Assembly (NCBI GenBank): GCA_025558095.1
Contig: JAIVFI010000001.1
Coordinates: forward strand, 696,501 to 760,500
From: Hyaloraphidium curvatum
Lineage: Eukaryota > Monoblepharomycota > Hyaloraphidiomycetes > Hyaloraphidiales > Hyaloraphidiaceae
Direction of reading: 5' to 3'
Length of the DNA stretch: 64,000 nt
The notes under the pieces: generated by a model
Databases searched by the model: none
Told to the model about the DNA's origin: nothing
What the model saw: only the letters and a program-made list of their open reading frames with translations
Position numbers and translations under genes: made by a program
Part shown: positions 1-64,000 of the stretch, in pieces
Position numbering within the stretch: position 1 is the first letter of the stretch
Layout of the letters: each line of letters opens with the position of its first letter

Positions 1-288
1 CGCTTTGGGACTACATTCTGATCCGACGCAGACGGACCGGACGGCATCAGCAACGGCAGCCTGGGAGGCTACCCGATCGAGCTCCAGCCCAACAAGCTGG
101 CCCTTGATCCCGAGATCATCCGCAAATGTGAGTGTTCGAAGCAGTGTGCTGCCGGCAACCTTTTGACCCCAAGAAAACAGACTTCGACGAGTGTGAAAAG
201 CTCACGGCTGTGAAATACAAGCTGTGAACGTCTGTGAGATGTAGATTGATGGCTCCTGTTTGATGTTTCTTGTATAGATTCGATTTGA
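1..288 (+). CDS. 3' end of an unidentified plus-strand gene (partial)
   Basis: The left edge holds what looks like the last two exons of a gene entering from outside the window. An exon at about 32-127 is preceded by a CGCAG acceptor (27-31) and reads GPDGISNGSLGGYPIELQPN..LDPEIIRK without a stop. It ends at a consensus GTGAGT donor at 128. A TTGTATAG acceptor ends at 277, and the joined frame then reads Y-S-I-stop at 286-288. The gene would converge with the minus-strand CoA-transferase whose stop is at 434. The fragment is too short to name a family. The splice sites and continued frame are visible; the gene itself is an inference. Confidence 0.4.
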
Positions 289-433
289 TTGGACGAGCGA
301 CCCAACCACCTCCACTCTTGCGCAGGGGGTATACTGCAAATTGACACACTGAAACGAGCCCCTGCAGTCACACTGCCACGTTCTCCGCGCTGCCCCGCAG
401 CCGAAGCCACCGTCTTCCGTCTTTGGCGAGCCT

Positions 434-2513
434 TCAGAGCCGGGCTCCCGCCCCCGCCGACGCGCCGGCGTCCTCCGGAGGATCCACGAACGCCTTGACC
501 TTGTCGTAGCCTGCGCAAATCCGCCGTTAGCCCGCCCCTTTGTCCCCGCGTCGCGGATTGCGGACGCACCGAAAGGCCTCGGCGACCACCTGTACCGCAG
601 CGGCGTCGTGCCGAGCTGCAGCGGCTGGTTCAGGTACTTGACCGTCCCGTACGGCGACTGGCGGTCCTCGGTGTAGAGCTTCTCGTCGTACAGCTCCGGC
701 CTGACCTTGGGGAGATATTTGACCGCCAGCAGGGTGCCGTACACGGGGGTCTGCATGTAGTACGGCTGGCGAGGAGGGAGGGCCGAGAAGATCTTGCGGG
801 TCACGTCGTCGGGGTACTTGCCGACGGCCTGGATGAACAGAGCCGCCTGCGTGAGCTGGAATCGCGAGGGGCCTCAGAGTTTGGCTCGCGAGTCGGGCGA
901 TCGGACGAAACCAACCGACGTCTGCACGAGGTAGCTTCCGCCAACGGTCGCGCGGCGGAGAAGGGCCGTGAGCACGCCGAGCGCGCTGAACTGGGCGGTG
1001 GAGAGGTCGCACACGGGGAAGGCGATGGCTGGACGGAAACATCAGCTTGCGCCCTCCAGGCAGCGCCGACAAGCACCCACAGGTGGGCATGTGCTCCCCG
1101 AACGGCGGCTTCGGGTCGTAGAGCTGGAACTTGGCCATCTCGGCGTGGATCCCCGTGACCATCTGCGCCAGCGGGTCGAACCCGGGGTTCGGCGCCATCG
1201 GCCCGTGGAAGCCGAAGCAGTTGGACTGCACGTAGATGATGCCCCGGTCGCGGTCCTTGACCATCTCGGCGACCTGCTTGGGGCCGAAGCCGAGGCGGTC
1301 GAGGGCGCCGTATGCGTAGCTGGAAGAAAAGGCCGGATCAATAGGCTGTGCGTCGCGCGAGAAGGTAGTTACTCACTTCTGGATGACGACGTCGGCGTCC
1401 TTGATCATGGCCGTCAGCGTCGCGCGGTCCGTGTTGTCCTTCAGATCCAAGAAAATCGACCTCTTGCCAACCTGAGTGTCGTACCCGAGGGTCGGAATGT
1501 CCTGCGCGGCATCACGCCAAATCGTGAGTTGCAGCCTCCAACACGCCGAGAAGAACCCCACCTCGAGCACCGGGCTCTGCACCTTGACCACCTGCGCGCC
1601 CATGCTCGCCAGAAAAGTGCCCGCCTTCGGCCCCGCCAGGATCCGGGCAATCTCCACCACCTTGAGCCCCTCGAGCAGCTGCGGCGGGTTGGTCCTCGCC
1701 GTGTCGCGCGGGAGCGGCGTGGGCTTCCACGCGCCCGCGCTGCCCGACGGGTTGGGGATCGCGTCCACCTCGATGAACGGGTACGGCGCGATGGCCTTGC
1801 CCTGCTCGCTCGCGTCCCACTTGGCGCGGTCCATGTTGGCGACCGCGACGTGGTGGTTGGCGTTCATGCGCTCCTCGAGCGCGTGCGAGTCCCAGGAGCG
1901 GACCTTTTCCGTCATCATTTTGAAGAAGCGCGGGCGGTCCGTCTTGACGAGCTGGTGCATGAGGTCGTTCTCGGCCTGGGTGAAGCCGAGGTTGGTGAGG
2001 AGCTTCTTGGTGCTGTCGAACTTGGCGTTCAGGTAGATCCACGAGTTGTCCTTGGTTGGGTACACGTTGGCGTAGCTGTCGGCCGCAGCCCACGGTGAGC
2101 TCCACCTGAGGATCCTCGCCGGTGTCAACTCACAGGAACCGGAAGTCCTGCGCGGCGGGCGCCTCGGGCCCCTTTTCCCAGTCCACGGACACCTTGACGT
2201 AGTCCTCGCCGTTGACGTGCGTCAGGTACGGCGCCGCCATCGTCAAAGCCGCGTGGTCCGTCGACACTTTGGCGGACTGCGCCTTGCCGTACTTGAGCTT
2301 CGTGAGCTTGTTCATGACCGTCGCGACCGCGACCTGGATGCCCGTGGCCTCCTCCATGATCTTGAAGGGCGCCGGGACCCACGGGTCCGTGCGGCTGCCG
2401 GTGATTTCCACGGCATCGGCGTACGATTTGGCCTCGGCGTCGCCGGCAAAGCCCAGCTGGTTGAGGAGGATGGAGGCCGCCCCGCGGGCGCCGGCGTGAA
2501 TGTCGACCGCCAT
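434..2513 (-). CDS. CoA-transferase family III (CaiB/BaiF) protein
   Basis: Six exons on the minus strand join to an exact 597-codon frame: 2513-2134, 2075-1377, 1319-1081, 1028-916, 855-570, 510-434. Introns are 52-60 nt with GT..AG ends, several with GTGAGT or GTGGGT donors. The family signature is clear in exon 2 (LEGLKVVEIARILAGPKAG, VVKVQSP, RSIFLDLKD) and exon 3 (GFGPKQ, CFGFHGPM), followed by IAFPVCDLSTAQFSALGVLTAL. Class III enzymes move CoA between carboxylic acids through an aspartyl-CoA intermediate; some members are acyl-CoA racemases. The residue order and the extended N-terminal domain resemble the long fungal/bacterial CaiB-like form. The substrate cannot be told. Start chosen at the first ATG (MAVDIHAG) consistent with the domain. 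Confidence 0.88.
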
Positions 2514-2749
2514 TCCGGCGACGAAATCGGCTTCAGCTCTTTCGCCCGGAGGGGATGGGAGGCTCGCGGGGAGGCCGGGCCAGAGGATTGGTGGGGATGG
2601 GAGACAGGAGCCCGCGAACTTGCCGCCGCGGCCGATCGCGCGAGGCGAGTTCCCGTGCCCAATCTCGACAAAGTCGCTCTCATCTAGTTCAATCGAATGA
2701 AGGCCTAAACGGTTCATCTGCCATCTTCTAGAACGAGCTCTTTCGAACG
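2514..2749. promoter_or_regulatory. Shared intergenic promoter region of two divergent genes
   Basis: These 236 bases separate the start codons of the minus-strand CoA-transferase gene (2513) and the plus-strand gene at 2750, so both promoters must lie here or overlap the coding ends. I see no clear TATA element. Assignment rests on position only. Confidence 0.4.
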
Positions 2750-3784
2750 ATGTCTTCTTCGGAGCGCCGGGGGCGCGCCGCCCTCGTCGCCGAGCTCGTC
2801 GCGCCCCACGCCGCGCGCTCCCTCGCGTCGATGCTCGCGCTGGACCGATTCGTCGCGTCCGCACGGCTCCCCGCGGACCTCGGCGGCATGTGGCGCGCCG
2901 CGGCCCGGCTCTGCCCCGCCAACATCGCCGACGCTCTGCCGGGCTACGTCGGCATCCCGCCGGGCGCGGAGGCGTTCGTGTCGGCGGCAGCGGGCGCCGA
3001 TTTCCGAGGGGGACGCACCGCGTTCGAGGGCTTCCTGCTCCGGGTGCGCGAGCGCCTCTTCCAGGCCAACCCCGGCTCGAACGCGACCGAAGGCGCCCTC
3101 GGCCTCCCACCCGAAACCGCGGACCTCATGGTTTCCATCCTCGGCTTCCACGAGTTCGACCGCTTCGTCTGGCACCGCGGCTGGGAAGCCAACCGCGACG
3201 CCGCACGCGTCGTCGACGCCGCGCTGCGCGTCCTCGCGGGGCAGGACCCCGTCCCGTTCCGCCGCGGGGAGCTGCTCGGCGCCACGGTGTGCGACCGGTG
3301 GGAGGCTCTGGCCCGGGAAGCTTCGCGGCGCGGGCTGGACCCGCCGGCGGCGCTGAAGGCGCTGAGCGAGCTGCACAGGGTTTCGGGGCACCAGGCCGGG
3401 CCGCTGCTCTTCACGCGGGCGACGCCGAAGGAGGACCTGGACTGGTTGATTGCCTACACACAGGACCGGCCGGGCTTCCACAAAGGGCCCGTCCACGAGC
3501 ACCGCTCGTTCAAGTTCGCCACCTACGCCTACATCAGATCCTTCGTCTCCGATCCCTCGGCCAAACTCGGCGGGCCGATCGTCTCGAGCCGGGGCTGGCA
3601 GCTGCGGCAGGCCCGGGACCAGGCGGAAGCGCTCGGGCTGGCGGCGTGCATCCTCGGCGAGGGCGAGGGCCGGGCGCAGTATATCGAGAAGCCGGAGGGG
3701 TATGTGGTGCCGGCGGTCGTGCCGGAGGAGCCACCAAAGGCGCGGAAGGAGAAGAAGCGCAAGGGGGACTCTGGGTCGGATTAG
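2750..3784 (+). CDS. Uncharacterised 344-residue protein with Lys-rich tail
   Basis: A single uninterrupted exon starts at ATG 2750 (context CGAACGATGTC) and encodes 344 residues. I do not recognise the family. The first 310 residues look globular and mostly helical, with a conserved-looking core (FHEFDRFVWHRGWEANRDAA, and LDWLIAYTQDRPGFHKGPVH about residues 225-250). The C-terminus is a basic, disordered segment (PPKARKEKKRKGDSGSD) that could be a nuclear-localisation signal. No signal peptide or membrane segment is visible. It is transcribed divergently from the CoA-transferase gene across a 236-base spacer. GC-rich codon use is like its neighbours. Confidence 0.75.
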   Translation: MSSSERRGRAALVAELVAPHAARSLASMLALDRFVASARLPADLGGMWRAAARLCPANIADALPGYVGIPPGAEAFVSAAAGADFRGGRTAFEGFLLRVRERLFQANPGSNATEGALGLPPETADLMVSILGFHEFDRFVWHRGWEANRDAARVVDAALRVLAGQDPVPFRRGELLGATVCDRWEALAREASRRGLDPPAALKALSELHRVSGHQAGPLLFTRATPKEDLDWLIAYTQDRPGFHKGPVHEHRSFKFATYAYIRSFVSDPSAKLGGPIVSSRGWQLRQARDQAEALGLAACILGEGEGRAQYIEKPEGYVVPAVVPEEPPKARKEKKRKGDSGSD

Positions 3785-4027
3785 GCCCGCAGGCCGAGGA
3801 ATGTTCGGGTCGAGGCTACTCTCTTCCAATAAACAAAACGCAAACGCATCCCCGTACACAAAAAAACGAGCCATTCTTCTCCTTCCCTGACAGAGATGGC
3901 CATAGCTTCAACTGTCCAGCAGCTGGAATCGTGGTATAGTTCAGTGTGTCCGTTAGCCGTGTTTCGAGCCGAGTGATGTCTAGTCTACAGATGATCGGGG
4001 CATTGTCCATGAGGAAGCCGGGCAGGG

Positions 4028-4759
4028 CTAGACCGGCCCGTCTTGGAAGAGAATGCGGAGCAGCTCCAGGCGGGACACGACCATGAAGTCGGGCCACCGG
4101 CGCAGCGCTTCCGCCGCGACGGAGGGGAACGCGAGGTGGTACACGCGGTGCAGCTCCAGCGACGGGCAGGCCATGAGCACCTCGGCGACGCCGTCCCGGA
4201 CACGCCACTCGGCGATGGCGAGGAGCAGCTCGATCCTGTCGTCGTCGTCGAGGCACAGCGGGATCACCGAGCTGCAGAAAGCTTCCACGACGTCCGCATC
4301 GAAATGGTGCAGGTCCGCGACGAAGGAGCCGACCCGGAAGCGGAGGAGGCGGCGCATGTCGCGGTCCTGCATGAGGGAGGCGGCCGCGACCGCGCCGAGG
4401 ATGGCGAGGCAGCGGACGGACCGCCACTTGAGGGCGACCCCGATCTTGTCGGCGGTGAAGCGCTCGGGGATGTCGGGGCGCCGGGACTTGATGTAGTAGA
4501 GGAACTCGAGCGAGTCGGCCTTGACGCAGAAATCCTCGAGCATGTAGAAGAAGGACGGGTCGAGGTCGGGGTCGTCGAGGTGCCAGGAAAGGTTGTCGAT
4601 GTTGCCGCGGTGCGCGTCGTTCCAGATGGCGGCCGTCACGAGCAGGCGCTCGGCGGGACCAAAGTTGTACGTCGGGATGTCGTCCAAGAGGGCATAGGCG
4701 CGGGCTTCGTCAGTTTCCGGGGGCGGGAACTGCAGCGCCGTCAGCACGGCGTGCGTCAT
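4028..4759 (-). CDS. HR1: helical soluble protein, HR family
   Basis: Single-exon gene of 243 codons, ATG at 4759. No known domain is recognised. It is predicted all-helical, with an irregular repeat rhythm reminiscent of degenerate ankyrin or other solenoid repeats (WNDAHRGNIDNLSWHL, VKADSLEFLYYIKSRRP, IGVALKWRSVRCLAILGAV). The second half contains the family signature VEAFCSSVIPLCLDDDDRIELLLAIA followed by a V.E.L.ACPSLEL segment; the same signature occurs in HR2 (9067-9903) and HR3 (23992-24876). There is no TM segment or signal peptide. It lies on the same strand as, and about 1.8 kb downstream of, the 7TM gene A, in the order also found in two other cassettes. Function unknown. Confidence 0.72.
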   Translation of the reverse strand: MTHAVLTALQFPPPETDEARAYALLDDIPTYNFGPAERLLVTAAIWNDAHRGNIDNLSWHLDDPDLDPSFFYMLEDFCVKADSLEFLYYIKSRRPDIPERFTADKIGVALKWRSVRCLAILGAVAAASLMQDRDMRRLLRFRVGSFVADLHHFDADVVEAFCSSVIPLCLDDDDRIELLLAIAEWRVRDGVAEVLMACPSLELHRVYHLAFPSVAAEALRRWPDFMVVSRLELLRILFQDGPV

Positions 4760-6528
4760 GAATGCCTGCTGGATGCGGTTAGCATAGCTCGGAACGGTCC
4801 GGGTAGGTCCTCACCGGAACGGTCTCTGCCGGGGGGCCTTGTACCACGGGCATTGCGGCCGGGTGTCAAAAGCAGCCGGAGATCCCGCCGCGACGCTGCG
4901 CCTTCGATGTGATGTGCGCTTCCGCGGGGGAGCTGAATGCACCGCCGAGGGACGCGTGGGGAAGCCGGTCCGCGGGCGCGGCAAAGCGGAAGGGCGAGCT
5001 CGAGGGGGGCCCGGTCCTGCGGGCCAAACTGCGGTCAGCCCCGCCCGCGACGCCCCCAATCGAGTAGCGCGCGCCGATCCGCACCGGAATGAGATCGCTG
5101 GGCGCGCCCGCGCGGCTGCCGGCGCGGGGGCGGCGTCGGTACCGGAGACCCGCGGTCCCGTCAGCGCCGGTCGGATCGCGCGCGGGCGGGGAGAACGGCC
5201 CGCGGATCGCCGAGGACGGCGTCGGTGAGTTGCAGGCAGCGCGGCGAGGTCGCTGGCGGGGGATTCCGGGGCGGGGTGCGGTCGGCTCCGGGGGGTGGGC
5301 CGGAGGCCTCTGTGCCTAAAGCTTGGTTCGCGCGCGTCCCACGCACGCTTAGCGGCCGAATAGCGAAAATGGTCGCGCCAAAAGCCCTGTACTCCTGGCA
5401 AACAGAGGCGGTCGGATCCCGAGAAACAAGTACGAAACCAAGATTCGATCGATGAGCATGAATCGGCGGGGTTTGGCCGCGCTTGCGATGCCGGGCACTC
5501 GGATACCGGCAAGACCGGCATCCCCGGCAGACGGAGACGTCCTAGCGCAGCGAAAAGAACAAAAATGGGAGCTTTCTTCGAACGATGCGCGCCGATACGG
5601 GGTGGGCCGTGCCGCATCGTCCGTGTGTGCGGTCCCTGGCCACCGAAGGCCCGGGCAACCGGCATCCCCGGCAACAAGGGGCATCCTTGCCCGACAAAAC
5701 CGCACGAAATTAAAGAACACTCGAATGATCAATGGAGGGCCAGAGGGGTTGCCGCAAAACATCGTCTGGGTCCGCGATATCCGCGATGCGGCGTCCGCCG
5801 CACTTCCCCATCGGGCGCCGTCCGATGCGCGCTGCAAAGCTATCCATGCCGTCCAGAGCCGAACAAGAAAAGGAATATCTCGTCGTCCGTGCAAGCGCGA
5901 GTCCGGGCTAGCGCCGGTCTGTGCGGAACAGGGCCGTATTCGAAAATCGCGGTGCCACGCTCGTACCAAGCTCGGGCCATCAAACGCCCGCTTCGAGCGT
6001 CCCACTTCGTTCGTCAAAAGAGCCCGATGAGTGTCAATCGAAACGCAGCTATGAGTTGATTGCCTCACCATCATCCTGCGGGATCATCTCCCTGTTTGCC
6101 TGCGCGCTCTCTGCGCGTTCGGGGCCCGAGAATCGCCTGGCCAGGGACCGCTCCAACGCCCGCCCGAATCCACCCCGGAACCACCCCGCGGTCGCCATCC
6201 TTCGCGCGGGCGAAGCATGAGCTGTAGAGTGCAGCCGAGGATGCCCGTTTCGGAACGCGATGCTGCCCGTCGACCGGTTGAGACCAGAGCCCAGCCAATG
6301 ACACAACTGTGAACTGCCCGGCGCCGGTTCCGCTTCCCGCGCAGAAAGCATCGGCAGCCCCCCGATCCGCCCCGAAAACCGCGGCCGGGGAGGCCATCCG
6401 CCGGGCCCCGTGGTCCCGGATCGGCACCCGTGCCGGCTGGTCGAGGCTCAGTTCGCAGGGGGAGGTCCCTACGGGTTGAGAGGCCCGCACTTTCTCAAAT
6501 CCAAGCGAAGCCAACCTCTGAGCTGTAT
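4760..6528. repeat. GC-rich spacer element of cassette 1 (copy 1 of an inverted repeat)
   Basis: No convincing gene lies in these 1.77 kb. About 4880-6040 matches, in inverted orientation and with many substitutions, 23690-22680. Examples are GGTCCTGC near 5015 followed by AAACTGCGGTCAGC (compare the reverse complement near 23570), and AATGATCAATGGAGGGCC.. near 5723 (reverse complement near 23000). Within it a GGCATCCCCGGC motif recurs near 5520 and 5663. The right end (6349-6528) is the conserved 3' flank described separately. Long open frames here are by-products of high GC. Confidence 0.6.
6349..6528 (-). repeat. Conserved 3' flank of 7TM gene A
   Basis: The 180 bases after the stop codon of gene A align without gaps to 11560-11739, the flank of gene B, with only about three differences. 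They contain the block read on the plus strand as GGAGGTCCCTACGGGTTGAG. A more diverged third copy lies at about 22255-22440. Possible roles are a 3' UTR/termination element or the edge of a duplicated unit. Confidence 0.75.
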
Positions 6529-8209
6529 TCAGTAGCACACCGACTCCATCGTCAAGTAGATTCCGCTCCCTCTCGCCAGCCCCCACAGCGCGAACCCGAC
6601 CGTGAGCATCGTCGCCGCGACCGTCCTCACGGTGCCGTAGCCGACCGGGACGCCCCAGAACCGCATCTCGAGCCCGCGCACGTCCAAGAGGGAGGAAAGC
6701 ATGCGGTCGTGCCTGTCGAGCTCGGACGCGAGGGGGTTCGTGCGGTGCAGGAGCGCCATCCGGCGGAGGGTCTGGCGGGCGGTCATGTAGAGCGCGATTA
6801 CGGAGCGGATCTGCGAGTTTGAGGCGGCGATTGCCACGAAGTCGAGGAAGAAGGCGACGAAAACCCAGGCAGTGATAGGTACGAGCCATGCTGGGATGCA
6901 GAGCCCGCCGATCTTTAACGACGCCACGGCACCGGATTAGCCGAGGCAAATTCCTGGCACTCATAATCGCACCCACAAGGTTCAGAATAACGGCGATGGC
7001 TATTGCGGAGCACATCATGAAAAAGGAAGCCCGGTCTCCTGTGAACAGATGCGGAATCCTCCTCTCCCAGATCCTTGAGAGCAACAAGTGTAGCCGCACG
7101 TAAAGCTCTTCGGAGTTTCTTTCCCCATCCGTACGAGCTTTTCCCTCCTCTTCAGGCGCACGATCGGTGCTCCTGAGCTGGGAATCCAGGCGATCCAGTA
7201 GAGAATCAAGGGCGAGAGACATAGCCCTGAAATGAAGCTTCTCCGCCAGACCCATCGCCGGAAACGAGGCATTGAATCTGGCAGGTGTACCGGTCATGTA
7301 CGCGAAGGCATCCATCGCGTAGTAAAACGCGCCCAAGAGAGCCCACCACCAGGCAAACCAGAACGGACCAGCGAAGGTGACGGCGGCGGTGTACGGAAAC
7401 AGGCACATCCCGATCATGGGGAGCACCATGCGGGTGCATACCTCGGCGGCGCGAGACCACGCAGCACGCGCAGCTACGGCGCCCGAACACGATTGCAGGC
7501 CGCAAGGGCACATTTGATCCCCGTCTCGGTGGGCCACAAGCGCCGACGGGACGTGCCCGAGCTCGACCGCGTCCGCTCCAGCGGCGTCATCCGCGACGCC
7601 CGCACGACCTTGGAGGTCAAGGAGCTCCTTCCATCTGGCGATCGTAGCCAGGGGATGGGATCCGAGATCGGGATCTGCGGCGGCATGCGGTTGCGGGGTG
7701 GAGCGGTTGACTCCTAGCCGTGCGTTTCGTGACGATCCGAAGTAAGTGGCTTTGAACGTGGCCCGGATGAGGGCGAAGGTGAAACACAACAAGTACACGC
7801 AGCTTCCGGCGATGCCGCAGGCAACGGCGCGCGTTGAAAACCGGCCGTCGTTGAGGATCGCAGGCGCGGGGGTAATCGCAAAGGCGAGGCCGACAAAAGC
7901 CAAAAGCCGCAGGCCAGAACGCGCGCTGAGCGGCGACAGTAGCACCTGGATGTCGATCCACGCTGCAAGGTGCCCGCTGAGCGCGCCAATCTCGCGACGG
8001 AGGGCCCCCATGGTCAGTGGGCGCTCCGAACGCGCCAGGGCCGCCGGATCGGAGGGCGACATCAAAGGCCCCGAGCCGGGCGTGCGCCGCGGCGCAGCGA
8101 CCGCGGCGGGAAGGATGGCGAGCCATTCGTCGGGGGTGAAGTCCACGAGGTCTCCGGCGGGCATCTCAGGGGCTCCGGTCATGGCTCCGTGCGGCACACC
8201 GCCTTCCAT
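6529..8209 (-). CDS. 7TM-A: seven-TM membrane protein of the cassette family
   Basis: Two exons (8209-6977, 6912-6529; 64-nt phase-0 intron with a GTGGGT donor) give 538 residues. Order: soluble N-terminus with FTPDEW at 24-29; TM1 and TM2 in about 100-155; a cytosolic loop with CPCGLQSC at 234-241; TM3 about 262-283; TM4 about 284-305 with a WWW motif; a helical loop with SEELYVRL near 365; TM5 and TM6 either side of the intron at 411/412; SNSQIRS at 442; TM7 within the last 37 residues, ending TMESVCY. No named family is recognised. The open frame continues upstream of ATG 8209 without another ATG, and that upstream part aligns with the N-terminus of copy B, so the real start may be non-canonical or lost. 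Closest copy is C. Confidence 0.82.
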
Positions 8210-8381
8210 GAGCAAGTTGCTTATTTGCGCGGTGGCGGAAAAAGAACAGGAAGATTCCTTCGGCCACGGAAGCGCGTGCGGTGGCTCGGCAAGGTCTGCG
8301 GTGAAACTGGCTGGCACCACGGAGAATTCCGAGTTCCTCCCCGTCGTGTTGGGCTCCAGTGCGTATACAAATCAAAGACCG

Positions 8382-8831
8382 CTACCGCCGCCTCGGCCGG
8401 GGCTTGCCCTCACGCAACGCCTGAAAAAGGATGTCATTGCCCATGGCCCGCGCTATTTGAATCCGTGCGCGAAGGCGAGCCGTGTACCGTGCCATCATCA
8501 AACCCCCCACGTCCCATTCCTTACCGTCTGATCCTTCCGGGGGGTGCGCGCGTCGGGCGATCCGTGGGATGAAGGCTGCTGCCGCGGGTCCGAGCCGACC
8601 GTGGGTCTCTTGGCCGAGATGAACATAGGCCACCGGAGCTGGGTCCGGGATCGCAAAGCGACCGTTGAAATATTCCACCTTCTTCGCCTCAGCGTTCGCG
8701 GCCGTCACCCCAGACTCGCGCGCCGCATCCAGAGACTGCGAAATAGACGGGAGGCACACCATGTGGTCAATGATGATCGGTCGCCGGCCCGGCTCGGTGA
8801 TCACGATGTCCGTCGCTGCTAACGCACTCAC
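8382..8831 (-). mobile_element. Non-LTR retrotransposon fragment (RT C-terminal endonuclease-like region)
   Basis: A 149-codon minus-strand frame reads like the C-terminal restriction-like endonuclease part of a LINE/R2-type reverse transcriptase. It has GRRPIIIDHMV, then AEAKKVEYFN (the E.K-Y spacing seen in those endonucleases), then ETHGRLGPAAAAFI, which closely resembles the V-E-x-x-GRLGPAA motif of many eukaryotic RT proteins, and an AR.MGNDILFQAL tail. The RT domain, YxDD motif and 5' part are absent, so this is a dead remnant. It sits between 7TM-A and HR2. Recognition of the motif is from family knowledge; no database search was run. Confidence 0.5.
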
Positions 8832-9066
8832 GCGGTGTTGTTCGGCTGTGCAAGATTATCTCTTCCAATAATCACGACACAAGCCGCCTTTCTGTACAAG
8901 CGCGCCGTCTTCCCCTTCCGAACCAACATCGTCCATCACCAAGATAGCATCAACCTTCCAACTCAGGCACCGTGGTGGTATAGCGATCAGAGTCCGTGAG
9001 CCGTCGCCAAACCGATTGATGTCCACTCCACAAATGGCGAGGCAAACCCGAGAGGCAGGCGCCAAC

Positions 9067-9903
9067 CTAGCCCGGCCCGTTGTTGAGCATCGCATGCAGG
9101 ATCGCCATGCGGGCCTTGAGCACGGTGCCGAGCCCGGGGCTGCGCGCGGCCGCCGCGACCCTCTGGGGATAGCTCCGGAACACCTCCCGGAGCTTCAGCA
9201 CGGGCGACGCGAGCACGATCTCGCGGACGCCGGGCTCCACGTCCCTGTTGGCCAGCGCCAGCAGGACGCCGATGCGGTCGTCCACGGCGGGCCTGCAGTG
9301 CACCAGGATCGAGTCGCAAAAGGCGCGGGCGAAATCGGCGTCGTAATCGGGCAGGTTGGCGGCGAATGCGGAGATGCAGGAGCGGAGGGCGCAGCGCAAG
9401 TCAAGGCCCCGCTCCGTGGAGGCGATGGCGCTCAGGAGCTTGAGACACCGCGTCGAGCAGCGGTCCAAGGCGATGCCGATCATCTCGGGGGCGTAGATGC
9501 CCACTATCGTGGGGCGAACGAGCACAAAGCTGAACAGGCATTCGAGGGCATCGGCCTCCAGCAGGACGTCGAGCACCCTGCCGAGGACATTTTCGTCGAG
9601 GTCAGGGGCGGAGAGGAGGCCGGCATTGTGCTCCTCGCCGCCTCCTTCGTCGAAATCATTGTAGATAGCGGCCATGGTGAGGCCGGTCTCGGTGATGCCG
9701 ATGTCTTCGGCCTCGATGGCATTCATGCGGTCCTCGATCCACTGCTGTCCCCGCGTGGGCGCCGGGTACTGCAAAGCCGAGGCCAGGTCTTGCGTGTAGA
9801 AGGGCTGCGGCAGCGACGTCAGGGCCCGAGGCGCAGCAGCCGGCGCGCGGTCCCGAACCACGTAGTGCGCCGCCTGGTCGGCAGCCGCGTTGAGTGCGTC
9901 CAT
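9067..9903 (-). CDS. HR2: helical soluble protein, HR family
   Basis: A single exon of 278 residues from the first ATG at 9903; the frame is open for about 30 codons upstream without ATG. The N-terminal 60 residues are Ala/Pro-rich and probably disordered. The rest is helical. It shares with HR1 and HR3 the signature ARAFCDSILVHCRPAVDDRI.VLLALA followed by V.EIVLASPVLKL, and an upstream EADALECLFSFVLVRPTIVG segment matching HR1 ADSLEFLYYIKSRRPDI. No catalytic motif, signal peptide or TM segment. Its 3' flank (about 8968-9030) resembles that of HR1, indicating shared descent including non-coding DNA. It lies downstream of 7TM-B on the same strand. Confidence 0.72.
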   Translation of the reverse strand: MDALNAAADQAAHYVVRDRAPAAAPRALTSLPQPFYTQDLASALQYPAPTRGQQWIEDRMNAIEAEDIGITETGLTMAAIYNDFDEGGGEEHNAGLLSAPDLDENVLGRVLDVLLEADALECLFSFVLVRPTIVGIYAPEMIGIALDRCSTRCLKLLSAIASTERGLDLRCALRSCISAFAANLPDYDADFARAFCDSILVHCRPAVDDRIGVLLALANRDVEPGVREIVLASPVLKLREVFRSYPQRVAAAARSPGLGTVLKARMAILHAMLNNGPG

Positions 9904-11559
9904 GGCGGGCGGGCTGCTGCCGCCGCCGGAGATTCCGCCGGGCCCCGCGTGGTCCGGGCCGGAGAAAGGAGAAGCGGGAAAGTCGTCGCACCACTGCAAA
10001 GGCGGTGAGCCCCGGCTGGGCGGCCCTTTCTGCGAATCGGGCTCGAACCAACCGGAACGAGGCGGCGCCGTGCGATTCCGCGGCGAAAGGGCGCGCGTGT
10101 CTGAGGTTTCCGGACCCGCGCCCGGTCAGGGCCGCCGGCGGCCGAGATACGGGGCGACGCGGCACGCCGCTTGCAATCCGTTACTCGGGGAAACACTCGA
10201 ATGCAATATAGCCGCGCGCTCGTGTCCGCCGCGAGCCGAGAACGTCGCTGAAATGCCGACCCAAAAGGGTGGGGCTGCCCCGGAGCGGCGGTGAGCCCCC
10301 GCCCCTCCGCCGGCGCGCAAAACACCCACCCGAATCCGACCCCGCGTCGCAGAGACGGTGCTGGGCTCCGAGCGGGGGTTCCGGGGGGCGCTGGGCCGGA
10401 ATCGCGGGGGAAACTTGCGCGCGCGGCGGAGGCGCGTCCGACGGCCTTCCGGCCCCTCCGGGGGCCCGAAACGCGCGGAAGGCTACCGATGCGCGCTCCG
10501 GCGGTGCCGAATGGCCCGGCGGAAGCCGATACGCGGCGGGGAACGCCGTCCGAATCCCCTATTTGCCCCGCTAGGCGCCGCGCGCTAGGCGCGGGCCAAA
10601 TAGGCCGTGGAAACGCGTGGAAAAAGGCATCCCCGCGCCCCCGGGGCAGCGGATGGAGCTTTCCCGCTCCCCGAGGCGTTAGCTCGGGTCATTGCGGCGG
10701 CGTTCCGGCCGCCGGGGGCGGGGCGGGCCGCACGGCGTTCGCGGGGCGTGCGCGCGGCAGAAGGGCGCCGCCCCGGCCCGCGCCGCGCGGCGCGCGTGCC
10801 CGGTAGACCCCATCGGCTGCACGGAAACGAAAGGCCGATGGAAGGAGGTCGAAGCGGGTGCGTGGCTCCACGCTGCTTCGCATGGATGGGCCGTTCAAGA
10901 TCGCTCTCAATCTGCTCTCAACTGGTGGCTGAAAACTTGGGCGGCTCTCAACGAGCTCTCAACTCGCCGGGCATCAGAGTTTCAGAGGAATCGGTCCGAT
11001 TTACTCCCTCGAAGCTTGGCAGATGCCGGCTTTAGTCCCTTGGCAACGGAGGAAGTTGGCCTTTCTCCGCGACGAATGCAAAAAGGCGCGAGTTTCCGAC
11101 CCACCGGCCGAATCCCGGGAGTACCTGCGGGAGGACGGACAACGAACACCGATGCTGCAAGCTGCAGCACACTTGAACCTATTGAAGTCCCGATCGCATC
11201 CTGCCGGCCACCGCGGCCTCAACCAAGCGGGTGACACCTCATACTGTCCCCAGAACCTTTCTGCGAGGCCCAATACGATTCTTTCCTTGCCGCTCCTTTC
11301 TGTGTGCTCTGAGAAAGTGCAAATGGAGCCCGGAGCTTGTCTGATTTTTCCGTCGCGAACCATGGGCCGAAGCAGCGGGACGGAACAGTTGTTGCGCTGC
11401 CCGGTGGGAAGTTCGACGCAACCGGGATCGACGTCCAAATGCCCTGGATGTTACCAAAGCTACGTATCGGCTCGAAGCATTGTAGATCCCGTTGTGCTCT
11501 TGCGACTAAAGTGTAGTGTGAATGGACCAAGACGCTCGTTCTGCGCGAGAGGTGATGGG
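9904..11559. repeat. GC-rich spacer element of cassette 2
   Basis: No convincing gene in 1.66 kb. Position matches the spacers of the other two cassettes (between an HR gene and the 3' flank of a 7TM gene). A segment near 10600 (GGGCCAAATAGGC, then GGCATCCCCG) resembles the reverse complement of about 23270-23180 in cassette 3, so the spacers are at least partly homologous. The part from about 10850 to 11500 is less GC-rich; 11465-11555 resembles 13940-14035 (TCGGCTCGAAGCATT..), another small dispersed repeat. Confidence 0.5.
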
Positions 11560-11739
11560 CATCGGCAGTCCCCCGATCCGCCCCGAAAACCGCGGCCGGG
11601 GAGGCCATCCGCCGGGCCCCGTGGTCCCGGATCGGCACCCGTGCCGGCTGGTCGAGGCTCAGTTCGCAGGGGGAGGTCCCTACGGGTTGAGAGGCCCGCA
11701 CTTTCTCAAATCCAAGCGCAGCCAACCTCTGAGCTGTAT
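11560..11739 (-). repeat. Conserved 3' flank of 7TM gene B
   Basis: Gap-free match to 6349-6528, the flank of gene A, at an exactly constant offset of 5211 bases that continues into the coding region. Only about three mismatches in 180 bases, fewer than in the adjacent exon 2. Confidence 0.75.
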
Positions 11740-13601
11740 TCAGTAGCACACCGATTCCATCGTGAGGTAGATCCCGCTCCCCCTCGCCAGCCCCCACAGC
11801 GCAAACCCGACCGTGAGCATCGTCGCCGCCACCGTCCGCACGGTCCCGTAGCCGACCGGGACGCCCCAGAACCGCATCTCGAGCCCGCGCACGTCCAGGA
11901 GGGAGGAAAGCATGCGGTCGTGCCTGTCGATCTCGGACGCGAGGGGATGGGTGCGGTGCAGGAGCGCCATGCGGCGGAGGGCCTGGCGGGCTGTCACGTA
12001 GAGCGCGACGACGGAGCGGATCTGCGAGTTGGAGGCGGCGATCCCGATGAAGTCGATGAAAAAGATGGCGAGGAGCCATGAGACGTAGAGGACGAGCCAC
12101 ACGGGGATGCAGAGCCCGCCGATCTGCGGCGGACGCGCGGGCGGGGATCAGCCGGGGCCTGCCGGGGCTCGGCGATGACACTCACAAGGTTCAGGGCTGC
12201 GGCGATGGCTGCTGAAGCGCACAGCAGGAAAAAAGTGGTCCGGTCTCCCGTGAACAGGTACGGAATGCGCTTCTCCCAGATCCTCGAGAGCAGCAAGTGC
12301 AGCCGCACGTAAAGCTCTTCAGAGGCCGGTTCCTCGGCCATGGCCGGCTTCCTTTCCTCTGCAGACGCACGTTCGGTGCTCCTAAGCTGGCCGTCCAGGC
12401 GATCCAGCACGGAATCGAGAGCGAGCGACATCGCCCTGACGTGAAGCCTCTCGGCCAAACCCATCGCCGGGAAGGAGGCGATGAACCTGCCGGGTGCGCC
12501 GCCGAGGTACACCCACGCACAAATCGCGTAGAACAACGCGCCCAAAAGAGCCCACCACCATGCAGACCAGAACGAGCCTGCATAAGTGACCACGGCTGTA
12601 TAGGGTATGAGGGTCGCGGCAACCATCGAGGTCGCCCAGCGAAAGAAGAACTCGAAATCGCGGGACCATGCCGCACGTACGGCGACGGTACCGGAGCACG
12701 ATCGGAGGCCGCAGGGACACATGGGATCCCCCTCCCGATGGGCCACGAGCGCCGACGCGCCGTGCCCGAGCTCGATCGCGTCCGCGCAAACGTCCCCGTT
12801 TGCGGGCCCGCCGGGGCCCTGCAGGTCGAGAAGCTCTTTCCATCGGGCGATCGTGGCCAGGGCGTGGGATCCGAGGTCGGGATCGGGGGCGGCCGCGGAT
12901 GCCGGGGCTGCGCGGTCGGGTCCCTTTCGTGCGTCTTTCGACAATCGGAAGTAAGAGGACGAGTACGCCGCCCGAAAGAGGCCAACGGAAGCGAAAAGCC
13001 AGATTGCGCAGAATCCGGCGGTGCCGCAGGCCACGGCGCGCGCGGAGAACCGCCCGTCGTTGAGCACCGCGAGCGCGGGGCTGAGCGCGAGGCCGGCGGC
13101 GCTTTGAAGCACAGGACGCAGGCCAGGACGCGTGTTGAGCGGCGCCAGCAGCACCTGCAGGTCGATCCAAGCCGCGAGGTGTCCGCTGAGCGCGCCAATC
13201 TCGCGACGGAGGGCCCCCGTGGTCAGTGGGCGCTCCGAACGCGCCATAGCCGCGGGGTCCGCTGGCGACGTCAAGGGCCCCGAGCCGGGCGTGCGGCGCG
13301 GCGCGGCGACCGCGGCGGGAAGGATGGCGAGCCATTCGTCGGGCGTAAAGTCCACGAGGTCTCCGGCGAGCATCTCTGGCGCTCTGGTCGTGGCTCCGCG
13401 CGGCACACCGTCTTCCATGGGCAAATCGCTTATTTGCACGACGGCGGAAAGAGAAGAGGAAGATTCCTTCGCCGCGGAAGCGCGGAAGCGCGTGCGGTCC
13501 GCGGCAAGTCCACAGTCTACGGTGAAGTCAACCTGGCTGGAGGAGAATTCCGGGTGCGAGGCTGCCAGTCGCGGGGTCGCGGGGTGCCTCATGTTTCTCA
13601 T
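11740..13601 (-). CDS. 7TM-B: seven-TM membrane protein of the cassette family
   Basis: Two exons (13601-12186, 12123-11740; 62-nt phase-0 intron, GTGAGT donor) encode 599 residues from a true ATG, giving the fullest N-terminus of the A/B/C group. Layout matches gene A: FTPDEWLAILP, TM1-TM2, CPCGLRSC in a cytosolic loop, TM3, TM4 with WWW, SEELYVRL helix, TM5|intron|TM6, SNSQIRS, TM7, TMESVCY at the end. TM1/TM2 and the TM3 region have diverged most from A and C, while the C-terminal exon is nearly unchanged. Forms a same-strand pair with HR2. Function unknown. Confidence 0.84.
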
Positions 13602-14077
13602 CGCGCCACTTTTGCCTGCCGGCCCATCATATACGCTTCCTCAAGACCTTGATACCTCATCCTTGAACACATCGTGATATTGGCTAGCTTGCCTTATGCG
13701 GCACCGTCTTTTCGCTCGTCTCCATTCTCCCAAACTCTATCCATCAGAACCGAACGGATGCTCAGCTCTTTGTGACATGGTCCAGCAGCATCTGGATCTG
13801 GCGTCCTAGGGATTCGAGGCTGCTCGTTGGAAGCCGAACCCGCTCACGGTGCCGTGCCTGCTGTCTGCGGTCATGCCTTGGCCGGACTCGACCGTCGTCA
13901 CAATACCCAGCACACTCTCACTGGCTGCTTGTCGGCTCGAAGCATTAGAGATCCCCTTGAGTCCTTGTCTCTGGCGATCGAAATGTGGTGCGAATGGAGC
14001 AAGACTTTGCTCGCGAGAGGCCTTGTGAGACTTGTGATGGGCCCGCGGTCCCGCGACCGTTCACACCACCTCCACCG
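13602..14077. other. Intergenic, with small dispersed repeats
   Basis: 476 bases without a gene. The first part (TCAAGACCTTGATACC near 13643) resembles the reverse complement of about 22715-22690, and 13935-14035 resembles 11465-11555. These look like pieces of dispersed repeats abutting cassette 2. The promoters of 7TM-B and of the gene at 14078 must lie here. Confidence 0.45.
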
Positions 14078-15928
14078 ATGGCCAAACCCGCGGGCGCCCC
14101 GAAGGGCGGGCGAGCGCCGCGCGCGGGGTCTTTTGCAAAGCGCGGGCGCGCGTCTGCGGGCGGCGGCGACGACACGACGGACGAGACGGTGTCGGCGGAC
14201 CACCGCGCCGCGCCGCCGGCCAAGCGCGCGCGCACCGCCGCGGCGGCCGAGGACGCCTCTCAGCCGCCGCCCGCCGCGCCGCCGCCCGCCGCGCCGCCGC
14301 TCGCCACGCCGGTGTCGAAGGCGCGCGCCGCCGCCGCCACGCCGTTCACCACCAAGTCGTCGCCCGCGCTGCGGCTGCCAACCTCGCCCGACGCCGCGCC
14401 GCCGGAATGGCAATACGTGGGCGGCGACCCCGCTTCGCACCCGCCGGGCTTCGTTCTGGCCGAGGACTCGGATCCCGAGGACGGCGACCCCGCGGAGCGC
14501 AGCGCACGCGTCGAAGCCCTCCGGACCGGCTTCGCGCGCGGCGACCTGCTCGCCCTCGTCTCGTGCTTCCCCGTGCGCGTGCAAGGCGGCGGCTGGCACA
14601 CCGAATTCGACAACGACGCCGACATCGCGGACTGGGAGGCCGTGGACCCGGCGCTGCTCCGCGGCAGGGCGTCGCCGGCCCCGAACGCGTCGCTGCTGCC
14701 CGAGATCGCCTCGCCGGAGCTCAGCTCGCAGCCCGTGCCCAAAATCGCGGCTTCCCAGCCTCAGGCGCAACCGCCGCCGCCCCCGAAGCTGCAGCCCGCC
14801 CCCATCCTGGACCGCTCCCCCCCGCCCTCGCGCCCGCACCCCACCGCCTTCGCCACGGGCTGGCGCACCGTCGAGAAGCCGAAACCGCGCGGGATCCCCG
14901 TCAGCCAGGCGGTCCAGCCTAAGGCCAAGGGGAAGCGCGTGCCTCCCCCGCCCCCGCCGGTGCTGGCGCCGAGGCCGGGCAGGCCCGCGGGGATCAAGGT
15001 CACCCCGAAGGCAACCTCGCGGCCGGCGGAGGAGCCCGAGCCGAGCTCCGCGGACCCTTTGGTGCTCTCGCCCGTGGTCGAGAAGCTCGGCAAGACGCTT
15101 GCCGAGGCTGCGAAAAAGGTCAAGTCCAAGGCGGGCACCAAGCCCAAGCAGCCGGAACCGGAACCGCCACGCCATGCCGCCGAACAACCCGCGCGCGCAT
15201 CCCCCGCCCCCGCGCACGCATCATCGCTCGGCGACACCGCCCGCGCCGTCTCCGATCCCCCCCGCGAGAGCGGGACCACCGGCACCCTCCCCCCGGCACC
15301 CCGCGCCGCAACGCCTCCCCCCCGCGAGGGCACCCCGTCCCGCCCCTCCTCTCCCCGCGCGAGGACCAGCACCCCCACCCGCCCCGTCGTGCGGCGCTTG
15401 TCGCCCACCAGCGCCTCCAAGCAGGCCAGCCGGGCCCCGCGCGGGACGAGGCGCGCGACGCTGGGCGGCGGCGTGCGCCCCGTCGCGGGGGCCAAGCGCG
15501 GCCGGCGCAGGACGGAACCCGTTCGCGGCCGCGCGGCGTTCGAGTTTTCCGAGCCCGATCACGACGAGGAGATGCCCGACGCGGACGAGATCGCGGACGA
15601 CGATCTGCCCCCGCCCGTTCCCGCGCCCGCACCGGCATCCCCGCGCAAGAAACCCCGCCCGGCGCCGCCGGACCACGGCTGGCCGCCGCTCTCGGACCCG
15701 TACTTCTTCCCCAACTACCCTTCCCCCGCCCCGACCCCCCTGCCGGACCCCTCCCTCGCGGCGGGCCTGCAAGCCGCGGCGGCGCTGCTGGCGCGCGAGG
15801 CCGGGTACGCCAAGGAGCTCGAGGATGCGGAGAGGAGGGAGAGGGAGCGCGAGGCGGAGAGGGTGAGGAGGCGGGCGGCGATGGAGGGCGACGAGGAGGA
15901 CGAGCTTGTGGCGGCGGGGCCGGCGTAG
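14078..15928 (+). CDS. Proline/alanine-rich, largely disordered protein
   Basis: A single exon of 616 residues from ATG 14078 (MAKPAGAPKGGRAPR). An in-frame ATG at 13994 lies inside repeat-like DNA, so I prefer the later start. Most of the chain is low-complexity Pro/Ala/Arg/Ser. A compact island at about residues 110-190 (PPEWQYVGGDPASHPPGFVL.., GDLLALVSCFPVRVQGGGW) is the best candidate for a folded or binding segment. An acidic patch (EPDHDEEMPDADEIADDDL) is followed by a Pro/Tyr stretch and a charged coiled-coil tail (KELEDAERREREREAERVRR). Basic clusters (KRARTAA, AKRGRRR) suggest a nuclear location. Family not recognised. Biased composition makes spurious reading possible, but the uninterrupted frame and the terminal coiled coil support a real gene. 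Confidence 0.68.
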   Translation: MAKPAGAPKGGRAPRAGSFAKRGRASAGGGDDTTDETVSADHRAAPPAKRARTAAAAEDASQPPPAAPPPAAPPLATPVSKARAAAATPFTTKSSPALRLPTSPDAAPPEWQYVGGDPASHPPGFVLAEDSDPEDGDPAERSARVEALRTGFARGDLLALVSCFPVRVQGGGWHTEFDNDADIADWEAVDPALLRGRASPAPNASLLPEIASPELSSQPVPKIAASQPQAQPPPPPKLQPAPILDRSPPPSRPHPTAFATGWRTVEKPKPRGIPVSQAVQPKAKGKRVPPPPPPVLAPRPGRPAGIKVTPKATSRPAEEPEPSSADPLVLSPVVEKLGKTLAEAAKKVKSKAGTKPKQPEPEPPRHAAEQPARASPAPAHASSLGDTARAVSDPPRESGTTGTLPPAPRAATPPPREGTPSRPSSPRARTSTPTRPVVRRLSPTSASKQASRAPRGTRRATLGGGVRPVAGAKRGRRRTEPVRGRAAFEFSEPDHDEEMPDADEIADDDLPPPVPAPAPASPRKKPRPAPPDHGWPPLSDPYFFPNYPSPAPTPLPDPSLAAGLQAAAALLAREAGYAKELEDAERREREREAERVRRRAAMEGDEEDELVAAGPA

Positions 15929-15969
15929 CTTTCCTGGTTGGTTGGGCAAGTAGATTGATGCGCAGACAG

Positions 15970-16788
15970 TTACCGGTGCGGTTTGCCGCGGGGAGGGGAG
16001 AGGTCCGATAGCACCGCCTCCGGCACCCCCGCCCTCCTGAGCACGCGCACCAACCCCTCCCTGTCCCCCTCCTCCGAAACGATGAAACCGGCCTCCACGT
16101 CCCCGCCAGGCAAGGGCGGCCCGTCGTGCAGGACGTCCATCATCTTCTCCCTGCACTTCCTCCCCGCGCTGTCCACATCGACCGTCTCGGTCCGGTGCCT
16201 CCTCAGGTACTCCCCGCACCCCGCCGCGCTCCCGAGCAGCAGGATGAGTATCAGCCTCCCCCTGAAATACACCCCGCCGCGCAGCCCCAGCTCCGAAGCC
16301 CACCGCCGTATCAGCGCGCAGTAGGGCGCGGGGCGGCGCATGTGGTGCAGCCGGAGCAGGAGGAGCCGCGCCGCTTCCTGCCCGCCCGGTTGCGGTTGCG
16401 CGTCGGGTTCCGGAGGAGCAGGGGGTTCGAGGCGGAGGGAATCGCATGCCGCCGCGACGGCATCGGGGAACGCGTCCAAGTCGCCCCCCGCGGCGTCGAA
16501 CGCGAGGCGGGCGGCGTGCATCGCCCTCCCCGCCGCCCCGTTGTCCAACCCGTCGCGCTCGGTCCTGACTTCCTTCAGTTCGCACACCCCATCGGACGAG
16601 TACGCGGCGGAGAGGGTGCCGAGCAAGCCGCCCTCCCCGTCGTCGGAGAGGTCCCGGAGGTTCACGACCAGGAGCGAGCCGGAGCCGCGGGGGTGCACGC
16701 CGAGGTCGGAGGAGTAGATGGCGCGGAGGAGGGTGAGGGGGTCGGAGTCAAGGTCGGGAAGGGGATCCGGGGGAGATTGGGAGGGCAT
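15970..16788 (-). CDS. RWD domain / Prp3 C-terminal-like protein (RWDD2-like)
   Basis: Single exon of 272 residues from ATG 16788. The frame also allows an ATG at 16875, but that extension (MSVTPISRPMRRRHRRPP) looks untranslated or leader-like. The N-terminus (LTLLRAIYSSDLGVH.., LLVVNLRDL) fits the first strand and helix of an RWD domain. The C-terminal half (LLLRLHHMRRPAPYCALIRRWASELGLRGGVYFRGRL) fits the DUF1115/Prp3-C module of RWDD2A/B: the HH..., WA-ELGL-G, and G-L-I-L elements occur in order. RWDD2 proteins are poorly characterised and may bind ubiquitin-pathway partners. Converges tail to tail with the proline-rich gene, only 41 bases apart. Assignment is from motif resemblance. Confidence 0.6.
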   Translation of the reverse strand: MPSQSPPDPLPDLDSDPLTLLRAIYSSDLGVHPRGSGSLLVVNLRDLSDDGEGGLLGTLSAAYSSDGVCELKEVRTERDGLDNGAAGRAMHAARLAFDAAGGDLDAFPDAVAAACDSLRLEPPAPPEPDAQPQPGGQEAARLLLLRLHHMRRPAPYCALIRRWASELGLRGGVYFRGRLILILLLGSAAGCGEYLRRHRTETVDVDSAGRKCREKMMDVLHDGPPLPGGDVEAGFIVSEEGDREGLVRVLRRAGVPEAVLSDLSPPRGKPHR

Positions 16789-16916
16789 GCGATGCGGATT
16801 TGCGGTGGAGAAGGGATGTTTGGGCGGGCGTCTGTGTCGGCGGCGCATGGGACGGGATATCGGGGTGACAGACATCGACCAGGTAAGAAAAGATGATCAT
16901 TGCGCGTGCCAGATCG

Positions 16917-18650
16917 TCACGTGTCCCTATCATCTTCCCAGAGCTGCCTGTACGCCTCCTTGTGCAGCGTCAAGTGGCAGCACTCGGAGCACTGGCAGAT
17001 GCCATCCTCTTTGCAGGAGAACCTCCCATAGCCAGACTCGTGCCGTACGTACCTCGAAGGTTTGCCCGATGCGTTCACAAGCCATCCCCGGGGCAAGCCT
17101 CTGCGCTTCACGTCCAAATCCATGCAAGACTGACAGTTCAGAATGCTTCCACCGTTGCAGGTGCCAGACCGACAGCATGTATCACAACTGAAGCCCGTGT
17201 CTTTCCCACAGCAAAACTTGTTGCTGTTCCCCAGCAGAAAACGTCTGGTGCCATCGATGATAATGGGCACATGAGGCTCAGCTGCCCGAACAATTGCTGC
17301 AATACCGGGCTTGGTCTGCACTTCAGACTCTTCGCCGTCGGGAAGGACAAGCACGAGCTCCTTTCCGCTTGTGCTGGCCTTGAGTCGGATCTGACCCAGC
17401 TGAAGAGTGTTTGCATCCGGAAAGAACGCGGACAGATCCGGTGCTTTCTCCTTTAGCTCGCTCAGCTCCACGGTAAGGTTGTCCAATCGCTGTGCCAAAC
17501 GCTCGACACCGGCACTCTGCGAATCCACGCGCTCCTTCAGCTCCGAAAAGACGTCCGGGCCTTCAATGAGAGCGGCATCCGGATCGTCCTGCTGACAAGC
17601 ACCAATAACAAGCACCTCCTCGGGCACAACTGTCCCCAGGTGCGTCACCCATCGTGACCTATCCCTGTCTGATAGCTGCAGTTGGTCGAATGCGTGAGCC
17701 AATCCGTCTCCACTCCCGTAATCCGAGCTCATGTGGGCAAAATAAGCTGCCTTCTGTCCAGGAGTAAGCCCACGGAGAACCCGCGTCAGCCTCCGCTCGT
17801 CGCCTGTCCGCGTGATGCGCGCCACGTGCGCAACCCCAAGTGCGGGGTTGGAGGAAGCCCAGATGCGAATCAAGGAATCCCGAATGTCTCGACCATCGGA
17901 GAACTTCCATCGTTCGTCGTTTTCGGTGCCCCTGCCCTCTTCAATGCTGCCACCTTCCAGCACAATCCGCGCATCACCCAAGCTCTTCACCACGGTTCGA
18001 TGATTCTGCACGAACGGGTGCAATCCGGTCTCGGTGACCCAGGCCAGCGAGATGTAACGCGCGTTGCCGACGTAGGCAGCGTACGGCTGGAGCATGTGCC
18101 AACCATCAAGGCCGGGGACGTCCCGGAGGGCCTGCATTGCCAACTCAGCGCTTTCGTTGCGCCTGCTGTACCCGTTCTGCTGATCCTCGAGGCCCGAAGA
18201 CATCGCGCTGTATCCACTGTCATGGTCGGCACGGCTGTGGCTCCGTTCGCGGTTCTCGGCATTGCGGTCCCTCGCGGCGCTGGATCCCGAGGACGCCGAG
18301 CTGGCCCCGCCCCTTCCCGACGCTCCGAACATGCCGAATCGCGCTTTGCCTTCCGCAAACGCATCGTTGCGCTGGTGGTTTTCGCTCGAGCGCTGCGTAT
18401 CGCTCGTCGTCGTGTCCCTGCTCGTCCCTGTGTCCTCGTTGAAGCGCTCGCGCGCCGTCTCGGAATCGTGCCTAAAGGACCTTCCCTCCGACCGCCCCGA
18501 GGCTTCGGCACCGGCACGGTTGATCTTGACGCTGCCCGGGCGCAGGCCGTCGGCGTGCTGGCTCCAGAGCACCACGAGCGGGCGCGATGTGGCGTTGGCC
18601 ACCGACCACTGCGGGGGCTCGTCGAGCTGGCGCACCGCGGCCTGGGCCAT
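16917..18650 (-). CDS. Protein with Cys-rich C-terminal repeats
   Basis: Single exon of 577 residues; ATG 18650 is the first ATG after an in-frame TAA. Residues 1-160 are polar and low complexity (RSSENHQRND, SASSGSSAARDRNAENRERS). A middle region (DGWHMLQPYAAYVGNARYIS..) is unrecognised, followed by a short coiled coil (ELKERVDSQSAGVERLAQRL). The last 110 residues carry two Cys clusters: FCCGKDTGFSCDTCCRSGTC..NCQSC and SCKEDGICQCSECC, separated by GWLVNASGKPSRYVRHESGY. This order (Cys pair, CD.CC...C.NCQSC, then a N.SG..S...  stretch leading to the next Cys pair) resembles the poorly characterised CGPNNG-type Cys repeats found in many protists, which probably bind metal. Function unknown. 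Confidence 0.65.
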   Translation of the reverse strand: MAQAAVRQLDEPPQWSVANATSRPLVVLWSQHADGLRPGSVKINRAGAEASGRSEGRSFRHDSETARERFNEDTGTSRDTTTSDTQRSSENHQRNDAFAEGKARFGMFGASGRGGASSASSGSSAARDRNAENRERSHSRADHDSGYSAMSSGLEDQQNGYSRRNESAELAMQALRDVPGLDGWHMLQPYAAYVGNARYISLAWVTETGLHPFVQNHRTVVKSLGDARIVLEGGSIEEGRGTENDERWKFSDGRDIRDSLIRIWASSNPALGVAHVARITRTGDERRLTRVLRGLTPGQKAAYFAHMSSDYGSGDGLAHAFDQLQLSDRDRSRWVTHLGTVVPEEVLVIGACQQDDPDAALIEGPDVFSELKERVDSQSAGVERLAQRLDNLTVELSELKEKAPDLSAFFPDANTLQLGQIRLKASTSGKELVLVLPDGEESEVQTKPGIAAIVRAAEPHVPIIIDGTRRFLLGNSNKFCCGKDTGFSCDTCCRSGTCNGGSILNCQSCMDLDVKRRGLPRGWLVNASGKPSRYVRHESGYGRFSCKEDGICQCSECCHLTLHKEAYRQLWEDDRDT

Positions 18651-19539
18651 TGCGAAGAAGTGGTAGAGTTGCGATGCCGGTGGTTAACGACGGCGGAATC
18701 TCTGGATTCGCTCGACGGAGCGGCGGGAATGTTGCGTAGCGCAAGGGACGAACTGACACAATCGGTCACGTGTTTCTGCTCCATCGATCGATCACTCGCT
18801 AACAAGAGCGCAAATTGCCAAACAAGCAGCTTATGCTTTGCAGGAAGCTGGACGCAAAGTGTGGCTCGGAAAACGGAGGACTTGCTTGGAACGTCCTTCC
18901 CTCAAAGGGTGCTGAATGAGAGAGCCCCATCCGGGCCAGATTTGGCGTCGCCGGCTGATATGGTCGTGTTGCTCCAGCCTGAGCAGCAGAAGGCTGCAAC
19001 AGGATGGAAACGCAGTGCCGGTCTGACGGCAGGCGCGGACAGTAGTCCATTCGAATTCTCCTTGCTAACCGGAGCCCGACGACGGTTCGCACGGTCCACT
19101 CGTGCCGGCGAGACCGGGAAGTTGCCCGGGTTAGACAGGGGCCCGCGGATCAATAGACGCGGAGGTCTATTGCAGCCGGCAGCGTGGGGGGTGTCTTCGC
19201 GCGCGCTCATTCGCCCCCACCCTCCCACCGTTCGGCGAATCAGCGCATCCAAGTCGCCAAGGCGGGCTGGCCTGCCGCCTGGGCGCATCGTGGCAGAACA
19301 CTGCCCACAGCCCCCCCGCCTGGGCGCATCGTGGCAGAACACTGCCCACAGCCCAACCGCGCTGGTTCGACCGATCGGGTCGACAGAGAGGACACGAGTG
19401 GACCGGAACGATCGACGCTGTTGATCACGCAGACGGACGCACTACGCCGCCGCGAATACTGCGAGTACCGCGCGAGGCCTCACTGGGAGACTTGTTCGCG
19501 AAGCCGCTGTTACGCGGAGCCACGACCCAAGCGCCCGAG
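18651..19539. other. Intergenic between Cys-rich gene and 7TM-C, with a 41-base direct repeat
   Basis: 889 bases without a supported gene. A direct repeat of period 41 occupies about 19277-19358: two copies of GCCTGGGCGCATCGTGGCAG.. lie back to back. The rest is ordinary intergenic sequence. The frame of 7TM-C is open upstream of its ATG to about 19492, and that part matches the N-terminal coding sequence of genes A and B from RGATT.APEM onward. Confidence 0.5.
19277..19358. repeat. Two-copy 41-base tandem repeat
   Basis: GCCTGGGCGCATCGTGGCAG followed by AACACTGCCCACAGCCC starts at 19277 and again at 19318. Only two copies, so likely replication slippage. Confidence 0.85.
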
Positions 19540-21175
19540 ATGCCCGCCGGAGACCTCGTCGACTTCACCCCCGACGAATGGCTCGCCATCCTTCCCGCCG
19601 CCGTCGCCGCGCCGCGCCGCACGCCCGGCTCGGGGCCCTTGACGTCGCCTACCGATCCCGCTGCTCTGGCGCGCTCGGAGCGCCCGCTGACGCCCACGGC
19701 CCTCCGTCGCGAGGTCGGCGCGCTCAGTGGGCACCTCGCGGCTTGGATCGGCCTGCAGATGCTGCTGTCGCCGCTCAACGCGCGTTCCGGCCTGCGGTTT
19801 TTGGCCTTTACCGTCGCCGCCCTCGCGCTTACCCCCGCGCCTGCGATCCTCAACGACGGGCGGTTGTCCACTCGAGCTCTGGCCTGCGGCATTGCAGGAA
19901 GCTGGGTGGTCTTCCTTTTTTCCACTGTCGGCCTCATCCGAGCGACGTTCAGGGCAACGTACTTCGGATCGTCGCGAAACGCACGGCGAGGAGCCAACAG
20001 CCGCACCCCAGCACCGGTCGCCGCCCCGGATATCGATCTCGGATCCCATCCCCTGGCTACGATCGCCAGATGGAAGGAGCTCCTCGACCTCCAAGGCCCC
20101 GCGGGCGCTGCGGATGAAGCCGTTGGATCGGACGCAGTTCAACTCGGGCACATTCCCTCGGAGCTCGTGGCCCACCGGGACGGTGATCCGATGTGCCCTT
20201 GCGGCCTGCAATCGTGTTCGGGCGCCGTAGCTGCGCGTGCTGCGTGGTCTCGCGCCGCCGAGGTATGCACCCGCATGGTGCTCGCGATGACCGGGATGAG
20301 CCTCTTTCCGTACACTGCCGCCGTCACCTTCGCTGGCCCGTTCTGGTCTGCCTGGTGGTGGGCTCTTTTAGGCGCATTCTACTACGCAATGGATGCGTTC
20401 TTTTACCTCACCGGCACACCTGGCAGATTCAGTGCCTCGTTTCCAGCGATGGGTCTGGCAGAGAAGCTTCATTTCAGGGCGATGTCTCTCGCCCTCGATT
20501 CTCTACTGGATCGCTTGGATTCCCGGCTTACGAGCACCGACGGTGAGGCTGAGCAGGACGAAAAAGCTCGTACAGATGGGGAGGAAAACTCCGAAGAGCT
20601 TTACATACGGCTACATCTGCTGCTCTCGAGGATCTGGGAGAGGAGGATACCACACCTTTTTACGGGCGACCGCACGAGCTTTTCCCTGTTGTGCTCCGGA
20701 GTGGCTATCGCCGTTATTCTGAACCTTGTGAGTGCAATCATAAGTACCACAGTTTCGCCTCGGCTGATCCGCGGTCGTCGCCTCGTTGCAGATCGGCGGA
20801 CTCTGCATCCCGGCATGGCTCGTTCTCATCACCGCCTGGGTCTTCGTCATCTTCCTTCTCGACTTTGTGGCGATCGCCGCCTCCAACTCGCAGATCCGCT
20901 CCGTCGTCGCGCTCTACGTGACAGCCCGCCAGGCCCTCCGCCGCATGGCGCTCCTGCACCGCACGCACCCCCTCGCCTCCGAGCTCGACAGGCACGACCG
21001 CATGCTTTCATCCCTCTTGGACGTCCGCGGGCTCGAGATGCGGTTCTGGGGCGTCCCGGTCGGGTACGGCACCGTGAGGACGGTCGCGGCGACGATGCTG
21101 ACGGTCGGGTTCGCGCTGTGGGGGCTGGCGAGGGGGAGCGGGATCTATCTCACGATGGAGTCGGTCTGCTACTGA
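19540..21175 (+). CDS. 7TM-C: seven-TM membrane protein of the cassette family
   Basis: Two exons (19540-20727, 20792-21175; 64-nt phase-0 intron, GTGAGT donor) give 523 residues, starting at the first in-frame ATG (MPAGDLVDFTPDEW). Closest relative is gene A: TM3/TM4 (SLFPYTAAVTFAGPFWSAWW) and the loop after TM4 are nearly identical. The CPCGLQSC loop, EELYIRLH helix, SNSQIRS motif and TMESVCY ending are all present. The N-terminus is about 70 residues shorter than in B. It lies in inverted orientation to A and B and is the 5' gene of cassette 3. The 3' flank seen right after the stop of A and B is missing here, because about 1.1 kb with a ChaC gene intervenes. Confidence 0.84.
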
Positions 21176-21404
21176 CCGTCTTTCCAGATGGCGTTCTGCC
21201 TCCGGCACAATTGAACCCGCGGATGAGTTCTATAGTTAAAGCAGATGAGTGGAAGGCTTAGTCCAGCTTATTCAGGCACAAAAATTAGTTGCATGATGAA
21301 CTTGGCTGCCTGCCCAATCAAGCTGGGCACGCGCGGATTTCCACGTAGAAAGGTCGCCTTCGGCTCAGCCATTCGACGTTCCCCGCGCTCCGTGACCAAC
21401 GACC

Positions 21405-22106
21405 ATGTCCACCGCCACCCAAATCAGGCGCGAAGGACTGACCGCCGATGCCGTCCGGGGGTTCCAAGCCGTGCTGCGCGAAAAGCTCCCCGAATGGCAG
21501 TTTCCGAGCCCCGAGGACGTCGACGCGAACAGGTTGACCCTCCTCTCCGAGCTCCCCGTGGACTCGGACCTCTGGTTCTTCGCCTACGGGAGCATGATGT
21601 ACAACCCCGCCGCCGACATTGCCGAGTCACGGAAGGCGGCGCTGCGCGGGTACCGCCGGTCGTTCAACTGCGAAGCTCCCTTTGCGCGGGGCTCCCCCGA
21701 GTCTCCCGGGCTAATGCTGGCCATCGAGCCCGCTCAAGACGCCGTGTGCCAAGGGTTGGCGCTCAGGATTGAAGCCGCCAAGGTGGACGACGAGACGCGG
21801 GCGATCTTTTTCCGCGAGATGATCGCGGGTTTCTACAAGGCCGTCTGGGTGGATTGCACGCTGGATGGCGGGGAGACGGTGCGGTGCTTGACGGTGGTCG
21901 CCGATCCCACCCACGACGGCGTTGTTTTTCTGAGCCCCGACGAGAAGGCTGCGAGGATTGCAAAGGCAAAGGGGATGTTGGGTACGAACCGCGAGTACTT
22001 GTACAAGATCCGCGCAGAGCTGGCAAAGCTCGGCATCGCGGACGCGTACATGGATGATTTGTTCAAAAGGTGGTGGCCATCACGGGCGAAGCTGACGGGG
22101 TTGTGA
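21405..22106 (+). CDS. ChaC-like gamma-glutamylcyclotransferase
   Basis: Single exon of 233 residues, ATG 21405. The ChaC/GGCT fold signature is plain: DLWFFAYGSMMYNP (substrate-loop YGS motif, about residues 54-67), GYRRSFNC, RGSPESPGLMLAIE, CQGLALRI, FFREMI with the likely catalytic Glu, YKAVWV, and a tail NREYLYKIRAELAKLGIADAYMDDL. ChaC enzymes release 5-oxoproline from gamma-glutamyl peptides, chiefly glutathione, in the cytosol. Order and wording are closer to bacterial ChaC than to typical fungal Gcg1, and there is no intron. The gene sits between the stop codon of 7TM-C and the conserved 3' flank block, a site where genes A and B have nothing. That supports insertion, possibly by horizontal transfer, but needs a phylogeny. 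Confidence 0.88.
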   Translation: MSTATQIRREGLTADAVRGFQAVLREKLPEWQFPSPEDVDANRLTLLSELPVDSDLWFFAYGSMMYNPAADIAESRKAALRGYRRSFNCEAPFARGSPESPGLMLAIEPAQDAVCQGLALRIEAAKVDDETRAIFFREMIAGFYKAVWVDCTLDGGETVRCLTVVADPTHDGVVFLSPDEKAARIAKAKGMLGTNREYLYKIRAELAKLGIADAYMDDLFKRWWPSRAKLTGL

Positions 22107-23991
22107 AGCCGGCCGACCTGTAGGCGCTGTACAACGCGATCTCAATCGGGCGCGGAGCGGTGAGGACGGTCGGTCGGGAGGGGCCACTGCATTTATTGTA
22201 AGACTGATATTGAGTATACTTCACGCCTATGAGCTTGGCAGCGCCCGATCCGACGAGATCGGCGAGCCTCTCAACCCGTAGGGACCTCCGCCCACCGAAC
22301 ACTTCCCCGCCAGCAACGGCGCGCTCGCGGGAGCGCAGGTCGGACGGATGTGCTTCCCGGCCGCTGTTTTTTGGGGCGGTTTTCGCGGGCGGCGATGCTT
22401 CCCGCGCGGGAAGCGGGGCCCGCGCCGGGGGAGTTGCGTCATCGGGGGAGCATCTCTCAACGGGTCGTGCCGGCATCAGCGGGTATCATTGGCGGAGTAC
22501 TTCAAACGTGCTAGGGGGGGCGATGGATGGCGTCTGCGGGTCAGATTAGGGATGAAGTCGGGCGGATGGACGAAGGTGGCGCTGGGCAGGTATTGGAAGG
22601 ACGGCCTAGCAAGCCAACGCTGCCCGCAGACGGCCAACGAAACGATCTTGCCGGACGATGGGAAGCCAATCATTGCATTTCCGCGTTTCAAGTATAGGAT
22701 ATCAAGGTCTTGAAGGAGCGACATGATCGCCCGGGGCGGTTGCTGGGTCGACGCCGCTGAGGTACCGCGTGGCACTCCGATTCCGGTGCCGCCCTGTTTC
22801 ACACAGACCTGGTACTGCCCGGGCACGTGCTTGCACGACCAAAGAAATCCTCCTTTTCTTTTTCGAATCGGCCGGGCATGGAGCCATTCGCGGGGCACTC
22901 CGAACCGCGTCGATGGAGACGCGCTTTCGGCACCGGATCGCCCATATCGCAGACCCGGACAGCACATCGCAGGGGCATCTCCGGCCCCTACATTGGTCAT
23001 TGGAGGATGCGCTAGTTTTGCGCGGCTTGCCGAGCACAGATGGCCCAAGTTGCCGGGGATGCCGGCTTCCCGCGTTTCAGAGCCGGCCTGATTGCAACTA
23101 CGCGGCAACCCGACGAGGCCAAGCCCCGGGCGACAGATGCCTCATCGGGATATCATCTCTGTTGGCGCGTTTCAGCAAGATCGGACTGCTTCTCTCCTCG
23201 GGGATGCCGTTTTCCAGGGCCCTGGACGAGTCGAGGTCGCGCTAGACGCGCGCGCCTATTTGGCCCAACAAATAGCCTTCACCGCTAGCCTCCTCTGGCC
23301 GACTTGCCCATTCTCCCGGGGGCGGATCCCGCGCACACTACCCGCGGAGGGCGCTCCGCCGCGCGCATCGGGTGCTCCGCGGACGCCCGGCGCGTCGCCC
23401 GCGCCGCCGACCGGGATCGGAGCGCGAGCGCGAGCGGCCGCCGTGGGTCGCGCGTACCCGCCCTCCCGCGCCGGCAGCCCCGCGGGGCGCGCGCCGCGGT
23501 CGCATTCGGTGGGTTTCGGCCGCGCTCCCTCGCCGGCAGTCGGCGCGCCCGGCGCTGACCGCGGTTCGCCAGCAGGACCGCCGACCCGCCCTGCCGCCCT
23601 TTTGCCGCCGCGCGCACGCACACCTCGCGGCCGCACGTGCCCCGCGGCGCCGCATTAATTGCCCCGCGCCAGAGGGGATCGCGCGGCACGCGGCGGATCC
23701 TGTGTCTCCGGAGCGGCGCGCGAATCTCTGGCTCCGGACACAAGGGTGTCAAGGTGACGGAGGAAACCCGCGCCGAAGGCACCGAGTCCCTTTTCCTGGT
23801 AAGTTGCCATCAGCTGATCATCGATCGCGTGCGGCGCGATGGCGGGCCGGACCTGGGCTGGGCTCACGACTGTTCTCGTCCGACCCAGTATTCGTCGCTG
23901 TCGATCCCGTCGGCCTTTCGCTTTGGGCACTTCGACTCCTCGGCCGCGTCTACGCTGAACGGCCGTCGAATTGCCAAGGCGCTTGGGGCAA
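22107..23991. repeat. GC-rich spacer element of cassette 3 (inverted copy) with third 3' flank block
   Basis: No gene is supported in 1.9 kb. About 22255-22440 is, in inverted orientation, the diverged third copy of the 3' flank of genes A/B (plus strand reads GCCTCTCAACCCGTAGGGAC). About 22680-23690 is the inverted counterpart of 4880-6040. Recognisable pairs include GGGTCTGCGATATGGGCGAT (reverse complement near 22960) with GGGTCCGCGATATCCGCGAT near 5768, and a shared GAAAAGGA..ATTTC/ATATC stretch. Purely non-coding similarity places cassettes 1 and 3 as an inverted duplication. Confidence 0.6.
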
Positions 23992-24876
23992 ATGGGTCCC
24001 AAGAAGCAGAGAAAGTTCGGCATCAGGAAGCGGAGGAGGGTAGGCATCCGACCAGCTTGTGCACAAGCTGTCGTTCCTGTGAGCTGCCCCGGCCTTTTGC
24101 GCCTTCTGTTCTGACACACGGTACAGAGCTGGTGGACCCCTGCGGTGGCAGCAGTTCAACGCAGCCACCCACCCGCGCCGTCCGAAGCCAAACTTCTGCC
24201 CATCATCGAGGCCCTCGGCGGGACCAGCCCTCGCGAGCAACGGCTCCGCACAGCCGCTCTCATTAACGAGTACTGTCGCGTGGGACTGCTCATGGCCCAG
24301 CAAGACCTCGATCCCGCGCTGCTGGGCAGGGTCTTGAAGGACGCTGTTTCAAACGACCACGTCGAGTTCCTCACCGGCGCCTTCACGCATCGCTGGCCGT
24401 ATCGTGACATTGTGCCCGCCGATCTGATTCCATGCGCCGTCGAGAATCGCTCCTGGCGCTGCCTTGTGGTCCTGGGCGCCGCCGCGGGCGCCGACCCAGA
24501 CCACTCGGCCCTCGTGCGCGGCAGCATCCGCGCCTCCCTCAACTCCTTCATCGAGCGTATCACCGGCGCCAAAGTCGAATACGTGCGCGCCTTCTGCGAT
24601 GCCGTGCTCCCGCTCTTCCACCCCCGCCAGATCAGCTACAGCGACAAGGTCGAGGTGATCCTCTCGCTCACGGACCCGCTCCTGGAGGACGTGGTTCGGG
24701 AACCCCTCCTCAGCTCGCCGATTCTGGGACTGAGGAACATCCTCCGTTCGCCTTCGGCTCGTGGCGAGATCCTGCAGGAAGCCATTAAGCGCTGGGACGC
24801 CCAAGCGCGGCCGGAGCTGCGGGCTTCTCTGGAGGCCATGCGCGACAGCGGGCCGCCGGAGCCCGCCTCTCTCTAG
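23992..24876 (+). CDS. HR3: helical soluble protein, HR family
   Basis: Two exons (23992-24039, 24127-24876) give 265 residues. The main exon has no usable ATG at its 5' end, but an upstream ATG (MGPKKQRKFGIRKRRR) leads to a GTAGGC donor. A CTGAC branch site and pyrimidine-rich ..GGTACAG acceptor restore the frame. The basic leader could be a nuclear or ribosomal-type signal. The body is helical and carries the HR signature VRAFCDAVLPLFHPRQISYSDKVEVILSL followed by V.EPLLSSPILGL. It lies downstream of 7TM-C and 324 bases upstream of 7TM-D, all on the plus strand. Exon 1 is inferred; exon 2 is firm. Confidence 0.65.
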
Positions 24877-25200
24877 CTCTCGTTCGACCGCTCTGCTTCC
24901 CATTTACCTCTTTGTTCCGCGATACCCGACAGATCCGGCCGGCCCGGAGTACCGCACCAACAACCCGTAAAGTAGCACGCACTTCAACAGATGGAAGGAT
25001 AACCTTGGACAACTTTGGCGCTTTGACGCTTTTGTCATTGTAAATATTGCTTCTCGGTTGGGAAGCTTTCGTGCTTCGTCGAGGACCGTGATTGGATTAG
25101 ATGAAACGATGCTCTTGCCTGCGGGCATGGGAGACAGGGGCGAGAGAGGCGCGTGTCCTCGAGTTTAGTCGCACACGTTCCACAGCTTCCTTCTGCCTCG
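24877..25200. other. Intergenic between HR3 and 7TM-D
   Basis: 324 bases with no gene. It is less GC-rich than its surroundings (for example ACTTTGGCGCTTTGACGCTTTTG near 25015) and must hold the 3' UTR of HR3 and promoter of 7TM-D. No repeat recognised. Confidence 0.5.
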
Positions 25201-26883
25201 ATGTTGCCTGCGGGCGACGACACCGAGTCCGGCGGACTTGAGCTTGGCAAATGGGCGGACGACCCGGGGACGGACGACCGGGCGGAAGGGCCCGGAGAAG
25301 CGCGGCGGAGGCGCGTTCTCGCGGGCTCCGCGGCAGCGGGACCTCCGTCGTCGGCCGAGCGCAGCGACTTCACGCCGGAGGAATGGCTCGTTCTTTTTCC
25401 ATCGCCGCTGCCTCCTTTGGACGCGTTTGGAGGCATTGGCTTCTCGCAGCACGCCGATCCGGCCGCGGCTCTGCGTGCAAGCGAGCCGCTCACTGCGGAC
25501 GCAATGCTACGCGAATTTGACCACGCGGTCCTGCATCTCGCGGCGATATTGGGACTCCGCTCGCCACTAGTATGGAACACATGGCTTGCCGCCGCGGCCT
25601 TCGCGCTGAACGGCGCCATGTCGCTCGCACTCCTGGGCACCGCGGCAGCATGGAACGACGGGCGCTTCACGCCGACGGCGATCGGCGTCGGGATTGCAGC
25701 CGTGGCCCTCTTGTTCGCGTCCTTGTTTACGATCTTTGCGAGTGCTGCCGTTAGTTGGCCACCGATCTCGAGTGTGATGGACTTCGTTGCGCCGGCTGGC
25801 ATGTTTCGGTGGCTTCGCGCAGTGCGGAGAACAGACAACCGGCAGTTGCAAGCCAAGGGCAATGCTTCCGCCGCCGTCGGTGGCAACCTCCTTCAGCACC
25901 TGCCGGACGATCCAGACTGCCCTTGTTCGAGCTGCTTGCCGAAAGTGCAGCTCTTTGCTGGGGTATTGGCCTTGCTCGACGAGATATCGAACGGTGCCTT
26001 CTTCATTACCATGCTCTTCATGATGGTCTTCACGCCCTACGTCACGTTTGGCGGTCGGATTTGGACCACCTGGTGGAGTGCGTGCATCGGGGTCTTGAAC
26101 GGTAACGTGCTTGCCGCATCTCAAATCCTTAACATTCACGCGTAGCCCTCTACAACAGCTCTTTTCGTGCTCTCGTTTGTTTTCAACACTTCCGGGCGCT
26201 TCTTAACGATCGCCAACTTGGCTTACGCGGCTCTCGAACGCCGCCTTCTGCGACGCGCAACGACACTTGCTATGCAAGACCTCATTGCGGCCTGTCACGA
26301 CGCCGCATCAGAGGCGGACAACTCGGACGGATTCCGCTTGCTTCGCGGCACTGGCTGGCTCTATGCGCACCTGCACTACCGGTTTGCGAGCGTCTGTCGC
26401 GTAAGGGACAAGCAGGACCAGGCCTTCGTTAGCAGGCTCGTGGCGATCACCGGTTTCCCCGCCGCCATCATTGGCATTCTGCTTTCGATCACGACGGGAC
26501 GATGCTTACCAGTCTGGCTGCTCATCTTTCTGCCCACACAAGTGCTTTACTTTACCGTGAACGCCGTCCACGTGGCGTCGCGAAACGCCCTCCTCGACAC
26601 GGTCGCCGGCGTCTACCGCGACGCGCAGCGCGAATTGCGCATGCTCGCCGTAGCCGCGGGCCCGGGCCCGCTTGCCGACGCGATCGGGCTGCACGACGCC
26701 GCGATCGCGTCGTTTCTGGAGGCTTCGAGGTACCGCGCCAAGATGTTCGGGTTCACGGTCGGATACGGGACCGTGCGAACGTTCCTGGTGACGCTGGTGA
26801 CGGTCGCGGTGGCCCTGTGGGGCGTGCTCAGGGGGTTTGGCGTGTTTGTGACTGTGGAGAGCTTCTGTCCGTCGGAACCGTGA
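25201..26883 (+). CDS. 7TM-D: divergent member of the seven-TM family
   Basis: Two exons (25201-26101, 26159-26883; 57-nt phase-1 intron) encode 541 residues. Shared features with A-C: FTPEEWLVLFP near residue 70, a TM pair before and over WNDGRFTPTA, a CPCSSC cytosolic loop, WTTWW at TM4, TM5/TM6, a HVASRNALLD motif in place of SNSQIRSV, and a C-terminal TM7 (VGYGTVRTFLVTLVTVAVALWG) ending TVESFCPSEP. The single intron falls inside TM4, at the same place and phase as in genes E and F. The intron used by A-C between TM5 and TM6 is absent. Lies directly downstream of HR3 on the same strand. Confidence 0.8.
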
Positions 26884-27160
26884 AGTTGGAGCGGGCGGAG
26901 GTGGCTTCGAGAAGTTCTGCCCCTCGTGGGATTGCAATAGCCATAGAGGCCTCAAGCCCACCCAACTATGTACAGCTTCAAAGATGCGATCACTACTCCC
27001 AGCGTGCTGATGCGGGTGCCTGCACGACCTCGAACACACAAGCGTCCAACCGCAAGTTGTTGATTCGAAATGGGCCACCTTCAGCCGGCCATCAACAGCC
27101 TTCAGCAGCGAGTGCTTCAGCCGTTGCCCCAGACACGGTCGCGCCAGTACCCACCCCTTG

Positions 27161-27394
27161 CTACTTCTTTGTAAAGGCCCGCCCGAGCATCTTGCCCAGC
27201 TTGTTTGATTGATCCACCATGGCAAGGCCGTCGGCGACCTGCCCCGCGCCCTCCACGGCCTCGGCGGCGTCCAGCACGTCGGCGACCGCCCCGGCGCCTG
27301 GGACGGCGACGTCCAGCACCATCTTGCCGACGAACTTGGCGGCGATGAAGGCGCGCTTCTTGTTGCGGTCGTTGTCGGCGGCGTTCTGCTGCAT
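27161..27394 (-). CDS. Small hypothetical protein, 77 residues
   Basis: Short ORF from ATG 27394 (MQQNAADNDRNKKRAFIAAK). A helical Ala/Val-rich middle (VAVPGAGAVADVLDAAEAVE) may be amphipathic, and the tail is basic (LGRAFTKK). No family recognised and no intron seen. Its codon pattern is plausible, but a competing plus-strand frame overlaps it, so existence is uncertain. Converges with 7TM-D. Confidence 0.35.
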   Translation of the reverse strand: MQQNAADNDRNKKRAFIAAKFVGKMVLDVAVPGAGAVADVLDAAEAVEGAGQVADGLAMVDQSNKLGKMLGRAFTKK

Positions 27395-27815
27395 GGCGTT
27401 GCGCGGGGTTCTTGCGAGACGGTGGGTGGAAATCAGTCAGTCACGCGGCTCTCCGCGAAATCAGTCAGTCATGGAGCAGCGCGGGGCTGGTGCCGATGAA
27501 AGAGAACCAAGAAGGTATTCATCGCTGCACTGAACCATCACCCGATTTGCTTGCGATCAATCATTAATGGCAGAGAAGTTTGCACTCGGGGCGTGCGCCA
27601 GGATTGCACTTCTTTGTCGGCTGTGACGCCGCCCCTTTCTCAATCTTGTCCGGTCCACCTATTGTGCACGCAGAGACAACTCCGCGACTCGCGCTGTCTA
27701 TAGGCAGAGCGAACTGCTGCGGTCGACGCGCGTTCTGCCTTTGGAGCGAGTTTACCTTCCCGTAAGCGCGGCCGTGTCTCCCAAACAACATCAGACCCAG
27801 CAACACAGAAACGCG
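27395..27815. other. Intergenic
   Basis: 421 bases upstream of the oxidoreductase gene. A GAAATCAGTCAGTCA motif occurs twice near 27430 and 27458. Nothing else recognised. Confidence 0.45.
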
Positions 27816-28970
27816 ATGGCCCCGAAACCGCTAGGCGTCGGCATCATCGGCGGGTCGCCCGACCGCGGGTGGGCCGTGGACGCGCACATCCCGGCGCTCG
27901 ACGCGCTCGGGGAGCTCTACAAGCTCACGGCCGTGGCGACGAGCCGGCCCGAGTCCGCCAAGGCCGCGGAGCAAAAGTTCGGAGTCAAAGCCTACTCGGA
28001 CCACCGCGAGCTCGTTGCTGATCCCGAGGTGGACGTGGTGGTGGTGTCGGTCAAGGTGCCGGAGCACTTCAAGCTCGTCTCGTCGGCGCTCGAGTCGGGG
28101 AAGCGCGTCATCTGCGAATGGCCGCTGGGCAACGGGGCTGCCGAGGCGGCCAAGCTCGCCGAGGAGGCCGCGAAGCGCGGGATCCCGAACCTGGTCGGGC
28201 TCCAGGCGCGTTCGGCGCCCGCCTTCAACTACATCCGCGATTTGATCAGGGAAGGCTTCGTCGGCGAGATCATGTCGACCTCGGTGATCGGCAGCGGCAA
28301 CTTCCCGGCCGAAGCCTCCGTGCCGAGCTTCTACTCGTACCTCCTGGACAGGAAGAACGGCGCCACGACCCTCACGATCCCGTTCTCGCACTTCACTGAC
28401 GCGATGCAGTACGCCCTGGGCAGGGAGTTCGTCGAGGTATCTGCGAACCTCGCCGTGCGGCGTCCCAAGGTGCCCGTGGTCGGCGGCGGCGAGCTGGAAG
28501 CCACCGCACACGACCAGATCTCCGTCTCGGGCGTGCTCGAGGGCGGCGCCCCCGCGACGGTCGCTTTCAAGTTTTACCGGTCGCCCGGGGCCAACTTTTT
28601 GTGGGAAATCAACGGGACCAAGGGGGACCTGAGCATCACCGGACCCTCGGGCCACGTTCAGATGTTTGACGTCGAGATCAAAGGCAGCCAGCACGGCAAA
28701 GCGCTGGAAGCCATGCCGGTGCCGGAAAAGTTCCACTGGGTTCCCGCGGGGGTGCCCAAGGGCTCGCCCTTCAACGTCGCGCAGGCGTACGTCCAGGTCG
28801 CGGACGACTGGGCGGGGAAGGAGGTGGCGGGAAGGTCGCCCGCGCCGACGTTTGCGGACGCGGTGAAGCAGCACCGGTTTGTGGAGGCGATCGAGGCGGC
28901 CGCCGAGACGGGGATCAAGCACGTCAGGGGCAGCGACGGGCTGTGGAAGCCGGCGGCGGCGAAGATATAG
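27816..28970 (+). CDS. Gfo/Idh/MocA family NAD(P)-dependent oxidoreductase
   Basis: Single exon of 384 residues, ATG 27816 (MAPKPLGVGIIGGSPDRGWA). The N-terminal Rossmann fold shows the family G-I-I-G-G nucleotide loop (residues 8-13), YSDHRELVADPEVDVVVVSV, and HFKLVSSALESGKRVICEWPLG, where family members have the E-K-P or equivalent motif (here E-W-P). The C-terminal domain covers the substrate site (GGELEATAHDQISVSG). The E-W-P variant and the overall pattern resemble the fungal Gal80-like/galactose-repressor-related branch, so it could be an enzyme on sugars or a regulatory homologue. The final residues (GLWKPAAAKI) match the usual family end. Confidence 0.88.
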   Translation: MAPKPLGVGIIGGSPDRGWAVDAHIPALDALGELYKLTAVATSRPESAKAAEQKFGVKAYSDHRELVADPEVDVVVVSVKVPEHFKLVSSALESGKRVICEWPLGNGAAEAAKLAEEAAKRGIPNLVGLQARSAPAFNYIRDLIREGFVGEIMSTSVIGSGNFPAEASVPSFYSYLLDRKNGATTLTIPFSHFTDAMQYALGREFVEVSANLAVRRPKVPVVGGGELEATAHDQISVSGVLEGGAPATVAFKFYRSPGANFLWEINGTKGDLSITGPSGHVQMFDVEIKGSQHGKALEAMPVPEKFHWVPAGVPKGSPFNVAQAYVQVADDWAGKEVAGRSPAPTFADAVKQHRFVEAIEAAAETGIKHVRGSDGLWKPAAAKI

Positions 28971-28995
28971 GCGGCAATCGGGCGCATTCGATTTG

Positions 28996-30985
28996 TCACT
29001 CCGTTTTCGCCCGCTTGGCCTCCCGTTCACCCTCCTCGTTTTCCGTCCCGCTGCCCTCGGATGACTCTACCACGTCCACCGGCTCCGTCGCCGCCTCCCG
29101 CGGCACCTTCCCGCCCATATCCCTTTCGAACATGTCGATGTACGACTGCCGCCCGCCCGCGGCCATGGCCTCGCCCACTTTGCCCACGTACCGCGTCCGC
29201 GGGTCGATCCCCACCGAGGCGTCCGAGGGCACCGTGTCGGCCGTCGACGCCTTGAGCGCGCGGAAGAGCGCGGCGTGGTCCGCGAGCAGCTGCTCTTCGG
29301 CCTTTGCGAGGGAGGCGGGGTCGGCTCCAGCAGCGTGTGCCTTGAGCAGGGGCTGCAACCGATCACCGACGATCCACATGGCGTCCAGAGCGCTCAAGCA
29401 GGCATGTGCACAGCCCGTTCCGAGGGGCCAGAAGGGCTCAAGAAGACTGGGGAAGCGGGGGAAGGCAGTGGCGGCGGCGGGTGTGTGTGGCGGGTCGTGT
29501 CACGAGTTCACGGAAGCGAGGTCAGAACCAAAGCATAGAAAGGTGCAAGCTACCGACGAACCTATCGCCGAGCGGGCATGCCAGAACGATCCTGTCGTTG
29601 TACCTTACGAGCTTGCTCGGTTCCGTCGCGTTGCTCTTCTCGCTGAAGTCGAATATCGCAACGTCGTTCGACTTTCCGTCCACCCCCGTCATGAACTTTG
29701 CCTCCTCCGGAATGCCAACGGCCAGCGCGACCTTCCTCACGCACTCCTCGAGCTTTGCAGGGTCCACGTTCGAGGGCGCCAGTATCTTGTCCATGGTTGA
29801 AAAGTCCTCGCGAAGCACGCCCTGCCGGAGCAGGTTCGCCTCGCGGATGCACATGACGAGGTAGTGGGTCTCATCCTGATAATAGACGAGGTTCTCGAGC
29901 GCGACGCCGTGCTCGCGCTCGATCTCGCCGAACCACTGCTTATTCAGATAGGACACGTACCCGCCCTTCTTCTGGATCTTCTTGCACGCGAGCTCCACGC
30001 GCGGGTCCTCGCGCGAAAAGTTGCAGGTGATGCCGATCGCCTGCGTCGGGCGGAACCCGGCGCGGCCGAAACCCAGGGCGGCGGTGAGCTTGGAGTGCTC
30101 GCCCGTGCAGCAGAGGAGCACGTTGCAGGGGTACGGGTCCAGCGACGGGTCGGAGAACTTCGGGTCCAGCATGGCGGGCGGCTTGCTGTCCTCGTGGCCG
30201 GGCTCGGCGCCCGGTTCCGGTGCCGCCGCGGGCCATTCGAACGAGACCTCAGGGTGGACCTCGGCGCCGACCAGCAGGGCCAGCTTCAGGAGCGCCAGCT
30301 GGAGCCGCCGGATGGCGATGTGCTCGATCCCGCCGACGCCGAACTTGGCAAAGACGTGCTTGAGACCGATCTTCTTCAGGTCCGCCATGGTCCATGGCCA
30401 CAAATGCAATACGTTGTGCCTTGTAAAGGTGGCCCGCTTCTCGACAACCTTTACCTGCCTGCAGCGCAGGAAGCAGGCCTCGATTGCCGCGCGAAGTCCA
30501 GAGGGGCCGGCGCCGACGCAGAGCACGACGGCGTCGGGCGCGCGCTTGATCGCGTGCGCGTCGCGGAAGTTGGCCTCGAGCGTGTCAAAGAGCGCCTTTG
30601 CCGAGTAGCTCCCCGGCGCCGTCGCGACGAGCAGCTCGGCGAACCCGCGCGGGAGCGCGTCGTCCTTTGTCAGCTCCTCGACGCGGGATGCGAGGCCGTC
30701 GGAGGAGACAGCCGCGCGTGCAGCAGTCCGGTACGCGTCAAAAGCGCCCACGATCGATGCCACGGGGCCATCGTTGTTCAGAAACTCGCCAAAGAGCGCG
30801 ATCGGGTTGCCCGGCGGGCCGGACGCGTCTTCCGAAGGCGCCGGAGCGGGTGCGTCGGCCGGGCCAGGCGGGGGATCGGCGGGCGTCAGATGCGGCTTCG
30901 GGGGCACCGGCGGCGGCGACTTTGCCGCCAGCAGCGATACGGGCTTCGGAGGCACGGGCGGCGCGGCGGCCTGTCGGTCCTCCAT
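28996..30985 (-). CDS. MICAL-type FAD monooxygenase domain protein
   Basis: Two exons (30985-29562, 29446-28996; 115-nt intron) give 624 residues. The first 80 residues are proline-rich with two PPVPPKP motifs (potential SH3 ligands). The flavin domain follows: CVGAGPSGLRAA near residue 160, NVLHLWPWTMADLKKIGLK near 190, GGIEHIAIRRLQLALLKLALL, and LVYYQDETHYLVM. Across the splice junction it reads GDSLLEPFWPLGTGC..LSALDAMW, the FAD-binding end of MICAL proteins, then ALFRALKASTADTVP.. and IDPRTRYVGKV, matching the last helices of the MICAL domain. MICALs oxidise actin methionines with NADPH and O2. CH, LIM and C-terminal domains are missing, so the target is unknown. Without the join, both halves look like orphan ORFs. 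Confidence 0.85.
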
Positions 30986-31435
30986 GCCGCGTCCGGGAGA
31001 GCGGCGAGCGGAGCGGGCGGAGTCTTCGGCGGCGGCACACGCAAAACTGCGTTCTCCCAATGTCCCCAATGGGATTGGCGCCTCCTTCCCAGGTCCACAC
31101 GTGGGCCGCAACCACTATGAAATCCATGCGCAAGGCCGAACTAGGTATGTTCGCCGTTGCGTCGCCCAGCATGCGCGATCGAGGCGTCCGTGACCGAGAT
31201 TGCCGGCGGCCTTCGACAACCGGATCTGATCTTCTTCTGCGCAAATCAGCACGCCGGCAGCTCCTGCGATCGGCCTTCCATCCCAAACCGGGTTTGCTGG
31301 GCCTGCTGGCGCAATCTCGGGCTAGAGTCCGGACCGGGTGCTCCCAGAACACCCGGAAAGCCGCGCCGCGTCGGTAAACAAGCCGACGCCGGCACCTTTC
31401 GCGTCACAACGCGTTCGGGCCACGCGTCCACCGAC
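30986..31435. promoter_or_regulatory. Divergent intergenic region between MICAL-like and M28 peptidase genes
   Basis: 450 bases between two outward-facing start codons. Both 5' UTRs and promoters must lie here. No gene or recognised element. Confidence 0.4.
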
Positions 31436-34400
31436 ATGGACCTCCACCGCCGGTCGCGCATCGGCGGCGGGTTCGCCGGCAACGGCGCCGTGAACGGCGA
31501 GTACGACGCCGACTCGGACGCGGAGCTCTCGACGGCCAAGACGCCGGCGCTCAAGCGGTCCAAGGCCGCAAAGCGCTACGTCGCCGAGCGCGCCGAGTCG
31601 GACGGCTGGGAGCGGCCGACGGCCGTGCTTTTGGCCGCCGTGTTCGCCACGTTCCTGTTCATCCACTGGCACTTTTGGAGGACGCCGGCGCCGGTGGCCG
31701 CCGCGGGAGCCTACGCGCGCGGCAACGTGCCCGTGTTCTCGGAGGAGATCGCCCGCGGGCACATCAGGCACCTGTCGGAGACAATCGGCTTCCGGCAGGT
31801 CGGCACGCGGGCCCACGAGGACGCGGTGCAGTGGACGGCCGCGGAGCTCGAGCGCATCCGTGCCGCCGCGCTGGAGCGCGCCAAAGAGGGCAGCTACGAG
31901 CCCCCCGTCTTCGAGGTCGAGGTCCTGCGGAGCACGGGCTCGCACCGCTTCGACATCGCGGGCAAGATGGTGCACAAGCTCTACCACGGCATCCCCTCGG
32001 TGCTCGTCCGGATCTCGTCGCAAAAGCTGGACGGCGCGCTGCCCCGCGAGGAGCGCTGGGGGCTGCCCTCGGTCATCCTCAACTCCCATTTGGACACCAA
32101 CTACGGTTCGGCCGGCGCCGCGGACGCCGCCTCGGGGATCGCCGTCCTTCTCGAAACCGCTCGGATCCTCTCGCACCGCCCCACCTCCTCGTGGCGCAAC
32201 CCCGCCGTTGTCCTGTTCAACGGCGCCGAAGAATCGCTGCAGGACGCGTCGCACGCCTTCATGCTCTCCTCGCCGCACAACCGCTCCGCGCGCGCGCTGA
32301 TCAACCTCGAGGCGTGCGGGCAGGGAGGCAGGGAGGCGCTGTTCCAGGTCAACTCGCGCGGCATGGCCGAGGCGTACAAGCGCGGGGGGAGGAACTTCCA
32401 CGGGTCGAGCCTGGCCAACGACGTCTTTGGCACGGGCTTGGTGCTCAGCGATACCGATTTCCGCCAGTTCATGGCCTACGGCGGGGACGAGGTCGTCGGG
32501 GTCGACCTGGCCTACTACACCAACTCGTTCGTCTACCACACCATGAAGGACGTGGAGCGGACCATGGGCGTCGGGTCGGTCCAACACATGGGCGAGAACG
32601 CGGCGGGGATGGCGGGGTACCTGGTCGGCGAGGACCTGTCGGATCCCAAGTTCAGGAGGAAGACCGACTTCCTGCACTTTGACTTTCTCGGTGGGCTTTT
32701 CTCGCCGTCGAGCTGCGCAACTTGCTGGCTGACGTCTCGTCGCCAATTCCAGGGAGCTTCATCCTCTATTCGTGGAGCTTCGCCGTCCCGTTCCACCTCA
32801 CCGTGGCCGCCGCCGGCGTCGCGATCTGGCACGCGCACTACCGCCGCGAGCTCGCCGCGCACCCCAAGCTCCGGCAGGGCGTCAAGGCCTCCCACTTTGC
32901 CGCCGCCGCCTCGCTCGTCCTCTCGATGGGCCTCGCGGCCGCCGGCGCCTCCTCGGCCAACCTGCTGCACAAGCTGCTGGGCGTCAGGAGCATGGTCTGG
33001 TTCTCGCGGGCGTGGCACCCGGCCATCCTGTTCGGCTCCGCGGCGCTGGCCGGGATCGCCGTGGGGCAGCACCTCGCGAGGATCTTTGTCGCCGCGCGGT
33101 GGGAGCCGCTGGCCAGGAGCGCGGCGATCGAAGCCCGGACCATACACGCGCTGCTGCTGGACTACTCGCTGCTGTTTGCGGTGGCGACGCTGGCGGGGGT
33201 CGGCAGCAGCTTCCTGCTCCTGGTGCAGGTGCTCGGCCTGATGGCCGCGTGCCTCGCCGCGCAGTTTGTCAGCCCCGGTCAGGCGCCCAAGACGGGTGCA
33301 TTGGTGCACCAGGAGCCCACATACCCGGCTCGCCCTCCCTTGGCCTCGTACCTGCTGCAGCTGGCCATCTCGGGGCCGCTCACCATGGGATACGCCATCT
33401 CGATGTCGGAGCTCTTTGTGCCACTCCTCGGCCGCATCGGCCACGCCGCCCCCGCGGACGCCATCGCCGCCGGTCTAGGCGTCGTCATCTCGGGCCTCGT
33501 TGCCGTCGTGCACGCCCCCTTCATCCACCGCTTCGGCGAGCGGCACGGGCGCAACACCGCCCTCGTGCTCACCGTCCTCGCCGGTTTCATCGCCCTCTAC
33601 TACTCCACCAAGTTCCCGTTCGACGACAAGGCGCCGAAGCGGCTGTACGTGCAGCACCGGCTCAACGTGACCTCGGGCGAGTCCTTCCTCGACATTGCCC
33701 ACGCGGACCGGGAGGCGAGGGCGCTGGACGAGGCCGTGGCGGCGGTCGAGGAGCGGATGGGGATCTGGAGCGGGCAGCCGGCGTCGGAGCGGATACAGGC
33801 GCAGACCGAGGCGGACCATGCGGCCAAGGTGCTCGAGTGGGAGGCGCTTTACCCGTTCAAGTGGGTTCGATGCAGATTGGGCGTCGCAGGAGCTTGACTG
33901 ATTGCGCGTCTTGCCAGCTACTTCCTCAACTCGATCAGGATCCCTGCCGCGACGGTGCTGGCGGCACTCGGGGAGCCGTACTTCGCCCCCGAATCGAGGC
34001 CCGCCGAGCCCTCGGTGCACCTCCTCTCCTCGACCTGGAACGCCGGGTCGGGCACACGGGACGTGCACCTCGAGTTCCGCCACAAGGGCCTCATCTCGTG
34101 CACCGCGTCCCTGGGCGGCGAGGTGATCGCGTGGGACCTGGACTCGCCGATACCCGAGGACGAGGACTCGGACCCGTGGAACCCCTCGGTGCGGTTCAAG
34201 CGCGTGCGGCACGTCATCCGCACCGTGGGCGGGCTGGACGAGGATACCTTCACGGTCCGCGCGACCGTGAAGCACGATTCGGAGGATGCCAAGCTGCGCG
34301 TGGACTTCTGGGGGCTGGACCGGAGGTCCTGGGGCGAGGGCTCGGGCGATTTCGGGCCGCACGGGGACAAGGGGACCGGGTGGGAGGGCGGCGAGGTGCT

Positions 34401-34479
34401 GCGCTTTGCGAGGACGGCGCTGCCCCAGTGGACGGCCCCGATGCTCGTTGCCAGCGTTGGCGGGGTGTGGTGGTTCTAG
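31436..34479 (+). CDS. ERMP1/Pff1-like membrane M28 metallopeptidase
   Basis: Three exons (31436-32690, 32753-33860, 33918-34479) make 974 residues. A short cytosolic tail leads into TM1 (PTAVLLAAVFATFLFIHWHF, about 60-80). The lumenal M28 domain has the metal sites: SHLDTNYGSAGAADAASG (His, Asp; about 217-234) and NGAEE with the catalytic and metal Glu pair near 263, then NLEACGQGG and D...F. Several TM helices follow in exon 2, and a lumenal C-terminal domain in exon 3 (VHLLSSTWNAGSGTRDVHLE). This is the layout of ER metallopeptidase 1 and fungal vacuolar membrane protease. Splices: G|GTGGGC..CCAG|GG and AA|GTGGGT..CCAG|C. Likely in the ER or vacuole membrane. Confidence 0.88.
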
Positions 34480-34535
34480 CGACATGGTATGATCGCTAGA
34501 TTCGGAACTCACGAGAGATACACGCTTTCGGCTCG

Positions 34536-36337
34536 CTACATGTGCGTCGGACAGATCGATTCCATCGTGACGTAGATCCCTGAAATGCGGAAGATCGACC
34601 AGAGGCCGACCAACAATGTGAAAACTGTGATGAGCACGTTGCGCGCTACCATCGCATCCACGGCGAACCCGAGCAGCTTCCCCCTGAACCGTTCTACGCT
34701 CAGGAAAGATTCCAGGGCGAGGTCATGGCGCCGCGCCATTTGCAGAGCCACGCGCCGGGACGGATCCGAGCGCAGCGCCATCGTCCTCAGCTCCTTGCGC
34801 GCGGAGAGGTAGAGGTCCGTGATCACGGTGATCTGCGAATTGCTGACGGCGATGTTGACCACGTCGATCGTGAGGATCAGGATCGCAAAGCAGGTGATTC
34901 CCAGGAACCACCCGGTAACGCACATCCCAGCGATCTGTAGCAAGAATGGTCAAGATCGAGAGTCCACGACAGCCGGAATTGACGCGACAAAACTCACGAT
35001 GTTGAGGATCAAATTAATCGGGACCATGAAAAACGTCAGCACCAGTATGACTGCACCCGAGGCCAGGAGAGGTAGCCGCTCCTCCCACGACGCGGTGAGC
35101 GAGTCGTGCAGCTTGACGTACAGCTCCTCGCTCTGCTCCCCGTGCGCCGCATCCACCTCCGGCCCGAACAAGGCCTTTCGCTGCCGGTCCAGCATGGAGC
35201 TAAGCGCAATGCTCATCGCACGGTGATGCAAACGCATGGAGATGCGGAGCAGAGAAATGTTGCCGCTGAAGCGGGCGGTGAGGTTCACGACAAAGTACAA
35301 GGCGCATGTGGCGACTTCGACCGAGTTGGATCAGAACAGCGAGGTGCATTTTCGAGCTCGAACCTACCACTGAGGACTCCAAAAGTTGCAAAGTACCACG
35401 TGGTCCAGAATCTCGGTCCGAATGATACAAGGGAAGTGTACCCCAGAGCGATCGCGTATGTGAAAAAGCACAGTGAAAATCTGATGGCATACTCCATCAC
35501 CCTCAAGTGTCCGCTTTGCTTCAGTAAAGCGCCCGCGCAGCTCGGCAGGATGCACGGGCAGAGCGGATCCGTGTGATCGTGGCGGACGAGCTTCGAGGCT
35601 CCCTCGGCCTGCAGCTCCCCTTTCTCCTCTTTCGAAGGGGCGTTTTCCATTTCCACGTCCGCACCCGCTTCGATGAGCTGGACCCATCGAACTGCCGGCC
35701 CGAGTGGATGCCGGCTCAGGTCCCCAGCAGCGGCCGCTCGGCCCGGTTCAGGGCGGGTCACGGTTGCGCGCAGACCGATAAACAGCGGGCCAATGACCAG
35801 AGCCAACAGAAAGACGCTGATATTGATGGTCCCTGGAAACGGCAAGGGGCCCATTAGCGTAGGAGAGGGCCGCGGGTGCCTCAACCCACCAATGATGAGC
35901 TGGCTCGTCCCGAAGCGGCCGTCGTTGAGGACCCACATGGCCACCACCACTCCGATCGTGGGCACCAGATACAGAAGGTATCGCTCCAACATTTTGGCTG
36001 AGAAGGGCGCCAGCCACAGCTGGAAGGCGCAAATGAGCCGCTGGGGAGTGCTGCCCCGCAGTCCGCGCAGGAGCGCTTCCTCGTTCAGCGGGTCCGAGAG
36101 GCGCAGGTGCTCGGCAGGATCATAGGGCCGATATTCGCCGAGCGACGGTGGTCTCGGCGGCCGGGAGGGAAACAGGGTGAGCCATTCCCGGGGCGTGAAC
36201 GAGGCCGGCGCGGACGGGGGCGCGGAAGACAGGGTGTCCGCGCCGTTCAGTGCGTCGTCGTCGGGTGCGCTGCTGCGCCTGAAGGATAGCGTGCCCGACG
36301 TGCCGGGCATGGTCGCGGACTCGGAATGGCCGTCCAT
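34536..36337 (-). CDS. 7TM-E: divergent member of the seven-TM family
   Basis: Three exons (36337-35368, 35314-34998, 34934-34536; introns 53 and 63 nt) give 561 residues. The disordered N-terminus leads to FTPREWLTLFP, then TM1-TM2 around WVLNDGRF, HDHTDPLCPCILPSC in the loop, TM3, TM4 with WTTW, a helical loop with SEELYVKLHD, TM5|intron|TM6, AVSNSQITVITDLYLSARK, and TM7 ending YVTMESICPTHM. E retains both family introns: phase 1 inside TM4 (as D and F) and phase 0 between TM5 and TM6 (as A, B, C and F). This suggests the ancestral structure. It converges with the M28 peptidase gene with 56 bases between stops, and no HR gene is beside it. Confidence 0.82.
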
Positions 36338-36478
36338 TGTCTTGTGACTGGAGGCGGTTCTACGTGGAAGAGCGATTTCTATTTGGAACGCGGGGTCCCT
36401 GCGCAAAGCTGGCTGGCGCTGACATCATTTTGCCACGCTGAAGTCGACCAGCGTTGAATGCATGTTGCTTCGGCTCAA

Positions 36479-37532
36479 CTACATATCTCCCTTGGCGTGT
36501 TCCGCCGCGTCCATGTCACAGCTTCGGCAGACCTTGCATGCCGGGATCCTCGTCCGCACGGTTCCTGCCGTCTCTTTCGTCCAGTAGGCATCGCCTTCCC
36601 TCGGGAACCCCAGCAGCTCCCTCTGCCTCCCTCCATGCGCTCCAGCATCTCCTCGAACTTCCCCCGCTCTGGCGGATCGGGCGGTACCGCCGCCCAGGCG
36701 CTGTACGCGTTGGCCGCCCAGCCGACGTGCCAGGACGTGATCCTGAAGCCCGCGGCCTCGCTCTTGTACATCATGTTGACCACCGCGCGGGACCGCCCCG
36801 GCAGGAGCGGTGTGCCGGGGTGCCACAGGTCCAGGCGGTGGAAGAGGATGGTCCCCACGCGGAAGTCGAGGTACTCCTCGCGTGCGTACAGCGTCCGCCG
36901 CAGCTCGAATGCTTCGGGATCCCGCGTCTCCAGGTCCTTTTCTGCCAGAATCCGGTTGTTGATCCACGGGTTCAGGCCGAACCCTCGCATCAACTTGTAA
37001 TCCGGGTCATTGCCGCCCCTCCGTTTGACCAGCGCGGTCCGGCCCCCACAATCGGTCGCGTCGTCAAAGTAGGCGATCATGGCCACTGCTTCGGGCCGAT
37101 CCCACGGCGACGGGTGGACTAGGTGGTGATTGGGGAAGTCCATTGTATCCGCTGGTCATCGTTGTCGAACGGCGTAGGGGCAACCCCGGGATCGCGGCCG
37201 TGCTTGAGCCACGCCTCTCCCTGGGACAGTAGCAGACGCGGCGTGCCCAACAGCTCCGCGCACGCGCCGACGACGCGTCGGTGCATCACGAGGTCGTTTA
37301 GCGGGGCATAGCGCCGGTCCAGAAAGGGAAAACTGGCCCTGCCAAAGGTTGTCGAGTCGCCAGCTTTGCCGCCGCCGGGGTCGCCGAGCGCTCTCGTGGC
37401 AGCGCGGAACGCAGCGGCCTCTGCGACCGTGGGCACCTCGCCCGGCCCGGCGACCGCCGTCGCGCACGCGTGAACGGCGAAGAAGCCGTCACTTCTCCAC
37501 GACGCGATCTGCTCGGCTGTCAGGACGCCCAT
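36479..37532 (-). pseudogene. Phytanoyl-CoA dioxygenase-like Fe(II)/2OG gene with two -1 frameshifts
   Basis: The minus strand from ATG 37532 encodes a PhyH-like protein in three successive frames. Frame 1 runs to NDDQRI near 37149, frame 2 continues as MDFPNHHLVHPSPWDRPEAV.. from 37143, and frame 3 as RELLGFPREGDAYWTKET from about 36640. Family members read QRIHMDFPNH here, so one base is missing in the CAC His codon that provides the first iron ligand (H-x-D). The second break is near 36640. The span is 1054 bases, two short of a multiple of three, as two single-base losses predict. The distal H site (DLWHPGTPLLPGRSRAV) is intact. Either a decaying gene or indel errors in the assembly. Confidence 0.7.
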
Positions 37533-37647
37533 TTCCAGGGGTCGCCGGCCCGAGTAGGTGCTGAATGAGAGCCGCTGCCGCGCTCCACTATTTGCCTCCC
37601 GCTTCGATCGTCCCGGTCAACTGTCCCCCAAGCTCCATCTCGTGGAC

Positions 37648-39037
37648 ATGACCGCCCGCGCTGTTCCCGCCGACGCGTCGGCAGCCGCCACCGATCCTGC
37701 CGTCCTGCAATGGATGGTCGGCTCCCCGCCTCCTCCCGAGAAAGTCATCAGGCACAGCGACGTGGAGGCCAACGGACTACCGCGCTTCTTTTCTTTCCCG
37801 TGGTGCCGATGGGGATTCGCTAGCCTCAGACAGCTGTACGTTGCTTGTTCAACGTGTCTTCCGTGAAGCTCGGGCTGAACCGCAGTTCTCGAAGTGTTCC
37901 CACGGTGAAGATCTCTCGTGGCGATGGCCCAGTTTCGGAGGTTCCGAGAGGCGAAAGAACGGACCTCGACGACGTCAAGTACACGCCACTGGGGTCGTCC
38001 GAGCAGCTCACCTGGAAAGACTCGCTGGACCGCAACTTCACGGACGCCATTGTGATCCTTCACAAAGGCACGATCGTCTACGAGAAGTACTTCGGGATCA
38101 TGGCTCCGGACCGTGAGCACATGGCTGCCAGCGTCACCAAATCCTTCACGGGGATGCTCGCCTCGGTGCTCGTTCACGAGGGCGTGATCGACGAGAATGC
38201 GCTCGTGACCAAGTATGTCCCCGAGCTCGAGGGGTGGGTCATCCGCTCGTGGTTAGCTTCACCGCCGCTCACCACGCTTTGTTCAGGTCGGCTTTCGGCG
38301 ACGCCACCGTACGAAACGTGATGGACATGAGAACCGGGGTTGCCTACACCGAGGACTACGCCGATCCCGATGCGGGCATCTGGGAGGCGCTGCGCGCCAC
38401 GAACTTCTTCCCCCGGCCGGCGGGCTACTCTGGCGCCAGGTCGACCTACGAGTTCCTCGTGAAGCTGAAGAAGAACGGTCCCCACGGCGCGGACTTCAAG
38501 TACAAGACCGTCAACACGGACGTCCTCGGCTGGATCATCCGCCGGGCGACCGGGAAACCCTACGTGCAGCTGCTCTCGGAGCGGTTCTGGGCGCCTCTCG
38601 GATGCGAACGCGACGCATCGATCTCGGTGGACGAGGAAGGCACCGAGTTTGCCGGGGGCGGCCTGATGCCCTGCCTCCGGGATCTGGCCAGGGCCGGCGA
38701 AATGCTCCGGCTGGGTGGCAAGTTCAACGGACGGCAGATCCTGCCCGCGGCCGTGGTCGAGGACATCCGGCACGGCGGCTCGCCCGAGGCGTTCAAGGCG
38801 TTCGGGGCGCCAACGATGCCCGGGGGCGCGTACCGCTCGCAGTTCTGGGTGACCAACAACGAGCACGGGTGCTACGCAGCTCGCGGCGTCCATGGGCAGG
38901 GCATCTGGGTGGACCCAAAGGCGGACGTGGTGATTGCCCGGTTTGCCTCGCACCCAATCTCGACCAACGCGCAGATTGATCCGCACACCCTTCCCGCCTA
39001 TGTGGCCGTAGCAAAGCACTTGGCGCTCAAGCATTGA
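37648..39037 (+). CDS. Serine beta-lactamase-like hydrolase (NylB/EstB type)
   Basis: Three exons (37648-37835, 37895-38233, 38287-39037; introns 59 and 53 nt, donors GTACGT and GTGGGT) give 425 residues. Class C beta-lactamase-fold elements are in order: SVTKSFTG with nucleophile Ser and Lys (S-x-x-K), YKTVNTDVLGWIIRRATG with the Y-x-N tyrosine, and HGQGIWVDP at the third (K/H-x-G) site. The arrangement RQLVPTVKISRG.. / TWKDSL / ..VYEKYFG resembles 6-aminohexanoate-dimer hydrolase relatives. It probably hydrolyses an amide or ester; the substrate is unknown. Sequence wording is bacterial-like, yet two introns are present, so any transfer is old. No signal peptide is seen. Confidence 0.86.
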
Positions 39038-39091
39038 AGGGCTCACAACTGCATTGAATTCGAAACTTCGTAAACTCAGGCTTAAGGGCCG

Positions 39092-40710
39092 TCAGAGGCC
39101 CGTAGGGCAGAACGTTTCCATTGTGAATCTTACGCCCGCCCCTTTCGCGATCGAGAAAGCTGCGACGCCCAGGGTGACCAGTGTCGCACCGAACGCCCTC
39201 ACTGCGCCGAAATCCACTTCAAACCCGAGGACCCGTACCATGCTGGACCTTCCTTGGCCTACGAGCGCGTCCAGCCGTGCGTCATGTGCGGCAAGCTCCT
39301 TTGCCGCTGCTGCTTCAGTATCACCGTACCGCGCGATGGCGAGGAGACGGTCGCGGATTGGTAGCTGCGCAGTGCAGAGGAGGTCCGTGAGGATGTGGAT
39401 CCGGGAGTTGAACGCTGCTACACTGAGGAGGAGAACGGCGTAGTAGTTTAAGTACCATGCCACAACAAAGATCTGCCAAGCAGTGACGCAGCCAAAAGCA
39501 ATCTGCATCCCAGGAGGGTCGGGAAACGTCATCGGGGCTCAGACTCTGGAACAGCACTACCTACAGCCGTCACGGCAATGCCGGCCAGCACGATAAGCAT
39601 GGCCCCGGAAACCATCTTGTTCAGCGCCCTCAAGGGCCCAAAGAGGGACCCGTCTTTCCACGACGCTGCAAGGTGCAAAAAAATGACAGCGTAGGCGTCG
39701 CTCGCGGCAACGCCATCGGCAGAGGAAGTCTCCTCTGCTGCCGAGCTGGCCGAGCCGGATTCGTAAGCGTTGATCAGAGCGTTGAGTGCGTCCGAGAGAG
39801 CCCTCCGCTGCACGCGCATAGTGAGCTCGGTGACGGGAATGGCCGGGATAAGGTCAATATAGGTGCTTGTTCCGGTCACGGCGACTAAGAAAGCGAGTAT
39901 CACTGCAATTGGTCCAAACGCAATAGAGTCGGTCGTTTGAGCATTCAACCGCAGTCTCCGAAGGGCACTTACAGTAGATTGCGCCAAAAGACGCACCCCA
40001 CCAAGTGAACCAAAAGGTCTGAGCATGCGAAACAAATGCCGTCCACGCAAAGCAGAGGTAGAACGCCGCGCAAAGCCCAAAAATGGTGCACATAACACTG
40101 ACGTAGCTGATGCCGATCCAGACCGCGTTCTCGCGGACGCAGGCTGGGCATGGGCAAAGCGCGTCGCCTTCCACGTGGCGCACCAACGGGGACGCCTGCT
40201 TGCTCTCGCCGCTGCCATCTTCAAGCAACCTGGCCCACCTGTCGATCGAGGCAAGAGGAAGGGCGGAGTCGAGGTTTGGGTTGGGCAAGACCAACTTGAA
40301 AGGTACGCCGCGCAGATTGCGGAACCATATGGCAGCAACGAACGCGTTGGGGGCTAGTAGTACCAAGCTGCACACGGCAATCGAAGCCGGCGAAAAGACG
40401 CTCGGGGCCCACAACGCAGCGGCTGCGGCGGGCAGCGCGGCGAGAGCGCCGAACCAGCGACAGCGCCGCTAACGCGCGAGACCACAGGCCACGGCGCAAC
40501 CAACGCGTGCGCAGCGAGCGCGTAGCGACCAAAAAGCGGCGCGCCGATCGCCGCACAAGCCGCCCGGAACGTCTGCGGGCGGCACCGGGAAGAATCGCGG
40601 TGCGCGGACGCCGCCTCAGCGCTGGGGTCTGGCTTTGCGCGCCCGCCCGGCAGCGGCGCCGCCAGCGCGCGGATGTTGGGCAGCACTGCGAGCCACTCTT
40701 CCGGCGTCAT
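39092..40710 (-). CDS. 7TM-F: divergent seven-TM family member with a probable frameshift
   Basis: Three exons (40710-39973, 39902-39565, 39502-39092; introns 70 and 62 nt). Family marks: MTPEEWLAVLP at the very start, CPCPAC in the loop after TM2, FTWWGASFGA at TM4, a helical loop, TM5|intron|TM6, AFNSRIHILTDLL, and TM7 ending FTMETFCPTGL. Both introns match E in position and phase. In exon 1 the reading frame changes between about 40500 and 40440, around TM1/TM2: the MTPEEW frame loses its family resemblance and the ALAALPAAAAALWAPSVF frame takes over. Spliced length is 1487 bases, not a multiple of three. It may be a pseudogene or contain a base-call error. Missing the usual N-terminal extension. 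Confidence 0.6.
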
Positions 40711-40829
40711 TTTCCCAGCGGCTCAGATTCAACCTCGTCTGAGCGCAATGAGGAGCTGTGTAGCAGCCGCCAATCCCTCCGTACATGTAGAAACCCCCCT
40801 ATCCTGTGACATCCTGGGAGAGGTTAAAC

Positions 40830-41960
40830 TCCATGGGTCCTACGGCGGGATCCTGCGGCTGGGCCCGTGCGCCCCCGCTCCGTAGATGAGGAGTAGCAGG
40901 ACGAAGCTGCCCTTTCCGAACAAAAGGTTTCCCGCATCGTTGATCGCCGCGAGCAGCGAGGCCAGATCGTGCGAGCCCGCTCCAGAGCCACCGCATGCAG
41001 CAGAGACACGTCCGAGCAGCAGATGCAGGGAGAGAAAGAATAGACTGAGTTGCACGAACCGCTCGCGTAATGAAGCGCCGGCGCTGCAGTGTCCAAGCAC
41101 GAAGGAACAACAGCCGGGTGCGCACGAATGACTTCCAGATCTAGCATCCACTTGAAGATCCCGGGATGCGTCCAGGAGCTCAGCGCATGGTCGCGGGGAT
41201 AGCACGCAAACTCGCGTTGGGTCGCCAAATCGAAATCGTCACCAAAGAAAGAAATCTTGGACCATCCGAAGAGCCTAGCGAGCCCCTAAGCCACGCATTT
41301 CATCCCACTGCTTCAGAGGCTCGAAGTAGGGGCGCCGAGAAGTCTTCGTTGGCCCATGTCCGTACTGCTTTAGCGTACAATACGTTTCCCACGGACCAGC
41401 TCCTAGGATGAAAGGTCAACACCGTTAAAATAAAACAGTCATAATCACTCACTGAACTCCCCGTCCAGCTCGGCAAGGGTGGATATGAACTCCTTGGACT
41501 CCTCCCGGTCGCCCAAAGTATGGTGCCAAGAGCCTTCTTCATCACTGTCCTTCAGCGGGGAAGCATTAACGAGCATCCACTCCACGGACGTATCGGAGGG
41601 GAAGGTGAGAGCGCTGCCCAACGCTTTATTGAGATCGAAGTCGCCGCAGAGCTCCAACCACGCCTCGAGAAATCCGATATGATGACTAGCGGCCGCAATC
41701 TTTGTGGCGCTATGAGTTTTCATTCGGGCATCCTTGAGCGCTCGGACCCGTTCTTCCCGGTTGGAGGCTCCGAGAGGAGGGACGAGGGCGCGCAGCATTG
41801 TCGCGTCCCCAGCTGCGGCAGCCGCGATAACCGACGGAACGTCGTCCGAATCGAGAATCTCCCGAAGCCATTTCGCCGCGCGAGTCGCCGTTCTGTCCGA
41901 TGTGTCACGATTGATATTTCGCGGCGGGGCGACCGTCCCCGCGTCCCCGGAAGGAAGCAA
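40830..41960 (-). pseudogene. Ankyrin-like repeat gene with a homopolymer frameshift
   Basis: A minus-strand coding run. Exon 1 (about 41960-41453) has repeat-like text (VIAAAAAGDATMLRALVPPL, HHIGFLEAWLELCGDFDLNK). A GTGAGT donor and CCTAG acceptor define a 50-nt intron (41403-41452). Exon 2 then reads GPWETYCTLKQYGHGPTK..YFEPLKQWDEMRGL and hits a stop at 41275-41277. Dropping one base of the C4 run at 41283-41286 lets it continue as LARLFGWSKISFFGDDFDLA and on through FACYPRDHALSSW.., which again looks repeat-like. Frames blur after about 41000; one ends at 40840 with a hydrophobic tail. No in-frame ATG before 41798, so the start is unresolved. The upstream end abuts the Rrn11-like ATG. Confidence 0.5.
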
Positions 41961-44232
41961 TGGACGAAGACGAGGGCTCCGGGCCGGTGGAAAACGATGT
42001 TCTCGACGATGCCGCGGCCGAAGACGCGAAGCCCGCCGTGGGCAAGGCGGCCCGCCGCGGCGCGCGCGTTGTGCCGTGGCCGGACTTCCTGACGCCGGTC
42101 GCGCCGGGCCCGCACCGCACGCTCGACAACGAGCTGCTCTCGGAGCTGCGATCGCGCGTGCGGGATGCCGTCTATGCGCGCGACCCCGCGGCCGGCGACA
42201 TGGCGGACATTCTGCTCAGCACGCGGCGGACCGAGCCCGAGCTGGTCTGGAAGCTGGGCACCCAGGTGCTGCGCGTTTGCGGCCGATCGCGCGAGGACGG
42301 AGAACGGCGGGCGGCGCGGTGGTTACTGCACGTCATGTCGCTGCGGATGCAGCCGCAGATGAAGCAGGACGTACTGCTGGAACTCGCCGTGTCGCTGGCC
42401 GCGTCGGGCCAGGTCGAGGAGGCGCTGCGGCAGCTGCAGTCATACCTGGGCCAGGAACCGTACGCCAAGAACGCCATGCTGCACGGCCACGCCGGGTTGC
42501 TCTATTACAAGCTCTGGAGGCAGGAGCTGGCGGGATCGGGGGAGGAGTGGTCGCTGCAGCCCGAGTTCAGCCAGGCCGTCGCGCTGGAGGACGAGTCGCC
42601 GCGGGCACAGGAGCTACGGCAGAATGCCGTGGAAGCCTTCAAATCGTCGTTAGGCCTGGACGTGCGGAACGACTTGTTTGTTGCCCATTTGGTCCAGGTT
42701 GGACTCGCTCTCCTTGTCGTGGAGTTGTCCACTCACAGCCAATGACCACAGCTGCTCGAGCTCGAGAAACAGCATGCCGAAATCGTGGCTTTGCTCTGTC
42801 GCTTCATCGAGAAGGATCCAGCCAATATTCTAGCTTATAGGTTGGATCCGCGTGCTGCCTCAACATGCTGTCGCTGACCAACGATTCAAGGCACTACTTT
42901 TCCTTTCTTCACCGCCACCGCGACGAGGTTGGCTTCGATTCTCCCTCCGCGGTGGAATGGCGCCTCGCCTACTTCCACCTGGACCCCGCTGCTGACCTCC
43001 GTTTCACCCTCCTGCCGCTCTTTGAGCACTGGAACGCTCTGCTCTCGCAGCCGCGCGAGCACGTCCCCGATCCCGACCCCGACGATCCCATGGCGGCCCG
43101 CATCCTCCGTTTCCGCTCGGACCTGGACGCCCGGGCGGTCTTCGTGGAGAAGATGGCCAAGATCGAGCTGCTGCTGGAGCACCTTGATTTCGCCAATTCC
43201 CCTCCGCCACCGACCGCCTTCCTCCCTCCCGAGACGGACGGCGACCCCCTCCTGGCCCCCTTTTCCGACACCGTAGAATGGGCCTGGGCCAACCTGGCCG
43301 ACTGCATTCGCGTCATCCGCGCCTACGACCCCCGCACGCACTCGCGGATGTGGGAGGACAGGCGCGCCTGGTGGCCCGCCTTTCACCTCGGCCCAACCTC
43401 GCTGTGGGACCGCTCGGCATCGCTCGTGACGTACAAGTGCTGCGCGGCGTACATGGCTTTCCCGGACCTGTACCGCTCCTCGGAGATCCGCACCAGGCTG
43501 GCGGAGCTGGGCCCCGACGCGGGGATCTGCGCCCGGTACGGGATCGAGCCGGGCGAGCTGCTGGATCCCATCGCAACGGCCGAGCAGCTGCTCCAGAATC
43601 AGAAGCGGAAACGGAGGCGGCTCCTGACCCGGTACGTGGCCCTGGACTCGGACTCGGACGCCTCGGACGGTGGGCGGGACCGCCTCCCCGACGACCGCCC
43701 CAAGCTCTCCTCGGACGACCGCACCTGGGTCCTCGCCGCTCTCGAGGATGTCCGCCGCGTCCTGTCGGACTCGCTCAGCCTGGAGGAGCATCCGGGCGAG
43801 CACCCCGTCCTCTCGGAGCGCGCCTTTGTCCTCCTCCTCGCGCCGCACCTGCGGCAGTTCCGCAACGCGTTCCGGCTGTACGACCTCGGCCGCGCCTCGC
43901 TGCTGGAAAAGTGCGGAATCAATGTGCTCTACCTGGAGCACAAGTGGATCGAGCACTCGCATCCGGACCGGTGGGCGATCGTGGAACGGCTCAAGGAGGC
44001 GCAGGCGGACTACTTGAGGTGGAAAGAGACGCTGCAGCACCCGGATCTGGACTACACCACGCGCAACGCGACGGCGGCGGCGAGAAAAGAGGCCAAGGCG
44101 GCCCGCGCAGCCGCGGGCAGGGCGGTGTTGAAGCGGGTGGTGGACTACTTTGGCCTGGAAGCCAAGGCGTTCGAGGAGGAGATCGGGATCCGGCTGTCGA
44201 CGCTGCGGGACAAGGCAAAGGACGACAAATAG
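41960..44232 (+). CDS. Rrn11/TAF1A-like RNA polymerase I initiation factor
   Basis: Three exons (41960-42697, 42752-42840, 42891-44232; introns 54 and 50 nt) join to exactly 722 residues. The small middle exon (LLELEKQHAEIVALLCRFIE..) bridges two ORFs that would otherwise look separate. The N-terminal half has a TPR-like pattern typical of Rrn11/TAF1A, a subunit of the Pol I core factor/SL1: LVWKLGTQVLRVCGR, LLELAVSLAASGQVEEALRQ, AMLHGHAGLLYYKLW, and DPANILAYRHYFSFLHRHRD. The C-terminal half has a basic patch (NQKRKRRRLLTRYV), an acidic Ser-rich stretch and a coiled tail. This would act at rDNA promoters in the nucleolus. Family assignment rests on pattern memory, so moderate; the gene structure is strong. 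Confidence 0.6.
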
Positions 44233-44262
44233 ATCGTACATGCCGATTCTTGCTTCTCTTGG

Positions 44263-46522
44263 CTACAGCCTCGTCGAGAACCTGCCAGACTCCCACTCCG
44301 TCGTCTGCAGGAACCCTTCCGCAAACTCGATGTCCGGGTCCCGGTACACGTCCGCAGCCGCCGCGTCGCCCGCGCGCCCCGCGATCTTCCGCATTGCCTC
44401 GAGTGTGTCTTCGGACGCCGCGGTGGGCATCTGCAGCCTGGGCTTGGGGCGGCGGACGGCCGCGATTGGCGGCATGTACGGCTGATTGGGGTACTCCGAG
44501 CCGTCTGGTGCCTTCGCTGCTCGCGCGCTACCTTCCCTTCCGCTGGCGGTCAGCGCCTGCACATGCACCGGAACAACGAAGCTCCCACCTGTGCGGCATT
44601 CCCCGTATCCCCTGCGACCCGGACCTCGATCCCCTCCCCCTTCCGCGCTGCGAGCCCCCACGCCAGCCGCCCCGTCCGCGCTGCGACCCTCGGAACGGGC
44701 GGCGGTATCCCCTCCCCCCGCCGCGCCCGCGCCAGCCGCCCCTCTGGCTCGCCGATCCGCCGCCGCCGCCGCCGGAGCTCCCCGATCCCGAGCCCGAGGC
44801 AGATCGGGAGCCCGCGCGGGCCCCGCGGCGCTGCGATCCTCCACCGCCGTCGAACGGCGCGGCGGGCGCGGCAGGCGGGCCCTGCGCGTCGTCGTCGAAC
44901 TGCTCCAGGTATCGCCCGGCCTCGCCCCGCTCGCGGAGCTGGCGGAGGTCGACGAAGCCCTGCAGCGGGGAGAGGGAAGGCGATCGGGCGGGGGAGCCGG
45001 GCTCGGCGCCGGGGTCCCAGTCGTCGAAGCCAAAGGTGGGATCGTCGCCGTACGGCTGGCCGTCGTCGACATGTCCGTTCGGATCGAAGCCCGCGTCGCC
45101 GCCGTAGTCGAACTCCTCGTCGAAGCCGTCTTCGTCCCCGCCGAATCCCTCGTTGTCTTGTGCACCCGGCCCGTGCAACGCTTCCATGCCATCGTCGTGC
45201 CCTTCGGCTTCCGCCCTCGCGAAAGGTACCTCGAGATCCGCGGGTGCAGCCTTCCTCTTCCCCTTGGGATCCTTCCGACCTCCCGCAGGCGCAGCCTCCG
45301 TATTCCCCGTCGTCTTCCTGCGCCTCGCCGGCGCCTCGTCCCCGTCGTCGTCTTCCAGCACGTGGATGACGGTCGGCCCCGGGGCCGACTTCCGCTTCGG
45401 CCTGCGCGGCGACAGCAGGCTCGTGGAGACGACGACCAGGTCCGGCCCCTCGTCCTGCTCTGCCTCCGCCTTCCTGCGCCTCTTGGTCGGCCGTTCCTCC
45501 GCCGACGGTGGCGTGGGGTCGATCGCCTCCCCCGCGATCCGGTAGACCACGTCGCGGGCAAACATCTTCGAGAAGCCGGTCACCGGCCTCGGCCCGCCGG
45601 GGGTGCAGGACGAGGCGTGGAGCTCGATTTCGTTCTGCGGGAAGCTCGCGCCGCAGATCGGGCAGGCGACAGCGGCCGTCGCGCGGCGCGGCTGGGCCGG
45701 CTCCGCGGTTCTCGAGTCCTCGGGGAAGATGGCCTTGGCGAGGTCAGCACGAGGCAGGCCGGAAGCGTCCTCCACGTCCTCTGGCGCCTCGTCCCGCGGC
45801 CGGCGATGGGCCATCGGTTTCACGGTCGGGATCATCTGCGTCTCCGCGATCGAGTCATCTTCCCCTGGCAACGCCTGGCGCGGGGCCAAGCTCCGTCCGG
45901 CCAGGTGCTGCGTTCCCGGCACAATCACCTGCGAGTCCTCCACAAAGACTCCACCGCGCGTGTGGGCAGGAATACGGGGCAGAGGCGCGGCGAAAGGCGG
46001 CGGCTTCCGAGGCGAGGCCAGCCGCGGGAGCGGCACGGTTCCCCCGGGCGAAATGGGGCCAGATCCCACGCCTTTGGCGTCGGCAGCCCGAGATCCGCGA
46101 CCCGGCGATGCCAAAGACGGGGATTCGACGGGTATTTGCTCTCCTTTCGGCCTGACGGGCGACGCTCTGGCCGGCCTCTCCGATGGCTGCCCGTTGCCGC
46201 CGCTCCTTGAAGTCCCTCCCGCCTTTGGCGCCGTTCGGGGCGACGAGCGGGCCGAGGGCGCCTCATTCTCGTCCGCGGAGCCCTCGGATTCGGCAACTCT
46301 CGCGGACGCGCGTCCGTCGGGCGCCCGCTTTGACACACCGCGCCGGCCGCCGTCCGCGCCCTCTCCGTCGCTGTCGCTGTCGATCACGACGACGCGTGCC
46401 GGGCCCGTCGCCTTCGGTACCGAGGCCGCGCCGGCGCCGCGCCCGCCGCGGCCGCCGCGCTTGGCCGTGAACGCGTCGAGCGTGCTCTGCTTCAGCTTCG
46501 ACGCCGGCTTCCCCCGCGTCAT
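44263..46522 (-). CDS. PIP-box and UBZ4 zinc-finger protein with RGG tail
   Basis: Two exons (46522-44589, 44542-44263; 46-nt intron) encode 737 residues. The N-terminus has KQSTLDAF at residues 11-18, a good match to a PCNA-interacting peptide (Q-x-x-L-x-x-F). A Rad18-type UBZ finger (CPICGASFPQNEIELHASSC, about 287-306) has the C-x2-C..H-x3-C ligands. Between and after these the chain is disordered, with acidic Ser patches (VVVIDSDSDGEG), and it ends in Gly/Arg repeats (RGRGGGRGYRRPFRGSQRGR) plus a short conserved-looking final exon (LEAMRKIAGRAGDAA.., DIEFAEGFLQ). PIP plus UBZ4 is typical of proteins recruited to ubiquitinated PCNA or damaged DNA; the RGG tail implies nucleic-acid binding. 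No catalytic domain. Exact orthologue not identified. Confidence 0.75.
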
Positions 46523-47317
46523 CGCGCAGCCGCCGTTCGAATGCGCGTCTGGGAAACTATCCCGTCGGAAGCATTTTGCGGCCCGCGAGCCGGCCTCGCG
46601 GAGGAGATCTGGAAGTTGGGGAGGACTCGCAATTCGGGGCCGCGGGACCGAATCACCAAACCTTTCGCACGGCCACCGACTCAGATCGAGGCAAAGGTTG
46701 AAGATCGCAGGTAATGTAGCAGGGTGGACAACGACGGCATATCAGAACCATAGCAGGCTTTGTCAATCTCTTGCCATGGGTCCGCAGCACAGATGGCTCA
46801 TCCCCACCAGTCGCGGGTGGTTATGGTCTGCCGCGACGCCAAGCGCGGCGAGGCCGCGCACGAGCTCTGGGCGGCGTACCAGCTGGATGCCGGGTGCGGC
46901 AAACGGTCGGGCACAGGTGCGCGCCAGCTCTTCAAGCGCGCCTTGGCATTGCTGTCCGGGCGGCCCCGCGCCTCGATTTACTCGATTTTCATGTCGTCGT
47001 TGAAATTGAGGAACGCAACACTTCTGCCTCCTCCCTATACCTGGTCTGCATTTTCCCGCCCTCGATCTTCGATCTCAGGGAGAACCGATGGGATGGTTCA
47101 ATCCAGCAACCACCCGTCCGCATCGCGAGCGGACGATTTGCAACCAGGGTTTTTGGCCTACTACGACCGCTGGAATTCTTACTGGAAAAGTAGGGATCTC
47201 TGCGGGATACGGCCTTGGGAGACACCACAGTCGGCGAACTTTCTGTGTAGAAGCTTCCAAATCCTCCGCAATCCACGCACGCGCTCGCCCGTATCGTACC
47301 CTCCCACCGCGCATCAA
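46523..47317. other. Intergenic with a decayed coding fragment
   Basis: 795 bases without an intact gene. About 46938-47015 resembles 48530-48605 on the other side of the SDR gene (both contain GCCTTGGC.TTGCTGTCCG). On the minus strand the second copy reads FEEMEIEYMEVRGEADSKAKA while this copy has an in-frame stop (DDMKIE-stop-IEARGRPDSNAKA). These look like remnants of one gene family. Confidence 0.4.
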
Positions 47318-48525
47318 ATGCCCGCGTCGAGCATCTCCGGCTGGTCCGCCCTCGTCACGGGCGGCTCCATGGGCCTCGGCCTCGAATCCGCGCGCGCGCT
47401 CGTCCGCGACGGCTGCACCGTGACCATTGCCGCACGCCGGGCAGAGCAGCTCGCAGAGGCTGTCGAGGGCCTCAAGGCGGACGCGGCGGAGGGAACGGGC
47501 GTTTTCTCTGTGCAGTGCGACGTGCTGGTCGAGGAGTCGGTGAACAATGCCGTCAAGGCGGCGTACAAGAACGGCGGGAGCAAGCTGAACATCGTAGTGC
47601 ACAGCGCAGGAGGGTTCCAGCCGGATGCGCACCTCATTTCGCTTGTCAACGTTCCCCTGGAGGGCTGGAAGGTGCGCAACTGTGCAGTTGACTTGCTTCC
47701 ACCCATTCAGTTCCCTTCTCCTCTTTTCATTCTTATTCCTCCACGACACCCAACCGGCGCCGATCGTCAGGCCAACTTGGACTTCAACCTCACGTCATTC
47801 TTTCTCGTTGTCAAGCACGCGGCCCCGTTCCTCGCCAAGACGGCCAAAGGCATGCCAACGGAAATGTCAGAGAGACCGCCTACGGCCTCCGTCGTCGCCA
47901 TCTCGAGCGTTTATGCAGTTCGGCATGCCGCCTTCGGCTCGCCATACTGTGTCTCTAAGGCCGGAGTCGATGCCACTGTCAGGGCCTTCGCCTGTGAATT
48001 GGGTTCGCAGGGGATACGAGTCAATGCGATTGATGTGAGTGCTGCCGCCTCCGGCGCCGGGACCTTCGGCAGCCTGACGGTCATGCCCGGGCTGTCGAAC
48101 CTCGTCCAGGTGGCCGCTGCACGGTGGAGCAACTTCCTGACGTCGAGCAACGTGGCACGTTCGCTGTTGGGGCGCGTTGTTTTCTTCGCGCGCGGACGTC
48201 GGCAACCTGCTCCTGACGTGATGCACGCCAGTCCGGACTTATCTTGACGCCTCTCACCAAAGTCTACGAAGGCTCCCCTCTCTTCACATCCTTTTTCGGG
48301 AACCAGATCCTCGAGCGCCACGGCAGCGTCGCCGACATCGGCAACATGGTGCGCTTCCTGGCCGGGCCTGAGAGCGCGTGGATCACGGCGGAGTCAATTT
48401 CCGTCGACGGCGGGCACCGCGTGTTTGGCGCCGGGAGCGACCCGGACAAAACGGAGGCAACGATCCGGATGATGTTTGGGGCCGCGGCGGACGAGAGGAT
48501 CCAGTTTCCCGAGGCCGAGGAATAA
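47318..48525 (+). CDS. Short-chain dehydrogenase/reductase
   Basis: Three exons (47318-47671, 47771-48034, 48232-48525; introns 99 and 197 nt) give 303 residues. SDR motifs: ALVTGGSMGLGLESARAL (TGxxxGxG cofactor loop near residue 13), NIVVHSAGG in place of NNAG, SSVYAVRHAAFGSPYCVSKAG (catalytic Ser, Tyr-x3-Lys), RVNAID joined across the intron to SGLILTPL, and the C-terminal ITAESISVDGGH. Cofactor loop residues ARRAEQL (Arg after the second strand) favour NADP(H). Substrate unknown. The second intron is long for this region. Confidence 0.85.
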
Positions 48526-48650
48526 GATCGCCTTGGCCTTGCTGTCCGCTTCGCCCCGCACCTCCATGTACTCGATCTCCATCTCCTCGAAGAGTCTCGC
48601 CCGATACCGAAACAGAAACGATTTCTCGTCCAATTCGGTTTGCGGGGGGA
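48526..48650 (-). pseudogene. Fragment of an unidentified gene (second copy of the 46.9 kb fragment)
   Basis: On the minus strand this reads DEKSFLFRYRARLFEEMEIE.. then YMEVRGEADSKAKAIL, without a stop, until it runs into the 3' end of the SDR gene. It matches the degenerate segment at about 46938-47015. The fragments bracket the SDR gene. No family recognised. Confidence 0.35.
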
Positions 48651-48726
48651 GGCGACGCGACGGACGATGGATTCTCGTGAATGAAAGCTCCGGCTACCTT
48701 TTCGCATCGATGATTATAAGAGATGC

Positions 48727-49881
48727 TCAACCACGCCACTTCAAGTCTACGTTCGGGAACGCACGCCACCAGTTGACCTCCGACTCGGCGTAGTTTAGGT
48801 GTCGATGCAAGCTCACAACGATGCGGAGGTCCGGTGCGCCTCGGATCCTTCGGGCAAGCGAGGCCAGATCGGGCGAGTCTGCCGCTGGCCAAGGCCGCAT
48901 CGCGCTCAGCCCGGACAGCGCAACCTCCTCGATCTTCGGGAAATGGCACAGCATCCACTCCATCTGCGCGGCGGAAGATAGCACCACGCTGGCCCGACGC
49001 ACGGAAGGCAGTATCCCGTCGGGCAGAGGAAACCTGTCGAGCGCGCCGAACACGATCCTCATTTCGCGGGGACGGATGCCCGGAGCACGGAATAGCCAGC
49101 CGAGATCGTCCGACAGGATCGAAAGCGCGACCATCTTGGACGCGAGCTCGGGTCCGATGCCGATCTCAGAGTCGATGTACCTCTCGAGGCAGAACCCGTC
49201 GAGCCGTGCGGCATGCTGCTCCAGATCGCTGAGAACGTCCCGCCTGGCGCCCCCAACAACGTGCACGGAATCGAGGGAGAAGCTCCGGACGGTTGGCGGT
49301 AGCCAGAACCCCGTGCCGCGCGGCCGGATGAAGTTGCGGGCCGCGAATCCGATCGATTCCAGGAGCGGAGCTTCGCAGAGCACGGTCCAGATTTCCGACG
49401 AGCGTTCCTCATTGTAGAAGAAATCTCCTTGTATCCGCACTTGGCGCACGCGGGGCACGCATCGGCGGAGCAGGTCGATCTGCCGACCGAACGTCTCGTT
49501 GTCAAAGAAGCCGTACATCGACCCGAACGTGACCGCGCGCACGAAATCGAGCTTGTCCGTCCCGAAGGGGTCCTCGAGGAACGACCGCCACGTTCTCTCG
49601 GAACAGCCAATCGAGGCGAGCGGCAGGTGCTCCGTCAGGAACGGGATGCCCGCCAAATAGCTCTCCTTACACACGCTCATGAACGCCAGCAGCGCTTTCG
49701 GCTTGTCTTCGGGCGAGCGGAGGTAGATGGCGATGATCCGAAGCAGTTCCGGGGGGAGACGGTGTCCGGCGGAACGCTGACTGTGCGCCGCGGCCTCAGG
49801 GGTGGCGGCCCGCGGCTGAGCCTTGCGCCCGCGCCGCAACGAGCCGGCGACCGCCGAAGCCTTTTTCCTGCCGTTGCCCAT
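48727..49881 (-). CDS. F-box-like / leucine-rich protein
   Basis: Single exon of 384 residues from ATG 49881. The start is basic (GNGRKKASAVAGSLRRGRKA). Residues about 41-80 fit an F-box (RLPPELLRIIAIYLRSPEDK, LLAFMSVCKESY). The rest shows irregular leucine-rich segments (VRQVRIQGDFFYN, VRSFSLDSVHVVG, IEEVALSGLSAM) as in fungal F-box/LRR substrate adaptors of SCF ubiquitin ligases. Expected role: to bind Skp1 and select a substrate. It is not a close match to any named F-box protein I know. Confidence 0.68.
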   Translation of the reverse strand: MGNGRKKASAVAGSLRRGRKAQPRAATPEAAAHSQRSAGHRLPPELLRIIAIYLRSPEDKPKALLAFMSVCKESYLAGIPFLTEHLPLASIGCSERTWRSFLEDPFGTDKLDFVRAVTFGSMYGFFDNETFGRQIDLLRRCVPRVRQVRIQGDFFYNEERSSEIWTVLCEAPLLESIGFAARNFIRPRGTGFWLPPTVRSFSLDSVHVVGGARRDVLSDLEQHAARLDGFCLERYIDSEIGIGPELASKMVALSILSDDLGWLFRAPGIRPREMRIVFGALDRFPLPDGILPSVRRASVVLSSAAQMEWMLCHFPKIEEVALSGLSAMRPWPAADSPDLASLARRIRGAPDLRIVVSLHRHLNYAESEVNWWRAFPNVDLKWRG

Positions 49882-50020
49882 CTCGCAGCGGGAAGTTGGA
49901 GGACGTTTGGGCTGGGCAGCGACGGGTGAGTTCCCGACTTCGTCACCACACCACGCAACTGTCTCCCTCCCGTCGCGAACGTCTCGCTACCCGCCTTTAC
50001 AGATCAAACAACAAAATTCA

Positions 50021-50788
50021 TCATCGCGCCGCCAGCAATCCACCATCGACGGTCAGCTCCGCCCCGCTCACGTAGGACGATTCGTCCGACGCCAGGAATA
50101 GGACGCAATTCGACACCTCTTCGGGCGCCGCGAGCCTCCTCAGGGGGGTGGAATCGATGAAGCGCTGTAATCCCCCCGGGGGCAGAAGCCTGACCTCCTC
50201 CGCAAGCATGTCGGTGTCGATCGCGCCGGGGTGGATGCTGTTTGTACGTATTCCCAACGGTCCGTAGGTCTCGCAGGCGCTCTTGGTCATGAGGGTGACG
50301 GCACCTTTGGAGGCCGTGTACGCCAGGTATCCCTCGGCCCCGATGAGGCCGTAGATCGACGACACGTTGATGATCGACCCCTTGCCCTTCTCCTTCATGT
50401 TCGGCACGCAGTGCTTCATCCCCAGCCAGACGCCTTTGGCATTCACGTCCATCGTCCTTTGCCATCCCTGCTCGTCGAGCTCCACGGCGTCCCGCATCTC
50501 CAGGATGCCGGCGTTGTTCACGAGCACGTCCACCCCGCCCCAATCCTTGCACGCCGCCACCGCCGCCTCCCAGTCCTCGGCCCGGGTCACGTCCAGCTTC
50601 ACGAACCGCACATCGAGCCCCTGCGCCCGGAGCTCCGCCTCGTGCTTTGAGCCCAGCTCCGTCAGGATGTCCCCAAAGACCACCTTGGCCCCGTGCTGCG
50701 CGAGCTTCCTGACGTGGGCGGCGCCCATCCCGCGCGCGCCGCCGGAGACGAGCGCGACCTTGCCACCGAGCCGCGATGAGACGGACAT
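50021..50788 (-). CDS. Classical SDR family oxidoreductase
   Basis: Single exon of 255 residues, ATG 50788. All classical motifs are present: KVALVSGGARGMGAAHVRKL (cofactor loop), FGDILTELG (Asp after strand 2, favouring NAD), LDVT, VLVNNAGI, NVSSIYGLIGAEGYLAYTASKGA (Ser, Tyr, Lys), IRTNSIHPGAIDTDM, and SYVSGAELTVDGG. Sequence resembles bacterial 3-alpha/20-beta-hydroxysteroid and cyclopentanol dehydrogenases. Absence of introns, in contrast to the SDR at 47.3 kb, is compatible with bacterial origin but proves nothing. It lies 139 bases from the start of the F-box gene, same strand. Confidence 0.9.
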   Translation of the reverse strand: MSVSSRLGGKVALVSGGARGMGAAHVRKLAQHGAKVVFGDILTELGSKHEAELRAQGLDVRFVKLDVTRAEDWEAAVAACKDWGGVDVLVNNAGILEMRDAVELDEQGWQRTMDVNAKGVWLGMKHCVPNMKEKGKGSIINVSSIYGLIGAEGYLAYTASKGAVTLMTKSACETYGPLGIRTNSIHPGAIDTDMLAEEVRLLPPGGLQRFIDSTPLRRLAAPEEVSNCVLFLASDESSYVSGAELTVDGGLLAAR

Positions 50789-51349
50789 GTTCGGGGTGCG
50801 CTCGTCGCGTGGAGCGGCAAGGAGATTGGGAGACGGAGCGGAGGTGCGCCAGCGTCGCCGCCACAGCCTCCACCCGATCGATCACACCTATCCGTCACGG
50901 GTGGATAGGCGAGCCGTCCATATCATCCGGCAGCAGATCGACGGCTCTTGTGCATCCGCGACCCGTGGCGCTGCCGATTCCAAGCCGATCCCGCATCCTC
51001 GCATTCGAGCAGCACACTCATCCTCTCCCCTTTACCACTCTCCCCGATGGCCAATCCCTCCCCGCAGGCAGGCCCGAATCCAAACAACAAAGATGCATTA
51101 CTTCCCAACAAACTATCTATGACTAGTGTACAGTGCCCATTTCCATTTCCATCGCATCGCATTCGTCCCAGACTTGATCGGTTCACTTGGTACTCGGTTT
51201 CGCGTCACAGTTATCGGTTCCCGTACTTGATATGCTCGGTATGCTGCGGTATGTCACTTGATGGTATGCCTTGTCTTGTCTTTCTTGCCTTGGCGCCGAC
51301 GTCGGCGCATCATCCCCCACGCGCACAGCCGTCCGGGGGAGCGTCCACC
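50789..51349. other. Intergenic
   Basis: 561 bases. The first 300 hold the upstream region of the minus-strand SDR. The part near 51120-51290 is AT-richer (ACTTGATATGCTCGGTATGC) and is presumably the 3' region of the gene at 51350. No gene or repeat recognised. Confidence 0.5.
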
Positions 51350-52960
51350 TCAGGCCCTCCTCGCCTTCTTCCTCCTCCCCCCCTCCCCAGCGACATCCAG
51401 CTCCACCTCGCACCCCGCGTCCATCCCCCCGAACAGCGGGGAGTAGGCGACCTGCGGGTGCGGGCTGCGCGGGGGGCTCGCCTGCGCGGCCTGCTTGGCC
51501 GCTCCCCGGGGTGGCCGGGGCGAGTCGAGGGCCGAGACGGCGGTTCCCCTGCGCGGGGTGGCGCACGGGCGGGCGTCCGAGGGGCGGGGTGGAGGGAGCA
51601 TGCACTCCCGGGCGGGGAGGCGGAAGGCAAAGACGCCGGAGAGGTCGTCGTCCTCCTCCGCCGCGGGCGCGGGCCGCTTGCGCGTGCCCAAGGGGGGATG
51701 CGGCGTCGCGGGCGCGGTGAGGTTGCGCCGGGGGGTCGTGGCCTTGCACGGCGTCGGCGATGGCGTCGGGAGGGGAGCGTGCGGGGTGCGCGGGTGGGCG
51801 TCGTCAAAGACCGACATGTCGACGATCTCGTCCAGCGGGATCGCGCGGGCGGGGGAGGCGGCGGGGGAGGCGGCGGGGGAGGGCATGAGAGTCGGCGGGA
51901 TGGTGCGGCGCGGGGCCGAGGTCGGTGCGGGGACGGCGAAGCCGGGGGTCGGGTGCGGCTGAGCGTCGGCGGAGGCGTCCGATGCGTCGCCGCGGGGCGC
52001 CTCGTGCGCGTGCCCGCCCTCTGCTTCGGGCTCCGCATCGGGGAGCGTCTCGGCGTCGCCATCGTCCTCGGACACGAACCCCCCCTGCACGAAGCTCTCC
52101 ACCGCCGTCTCGATCCCGAGAACGTCCACCCACTCGACCGAGTCCCCGTCGTCCCAGTCCTCCGCGGGCGTGCACGCGGGCGTCGGCGGCACCCGCGCAG
52201 GGCTCTCGTCGGGGAACCGCCGCGGGCTGCGGCGGGGCGTGGCCTGAGCCGGGGTCGGAGGCGGCCGGGCCGGGGTTGGCGGCAGCCGCGGCATCTCGCC
52301 CCCCGCATCACCGTCGGCTTCCTCCTCATCCATCCCCTCCTCGTCCTCGGAAAACTCCACCGGCTCGCACGCAACCTTGCCCGCGCCAGCGCCGCCGTTC
52401 TTCCTCCTCCGCTCCTTGCCCGGCCCCGTCCCGTCCTGCAGCACCTTCCACAGGATCTCCCCCCCAGATCCCGCAAGCACCTCCCTCCCGCCCACGGCCG
52501 CGTACCCCTTCTCCCCTCCCACCACGATCTTGCCCTCGTCGTCGCACCGCACGCCGTGCGCGCGGGCCTGGAGGGGGCTGCAGCGGTGCTCGCGCTCACG
52601 GTTGGAGGGGTAGTCGGTCGTCACGAGGACGGGGATGTAGCAGCGGGCGCCGTCGTTGCGGGGACGGCCGATGGGGCGGAGCTTGAGGACGATGCGGGGC
52701 TGCGGCGGGGGAGCGGGTTCGGATGAGGTGGCCGGTGCCGCGGGGGTTGCCTTGGCGGGGCAGGCGCATGCGCCGGGGGAGCAGGTGGGGCAGGAAGCGG
52801 ACGTGGATGCGACGGCCGGGGTCGCGCCGTCGGCGGGGACGGCCGAGACCGGGGCGGCCGGGGGTGAGGACGGTTTCTTGGGCTTGGGGCCGGCGGTGAG
52901 CTTGATCTTGAGCGCAACCTGCGGCGTCTCGGCGGGAACAGAGGTCGCCGGGGCGATCAT
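51350..52960 (-). CDS. Low-complexity Pro/Ala-rich protein, probably nuclear
   Basis: Single exon of 536 residues from ATG 52960. The N-terminus has a VALKIKLTAGPKPKKP segment and a Cys cluster (CPTCSPGACAC). At about residues 90-165 lies a more ordered part (RIVLKLRPIGRPRNDGARCY, EILWKVLQDGTGPGKERRRK); the GRPR core recalls an AT-hook. The remainder is disordered Pro/Ser/Ala with acidic islands (VEFSEDEEGMDEEEADGD, DDGDSVEWVDVLG) and a basic end (GGRRKKARRA). Similar in style to the 14-16 kb proline-rich gene but not clearly homologous. Function unknown. Confidence 0.65.
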   Translation of the reverse strand: MIAPATSVPAETPQVALKIKLTAGPKPKKPSSPPAAPVSAVPADGATPAVASTSASCPTCSPGACACPAKATPAAPATSSEPAPPPQPRIVLKLRPIGRPRNDGARCYIPVLVTTDYPSNREREHRCSPLQARAHGVRCDDEGKIVVGGEKGYAAVGGREVLAGSGGEILWKVLQDGTGPGKERRRKNGGAGAGKVACEPVEFSEDEEGMDEEEADGDAGGEMPRLPPTPARPPPTPAQATPRRSPRRFPDESPARVPPTPACTPAEDWDDGDSVEWVDVLGIETAVESFVQGGFVSEDDGDAETLPDAEPEAEGGHAHEAPRGDASDASADAQPHPTPGFAVPAPTSAPRRTIPPTLMPSPAASPAASPARAIPLDEIVDMSVFDDAHPRTPHAPLPTPSPTPCKATTPRRNLTAPATPHPPLGTRKRPAPAAEEDDDLSGVFAFRLPARECMLPPPRPSDARPCATPRRGTAVSALDSPRPPRGAAKQAAQASPPRSPHPQVAYSPLFGGMDAGCEVELDVAGEGGRRKKARRA

Positions 52961-53007
52961 CGTCGCCTACAGTCGACGGATCAAACCATCAGAGGATGCC
53001 CCGAGTT

Positions 53008-53506
53008 TCATGCGGCGGGACGGCCCACCTGGGGGACATTGGCCGCCTCCTTCCCCTCGACCTTGATCGGCACCGGCGCCTGCGCCGGCACTGCCGCCTT
53101 CTTCTTGGCCGCCTTCTTGGGCCCGACGGCGACGACCGTCACGGCCTCGTTCACCTTGACCTCGGCCTTGCGGTGCGACTTGGCCGCTGCTCGCCGGGCG
53201 GGCCGCGATCAGCCGACCGGCACGTGATCACCCGGCGGCACGCCACCCACCCGTCTTCCTGGCGGCGGAACCCGCGGGCGATGTCGGCCCGGACGAGGTC
53301 TCGGCCAGGGTGGCCGCGCTGTCGGGCGAGCCGGGTTCCTTGGCGGCGTCGGCGGGCGGCGCGGCGGGACCCTGGGGGGCGATCGCCAGCGCGGTCTTGC
53401 GCGGTCTCCCGGGCGGCCGCTTGGCGGGTGCGAGGGCGACGGCGAGCTGCTTCGCGGGCGCGGCCGAGCGTGCGGCCGCGGCGCCGGAGCGCTTCGAGTT
53501 TGCCAT
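53008..53506 (-). CDS. Small AT-hook protein
   Basis: Two exons (53506-53251, 53186-53008; 64-nt intron with GTGGGT donor and GCAG acceptor) give 144 residues. Residues 34-42 carry PPGRPRKTA, a canonical AT-hook for minor-groove binding to AT-rich DNA. The C-terminal exon is Lys/Ala-rich (GPKKAAKKKAAVPAQAPVP), like linker histone or HMGA tails. Probable chromatin protein. It follows the low-complexity gene on the same strand, with ATG 52960 of that gene 48 bases beyond its stop. Confidence 0.65.
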
Positions 53507-54125
53507 GCCTGGCGGCGGTGGCTGGGGGAGACGGGGGCGGCAGCATGTGCGGCGGGCGGCGGGCGGCGGGCGGGGCGGTGACGTGGCGATGCGTGCGATG
53601 CGGACGCGATGATGACGTGGCGAGAGGCGCCGGGGGGGCGGGAGGGCGGGCAAGAGGGAGCGGGAGTCAGCAGAGTTCGGGCGGCGGCCGCCATTCATTC
53701 GCCGCACCGGACGCGGCACCGGGGCCGCGGCGATGATCGCGATGCGGCGCCGCACCGTGCGGAGCACTCACCTGCCCGCAGGCTGCCGAGTGTTTGTGTG
53801 GATGGGGTGCAAAGATTGGCTCGCGGAAGGGCGCGGGCGGGCGGGCGCCCCACGCCGCGAACCGCCCCCCACACTCGACTCCGCCGTTCCCCACGTTCGG
53901 GGGCGGGTTATGCGATCCCGGAAATGATGACCGCGATGTCGCCGTGATGCGATTTGTCCTCCCCGATGCGAGGCGGAATTCGTCGTAGAGCAAGGTCTCA
54001 AAAGGGATTGGAGTGTCGACAAGTCAGGTGCATGATCAAGGCCGGGCCGCAGTCAGTTTCTTTCGGGACGCCCCTCCCATGCCCTAGGCCCCTCTTATCC
54101 GCTTCCTCCGTCCTGCTCTTCCACC
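53507..54125. other. Intergenic between divergent AT-hook and transporter genes
   Basis: 619 bases, both promoters expected. Near 53540-53590 there is a short GGCGGGCGGC repetition; otherwise nothing recognised. Confidence 0.45.
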
Positions 54126-55266
54126 ATGGCGTCGGCCGAGATGATCGGCTGGCTGGCCGGCAACGTCGCCGCCACCGTCGGCATCGTCATGTTCAACAAG
54201 CAAGTCGTCCGGCTGGGGTTCATGGCCATGGTCTTCCTGAGCGCGCTGCACATGATCGCGACCTACATCGGCTGCGTCGTCATGCTGCGGCTCAAGGTGT
54301 TCGAGTACAAGGACGCCGCGTTCAGGACCGTGTTCATTATGGCCATGGTGCGTTGGCGAGCCGTTCGGGGGACCGTTCACCTGCCGGCGGGAAGGCCGGC
54401 ACGAATCAGAGGGACGCGATGACGTGTTCCACGCGTCGGGATCCGTTCTGCGCGCCGCAGCCGCCGCGGAATCCCGCCTTCCCGCCCGCGCGCTCGACCA
54501 GCGTCCCACCTCCCCCGCCACCAACCAGCTCACCCCCTTTCCCCCCATTCCAGGCCTCCCTCGCCTCCGTGGTCTTCATGAACCTCAACCTGGCCTACAA
54601 CTCCGTGGGCTTCTACCAGCTCTCCAAGCTCGGCACGATCCCCATCACCGTCACCCTCGAGTACATCTTCTTCCGAAAAACCATCTCGTGGCGCGTCGCC
54701 GCCACCCTCCTCCTCATCTCGGCCGGCGTCGGCATCGCCACCGTGACGGACATTTCGTTCAACGTCACGGGCACCATCTACGCCGCCATCGCGATGGTCT
54801 GCACCTCGGCCTCGCAGGTCTTCTTCGACCCCCTCCGCAAGGAAATCGAGTGCGACGCACTGCAGGCGCTGTACCATACCACCCCCGTCATCGCCGCCGG
54901 GATGCTGCTGTGCTCGCCGGCGTTCGGGGAGCTCGAGGGGATCAGGCAGACGGACTTCCACGTCGGCCTGGTGGTGGCCATCGCGCTGTCGTGCGTGACG
55001 GCGATCGCGGTCAACGTGACCAACTATGCCGTGCTGAGCAGGATCAGCGCGCTGAGCTACACCATCCTGGGGTCGGTTCGCCCTTGTGCCAGGCTTGCTC
55101 GGGATACTGATCCCGCGCTCCGCGCAGGCACTTCAAAACCATCTCCATCCTCACCCTCGGCGCCATCCTGTTCGACTCCAAGCCCGGGTGGAAGTCCATC
55201 GCCGGCGCGGTGCTGGCGCTGGGGGGCGTGGTGCTCTACTCGGAACTTAAGCGGAGGGGCCTGTGA
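54126..55266 (+). CDS. SLC35E3/triose-phosphate-translocator family transporter
   Basis: Three exons (54126-54347, 54554-55071, 55128-55266; introns 206 and 56 nt) give 292 residues in about nine to ten TM helices. Family marks: GWLAGNVAATVGIVMFNKQV at the start, ASLASVVFMNLNLAYNSVGFYQ, LSKLGTIPITVTLEYIFFRK, TDISFNVTGTIYAAIAM, VTNYAVLSRISALSY and HFKTISILTLGAILFD. These match the drug/metabolite-superfamily nucleotide-sugar/triose-phosphate transporters of the Golgi or ER, closest in order to SLC35E3 and plant UXT/KT-group proteins. Substrate not predictable. Length agrees with the family (about 300). Confidence 0.87.
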
Positions 55267-55429
55267 TCCCGCTGCTGATGGGGACGGGGCCGGCGGATGG
55301 GAGGGGTGGGAAGGATGGGGGGGACTCGGACCAGGACTGGAAATGGACAGAGGAGCAGACAGATATGCGGCGGGGTAATCTACCATACAGTACACGGCCA
55401 GACCACCACCGCCCCCCTCCTTCCCATCA

Positions 55430-57065
55430 TCATTCCGGCAGCGGCTCCGGAAACAGGACCTCCATGAGGTTGCGCCACCACCCCCTGTTGTACAGGCTCT
55501 CGACCTCGTCGTAGCTCCGCAGCTCGCGCTGCTCCCACTCGGCGTCCACGTCGCCGATCGCCTCGTCCTCGGCGCGGCGGAGGCGTCGCCGTCCGCTGCG
55601 GCGGGGCGGCGCCGCCGGACGCCCGAACCGTCCGCTGCGGCGCCGTTGCCATCCGACGCGGCGGACGCGCCGTCTTTCCGGATTGGCCGCCGCACGAGCA
55701 GCGGCTTGCCGCCCTCCATCGCCTCGCGTACCTCGTCCCACTTTGCCGTCTCGTTCGCTATTCGTTTCGTCAGCTCCCATCACAGCGCGACAGAGGTAGA
55801 CCCACTGGTGGTGTTCTGAAGCACGAGGTGGAGCTGGTACAGGAAGAAAAGGAAGACGACGATGAAGGCCAGCACGAGGAAGGCCGAGAGGCCCATGAGC
55901 CCGGGTTCCTCCGCGAGCATCCACTGCCGCCACGAAAGGGCCGTTAGCGCGATCGCCCCCCGTCCGCACGCAACGGGACGACGCACCAGCCACCGCTCCG
56001 AAAACGTCAGCCTCCTCCGTCCCCCAGTGTCCCGGTCCAGGAAGAAGAACTTGGCCACGTTGCGCCGGTCCATCTCGCTGCGCAGGGTTTGGACGACGAC
56101 AAAGGCGCCGTAGGAGCAGATCCAGGAGGTGGAGAGGAGGAAGAGGAGGAAGTAGCGGTGGTTGTTGTGGCCGACTGTCCGCCGCAACCATGCAGTTGCC
56201 GTCAGCGCCCATTGCCGCTGGCATCACCCGCAAAGCGACGAACCGCAGTTGTTCACCCAAACGCAGTGGTGATCCTGTCTCGCCACGCACGCCTTGCACA
56301 GCCCGCAGTGCTTGCTCCTCGCGGGCTTCTGCAGCCCGCAAGTGGCGCACTGCCGCGGCGAGTAGAGCACGTGGTCGTATTCGTAGAGCTCCAGGGCGCG
56401 GTGCACGTTGCGGGGGGTGACGCGGCCGGGGGAGGAGAACATGGCGAGGAAGAAGGAGGCGTAGACGGTGATGATGGTGGGCCAGACGGTTGTGCTGGGA
56501 AGGCGAGGGTGGACGCGTTAGCGGCCCGCCTCGGTGACAGGAGGAAGGTCGAGCCCACTAGGTGAGGAACGGTCCTATGTTCTTGTTGGGCAGCTTGGGC
56601 AACCCGTCCTTGACGAACACGACGACACCGATCGTCAGCAAGGTGAGGAAGAACATCTGCCACCCCGGGAACGCCAGGGGACGCGTCAGGGCGCGTCGCA
56701 ACCCGCGACGCGTAATCCCACCGCCATCAGCGGGTGCGCGCTCGTCCACATCCACTTCCCCGCGCCCTTGATCGAGTCGGCGACCCCTGCGCCGCAGCAC
56801 GAGCGGACGACGGAACTTCCCCCGCCTCGTCAGCACGGCCCGTAATCCCGCCGAGCACAGTGACCCACTCCCCGATCTTGAAGCACCCATCCGTAAGAAA
56901 GTCGTACGCCGTGCCGACGATCGTGTCCTTCCACGTCGGCGTGGGCCCGAAGAGCATGATGAAGACAAAGAGAACTGCGGAGCCGGAGGTTAGGGGGTGG
57001 CGGGCCGGGCGGCCGGGGCACGCACGGAGGAGGATCAGGTACGACCCCAGGAAGATGAAAAGCAT
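55430..57065 (-). CDS. SWF1: DHHC palmitoyltransferase, Swf1-like
   Basis: Many short exons on the minus strand. The core reads [39 protein letters not shown], then [15 protein letters not shown], and across a 69-nt intron (56175-56243) [14 protein letters not shown]: the DHHC zinc and catalytic domain. A later 48-nt intron (55758-55805) joins QNTT to [10 protein letters not shown], the TTxE motif. N-terminal TM exons start at ATG 57065 ([13 protein letters not shown]) and include [21 protein letters not shown]. The end reads [22 protein letters not shown]. Swf1 palmitoylates SNAREs and other TM proteins at the ER. One N-terminal junction and one near 55650 are unresolved by phase. Confidence 0.83.
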
Positions 57066-57185
57066 CCTGAAGGCGTAAACAGGGGGCAAGAAGGAACTGA
57101 GTGAGAGGACTTGAAACGCACGATAAAGGCTCTCAGAAATCCACCCATCGGCACTCCGGGTAGCGGAAGCCCGCTGCGGGCCGCC
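57066..57185. promoter_or_regulatory. Short divergent promoter region (Swf1-like / MAP3K)
   Basis: Only 120 bases separate the two outward-facing ATGs at 57065 and 57186, so promoter elements are probably shared. No TATA box is evident. Confidence 0.35.
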
Positions 57186-60100
57186 ATGCCAGACTCACCG
57201 CCGCCGGCCTCGCCGGGCAAGACCTCTAAGCGAGCCGGCAAGCGGCGAGCGTCGGGGACGAGTGCTCCGCGCGATGGGGCGCCATCTCCGACGTCGCCCG
57301 TTACGTCGCCCGCCACGCCAATGACGCCCGCCACGCCTCCGCCCGACGCGGCGACGCCGACGGGCAAGCCCGGAAGGCGGCGCAACAAGCGGCGAGGCAC
57401 GAAAGCGGACGCGCCGGAATCGCCCGACGCCGACGCGTCGCACGCATCCTCGCCGCGCGCAAACGCGGGATCGCCGGTACCGTCAAACCCGCAGCAGGCA
57501 CGCAAACAGCCGCCGGCATCGGACCGCCCCGCGACACCCACCGGCTCGCCCGCGCCCGCAATCTCCACGGCGCGCTCGGCATCGCGCTCAGCCTCCTTCT
57601 CCAACAAGGCCGAGCAAGTTCGCGTTACCTCTCCAACAGCGGTCAGCGTGATTGAGGCGCATCTGGACGGCGAGGCCGTGGCTCTCGCAAAGGCGCCCAA
57701 GCGCAGTGCGACCCCCAAGCGCGTCAGGATGGGCGAGGCGACCACGCTGCCTGCACCGACACCGCCAAAACCCAACAAGGGCAGGCGGAAAAAGTCGCTG
57801 GCCGCGCACCGCCAGGGCGCCGGCGCGGACGGCAGGGTGCCCGGTTCCGATGAGATGGAGCCGGGCCCGTCGCAGACGCCGCTGAAGCGCAGGACGACGG
57901 CAAACAGCCTTAAAACGCCCGTGTCGCCGGGCCTGCCGGACCCCCCGCCGCGGCGCCGCCGCCGCCGGCCGAAGGACCCCTTCGACCGTCCCTCCAAGAC
58001 GGTCATCTTGAACAACTACGACGGCTGGTTCCCTGGCCGGGGATTCGAGGACCAGGCGGTGGTCTGGGTGCAAAAGGAGGGCGTGGACATTGTTTCGCCG
58101 CTTGGCTGGCGGTCCAACGACGCCCCGGCCATCCCGTACGGCGGGCCGGCGCTCAAGATCGAGGTGGACGGGCTGATGGGCGCCGATGCCGTGCTTGATG
58201 CGGAGGGCGCGCTCGCGGGGCCGGCGGGGTCCACGTCGACGCTGGACCAGATGCTCGCCGAGGGCGTGGAGCGCATGGCACTGGCCGACGGCGGCACGCA
58301 CCCATCGGAGCCGCCGAGCCTGCATGCCCCGTCGCTCGAGTCGGGCGGCTCCCTCCCCGACGACTTCCGCCAGACCGTGCCGACCGTGGTCCCGCTCAAG
58401 ACCGGGGAGGAGCCGCCGACGGCCGGCGGGATCAACATTCCTCGGAGCGGCGCCGATGAGGAGGACGATGTCGGCACCATGGCCAGCCAGGAATCCTACC
58501 GGCACCTCGCACTGGCCGCGCACGTGCGCGAGGCGCGCATGGAGGAGGACTCGGGTGCGTGGGCCTTCCGCGACATGGGGGACGACTCGCTCGCCTCTCC
58601 TTCATCCACGGACCGCTTCGTCTTCCCCGAACCCGACGGTACCGAACCGCCTCCCGTCCCCTCCCCCTCGCGACGCCCCTCGCTCCGCCCGCAGGGCCAC
58701 GGCAGGGTCCCCTCGGTCTCGGCCATCAACACCGCCGTCCCCCGCCCCGCCGCCCCCCCCTCCACCTCCAACTTCGCCACCTCGCACCTGGTCCGCGGCA
58801 AAGCCCTCGGGAAGGGCTCCCACGGCAGCGTGTACCTCGTGCAGGACCGCGACAGCGCGGAGCTCTACGCGCTCAAGGAGATCCTCCCCCAGGCCGACCC
58901 CAAGATGCACCGCCAGGTCATGGGCTCCCTGTGGGAGGAGATGCGGCTGCTCTCGAACCTGAAGCACGACAACGTGGTGCAGGTCGTCCGCCTCGTGTAC
59001 AACGGCGCCTCGCCCGCGTCGACCTCCTCCGCGACCTCGTCCGCGACCCCCTGGACTCCGTTGGCGCCGGCCCCGCAGATGCTCATGGAGTACGTCAGCG
59101 GCGGCTCCATCGCCTCGCTCATCCGCTCGCTGGACCCGCTGCCCTTCCCCGAGGCGCTGGCGGCCCACCTGGGCCGGCAGGTCGCCAAGGGCCTGGCGTA
59201 CCTGCACTCGATGAACGTGATCCACAGGGACATCAAGGGCGCCAACGTGCTAGTGACCCCCGCGGGCACGGCCAAGATATCCGACTTCGGCATCTCGCTG
59301 GACGTGAGCGACTACATCCAGCAGCGCGCCGACGGCGGGCTGCTGGAGCCCGAGGAGGCGCAGGCCAGGCCGGCCGAGAGGCCGGGGGGAAAGGGGGTGT
59401 ACAGCACCATCGCGAGAACGGAGCTCAAGGGGACTTGCTTCTTCATGGCGCCCGAGGCGACAAAGAAGCACTACTCGGCCAAGGTCGACATCTGGTCGTT
59501 CGGGTGCCTCGTGCTCGAGGTGCGTTGTCTGCACGTCCGCGCCCGAAGTATCCGGCTCACCGTTTCCCAGATGCTCTCGGGCCGCGCCCCCTGGCCGCAT
59601 TGCGAAGCCTTCACCGTCCTCCGCTGGCTCTACCGCGGCGAGAACCTCCCCCCTCCGCTGCCCCCCGTGATCGGCGACGACGCGGCGCCGCCGTACCCGC
59701 CGCCGACGGACCGCGGCGACCGCGGGTTCCTGAACCCGTCCACGCCTCACATCTCGCACTCGGCGGGGGTCGACGCCATCGGGCTGGGCATCATCAACCT
59801 GTCCAAGCGCAGCATCGTTGTGACGAGGGAGGCGAGGGCACTGCTGGATTTGTGCCTTCGAGTGTGAGTTGTTGCCGCCGCCCGCCACCGCTCTCCCTTC
59901 TCTGATCTGCCCCCGTTGCACAGCGACCCCGCCGCCCGCCCAACCGCCACGGACCTCGTCTGCTTCTCCCCCTTCCTCGCCCCCCGCCCGTACGATTTTG
60001 TCGCCGAGTGGCCGCGCCTCCTCGACGCCGCGCGCACGCTGCAACCTGCCGCGGCGGCGGCCTCGGACGGCACGGCGGTGCACGATCCCGCGGACCTAGA

Positions 60101-60332
60101 AGAAGAGGAGGAGGACGATGAGGACGGGGAGTGCGAGGGGACCGAGTACGAGGGGGAGAGCGGGGAAGATGATGAGTGCCCCGAGGGTTGCGATTGCGAG
60201 TACTGTCACGAGGATGGCGACGATCATGAAGACGGTGAGGCGGAGGCCGGGCCGTCGAGGGCGCCGGAGGAGGCGGCGCCGAAGAGCAGCCCCGACGAGG
60301 ACGGGAACGACGATGCCGGGACGCTCCGGTGA
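57186..60332 (+). CDS. MAP kinase kinase kinase (STE11/BCK1 class)
   Basis: Three exons (57186-59519, 59571-59863, 59924-60332; introns 51 and 60 nt) give 1011 residues. The first 530 are disordered and Pro/Ser-rich. The kinase domain follows: GKGSHGSVYLV (G-loop, about 538), ALKEI (Lys), HRDIKGANVL (about 679), DFGIS (about 699), MAPEAT, DIWSFGC. KGANV and the SHGSVY loop point to STE11/BCK1-type MAP3Ks. Unusual inserts: a Ser/Thr/Pro stretch before the hinge (ASTSSATSSATPWTP), about 40 residues in the activation loop before GTCFFMAPE, and a long Pro/Asp insert after PPLPPVIGDDAA. The tail is very acidic with CPEGCDCEYCHED. Role: upstream kinase of a MAPK cascade. Confidence 0.87.
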
Positions 60333-60429
60333 AGAGGATCTTGGGAAGGATACCCCGCGATTGGGAGCTAATGTAAAGGAATTGAGGCCTCTATTCCCCG
60401 GCACGAAGTCGTTCCTCTGCCGCGCGCCG

Positions 60430-63362
60430 CTACCCGGAGATTGAGATCTTGCTGCGGCTCTTGGACAGATGCCGGCGGCGATAGGTGCTGGCAAACTCCT
60501 GCATCGCGTTGCGCATCATCTTGGACGAGCCGGGCTCGATGCATGCGCTGTCGAAAAGAATGTCAGCAATCCAAAGTTGGATATCGACGTTGACACCCAC
60601 GCCTCGAGTTTCCCAAGGAACGCCTCCTTCTCTTCGCCCTCCTCGGGTATCCTCCTGACCAGCCCATCCAGCCATGCCCTGCCCTGCCCCGGGAACGCGT
60701 CCGCGATAGCCTTGGCCGCGTCGCCGCAGTCCCTGATCACCTCCCTCGGCGCCGTGAACAGCACCGCGTTGAGGATGGCAGAAAGCAGGCCCTCGGCGCC
60801 GCTGCGGAACACCTCGAGCAGTGGCGCGAGCGCGGGGTCGCGCTCGCAAAGCAAGAGGTAGATGTCCTTGATGGCCCCGAGGACCATCTCGGCGCTCTCG
60901 GGCTGCTCAGTAGCGAGGCAGTGGCCCGTGCAGGCGAGGAGGGAGGCGACAAAGTCGGGGTTGAGGTGGGGAACGATGGCGGGTGTGCGCCGGAAAAAGA
61001 CCGAAACGGTCGAAAAGTACTCCTCAAGAACTGAGTAGAAGAAGGTTAACTTGAAGCGAACACGGTCGCATAACGCGCAACCCACGATCGGGTATATCCG
61101 ACACTCCGCGCTTGGAAATGACGCCAAAGGCAACCACGCTGACGGCCCTGAACAGCTCACCCATGCTCCGCCCAGCCTCCGTCTCTGCGCTTCCAAACTC
61201 CTCGATGCTCCTCTTGCACACCCAAAGGTACGCGGGATCGCCGGTCCGCTCAAACATCTCGACCAGCTGCGATAGAATGGGCGGCATAAGGGGCAAGAAG
61301 TCGGGTCCGATGTGCACGACGCAGTTGACAAAGAGCCTGGCCAACGCCGAAGCTACGGGCGCGTGGATGCCCATCGAGGTCATGATCGGGGAGAGGATGG
61401 GCCACATCTGGGAGAGGATGGCGGCCAGGGGGTGCGGCGTGCCCGGCGGAGGGCGGACCTTAAGGTACTTGACAAAGACCGCGAGCTGGGAGATGAGATC
61501 CGCGGCATCCCGGATCGTCGCATCGTCCTCGGTCCCGCCTTCGCCGGCGATCGCGTGCAGGCGCTGGGCGACAGGTAGGAGGAACTCGCCGATCCACTGG
61601 GCCAGGTTCTCTTTGACGTTGAGCAGAACGTTGGAGATGGCCTCGGCCATGCGCATCCGGTCCTCGTTCTGGAGCGTGGGCAGCGTGGCGAGGTAGAAAG
61701 GGTGGAGCTGCGGGAGGTAGGGAACGAGCTCGCTGCCGCAGGACTCGCAGAGAAAGAGGAAAGCCTGGGTGGCGGCGGGCTTGCACTCGGCATCGCCCTG
61801 GGAAAACCCGTCGGCGACAAAGGTGAGCTGGAAGGGTATAAACTCCGCGTGCTTGCCCGTCCAGGAGGCGTAGCGCCCAATGACGAGCAACGCGGCGTAG
61901 CGTAGCTTGGGATGGGACGGCGAAATGCCGGGGAGGAGAGCCATGACCCGCGGGAGGACGGCGGATTCGTCGTCCGGGATGCGTGCGCCGACGGCGCGGA
62001 GGAAGAACAGCGGTGCCTCGAGCTCCTGCCATGACCCGGCGCCCTCCGCCGCGGCGAGCACGCGGTGCGGAATCGTCAGGATTTCCTCGGTGCCGAGAAC
62101 CAATGCACAGTCCTTGAGAGTGTCGCCCATGTCGTGCCGGAAGTCGCGGAAGTCGTCCCGCTCTTCCGCCGACATGGGCTCCGAATCCGGCGGATACCGA
62201 AGATGGCGCAGCATCCCTTCCGCCAACGCGCGGAAAGTGGGCTTGAAAGCTTCGCGGGCCGCAGCTTCCGCCGGGCCAGCTTTCGGACCCGCAATCTTGT
62301 CCGCCAGCTCGAACCAGAAACGGAAAGTGATCCGCGATACCTCGGCACCGGATCGGGCGCAGTCCAATATCGCTTGAACGAGGGCCGCAAAGTCGTTGGG
62401 ATGCGCCGCCACCAGCTGGAGATAGGCCTCGCCGGCCTCGGCATAGATACGGCACATCCCGCGCAACGCCTCCTCATCCTCCTCGGCCAGATACTGATCC
62501 AGCAGCGGTCTCAAGGAAAGAAGGTGCGGATAGACTGCCTGGACGACATCCATGCTCTCCGAGAGGGCGCGAGTTCCGCGCACGACCTCCACGGCCAGGT
62601 CCACAGCGGCGTCCGAAAGCTCGGGCACGGTGAGGGAGGAAAAGATGAGCGGGATCAACGGAGTGGGAAGAAGCGAAGCCGGCGGAAGGTCGCCGTCCGA
62701 AAGCCATGAGCGTAGCACCGTGAAGCCGTCCAGGATGCGGGCGTTTGAAGGACCTGGAAAGGCGGAGAGAGATTAGCTCAGATCCTCGACCGCCAGGAGG
62801 GAATTCGATTGCCCCGGCGCGAAAACCCACTGCTGCCGATGCCTGCAACGACCCATTGTACTATTTGTGGTCCTTTGTCGCGCCAGCGGGCCGATGCGCC
62901 GCGGTTCCGCTCCCGCGAACCCTCTTCCGGCAGGACCCGCAGGAACTCGGCGAGGGCCCGCCGCGCTGCCTCGCTCTCCGCCGCGGGCCCAAACAGCGCC
63001 ACAATGTCCGCGATAGGATCGGCCCATTCGGTCTGCAGCGCGAGCGCGGCCAGACCCACGGCGAGGTGCGCGAAAACGGTGCGCTCGGCGTGGAATGCGG
63101 CGAAGAGCCGCAGCACGGTCCCGCGCAGGGCAGCGGCGTCCGGATGGGTCGAGAGATCGTAGATGCACTTGATCTTGACCGTCTGCGCCGCGAATGTGCG
63201 CGCCTCGCCGGCCGCACCGGGCGAGTCGAGAATCGCGACGGCGCCATCCCACGCTTCCCGCGACTTTTGGAACGAGTCCAGGAACTCGTTGGCCGCCCGG
63301 CGCGATGCAGACGTCGCGTCGGGCGCGTACAGCGCGGACAGCGCCGCGAGGACGTCCGCCAT
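60430..63362 (-). CDS. MTR10: Mtr10/transportin-3-like importin beta
   Basis: Four exons (63362-62831, 62753-61086, 61030-60601, 60547-60430; introns 53-77 nt, three with GTGGGT donors) join to exactly 915 residues, the expected length for this karyopherin. The N-terminus (MADVLAALSALYAPDATSAS, WDGAVAILDS, FAAQTVKIKCIYDL) is the importin N-terminal HEAT pair with the T-x-K-x-K motif. HEAT repeats continue to LEEYFSTVSVFFRRTP and ILNAVLFTAPREVI. The C-terminus MMRNAMQEFASTYRRRHL matches Mtr10/TNPO3 endings. Function: Ran-dependent import of SR-type and RNA-binding proteins. Acts between cytoplasm and nucleus. Diverges from the sulfotransferase-like gene. Confidence 0.88.
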
Positions 63363-63741
63363 CGGGGGGGCAGAAAAGAGGTGAATCGACAACACTCTAG
63401 CGCAGGCAAGTACGCGGCGCCAGAACAAACTGCAGATCAGGCCACATTCGTTCTTTCTCCGGACGAACCAGTTCCAGAGCACTAATGAGTCAACGCAAAA
63501 CTTTACAGAGAGAGAGCACTCCATCTTCCGGTGTTGAGGAAGTGCTCAGTGTGCTTGGCTCTCCGGACTGGAAGCTCTGTTCTGTTTCCGGGTTGCCTTC
63601 ATTGATCTCTCTGCTGTTCCTTTCATTTATGTGCTCTTTATCGCGTAGGTGCTTGCGACCGTTGGGGGCGCTCTAGGGAGTTGACGTCAGCGCCGGGAGG
63701 AGGTCCGGAAGAGCCGGAATCTCTCCCACCGTGCGCGACCC
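63363..63741. other. Divergent intergenic region
   Basis: 379 bases between the Mtr10 start and the ATG at 63742. Includes an AT-richer stretch (63590-63650). Promoters for both genes expected; no element recognised. Confidence 0.45.
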
Positions 63742-64000
63742 ATGAAGATAATCGCCTTCCGAAGATGGAGAGTCCTCGCCGTCGCCCTCCTGTTCGCCGG
63801 AATCGTGGCGTGGATCCCCAATCGAAATTAGGATCCCGACTACGTTGACGATGCCGAACACGCGGAGCGGCCGCTGCTCGTTCTGAACGTCGGCCCGTTC
63901 AAGACCGGTTCTACGGCTTTCCAGGACCGGCTGTGCGAATGGAGGGACAGGCTGGCCGCGTCGAACGTGACGGTGTTCACGGTGGACACAACGGGCAAAG
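63742..64000 (+). CDS. 5' part of a sulfotransferase-like gene, with an in-frame TAG (partial)
   Basis: From ATG 63742 the frame encodes a basic leader and a hydrophobic segment (MKIIAFRRWRVLAVALLFAG), typical of a type II Golgi membrane anchor. A TAG at 63829-63831 interrupts it. The same frame resumes at once with DPDYVDDAEHAERPLLVLNV and then GPFKTGSTAFQDRLCEW, which fits the 5'-phosphosulfate (PAPS) loop of carbohydrate sulfotransferases (P-K-T-G-[ST]-T; here F-K-T-G-S-T). It runs off the window. The TAG could be the AG of an intron whose donor lies in the anchor-coding part (a GTCCTC donor would give 60 nt), or a true nonsense change. Confidence 0.5.

Follow-up and report, generated by a model that had tools for sequence, protein, structure and literature searches.

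A very large, apparently undescribed family of putative seven-transmembrane surface receptors in the fungus Hyaloraphidium curvatum, with a predicted membrane layout like that of insect odorant and gustatory receptors

Introduction

The superfamily of insect odorant and gustatory receptors (ORs and GRs; 7TMICs), for which Orco (6C70), BmGr9 (8VC1) and AgamOR28 (8V3C) provide structures and Pfam 7tm_6 and 7tm_7 provide profiles, consists of proteins with seven transmembrane helices (TMs), an N-terminus inside the cell and inner loops that are longer than the outer ones. Himmel et al. (Current Biology, 2023) reportedly extended this superfamily further. GRs canonically carry the motif TYhhhhhQF in TM7, which is already degraded in the GR-like proteins (GRLs) of fungi, and animal GRs have a phase-0 intron immediately upstream of the exon that encodes TM7. 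Structurally, 7TMICs have a cytoplasmic anchor formed by extended TM4-6 and a TM7 that is split into TM7a and TM7b (PMC9998090). Outside animals, Benton et al. 2020 reported candidate GRLs from two Spizellomyces chytrids, a single one from each, and assigned to the superfamily the plant DUF3537 proteins, which are likewise N-inside with seven TMs (PMC7746228). A later structural screen by Benton and Himmel (2023), which required Z > 10 to Orco, recovered no Orco-like fold among the fungi that it covered, chytrids lying outside the survey (PMC9998090). Fungi also possess several classes of GPCR, such as the Pth11-like proteins, which have seven TMs and in some fungi form large repertoires (PMC12842992).

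Here we analyse a window of 64,000 nucleotides from the 31.9 Mb assembly of Hyaloraphidium curvatum (GCA_025558095.1; 55 contigs), in which a first-pass annotation had proposed six related seven-TM genes, belonging to an undescribed, lineage-expanding family with possible distant homology to ORs and GRs.

Results

Six homologous genes in one window

All six loci were confirmed, are homologous to one another, and lie close to where they had first been placed; five of them, A to E, yield complete gene models whose introns are of the GT-AG type and 53-64 nt long. Their features, in window coordinates, are as follows.

Gene A, 6529-8209, minus strand: 538 aa; exons 8209-6977 and 6912-6529, with a single 64-nt phase-0 intron
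Gene B, 11740-13601, minus strand: 599 aa in the model, the extra N-terminal part of which is unproven; exons 13601-12186 and 12123-11740
Gene C, 19540-21175, plus strand: 523 aa; exons 19540-20727 and 20792-21175
Intron of gene C in the TM5-6 loop, 20728-20791, plus strand: phase 0, at a site common to genes A, B, E and F and to the distant copies L004 and L045 elsewhere in the genome
Gene D, 25201-26883, plus strand: 541 aa; exons 25201-26101 and 26159-26883, with a phase-1 intron within TM4
Gene E, 34536-36337, minus strand: 542 aa; exons 36337-35890, 35832-35368, 35314-34998 and 34934-34536, with three introns of phases 1, 1 and 0
Gene F, 39092-40710, minus strand: introns 39972-39903 and 39564-39503, at the TM4 and TM5-6 sites of the family

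Gene F contains the same family features in pieces. It is interrupted in TM1 by a one-base frame break between 40477 and 40462, its remaining exons being intact; a search for an intron that could resolve the break yielded no convincing candidate, and the gene is either a recent pseudogene or the carrier of a sequence error. A, B, C and E share a phase-0 intron within the TM5-6 loop, and matching frames place it in F too; a phase-1 intron in TM4 is found in D, E and F. These common intron sites provide further evidence for the common descent of the window genes.

Genes A, B and C group closely, with pairwise identities of 73-86%; D and E share about 29-35% identity with this trio, and an alignment of A-E contains about 80 invariant columns. 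The dN/dS values of 0.24-0.35 among A-C indicate that these three genes are under purifying selection. Their duplicated units barely exceed the genes themselves, with the exception of a 3' flank of about 190 nt that is common to A and B. Among the motifs by which the genes had been linked, GYGTVRT is found in A-D, as proposed. ELYVRLH, which had been ascribed to A, B, C and E, is exact in A and B, and reads ELYIRLH in C and ELYVKLH in E. The SN[SR].I segment after TM6 was recovered as SNSQI in A-C and in E, reads NSRI in F, and has been lost from D.

Outside the six genes, the A-C cluster is flanked by diverged inverted repeats that are 65-72% identical (5652-6488 against 23072-22262, and 4923-5155 against 23668-23441). 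A 310-codon open frame that has no Pfam match lies between A and B (9067-9999), a gene for a Gal80-like/GFO-IDH-MocA oxidoreductase lies between D and E (27741-28970), and genes for a Pkinase protein (57111-59867) and an Importin-13-like protein (61024-62718) follow downstream.

At least 164 copies in the genome

When six protein queries were searched against the genome, and the matches were merged into distinct loci, we identified at least 164 loci of the family on 41 of the 55 contigs, 134 of which span more than 1,250 nt. The figure is a lower bound, because the final two queries were still adding new loci (9 of 84 and 12 of 80, respectively). Six genes was therefore a large undercount, and the idea of a lineage-specific expansion is strongly supported within this genome, where the family probably makes up more than 1% of all genes. 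Nowhere are the copies packed more closely than in the window, whose 64 kb hold six members as compared with a mean of 0.33; A-C, D and E are placed in different deep branches of the family. Three chitin-synthase N-terminal domains (PF08407) encoded in this genome identify it as fungal.

The majority of loci are single, stop-free open frames of about 480-700 codons, and a minority contain introns, stops or frame breaks. Two related copies illustrate how the TM5-6 intron is distributed.

L045, contig C12:731485-732993: has the precise phase-0 TM5-6 intron
L047, contig C36:374203-375636: sister of L045, without the TM5-6 intron

The presence of the intron in one sister and not in the other implies that introns came or went repeatedly, which suggests that exact intron loss (or gain) has recurred in a mostly single-exon family, perhaps by way of reverse-transcribed copies. 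Separately, two copies on different contigs (C30:69253-70359 and C48:24802-25908) have equal scores and lengths, and so reflect either a duplication of very recent date or a sequence entered twice in the assembly.

A predicted inside N-terminus and seven membrane crossings

A hydropathy and charge profile averaged over 32 members has seven hydrophobic peaks. Each protein has about 33 lysines and arginines in its N-terminus together with loops 2-3, 4-5 and 6-7, as opposed to about 2 across the odd loops plus the C-terminus; the former loops occupy 62-79 alignment columns each, the latter 8-13. This positive-charge bias predicts that the N-terminus is inside, in line with the layout of seven TMs and long loops 2-3, 4-5 and 6-7 that had been put forward from the six genes. 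As computed, the family has the 7TMIC arrangement of seven TMs (seen both as profile peaks and as helices in an AlphaFold model), an inside N-terminus and inner loops longer than the outer, and it agrees with the topology by which Benton et al. 2020 defined GRLs (PMC7746228). The N-terminus of a GPCR is extracellular; we therefore reject a GPCR identity for the family, which differs from the fungal GPCR classes in its opposite topology, in having no Pfam GPCR match and in a cytoplasmic cysteine motif described below.

Invariant cysteines: an HCCC motif predicted to be cytoplasmic and a pair predicted to lie outside

An alignment of 38 full-length members revealed that loop 2-3 contains a motif, H-x6-C-x-C-x(2-4)-C, whose histidine and three cysteines are present in 38 of 38 members, accompanied by a near-invariant aspartate. 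Exactly five cysteines are conserved, each in all 38: the three of loop 2-3, a fourth in the TM5-6 loop and a fifth at the C-terminus. In gene C these are encoded as follows.

HCCC motif, 20173-20217, plus strand: H-x3-D-x2-C-x-C-x4-C, comprising H212, D216, C219, C221 and C226
Codon of C401, 20804-20806, plus strand: TM5-6 loop, conserved in 38 of 38
Codon of C522, 21167-21169, plus strand: C-terminus after TM7, conserved in 38 of 38

R177, N428, G483, R492 and T500 are also invariant in the 38 members; the framework is fixed, and TM1-TM6 vary across the family. Because the predicted topology places the HCCC motif inside the cell, it is likely to form a metal site. The same topology places C401 and C522 outside, and the two probably form an extracellular disulfide. 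Both features set the family apart from the 7TMICs; we know of no OR or GR that has a cytoplasmic HCCC motif. PAQR/HlyIII proteins are zinc-binding seven-TM proteins with an inside N-terminus. The family has no Pfam match to them, and its presumed metal site is situated in loop 2-3 instead of the TM core.

Comparison with known families

Scans of 32 members against Pfam 2025 and NCBIfam 2026 returned chance-level matches only, including none to 7tm_6, 7tm_7 or DUF3537 (hmmscan), the three Pfam entries with which a comparison had been suggested; the family thus resembles the plant DUF3537 proteins in layout and differs from them in profile. A family profile found no match among PDB sequences, and the patterns used retrieved no relatives from bacterial, archaeal or viral contigs. 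In the literature searched, coverage of which was partial, we encountered no description of a family this large or with the HCCC motif. The lack of any sequence match in Pfam, NCBIfam or the PDB supports the proposal that the family is previously undescribed. Searches of the genome with PF08395 and PF00001 had no matches and were uninformative, as the control likewise produced none.

In a direct comparison by hhalign with an Orco/OR profile, built from Orco (letter-identical to PDB 9vqr), A. bakeri Orco and Or22a (sequence unconfirmed), the family scored a probability of 0.3%, equal to that of the bovine rhodopsin control. The TYhhhhhQF motif is absent from the 38-member alignment: the family's TM7 consensus is RTxxVTxxTVxVGLWSxLRG, in which T500 is invariant and neither Y nor Q/F occupies its expected position. 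Nor does the family have the phase-0 intron before the TM7 exon, its own phase-0 intron being located in the TM5-6 loop.

Low-confidence models and their structural neighbours

AlphaFold models were computed from the window sequences only, that is from six paralogues of which three are nearly identical, with the TM5-6-loop intron of gene A translated by means of one four-letter word and the introns of D and E read through at stops. Confidence was low both for the full-length model (pLDDT 48.7, pTM 0.41) and for a model of TM3-TM7 (pLDDT 56.8, pTM 0.44). In the full-length model, TM5 (354-419) and TM6 (442-488) are very long and are followed by a cytoplasmic helix (492-511) and by TM7 (524-547), an arrangement that, at this low confidence, would fit the cytoplasmic anchor and the divided TM7 of 7TMICs.

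Foldseek gave no significant match for either model; Gr64a appeared at rank 22 for TM3-TM7, with a non-significant E of 6.2. Using VIA-align, the full-length model aligned with BmGr9 (Z 6.9, rmsd 7.2, 228 residues; model 224-542 on chain 137-444) and the TM3-TM7 model with AgamOR28 (Z 7.3, rmsd 7.3, 240 of 323 residues; model 1-311 on chain 111-397), the latter being the longest alignment in that model's list. Each model thus drew an insect receptor as a long, collinear membrane match, at a Z of about 7 that falls within the range (below about 13) in which helical bundles can produce noise; unrelated soluble helical proteins reached higher Z than BmGr9 and AgamOR28, over shorter stretches. The recurrence of OR/GR chains in both models is, at this model quality, a hint and no proof. 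The top Foldseek rows (designed proteins, TRP, MATE) and VIA-align rows such as STAT, 14-3-3 and MukF were dismissed as helical-bundle noise, having a low TM-score or matching a helical stretch only.

Discussion

The suggestion of distant OR/GR homology is partly supported. The N-inside seven-TM layout is compatible with it, and the matches of the low-confidence models to BmGr9 and AgamOR28 hint at it; the profile comparison at the level of the rhodopsin control, and the missing TM7 motif and pre-TM7 intron, speak against it. Since the family shares the topology of the 7TMICs and not their sequence, TM7 motif or pre-TM7 intron, it cannot be filed as a member of that superfamily, and it may work like one. 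The predicted long TM5 and TM6, the predicted helix before TM7 and the large, diverged repertoire are further points of likeness. The two differ in copy number: the Spizellomyces chytrids have a single candidate GRL each (PMC7746228), and the present genome has at least 164 loci.

Our preferred, tentative reading is that H. curvatum possesses a repertoire of surface receptors with a 7TMIC-like layout, most likely chemosensory ligand-gated channels. In such a protein, which would cross the membrane seven times from an inside N-terminus, the TM2-TM3 loop would hold the H-C-C-C metal-binding site in the cytoplasm, the long helical cytoplasmic parts of TM4-TM6 together with the helix before TM7 would make up an inner domain, and the outer disulfide would join the TM5-6 loop to the C-terminus just past TM7. 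We infer a location at the cell surface and a role as receptor from this layout and from the pattern of the family: at least 164 diverged and dispersed copies, purifying selection on A-C, and an invariant framework with variable TM1-TM6 are, by analogy, what would be expected of a chemoreceptor repertoire. An OR/GR-like fold and channel activity are only hinted at. The most likely working mode would be that of the insect receptors, as oligomeric ligand-gated cation channels in which TM7 lines the pore and the variable outer face of TM1-6 binds different ligands, serving the sensing of environmental chemicals.

It is also possible, if doubtful, that these proteins form a new receptor class unrelated to 7TMICs, inverted seven-TM proteins that signal through the metal-bound loop and a protein partner and form no channel, their OR/GR likeness being convergent or an artefact of poor models. 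The lack of any sequence or profile link to a known family, the HCCC motif in every aligned member, the missing TM7 motif and the failure of Foldseek to yield a fold all favour such a class, whereas the topology, the predicted TM5, TM6 and pre-TM7 helices and the long, collinear OR/GR matches drawn separately by two models fit 7TMICs instead.

We consider it unlikely that the family is non-sensory, comprising transporters, scramblases or lipid or cell-wall enzymes in which HCCC is a structural zinc site or a catalytic centre. Transporter expansions are common in fungi, and polar or charged residues that are conserved where TMs end (N428, R492, T500) could act in catalysis or transport; against this, the invariant histidine and cysteines lie in an inner loop outside the TMs, a transport family would be unusual in having so many diverged copies (at least 164) within 32 Mb, and no transporter or enzyme family in Pfam or NCBIfam matched. 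Least probable is a self/non-self or allorecognition family (compare fungal HET), or a spread by retroposition or mobile elements without sensory role, for which the mostly intronless, dispersed copies, the precise intron present in L045 and absent from L047, and the stops or frame break in some copies could be cited, and against which stand the dN/dS among A-C, the framework that is invariant across deep divergence and the lack of transposon domains in the window ORFs tested.

A membrane family with no fewer than 164 copies in a single fungal genome of 32 Mb has thus been missing from the main family libraries. To return to the channel reading, in its strongest and rather doubtful form this fungus would have built more than 160 ligand-gated-channel chemoreceptors, a repertoire comparable to the olfactory repertoires of insects, from a highly diverged 7TMIC branch, with a metal site that is absent in animal receptors. 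If the fold is that of the insect smell and taste channels, no larger repertoire of this kind would be known outside animals, and big repertoires of channel-type chemoreceptors would have arisen more than once. If the fold differs, the family would represent a new class of seven-helix receptors with a cytoplasmic metal site.
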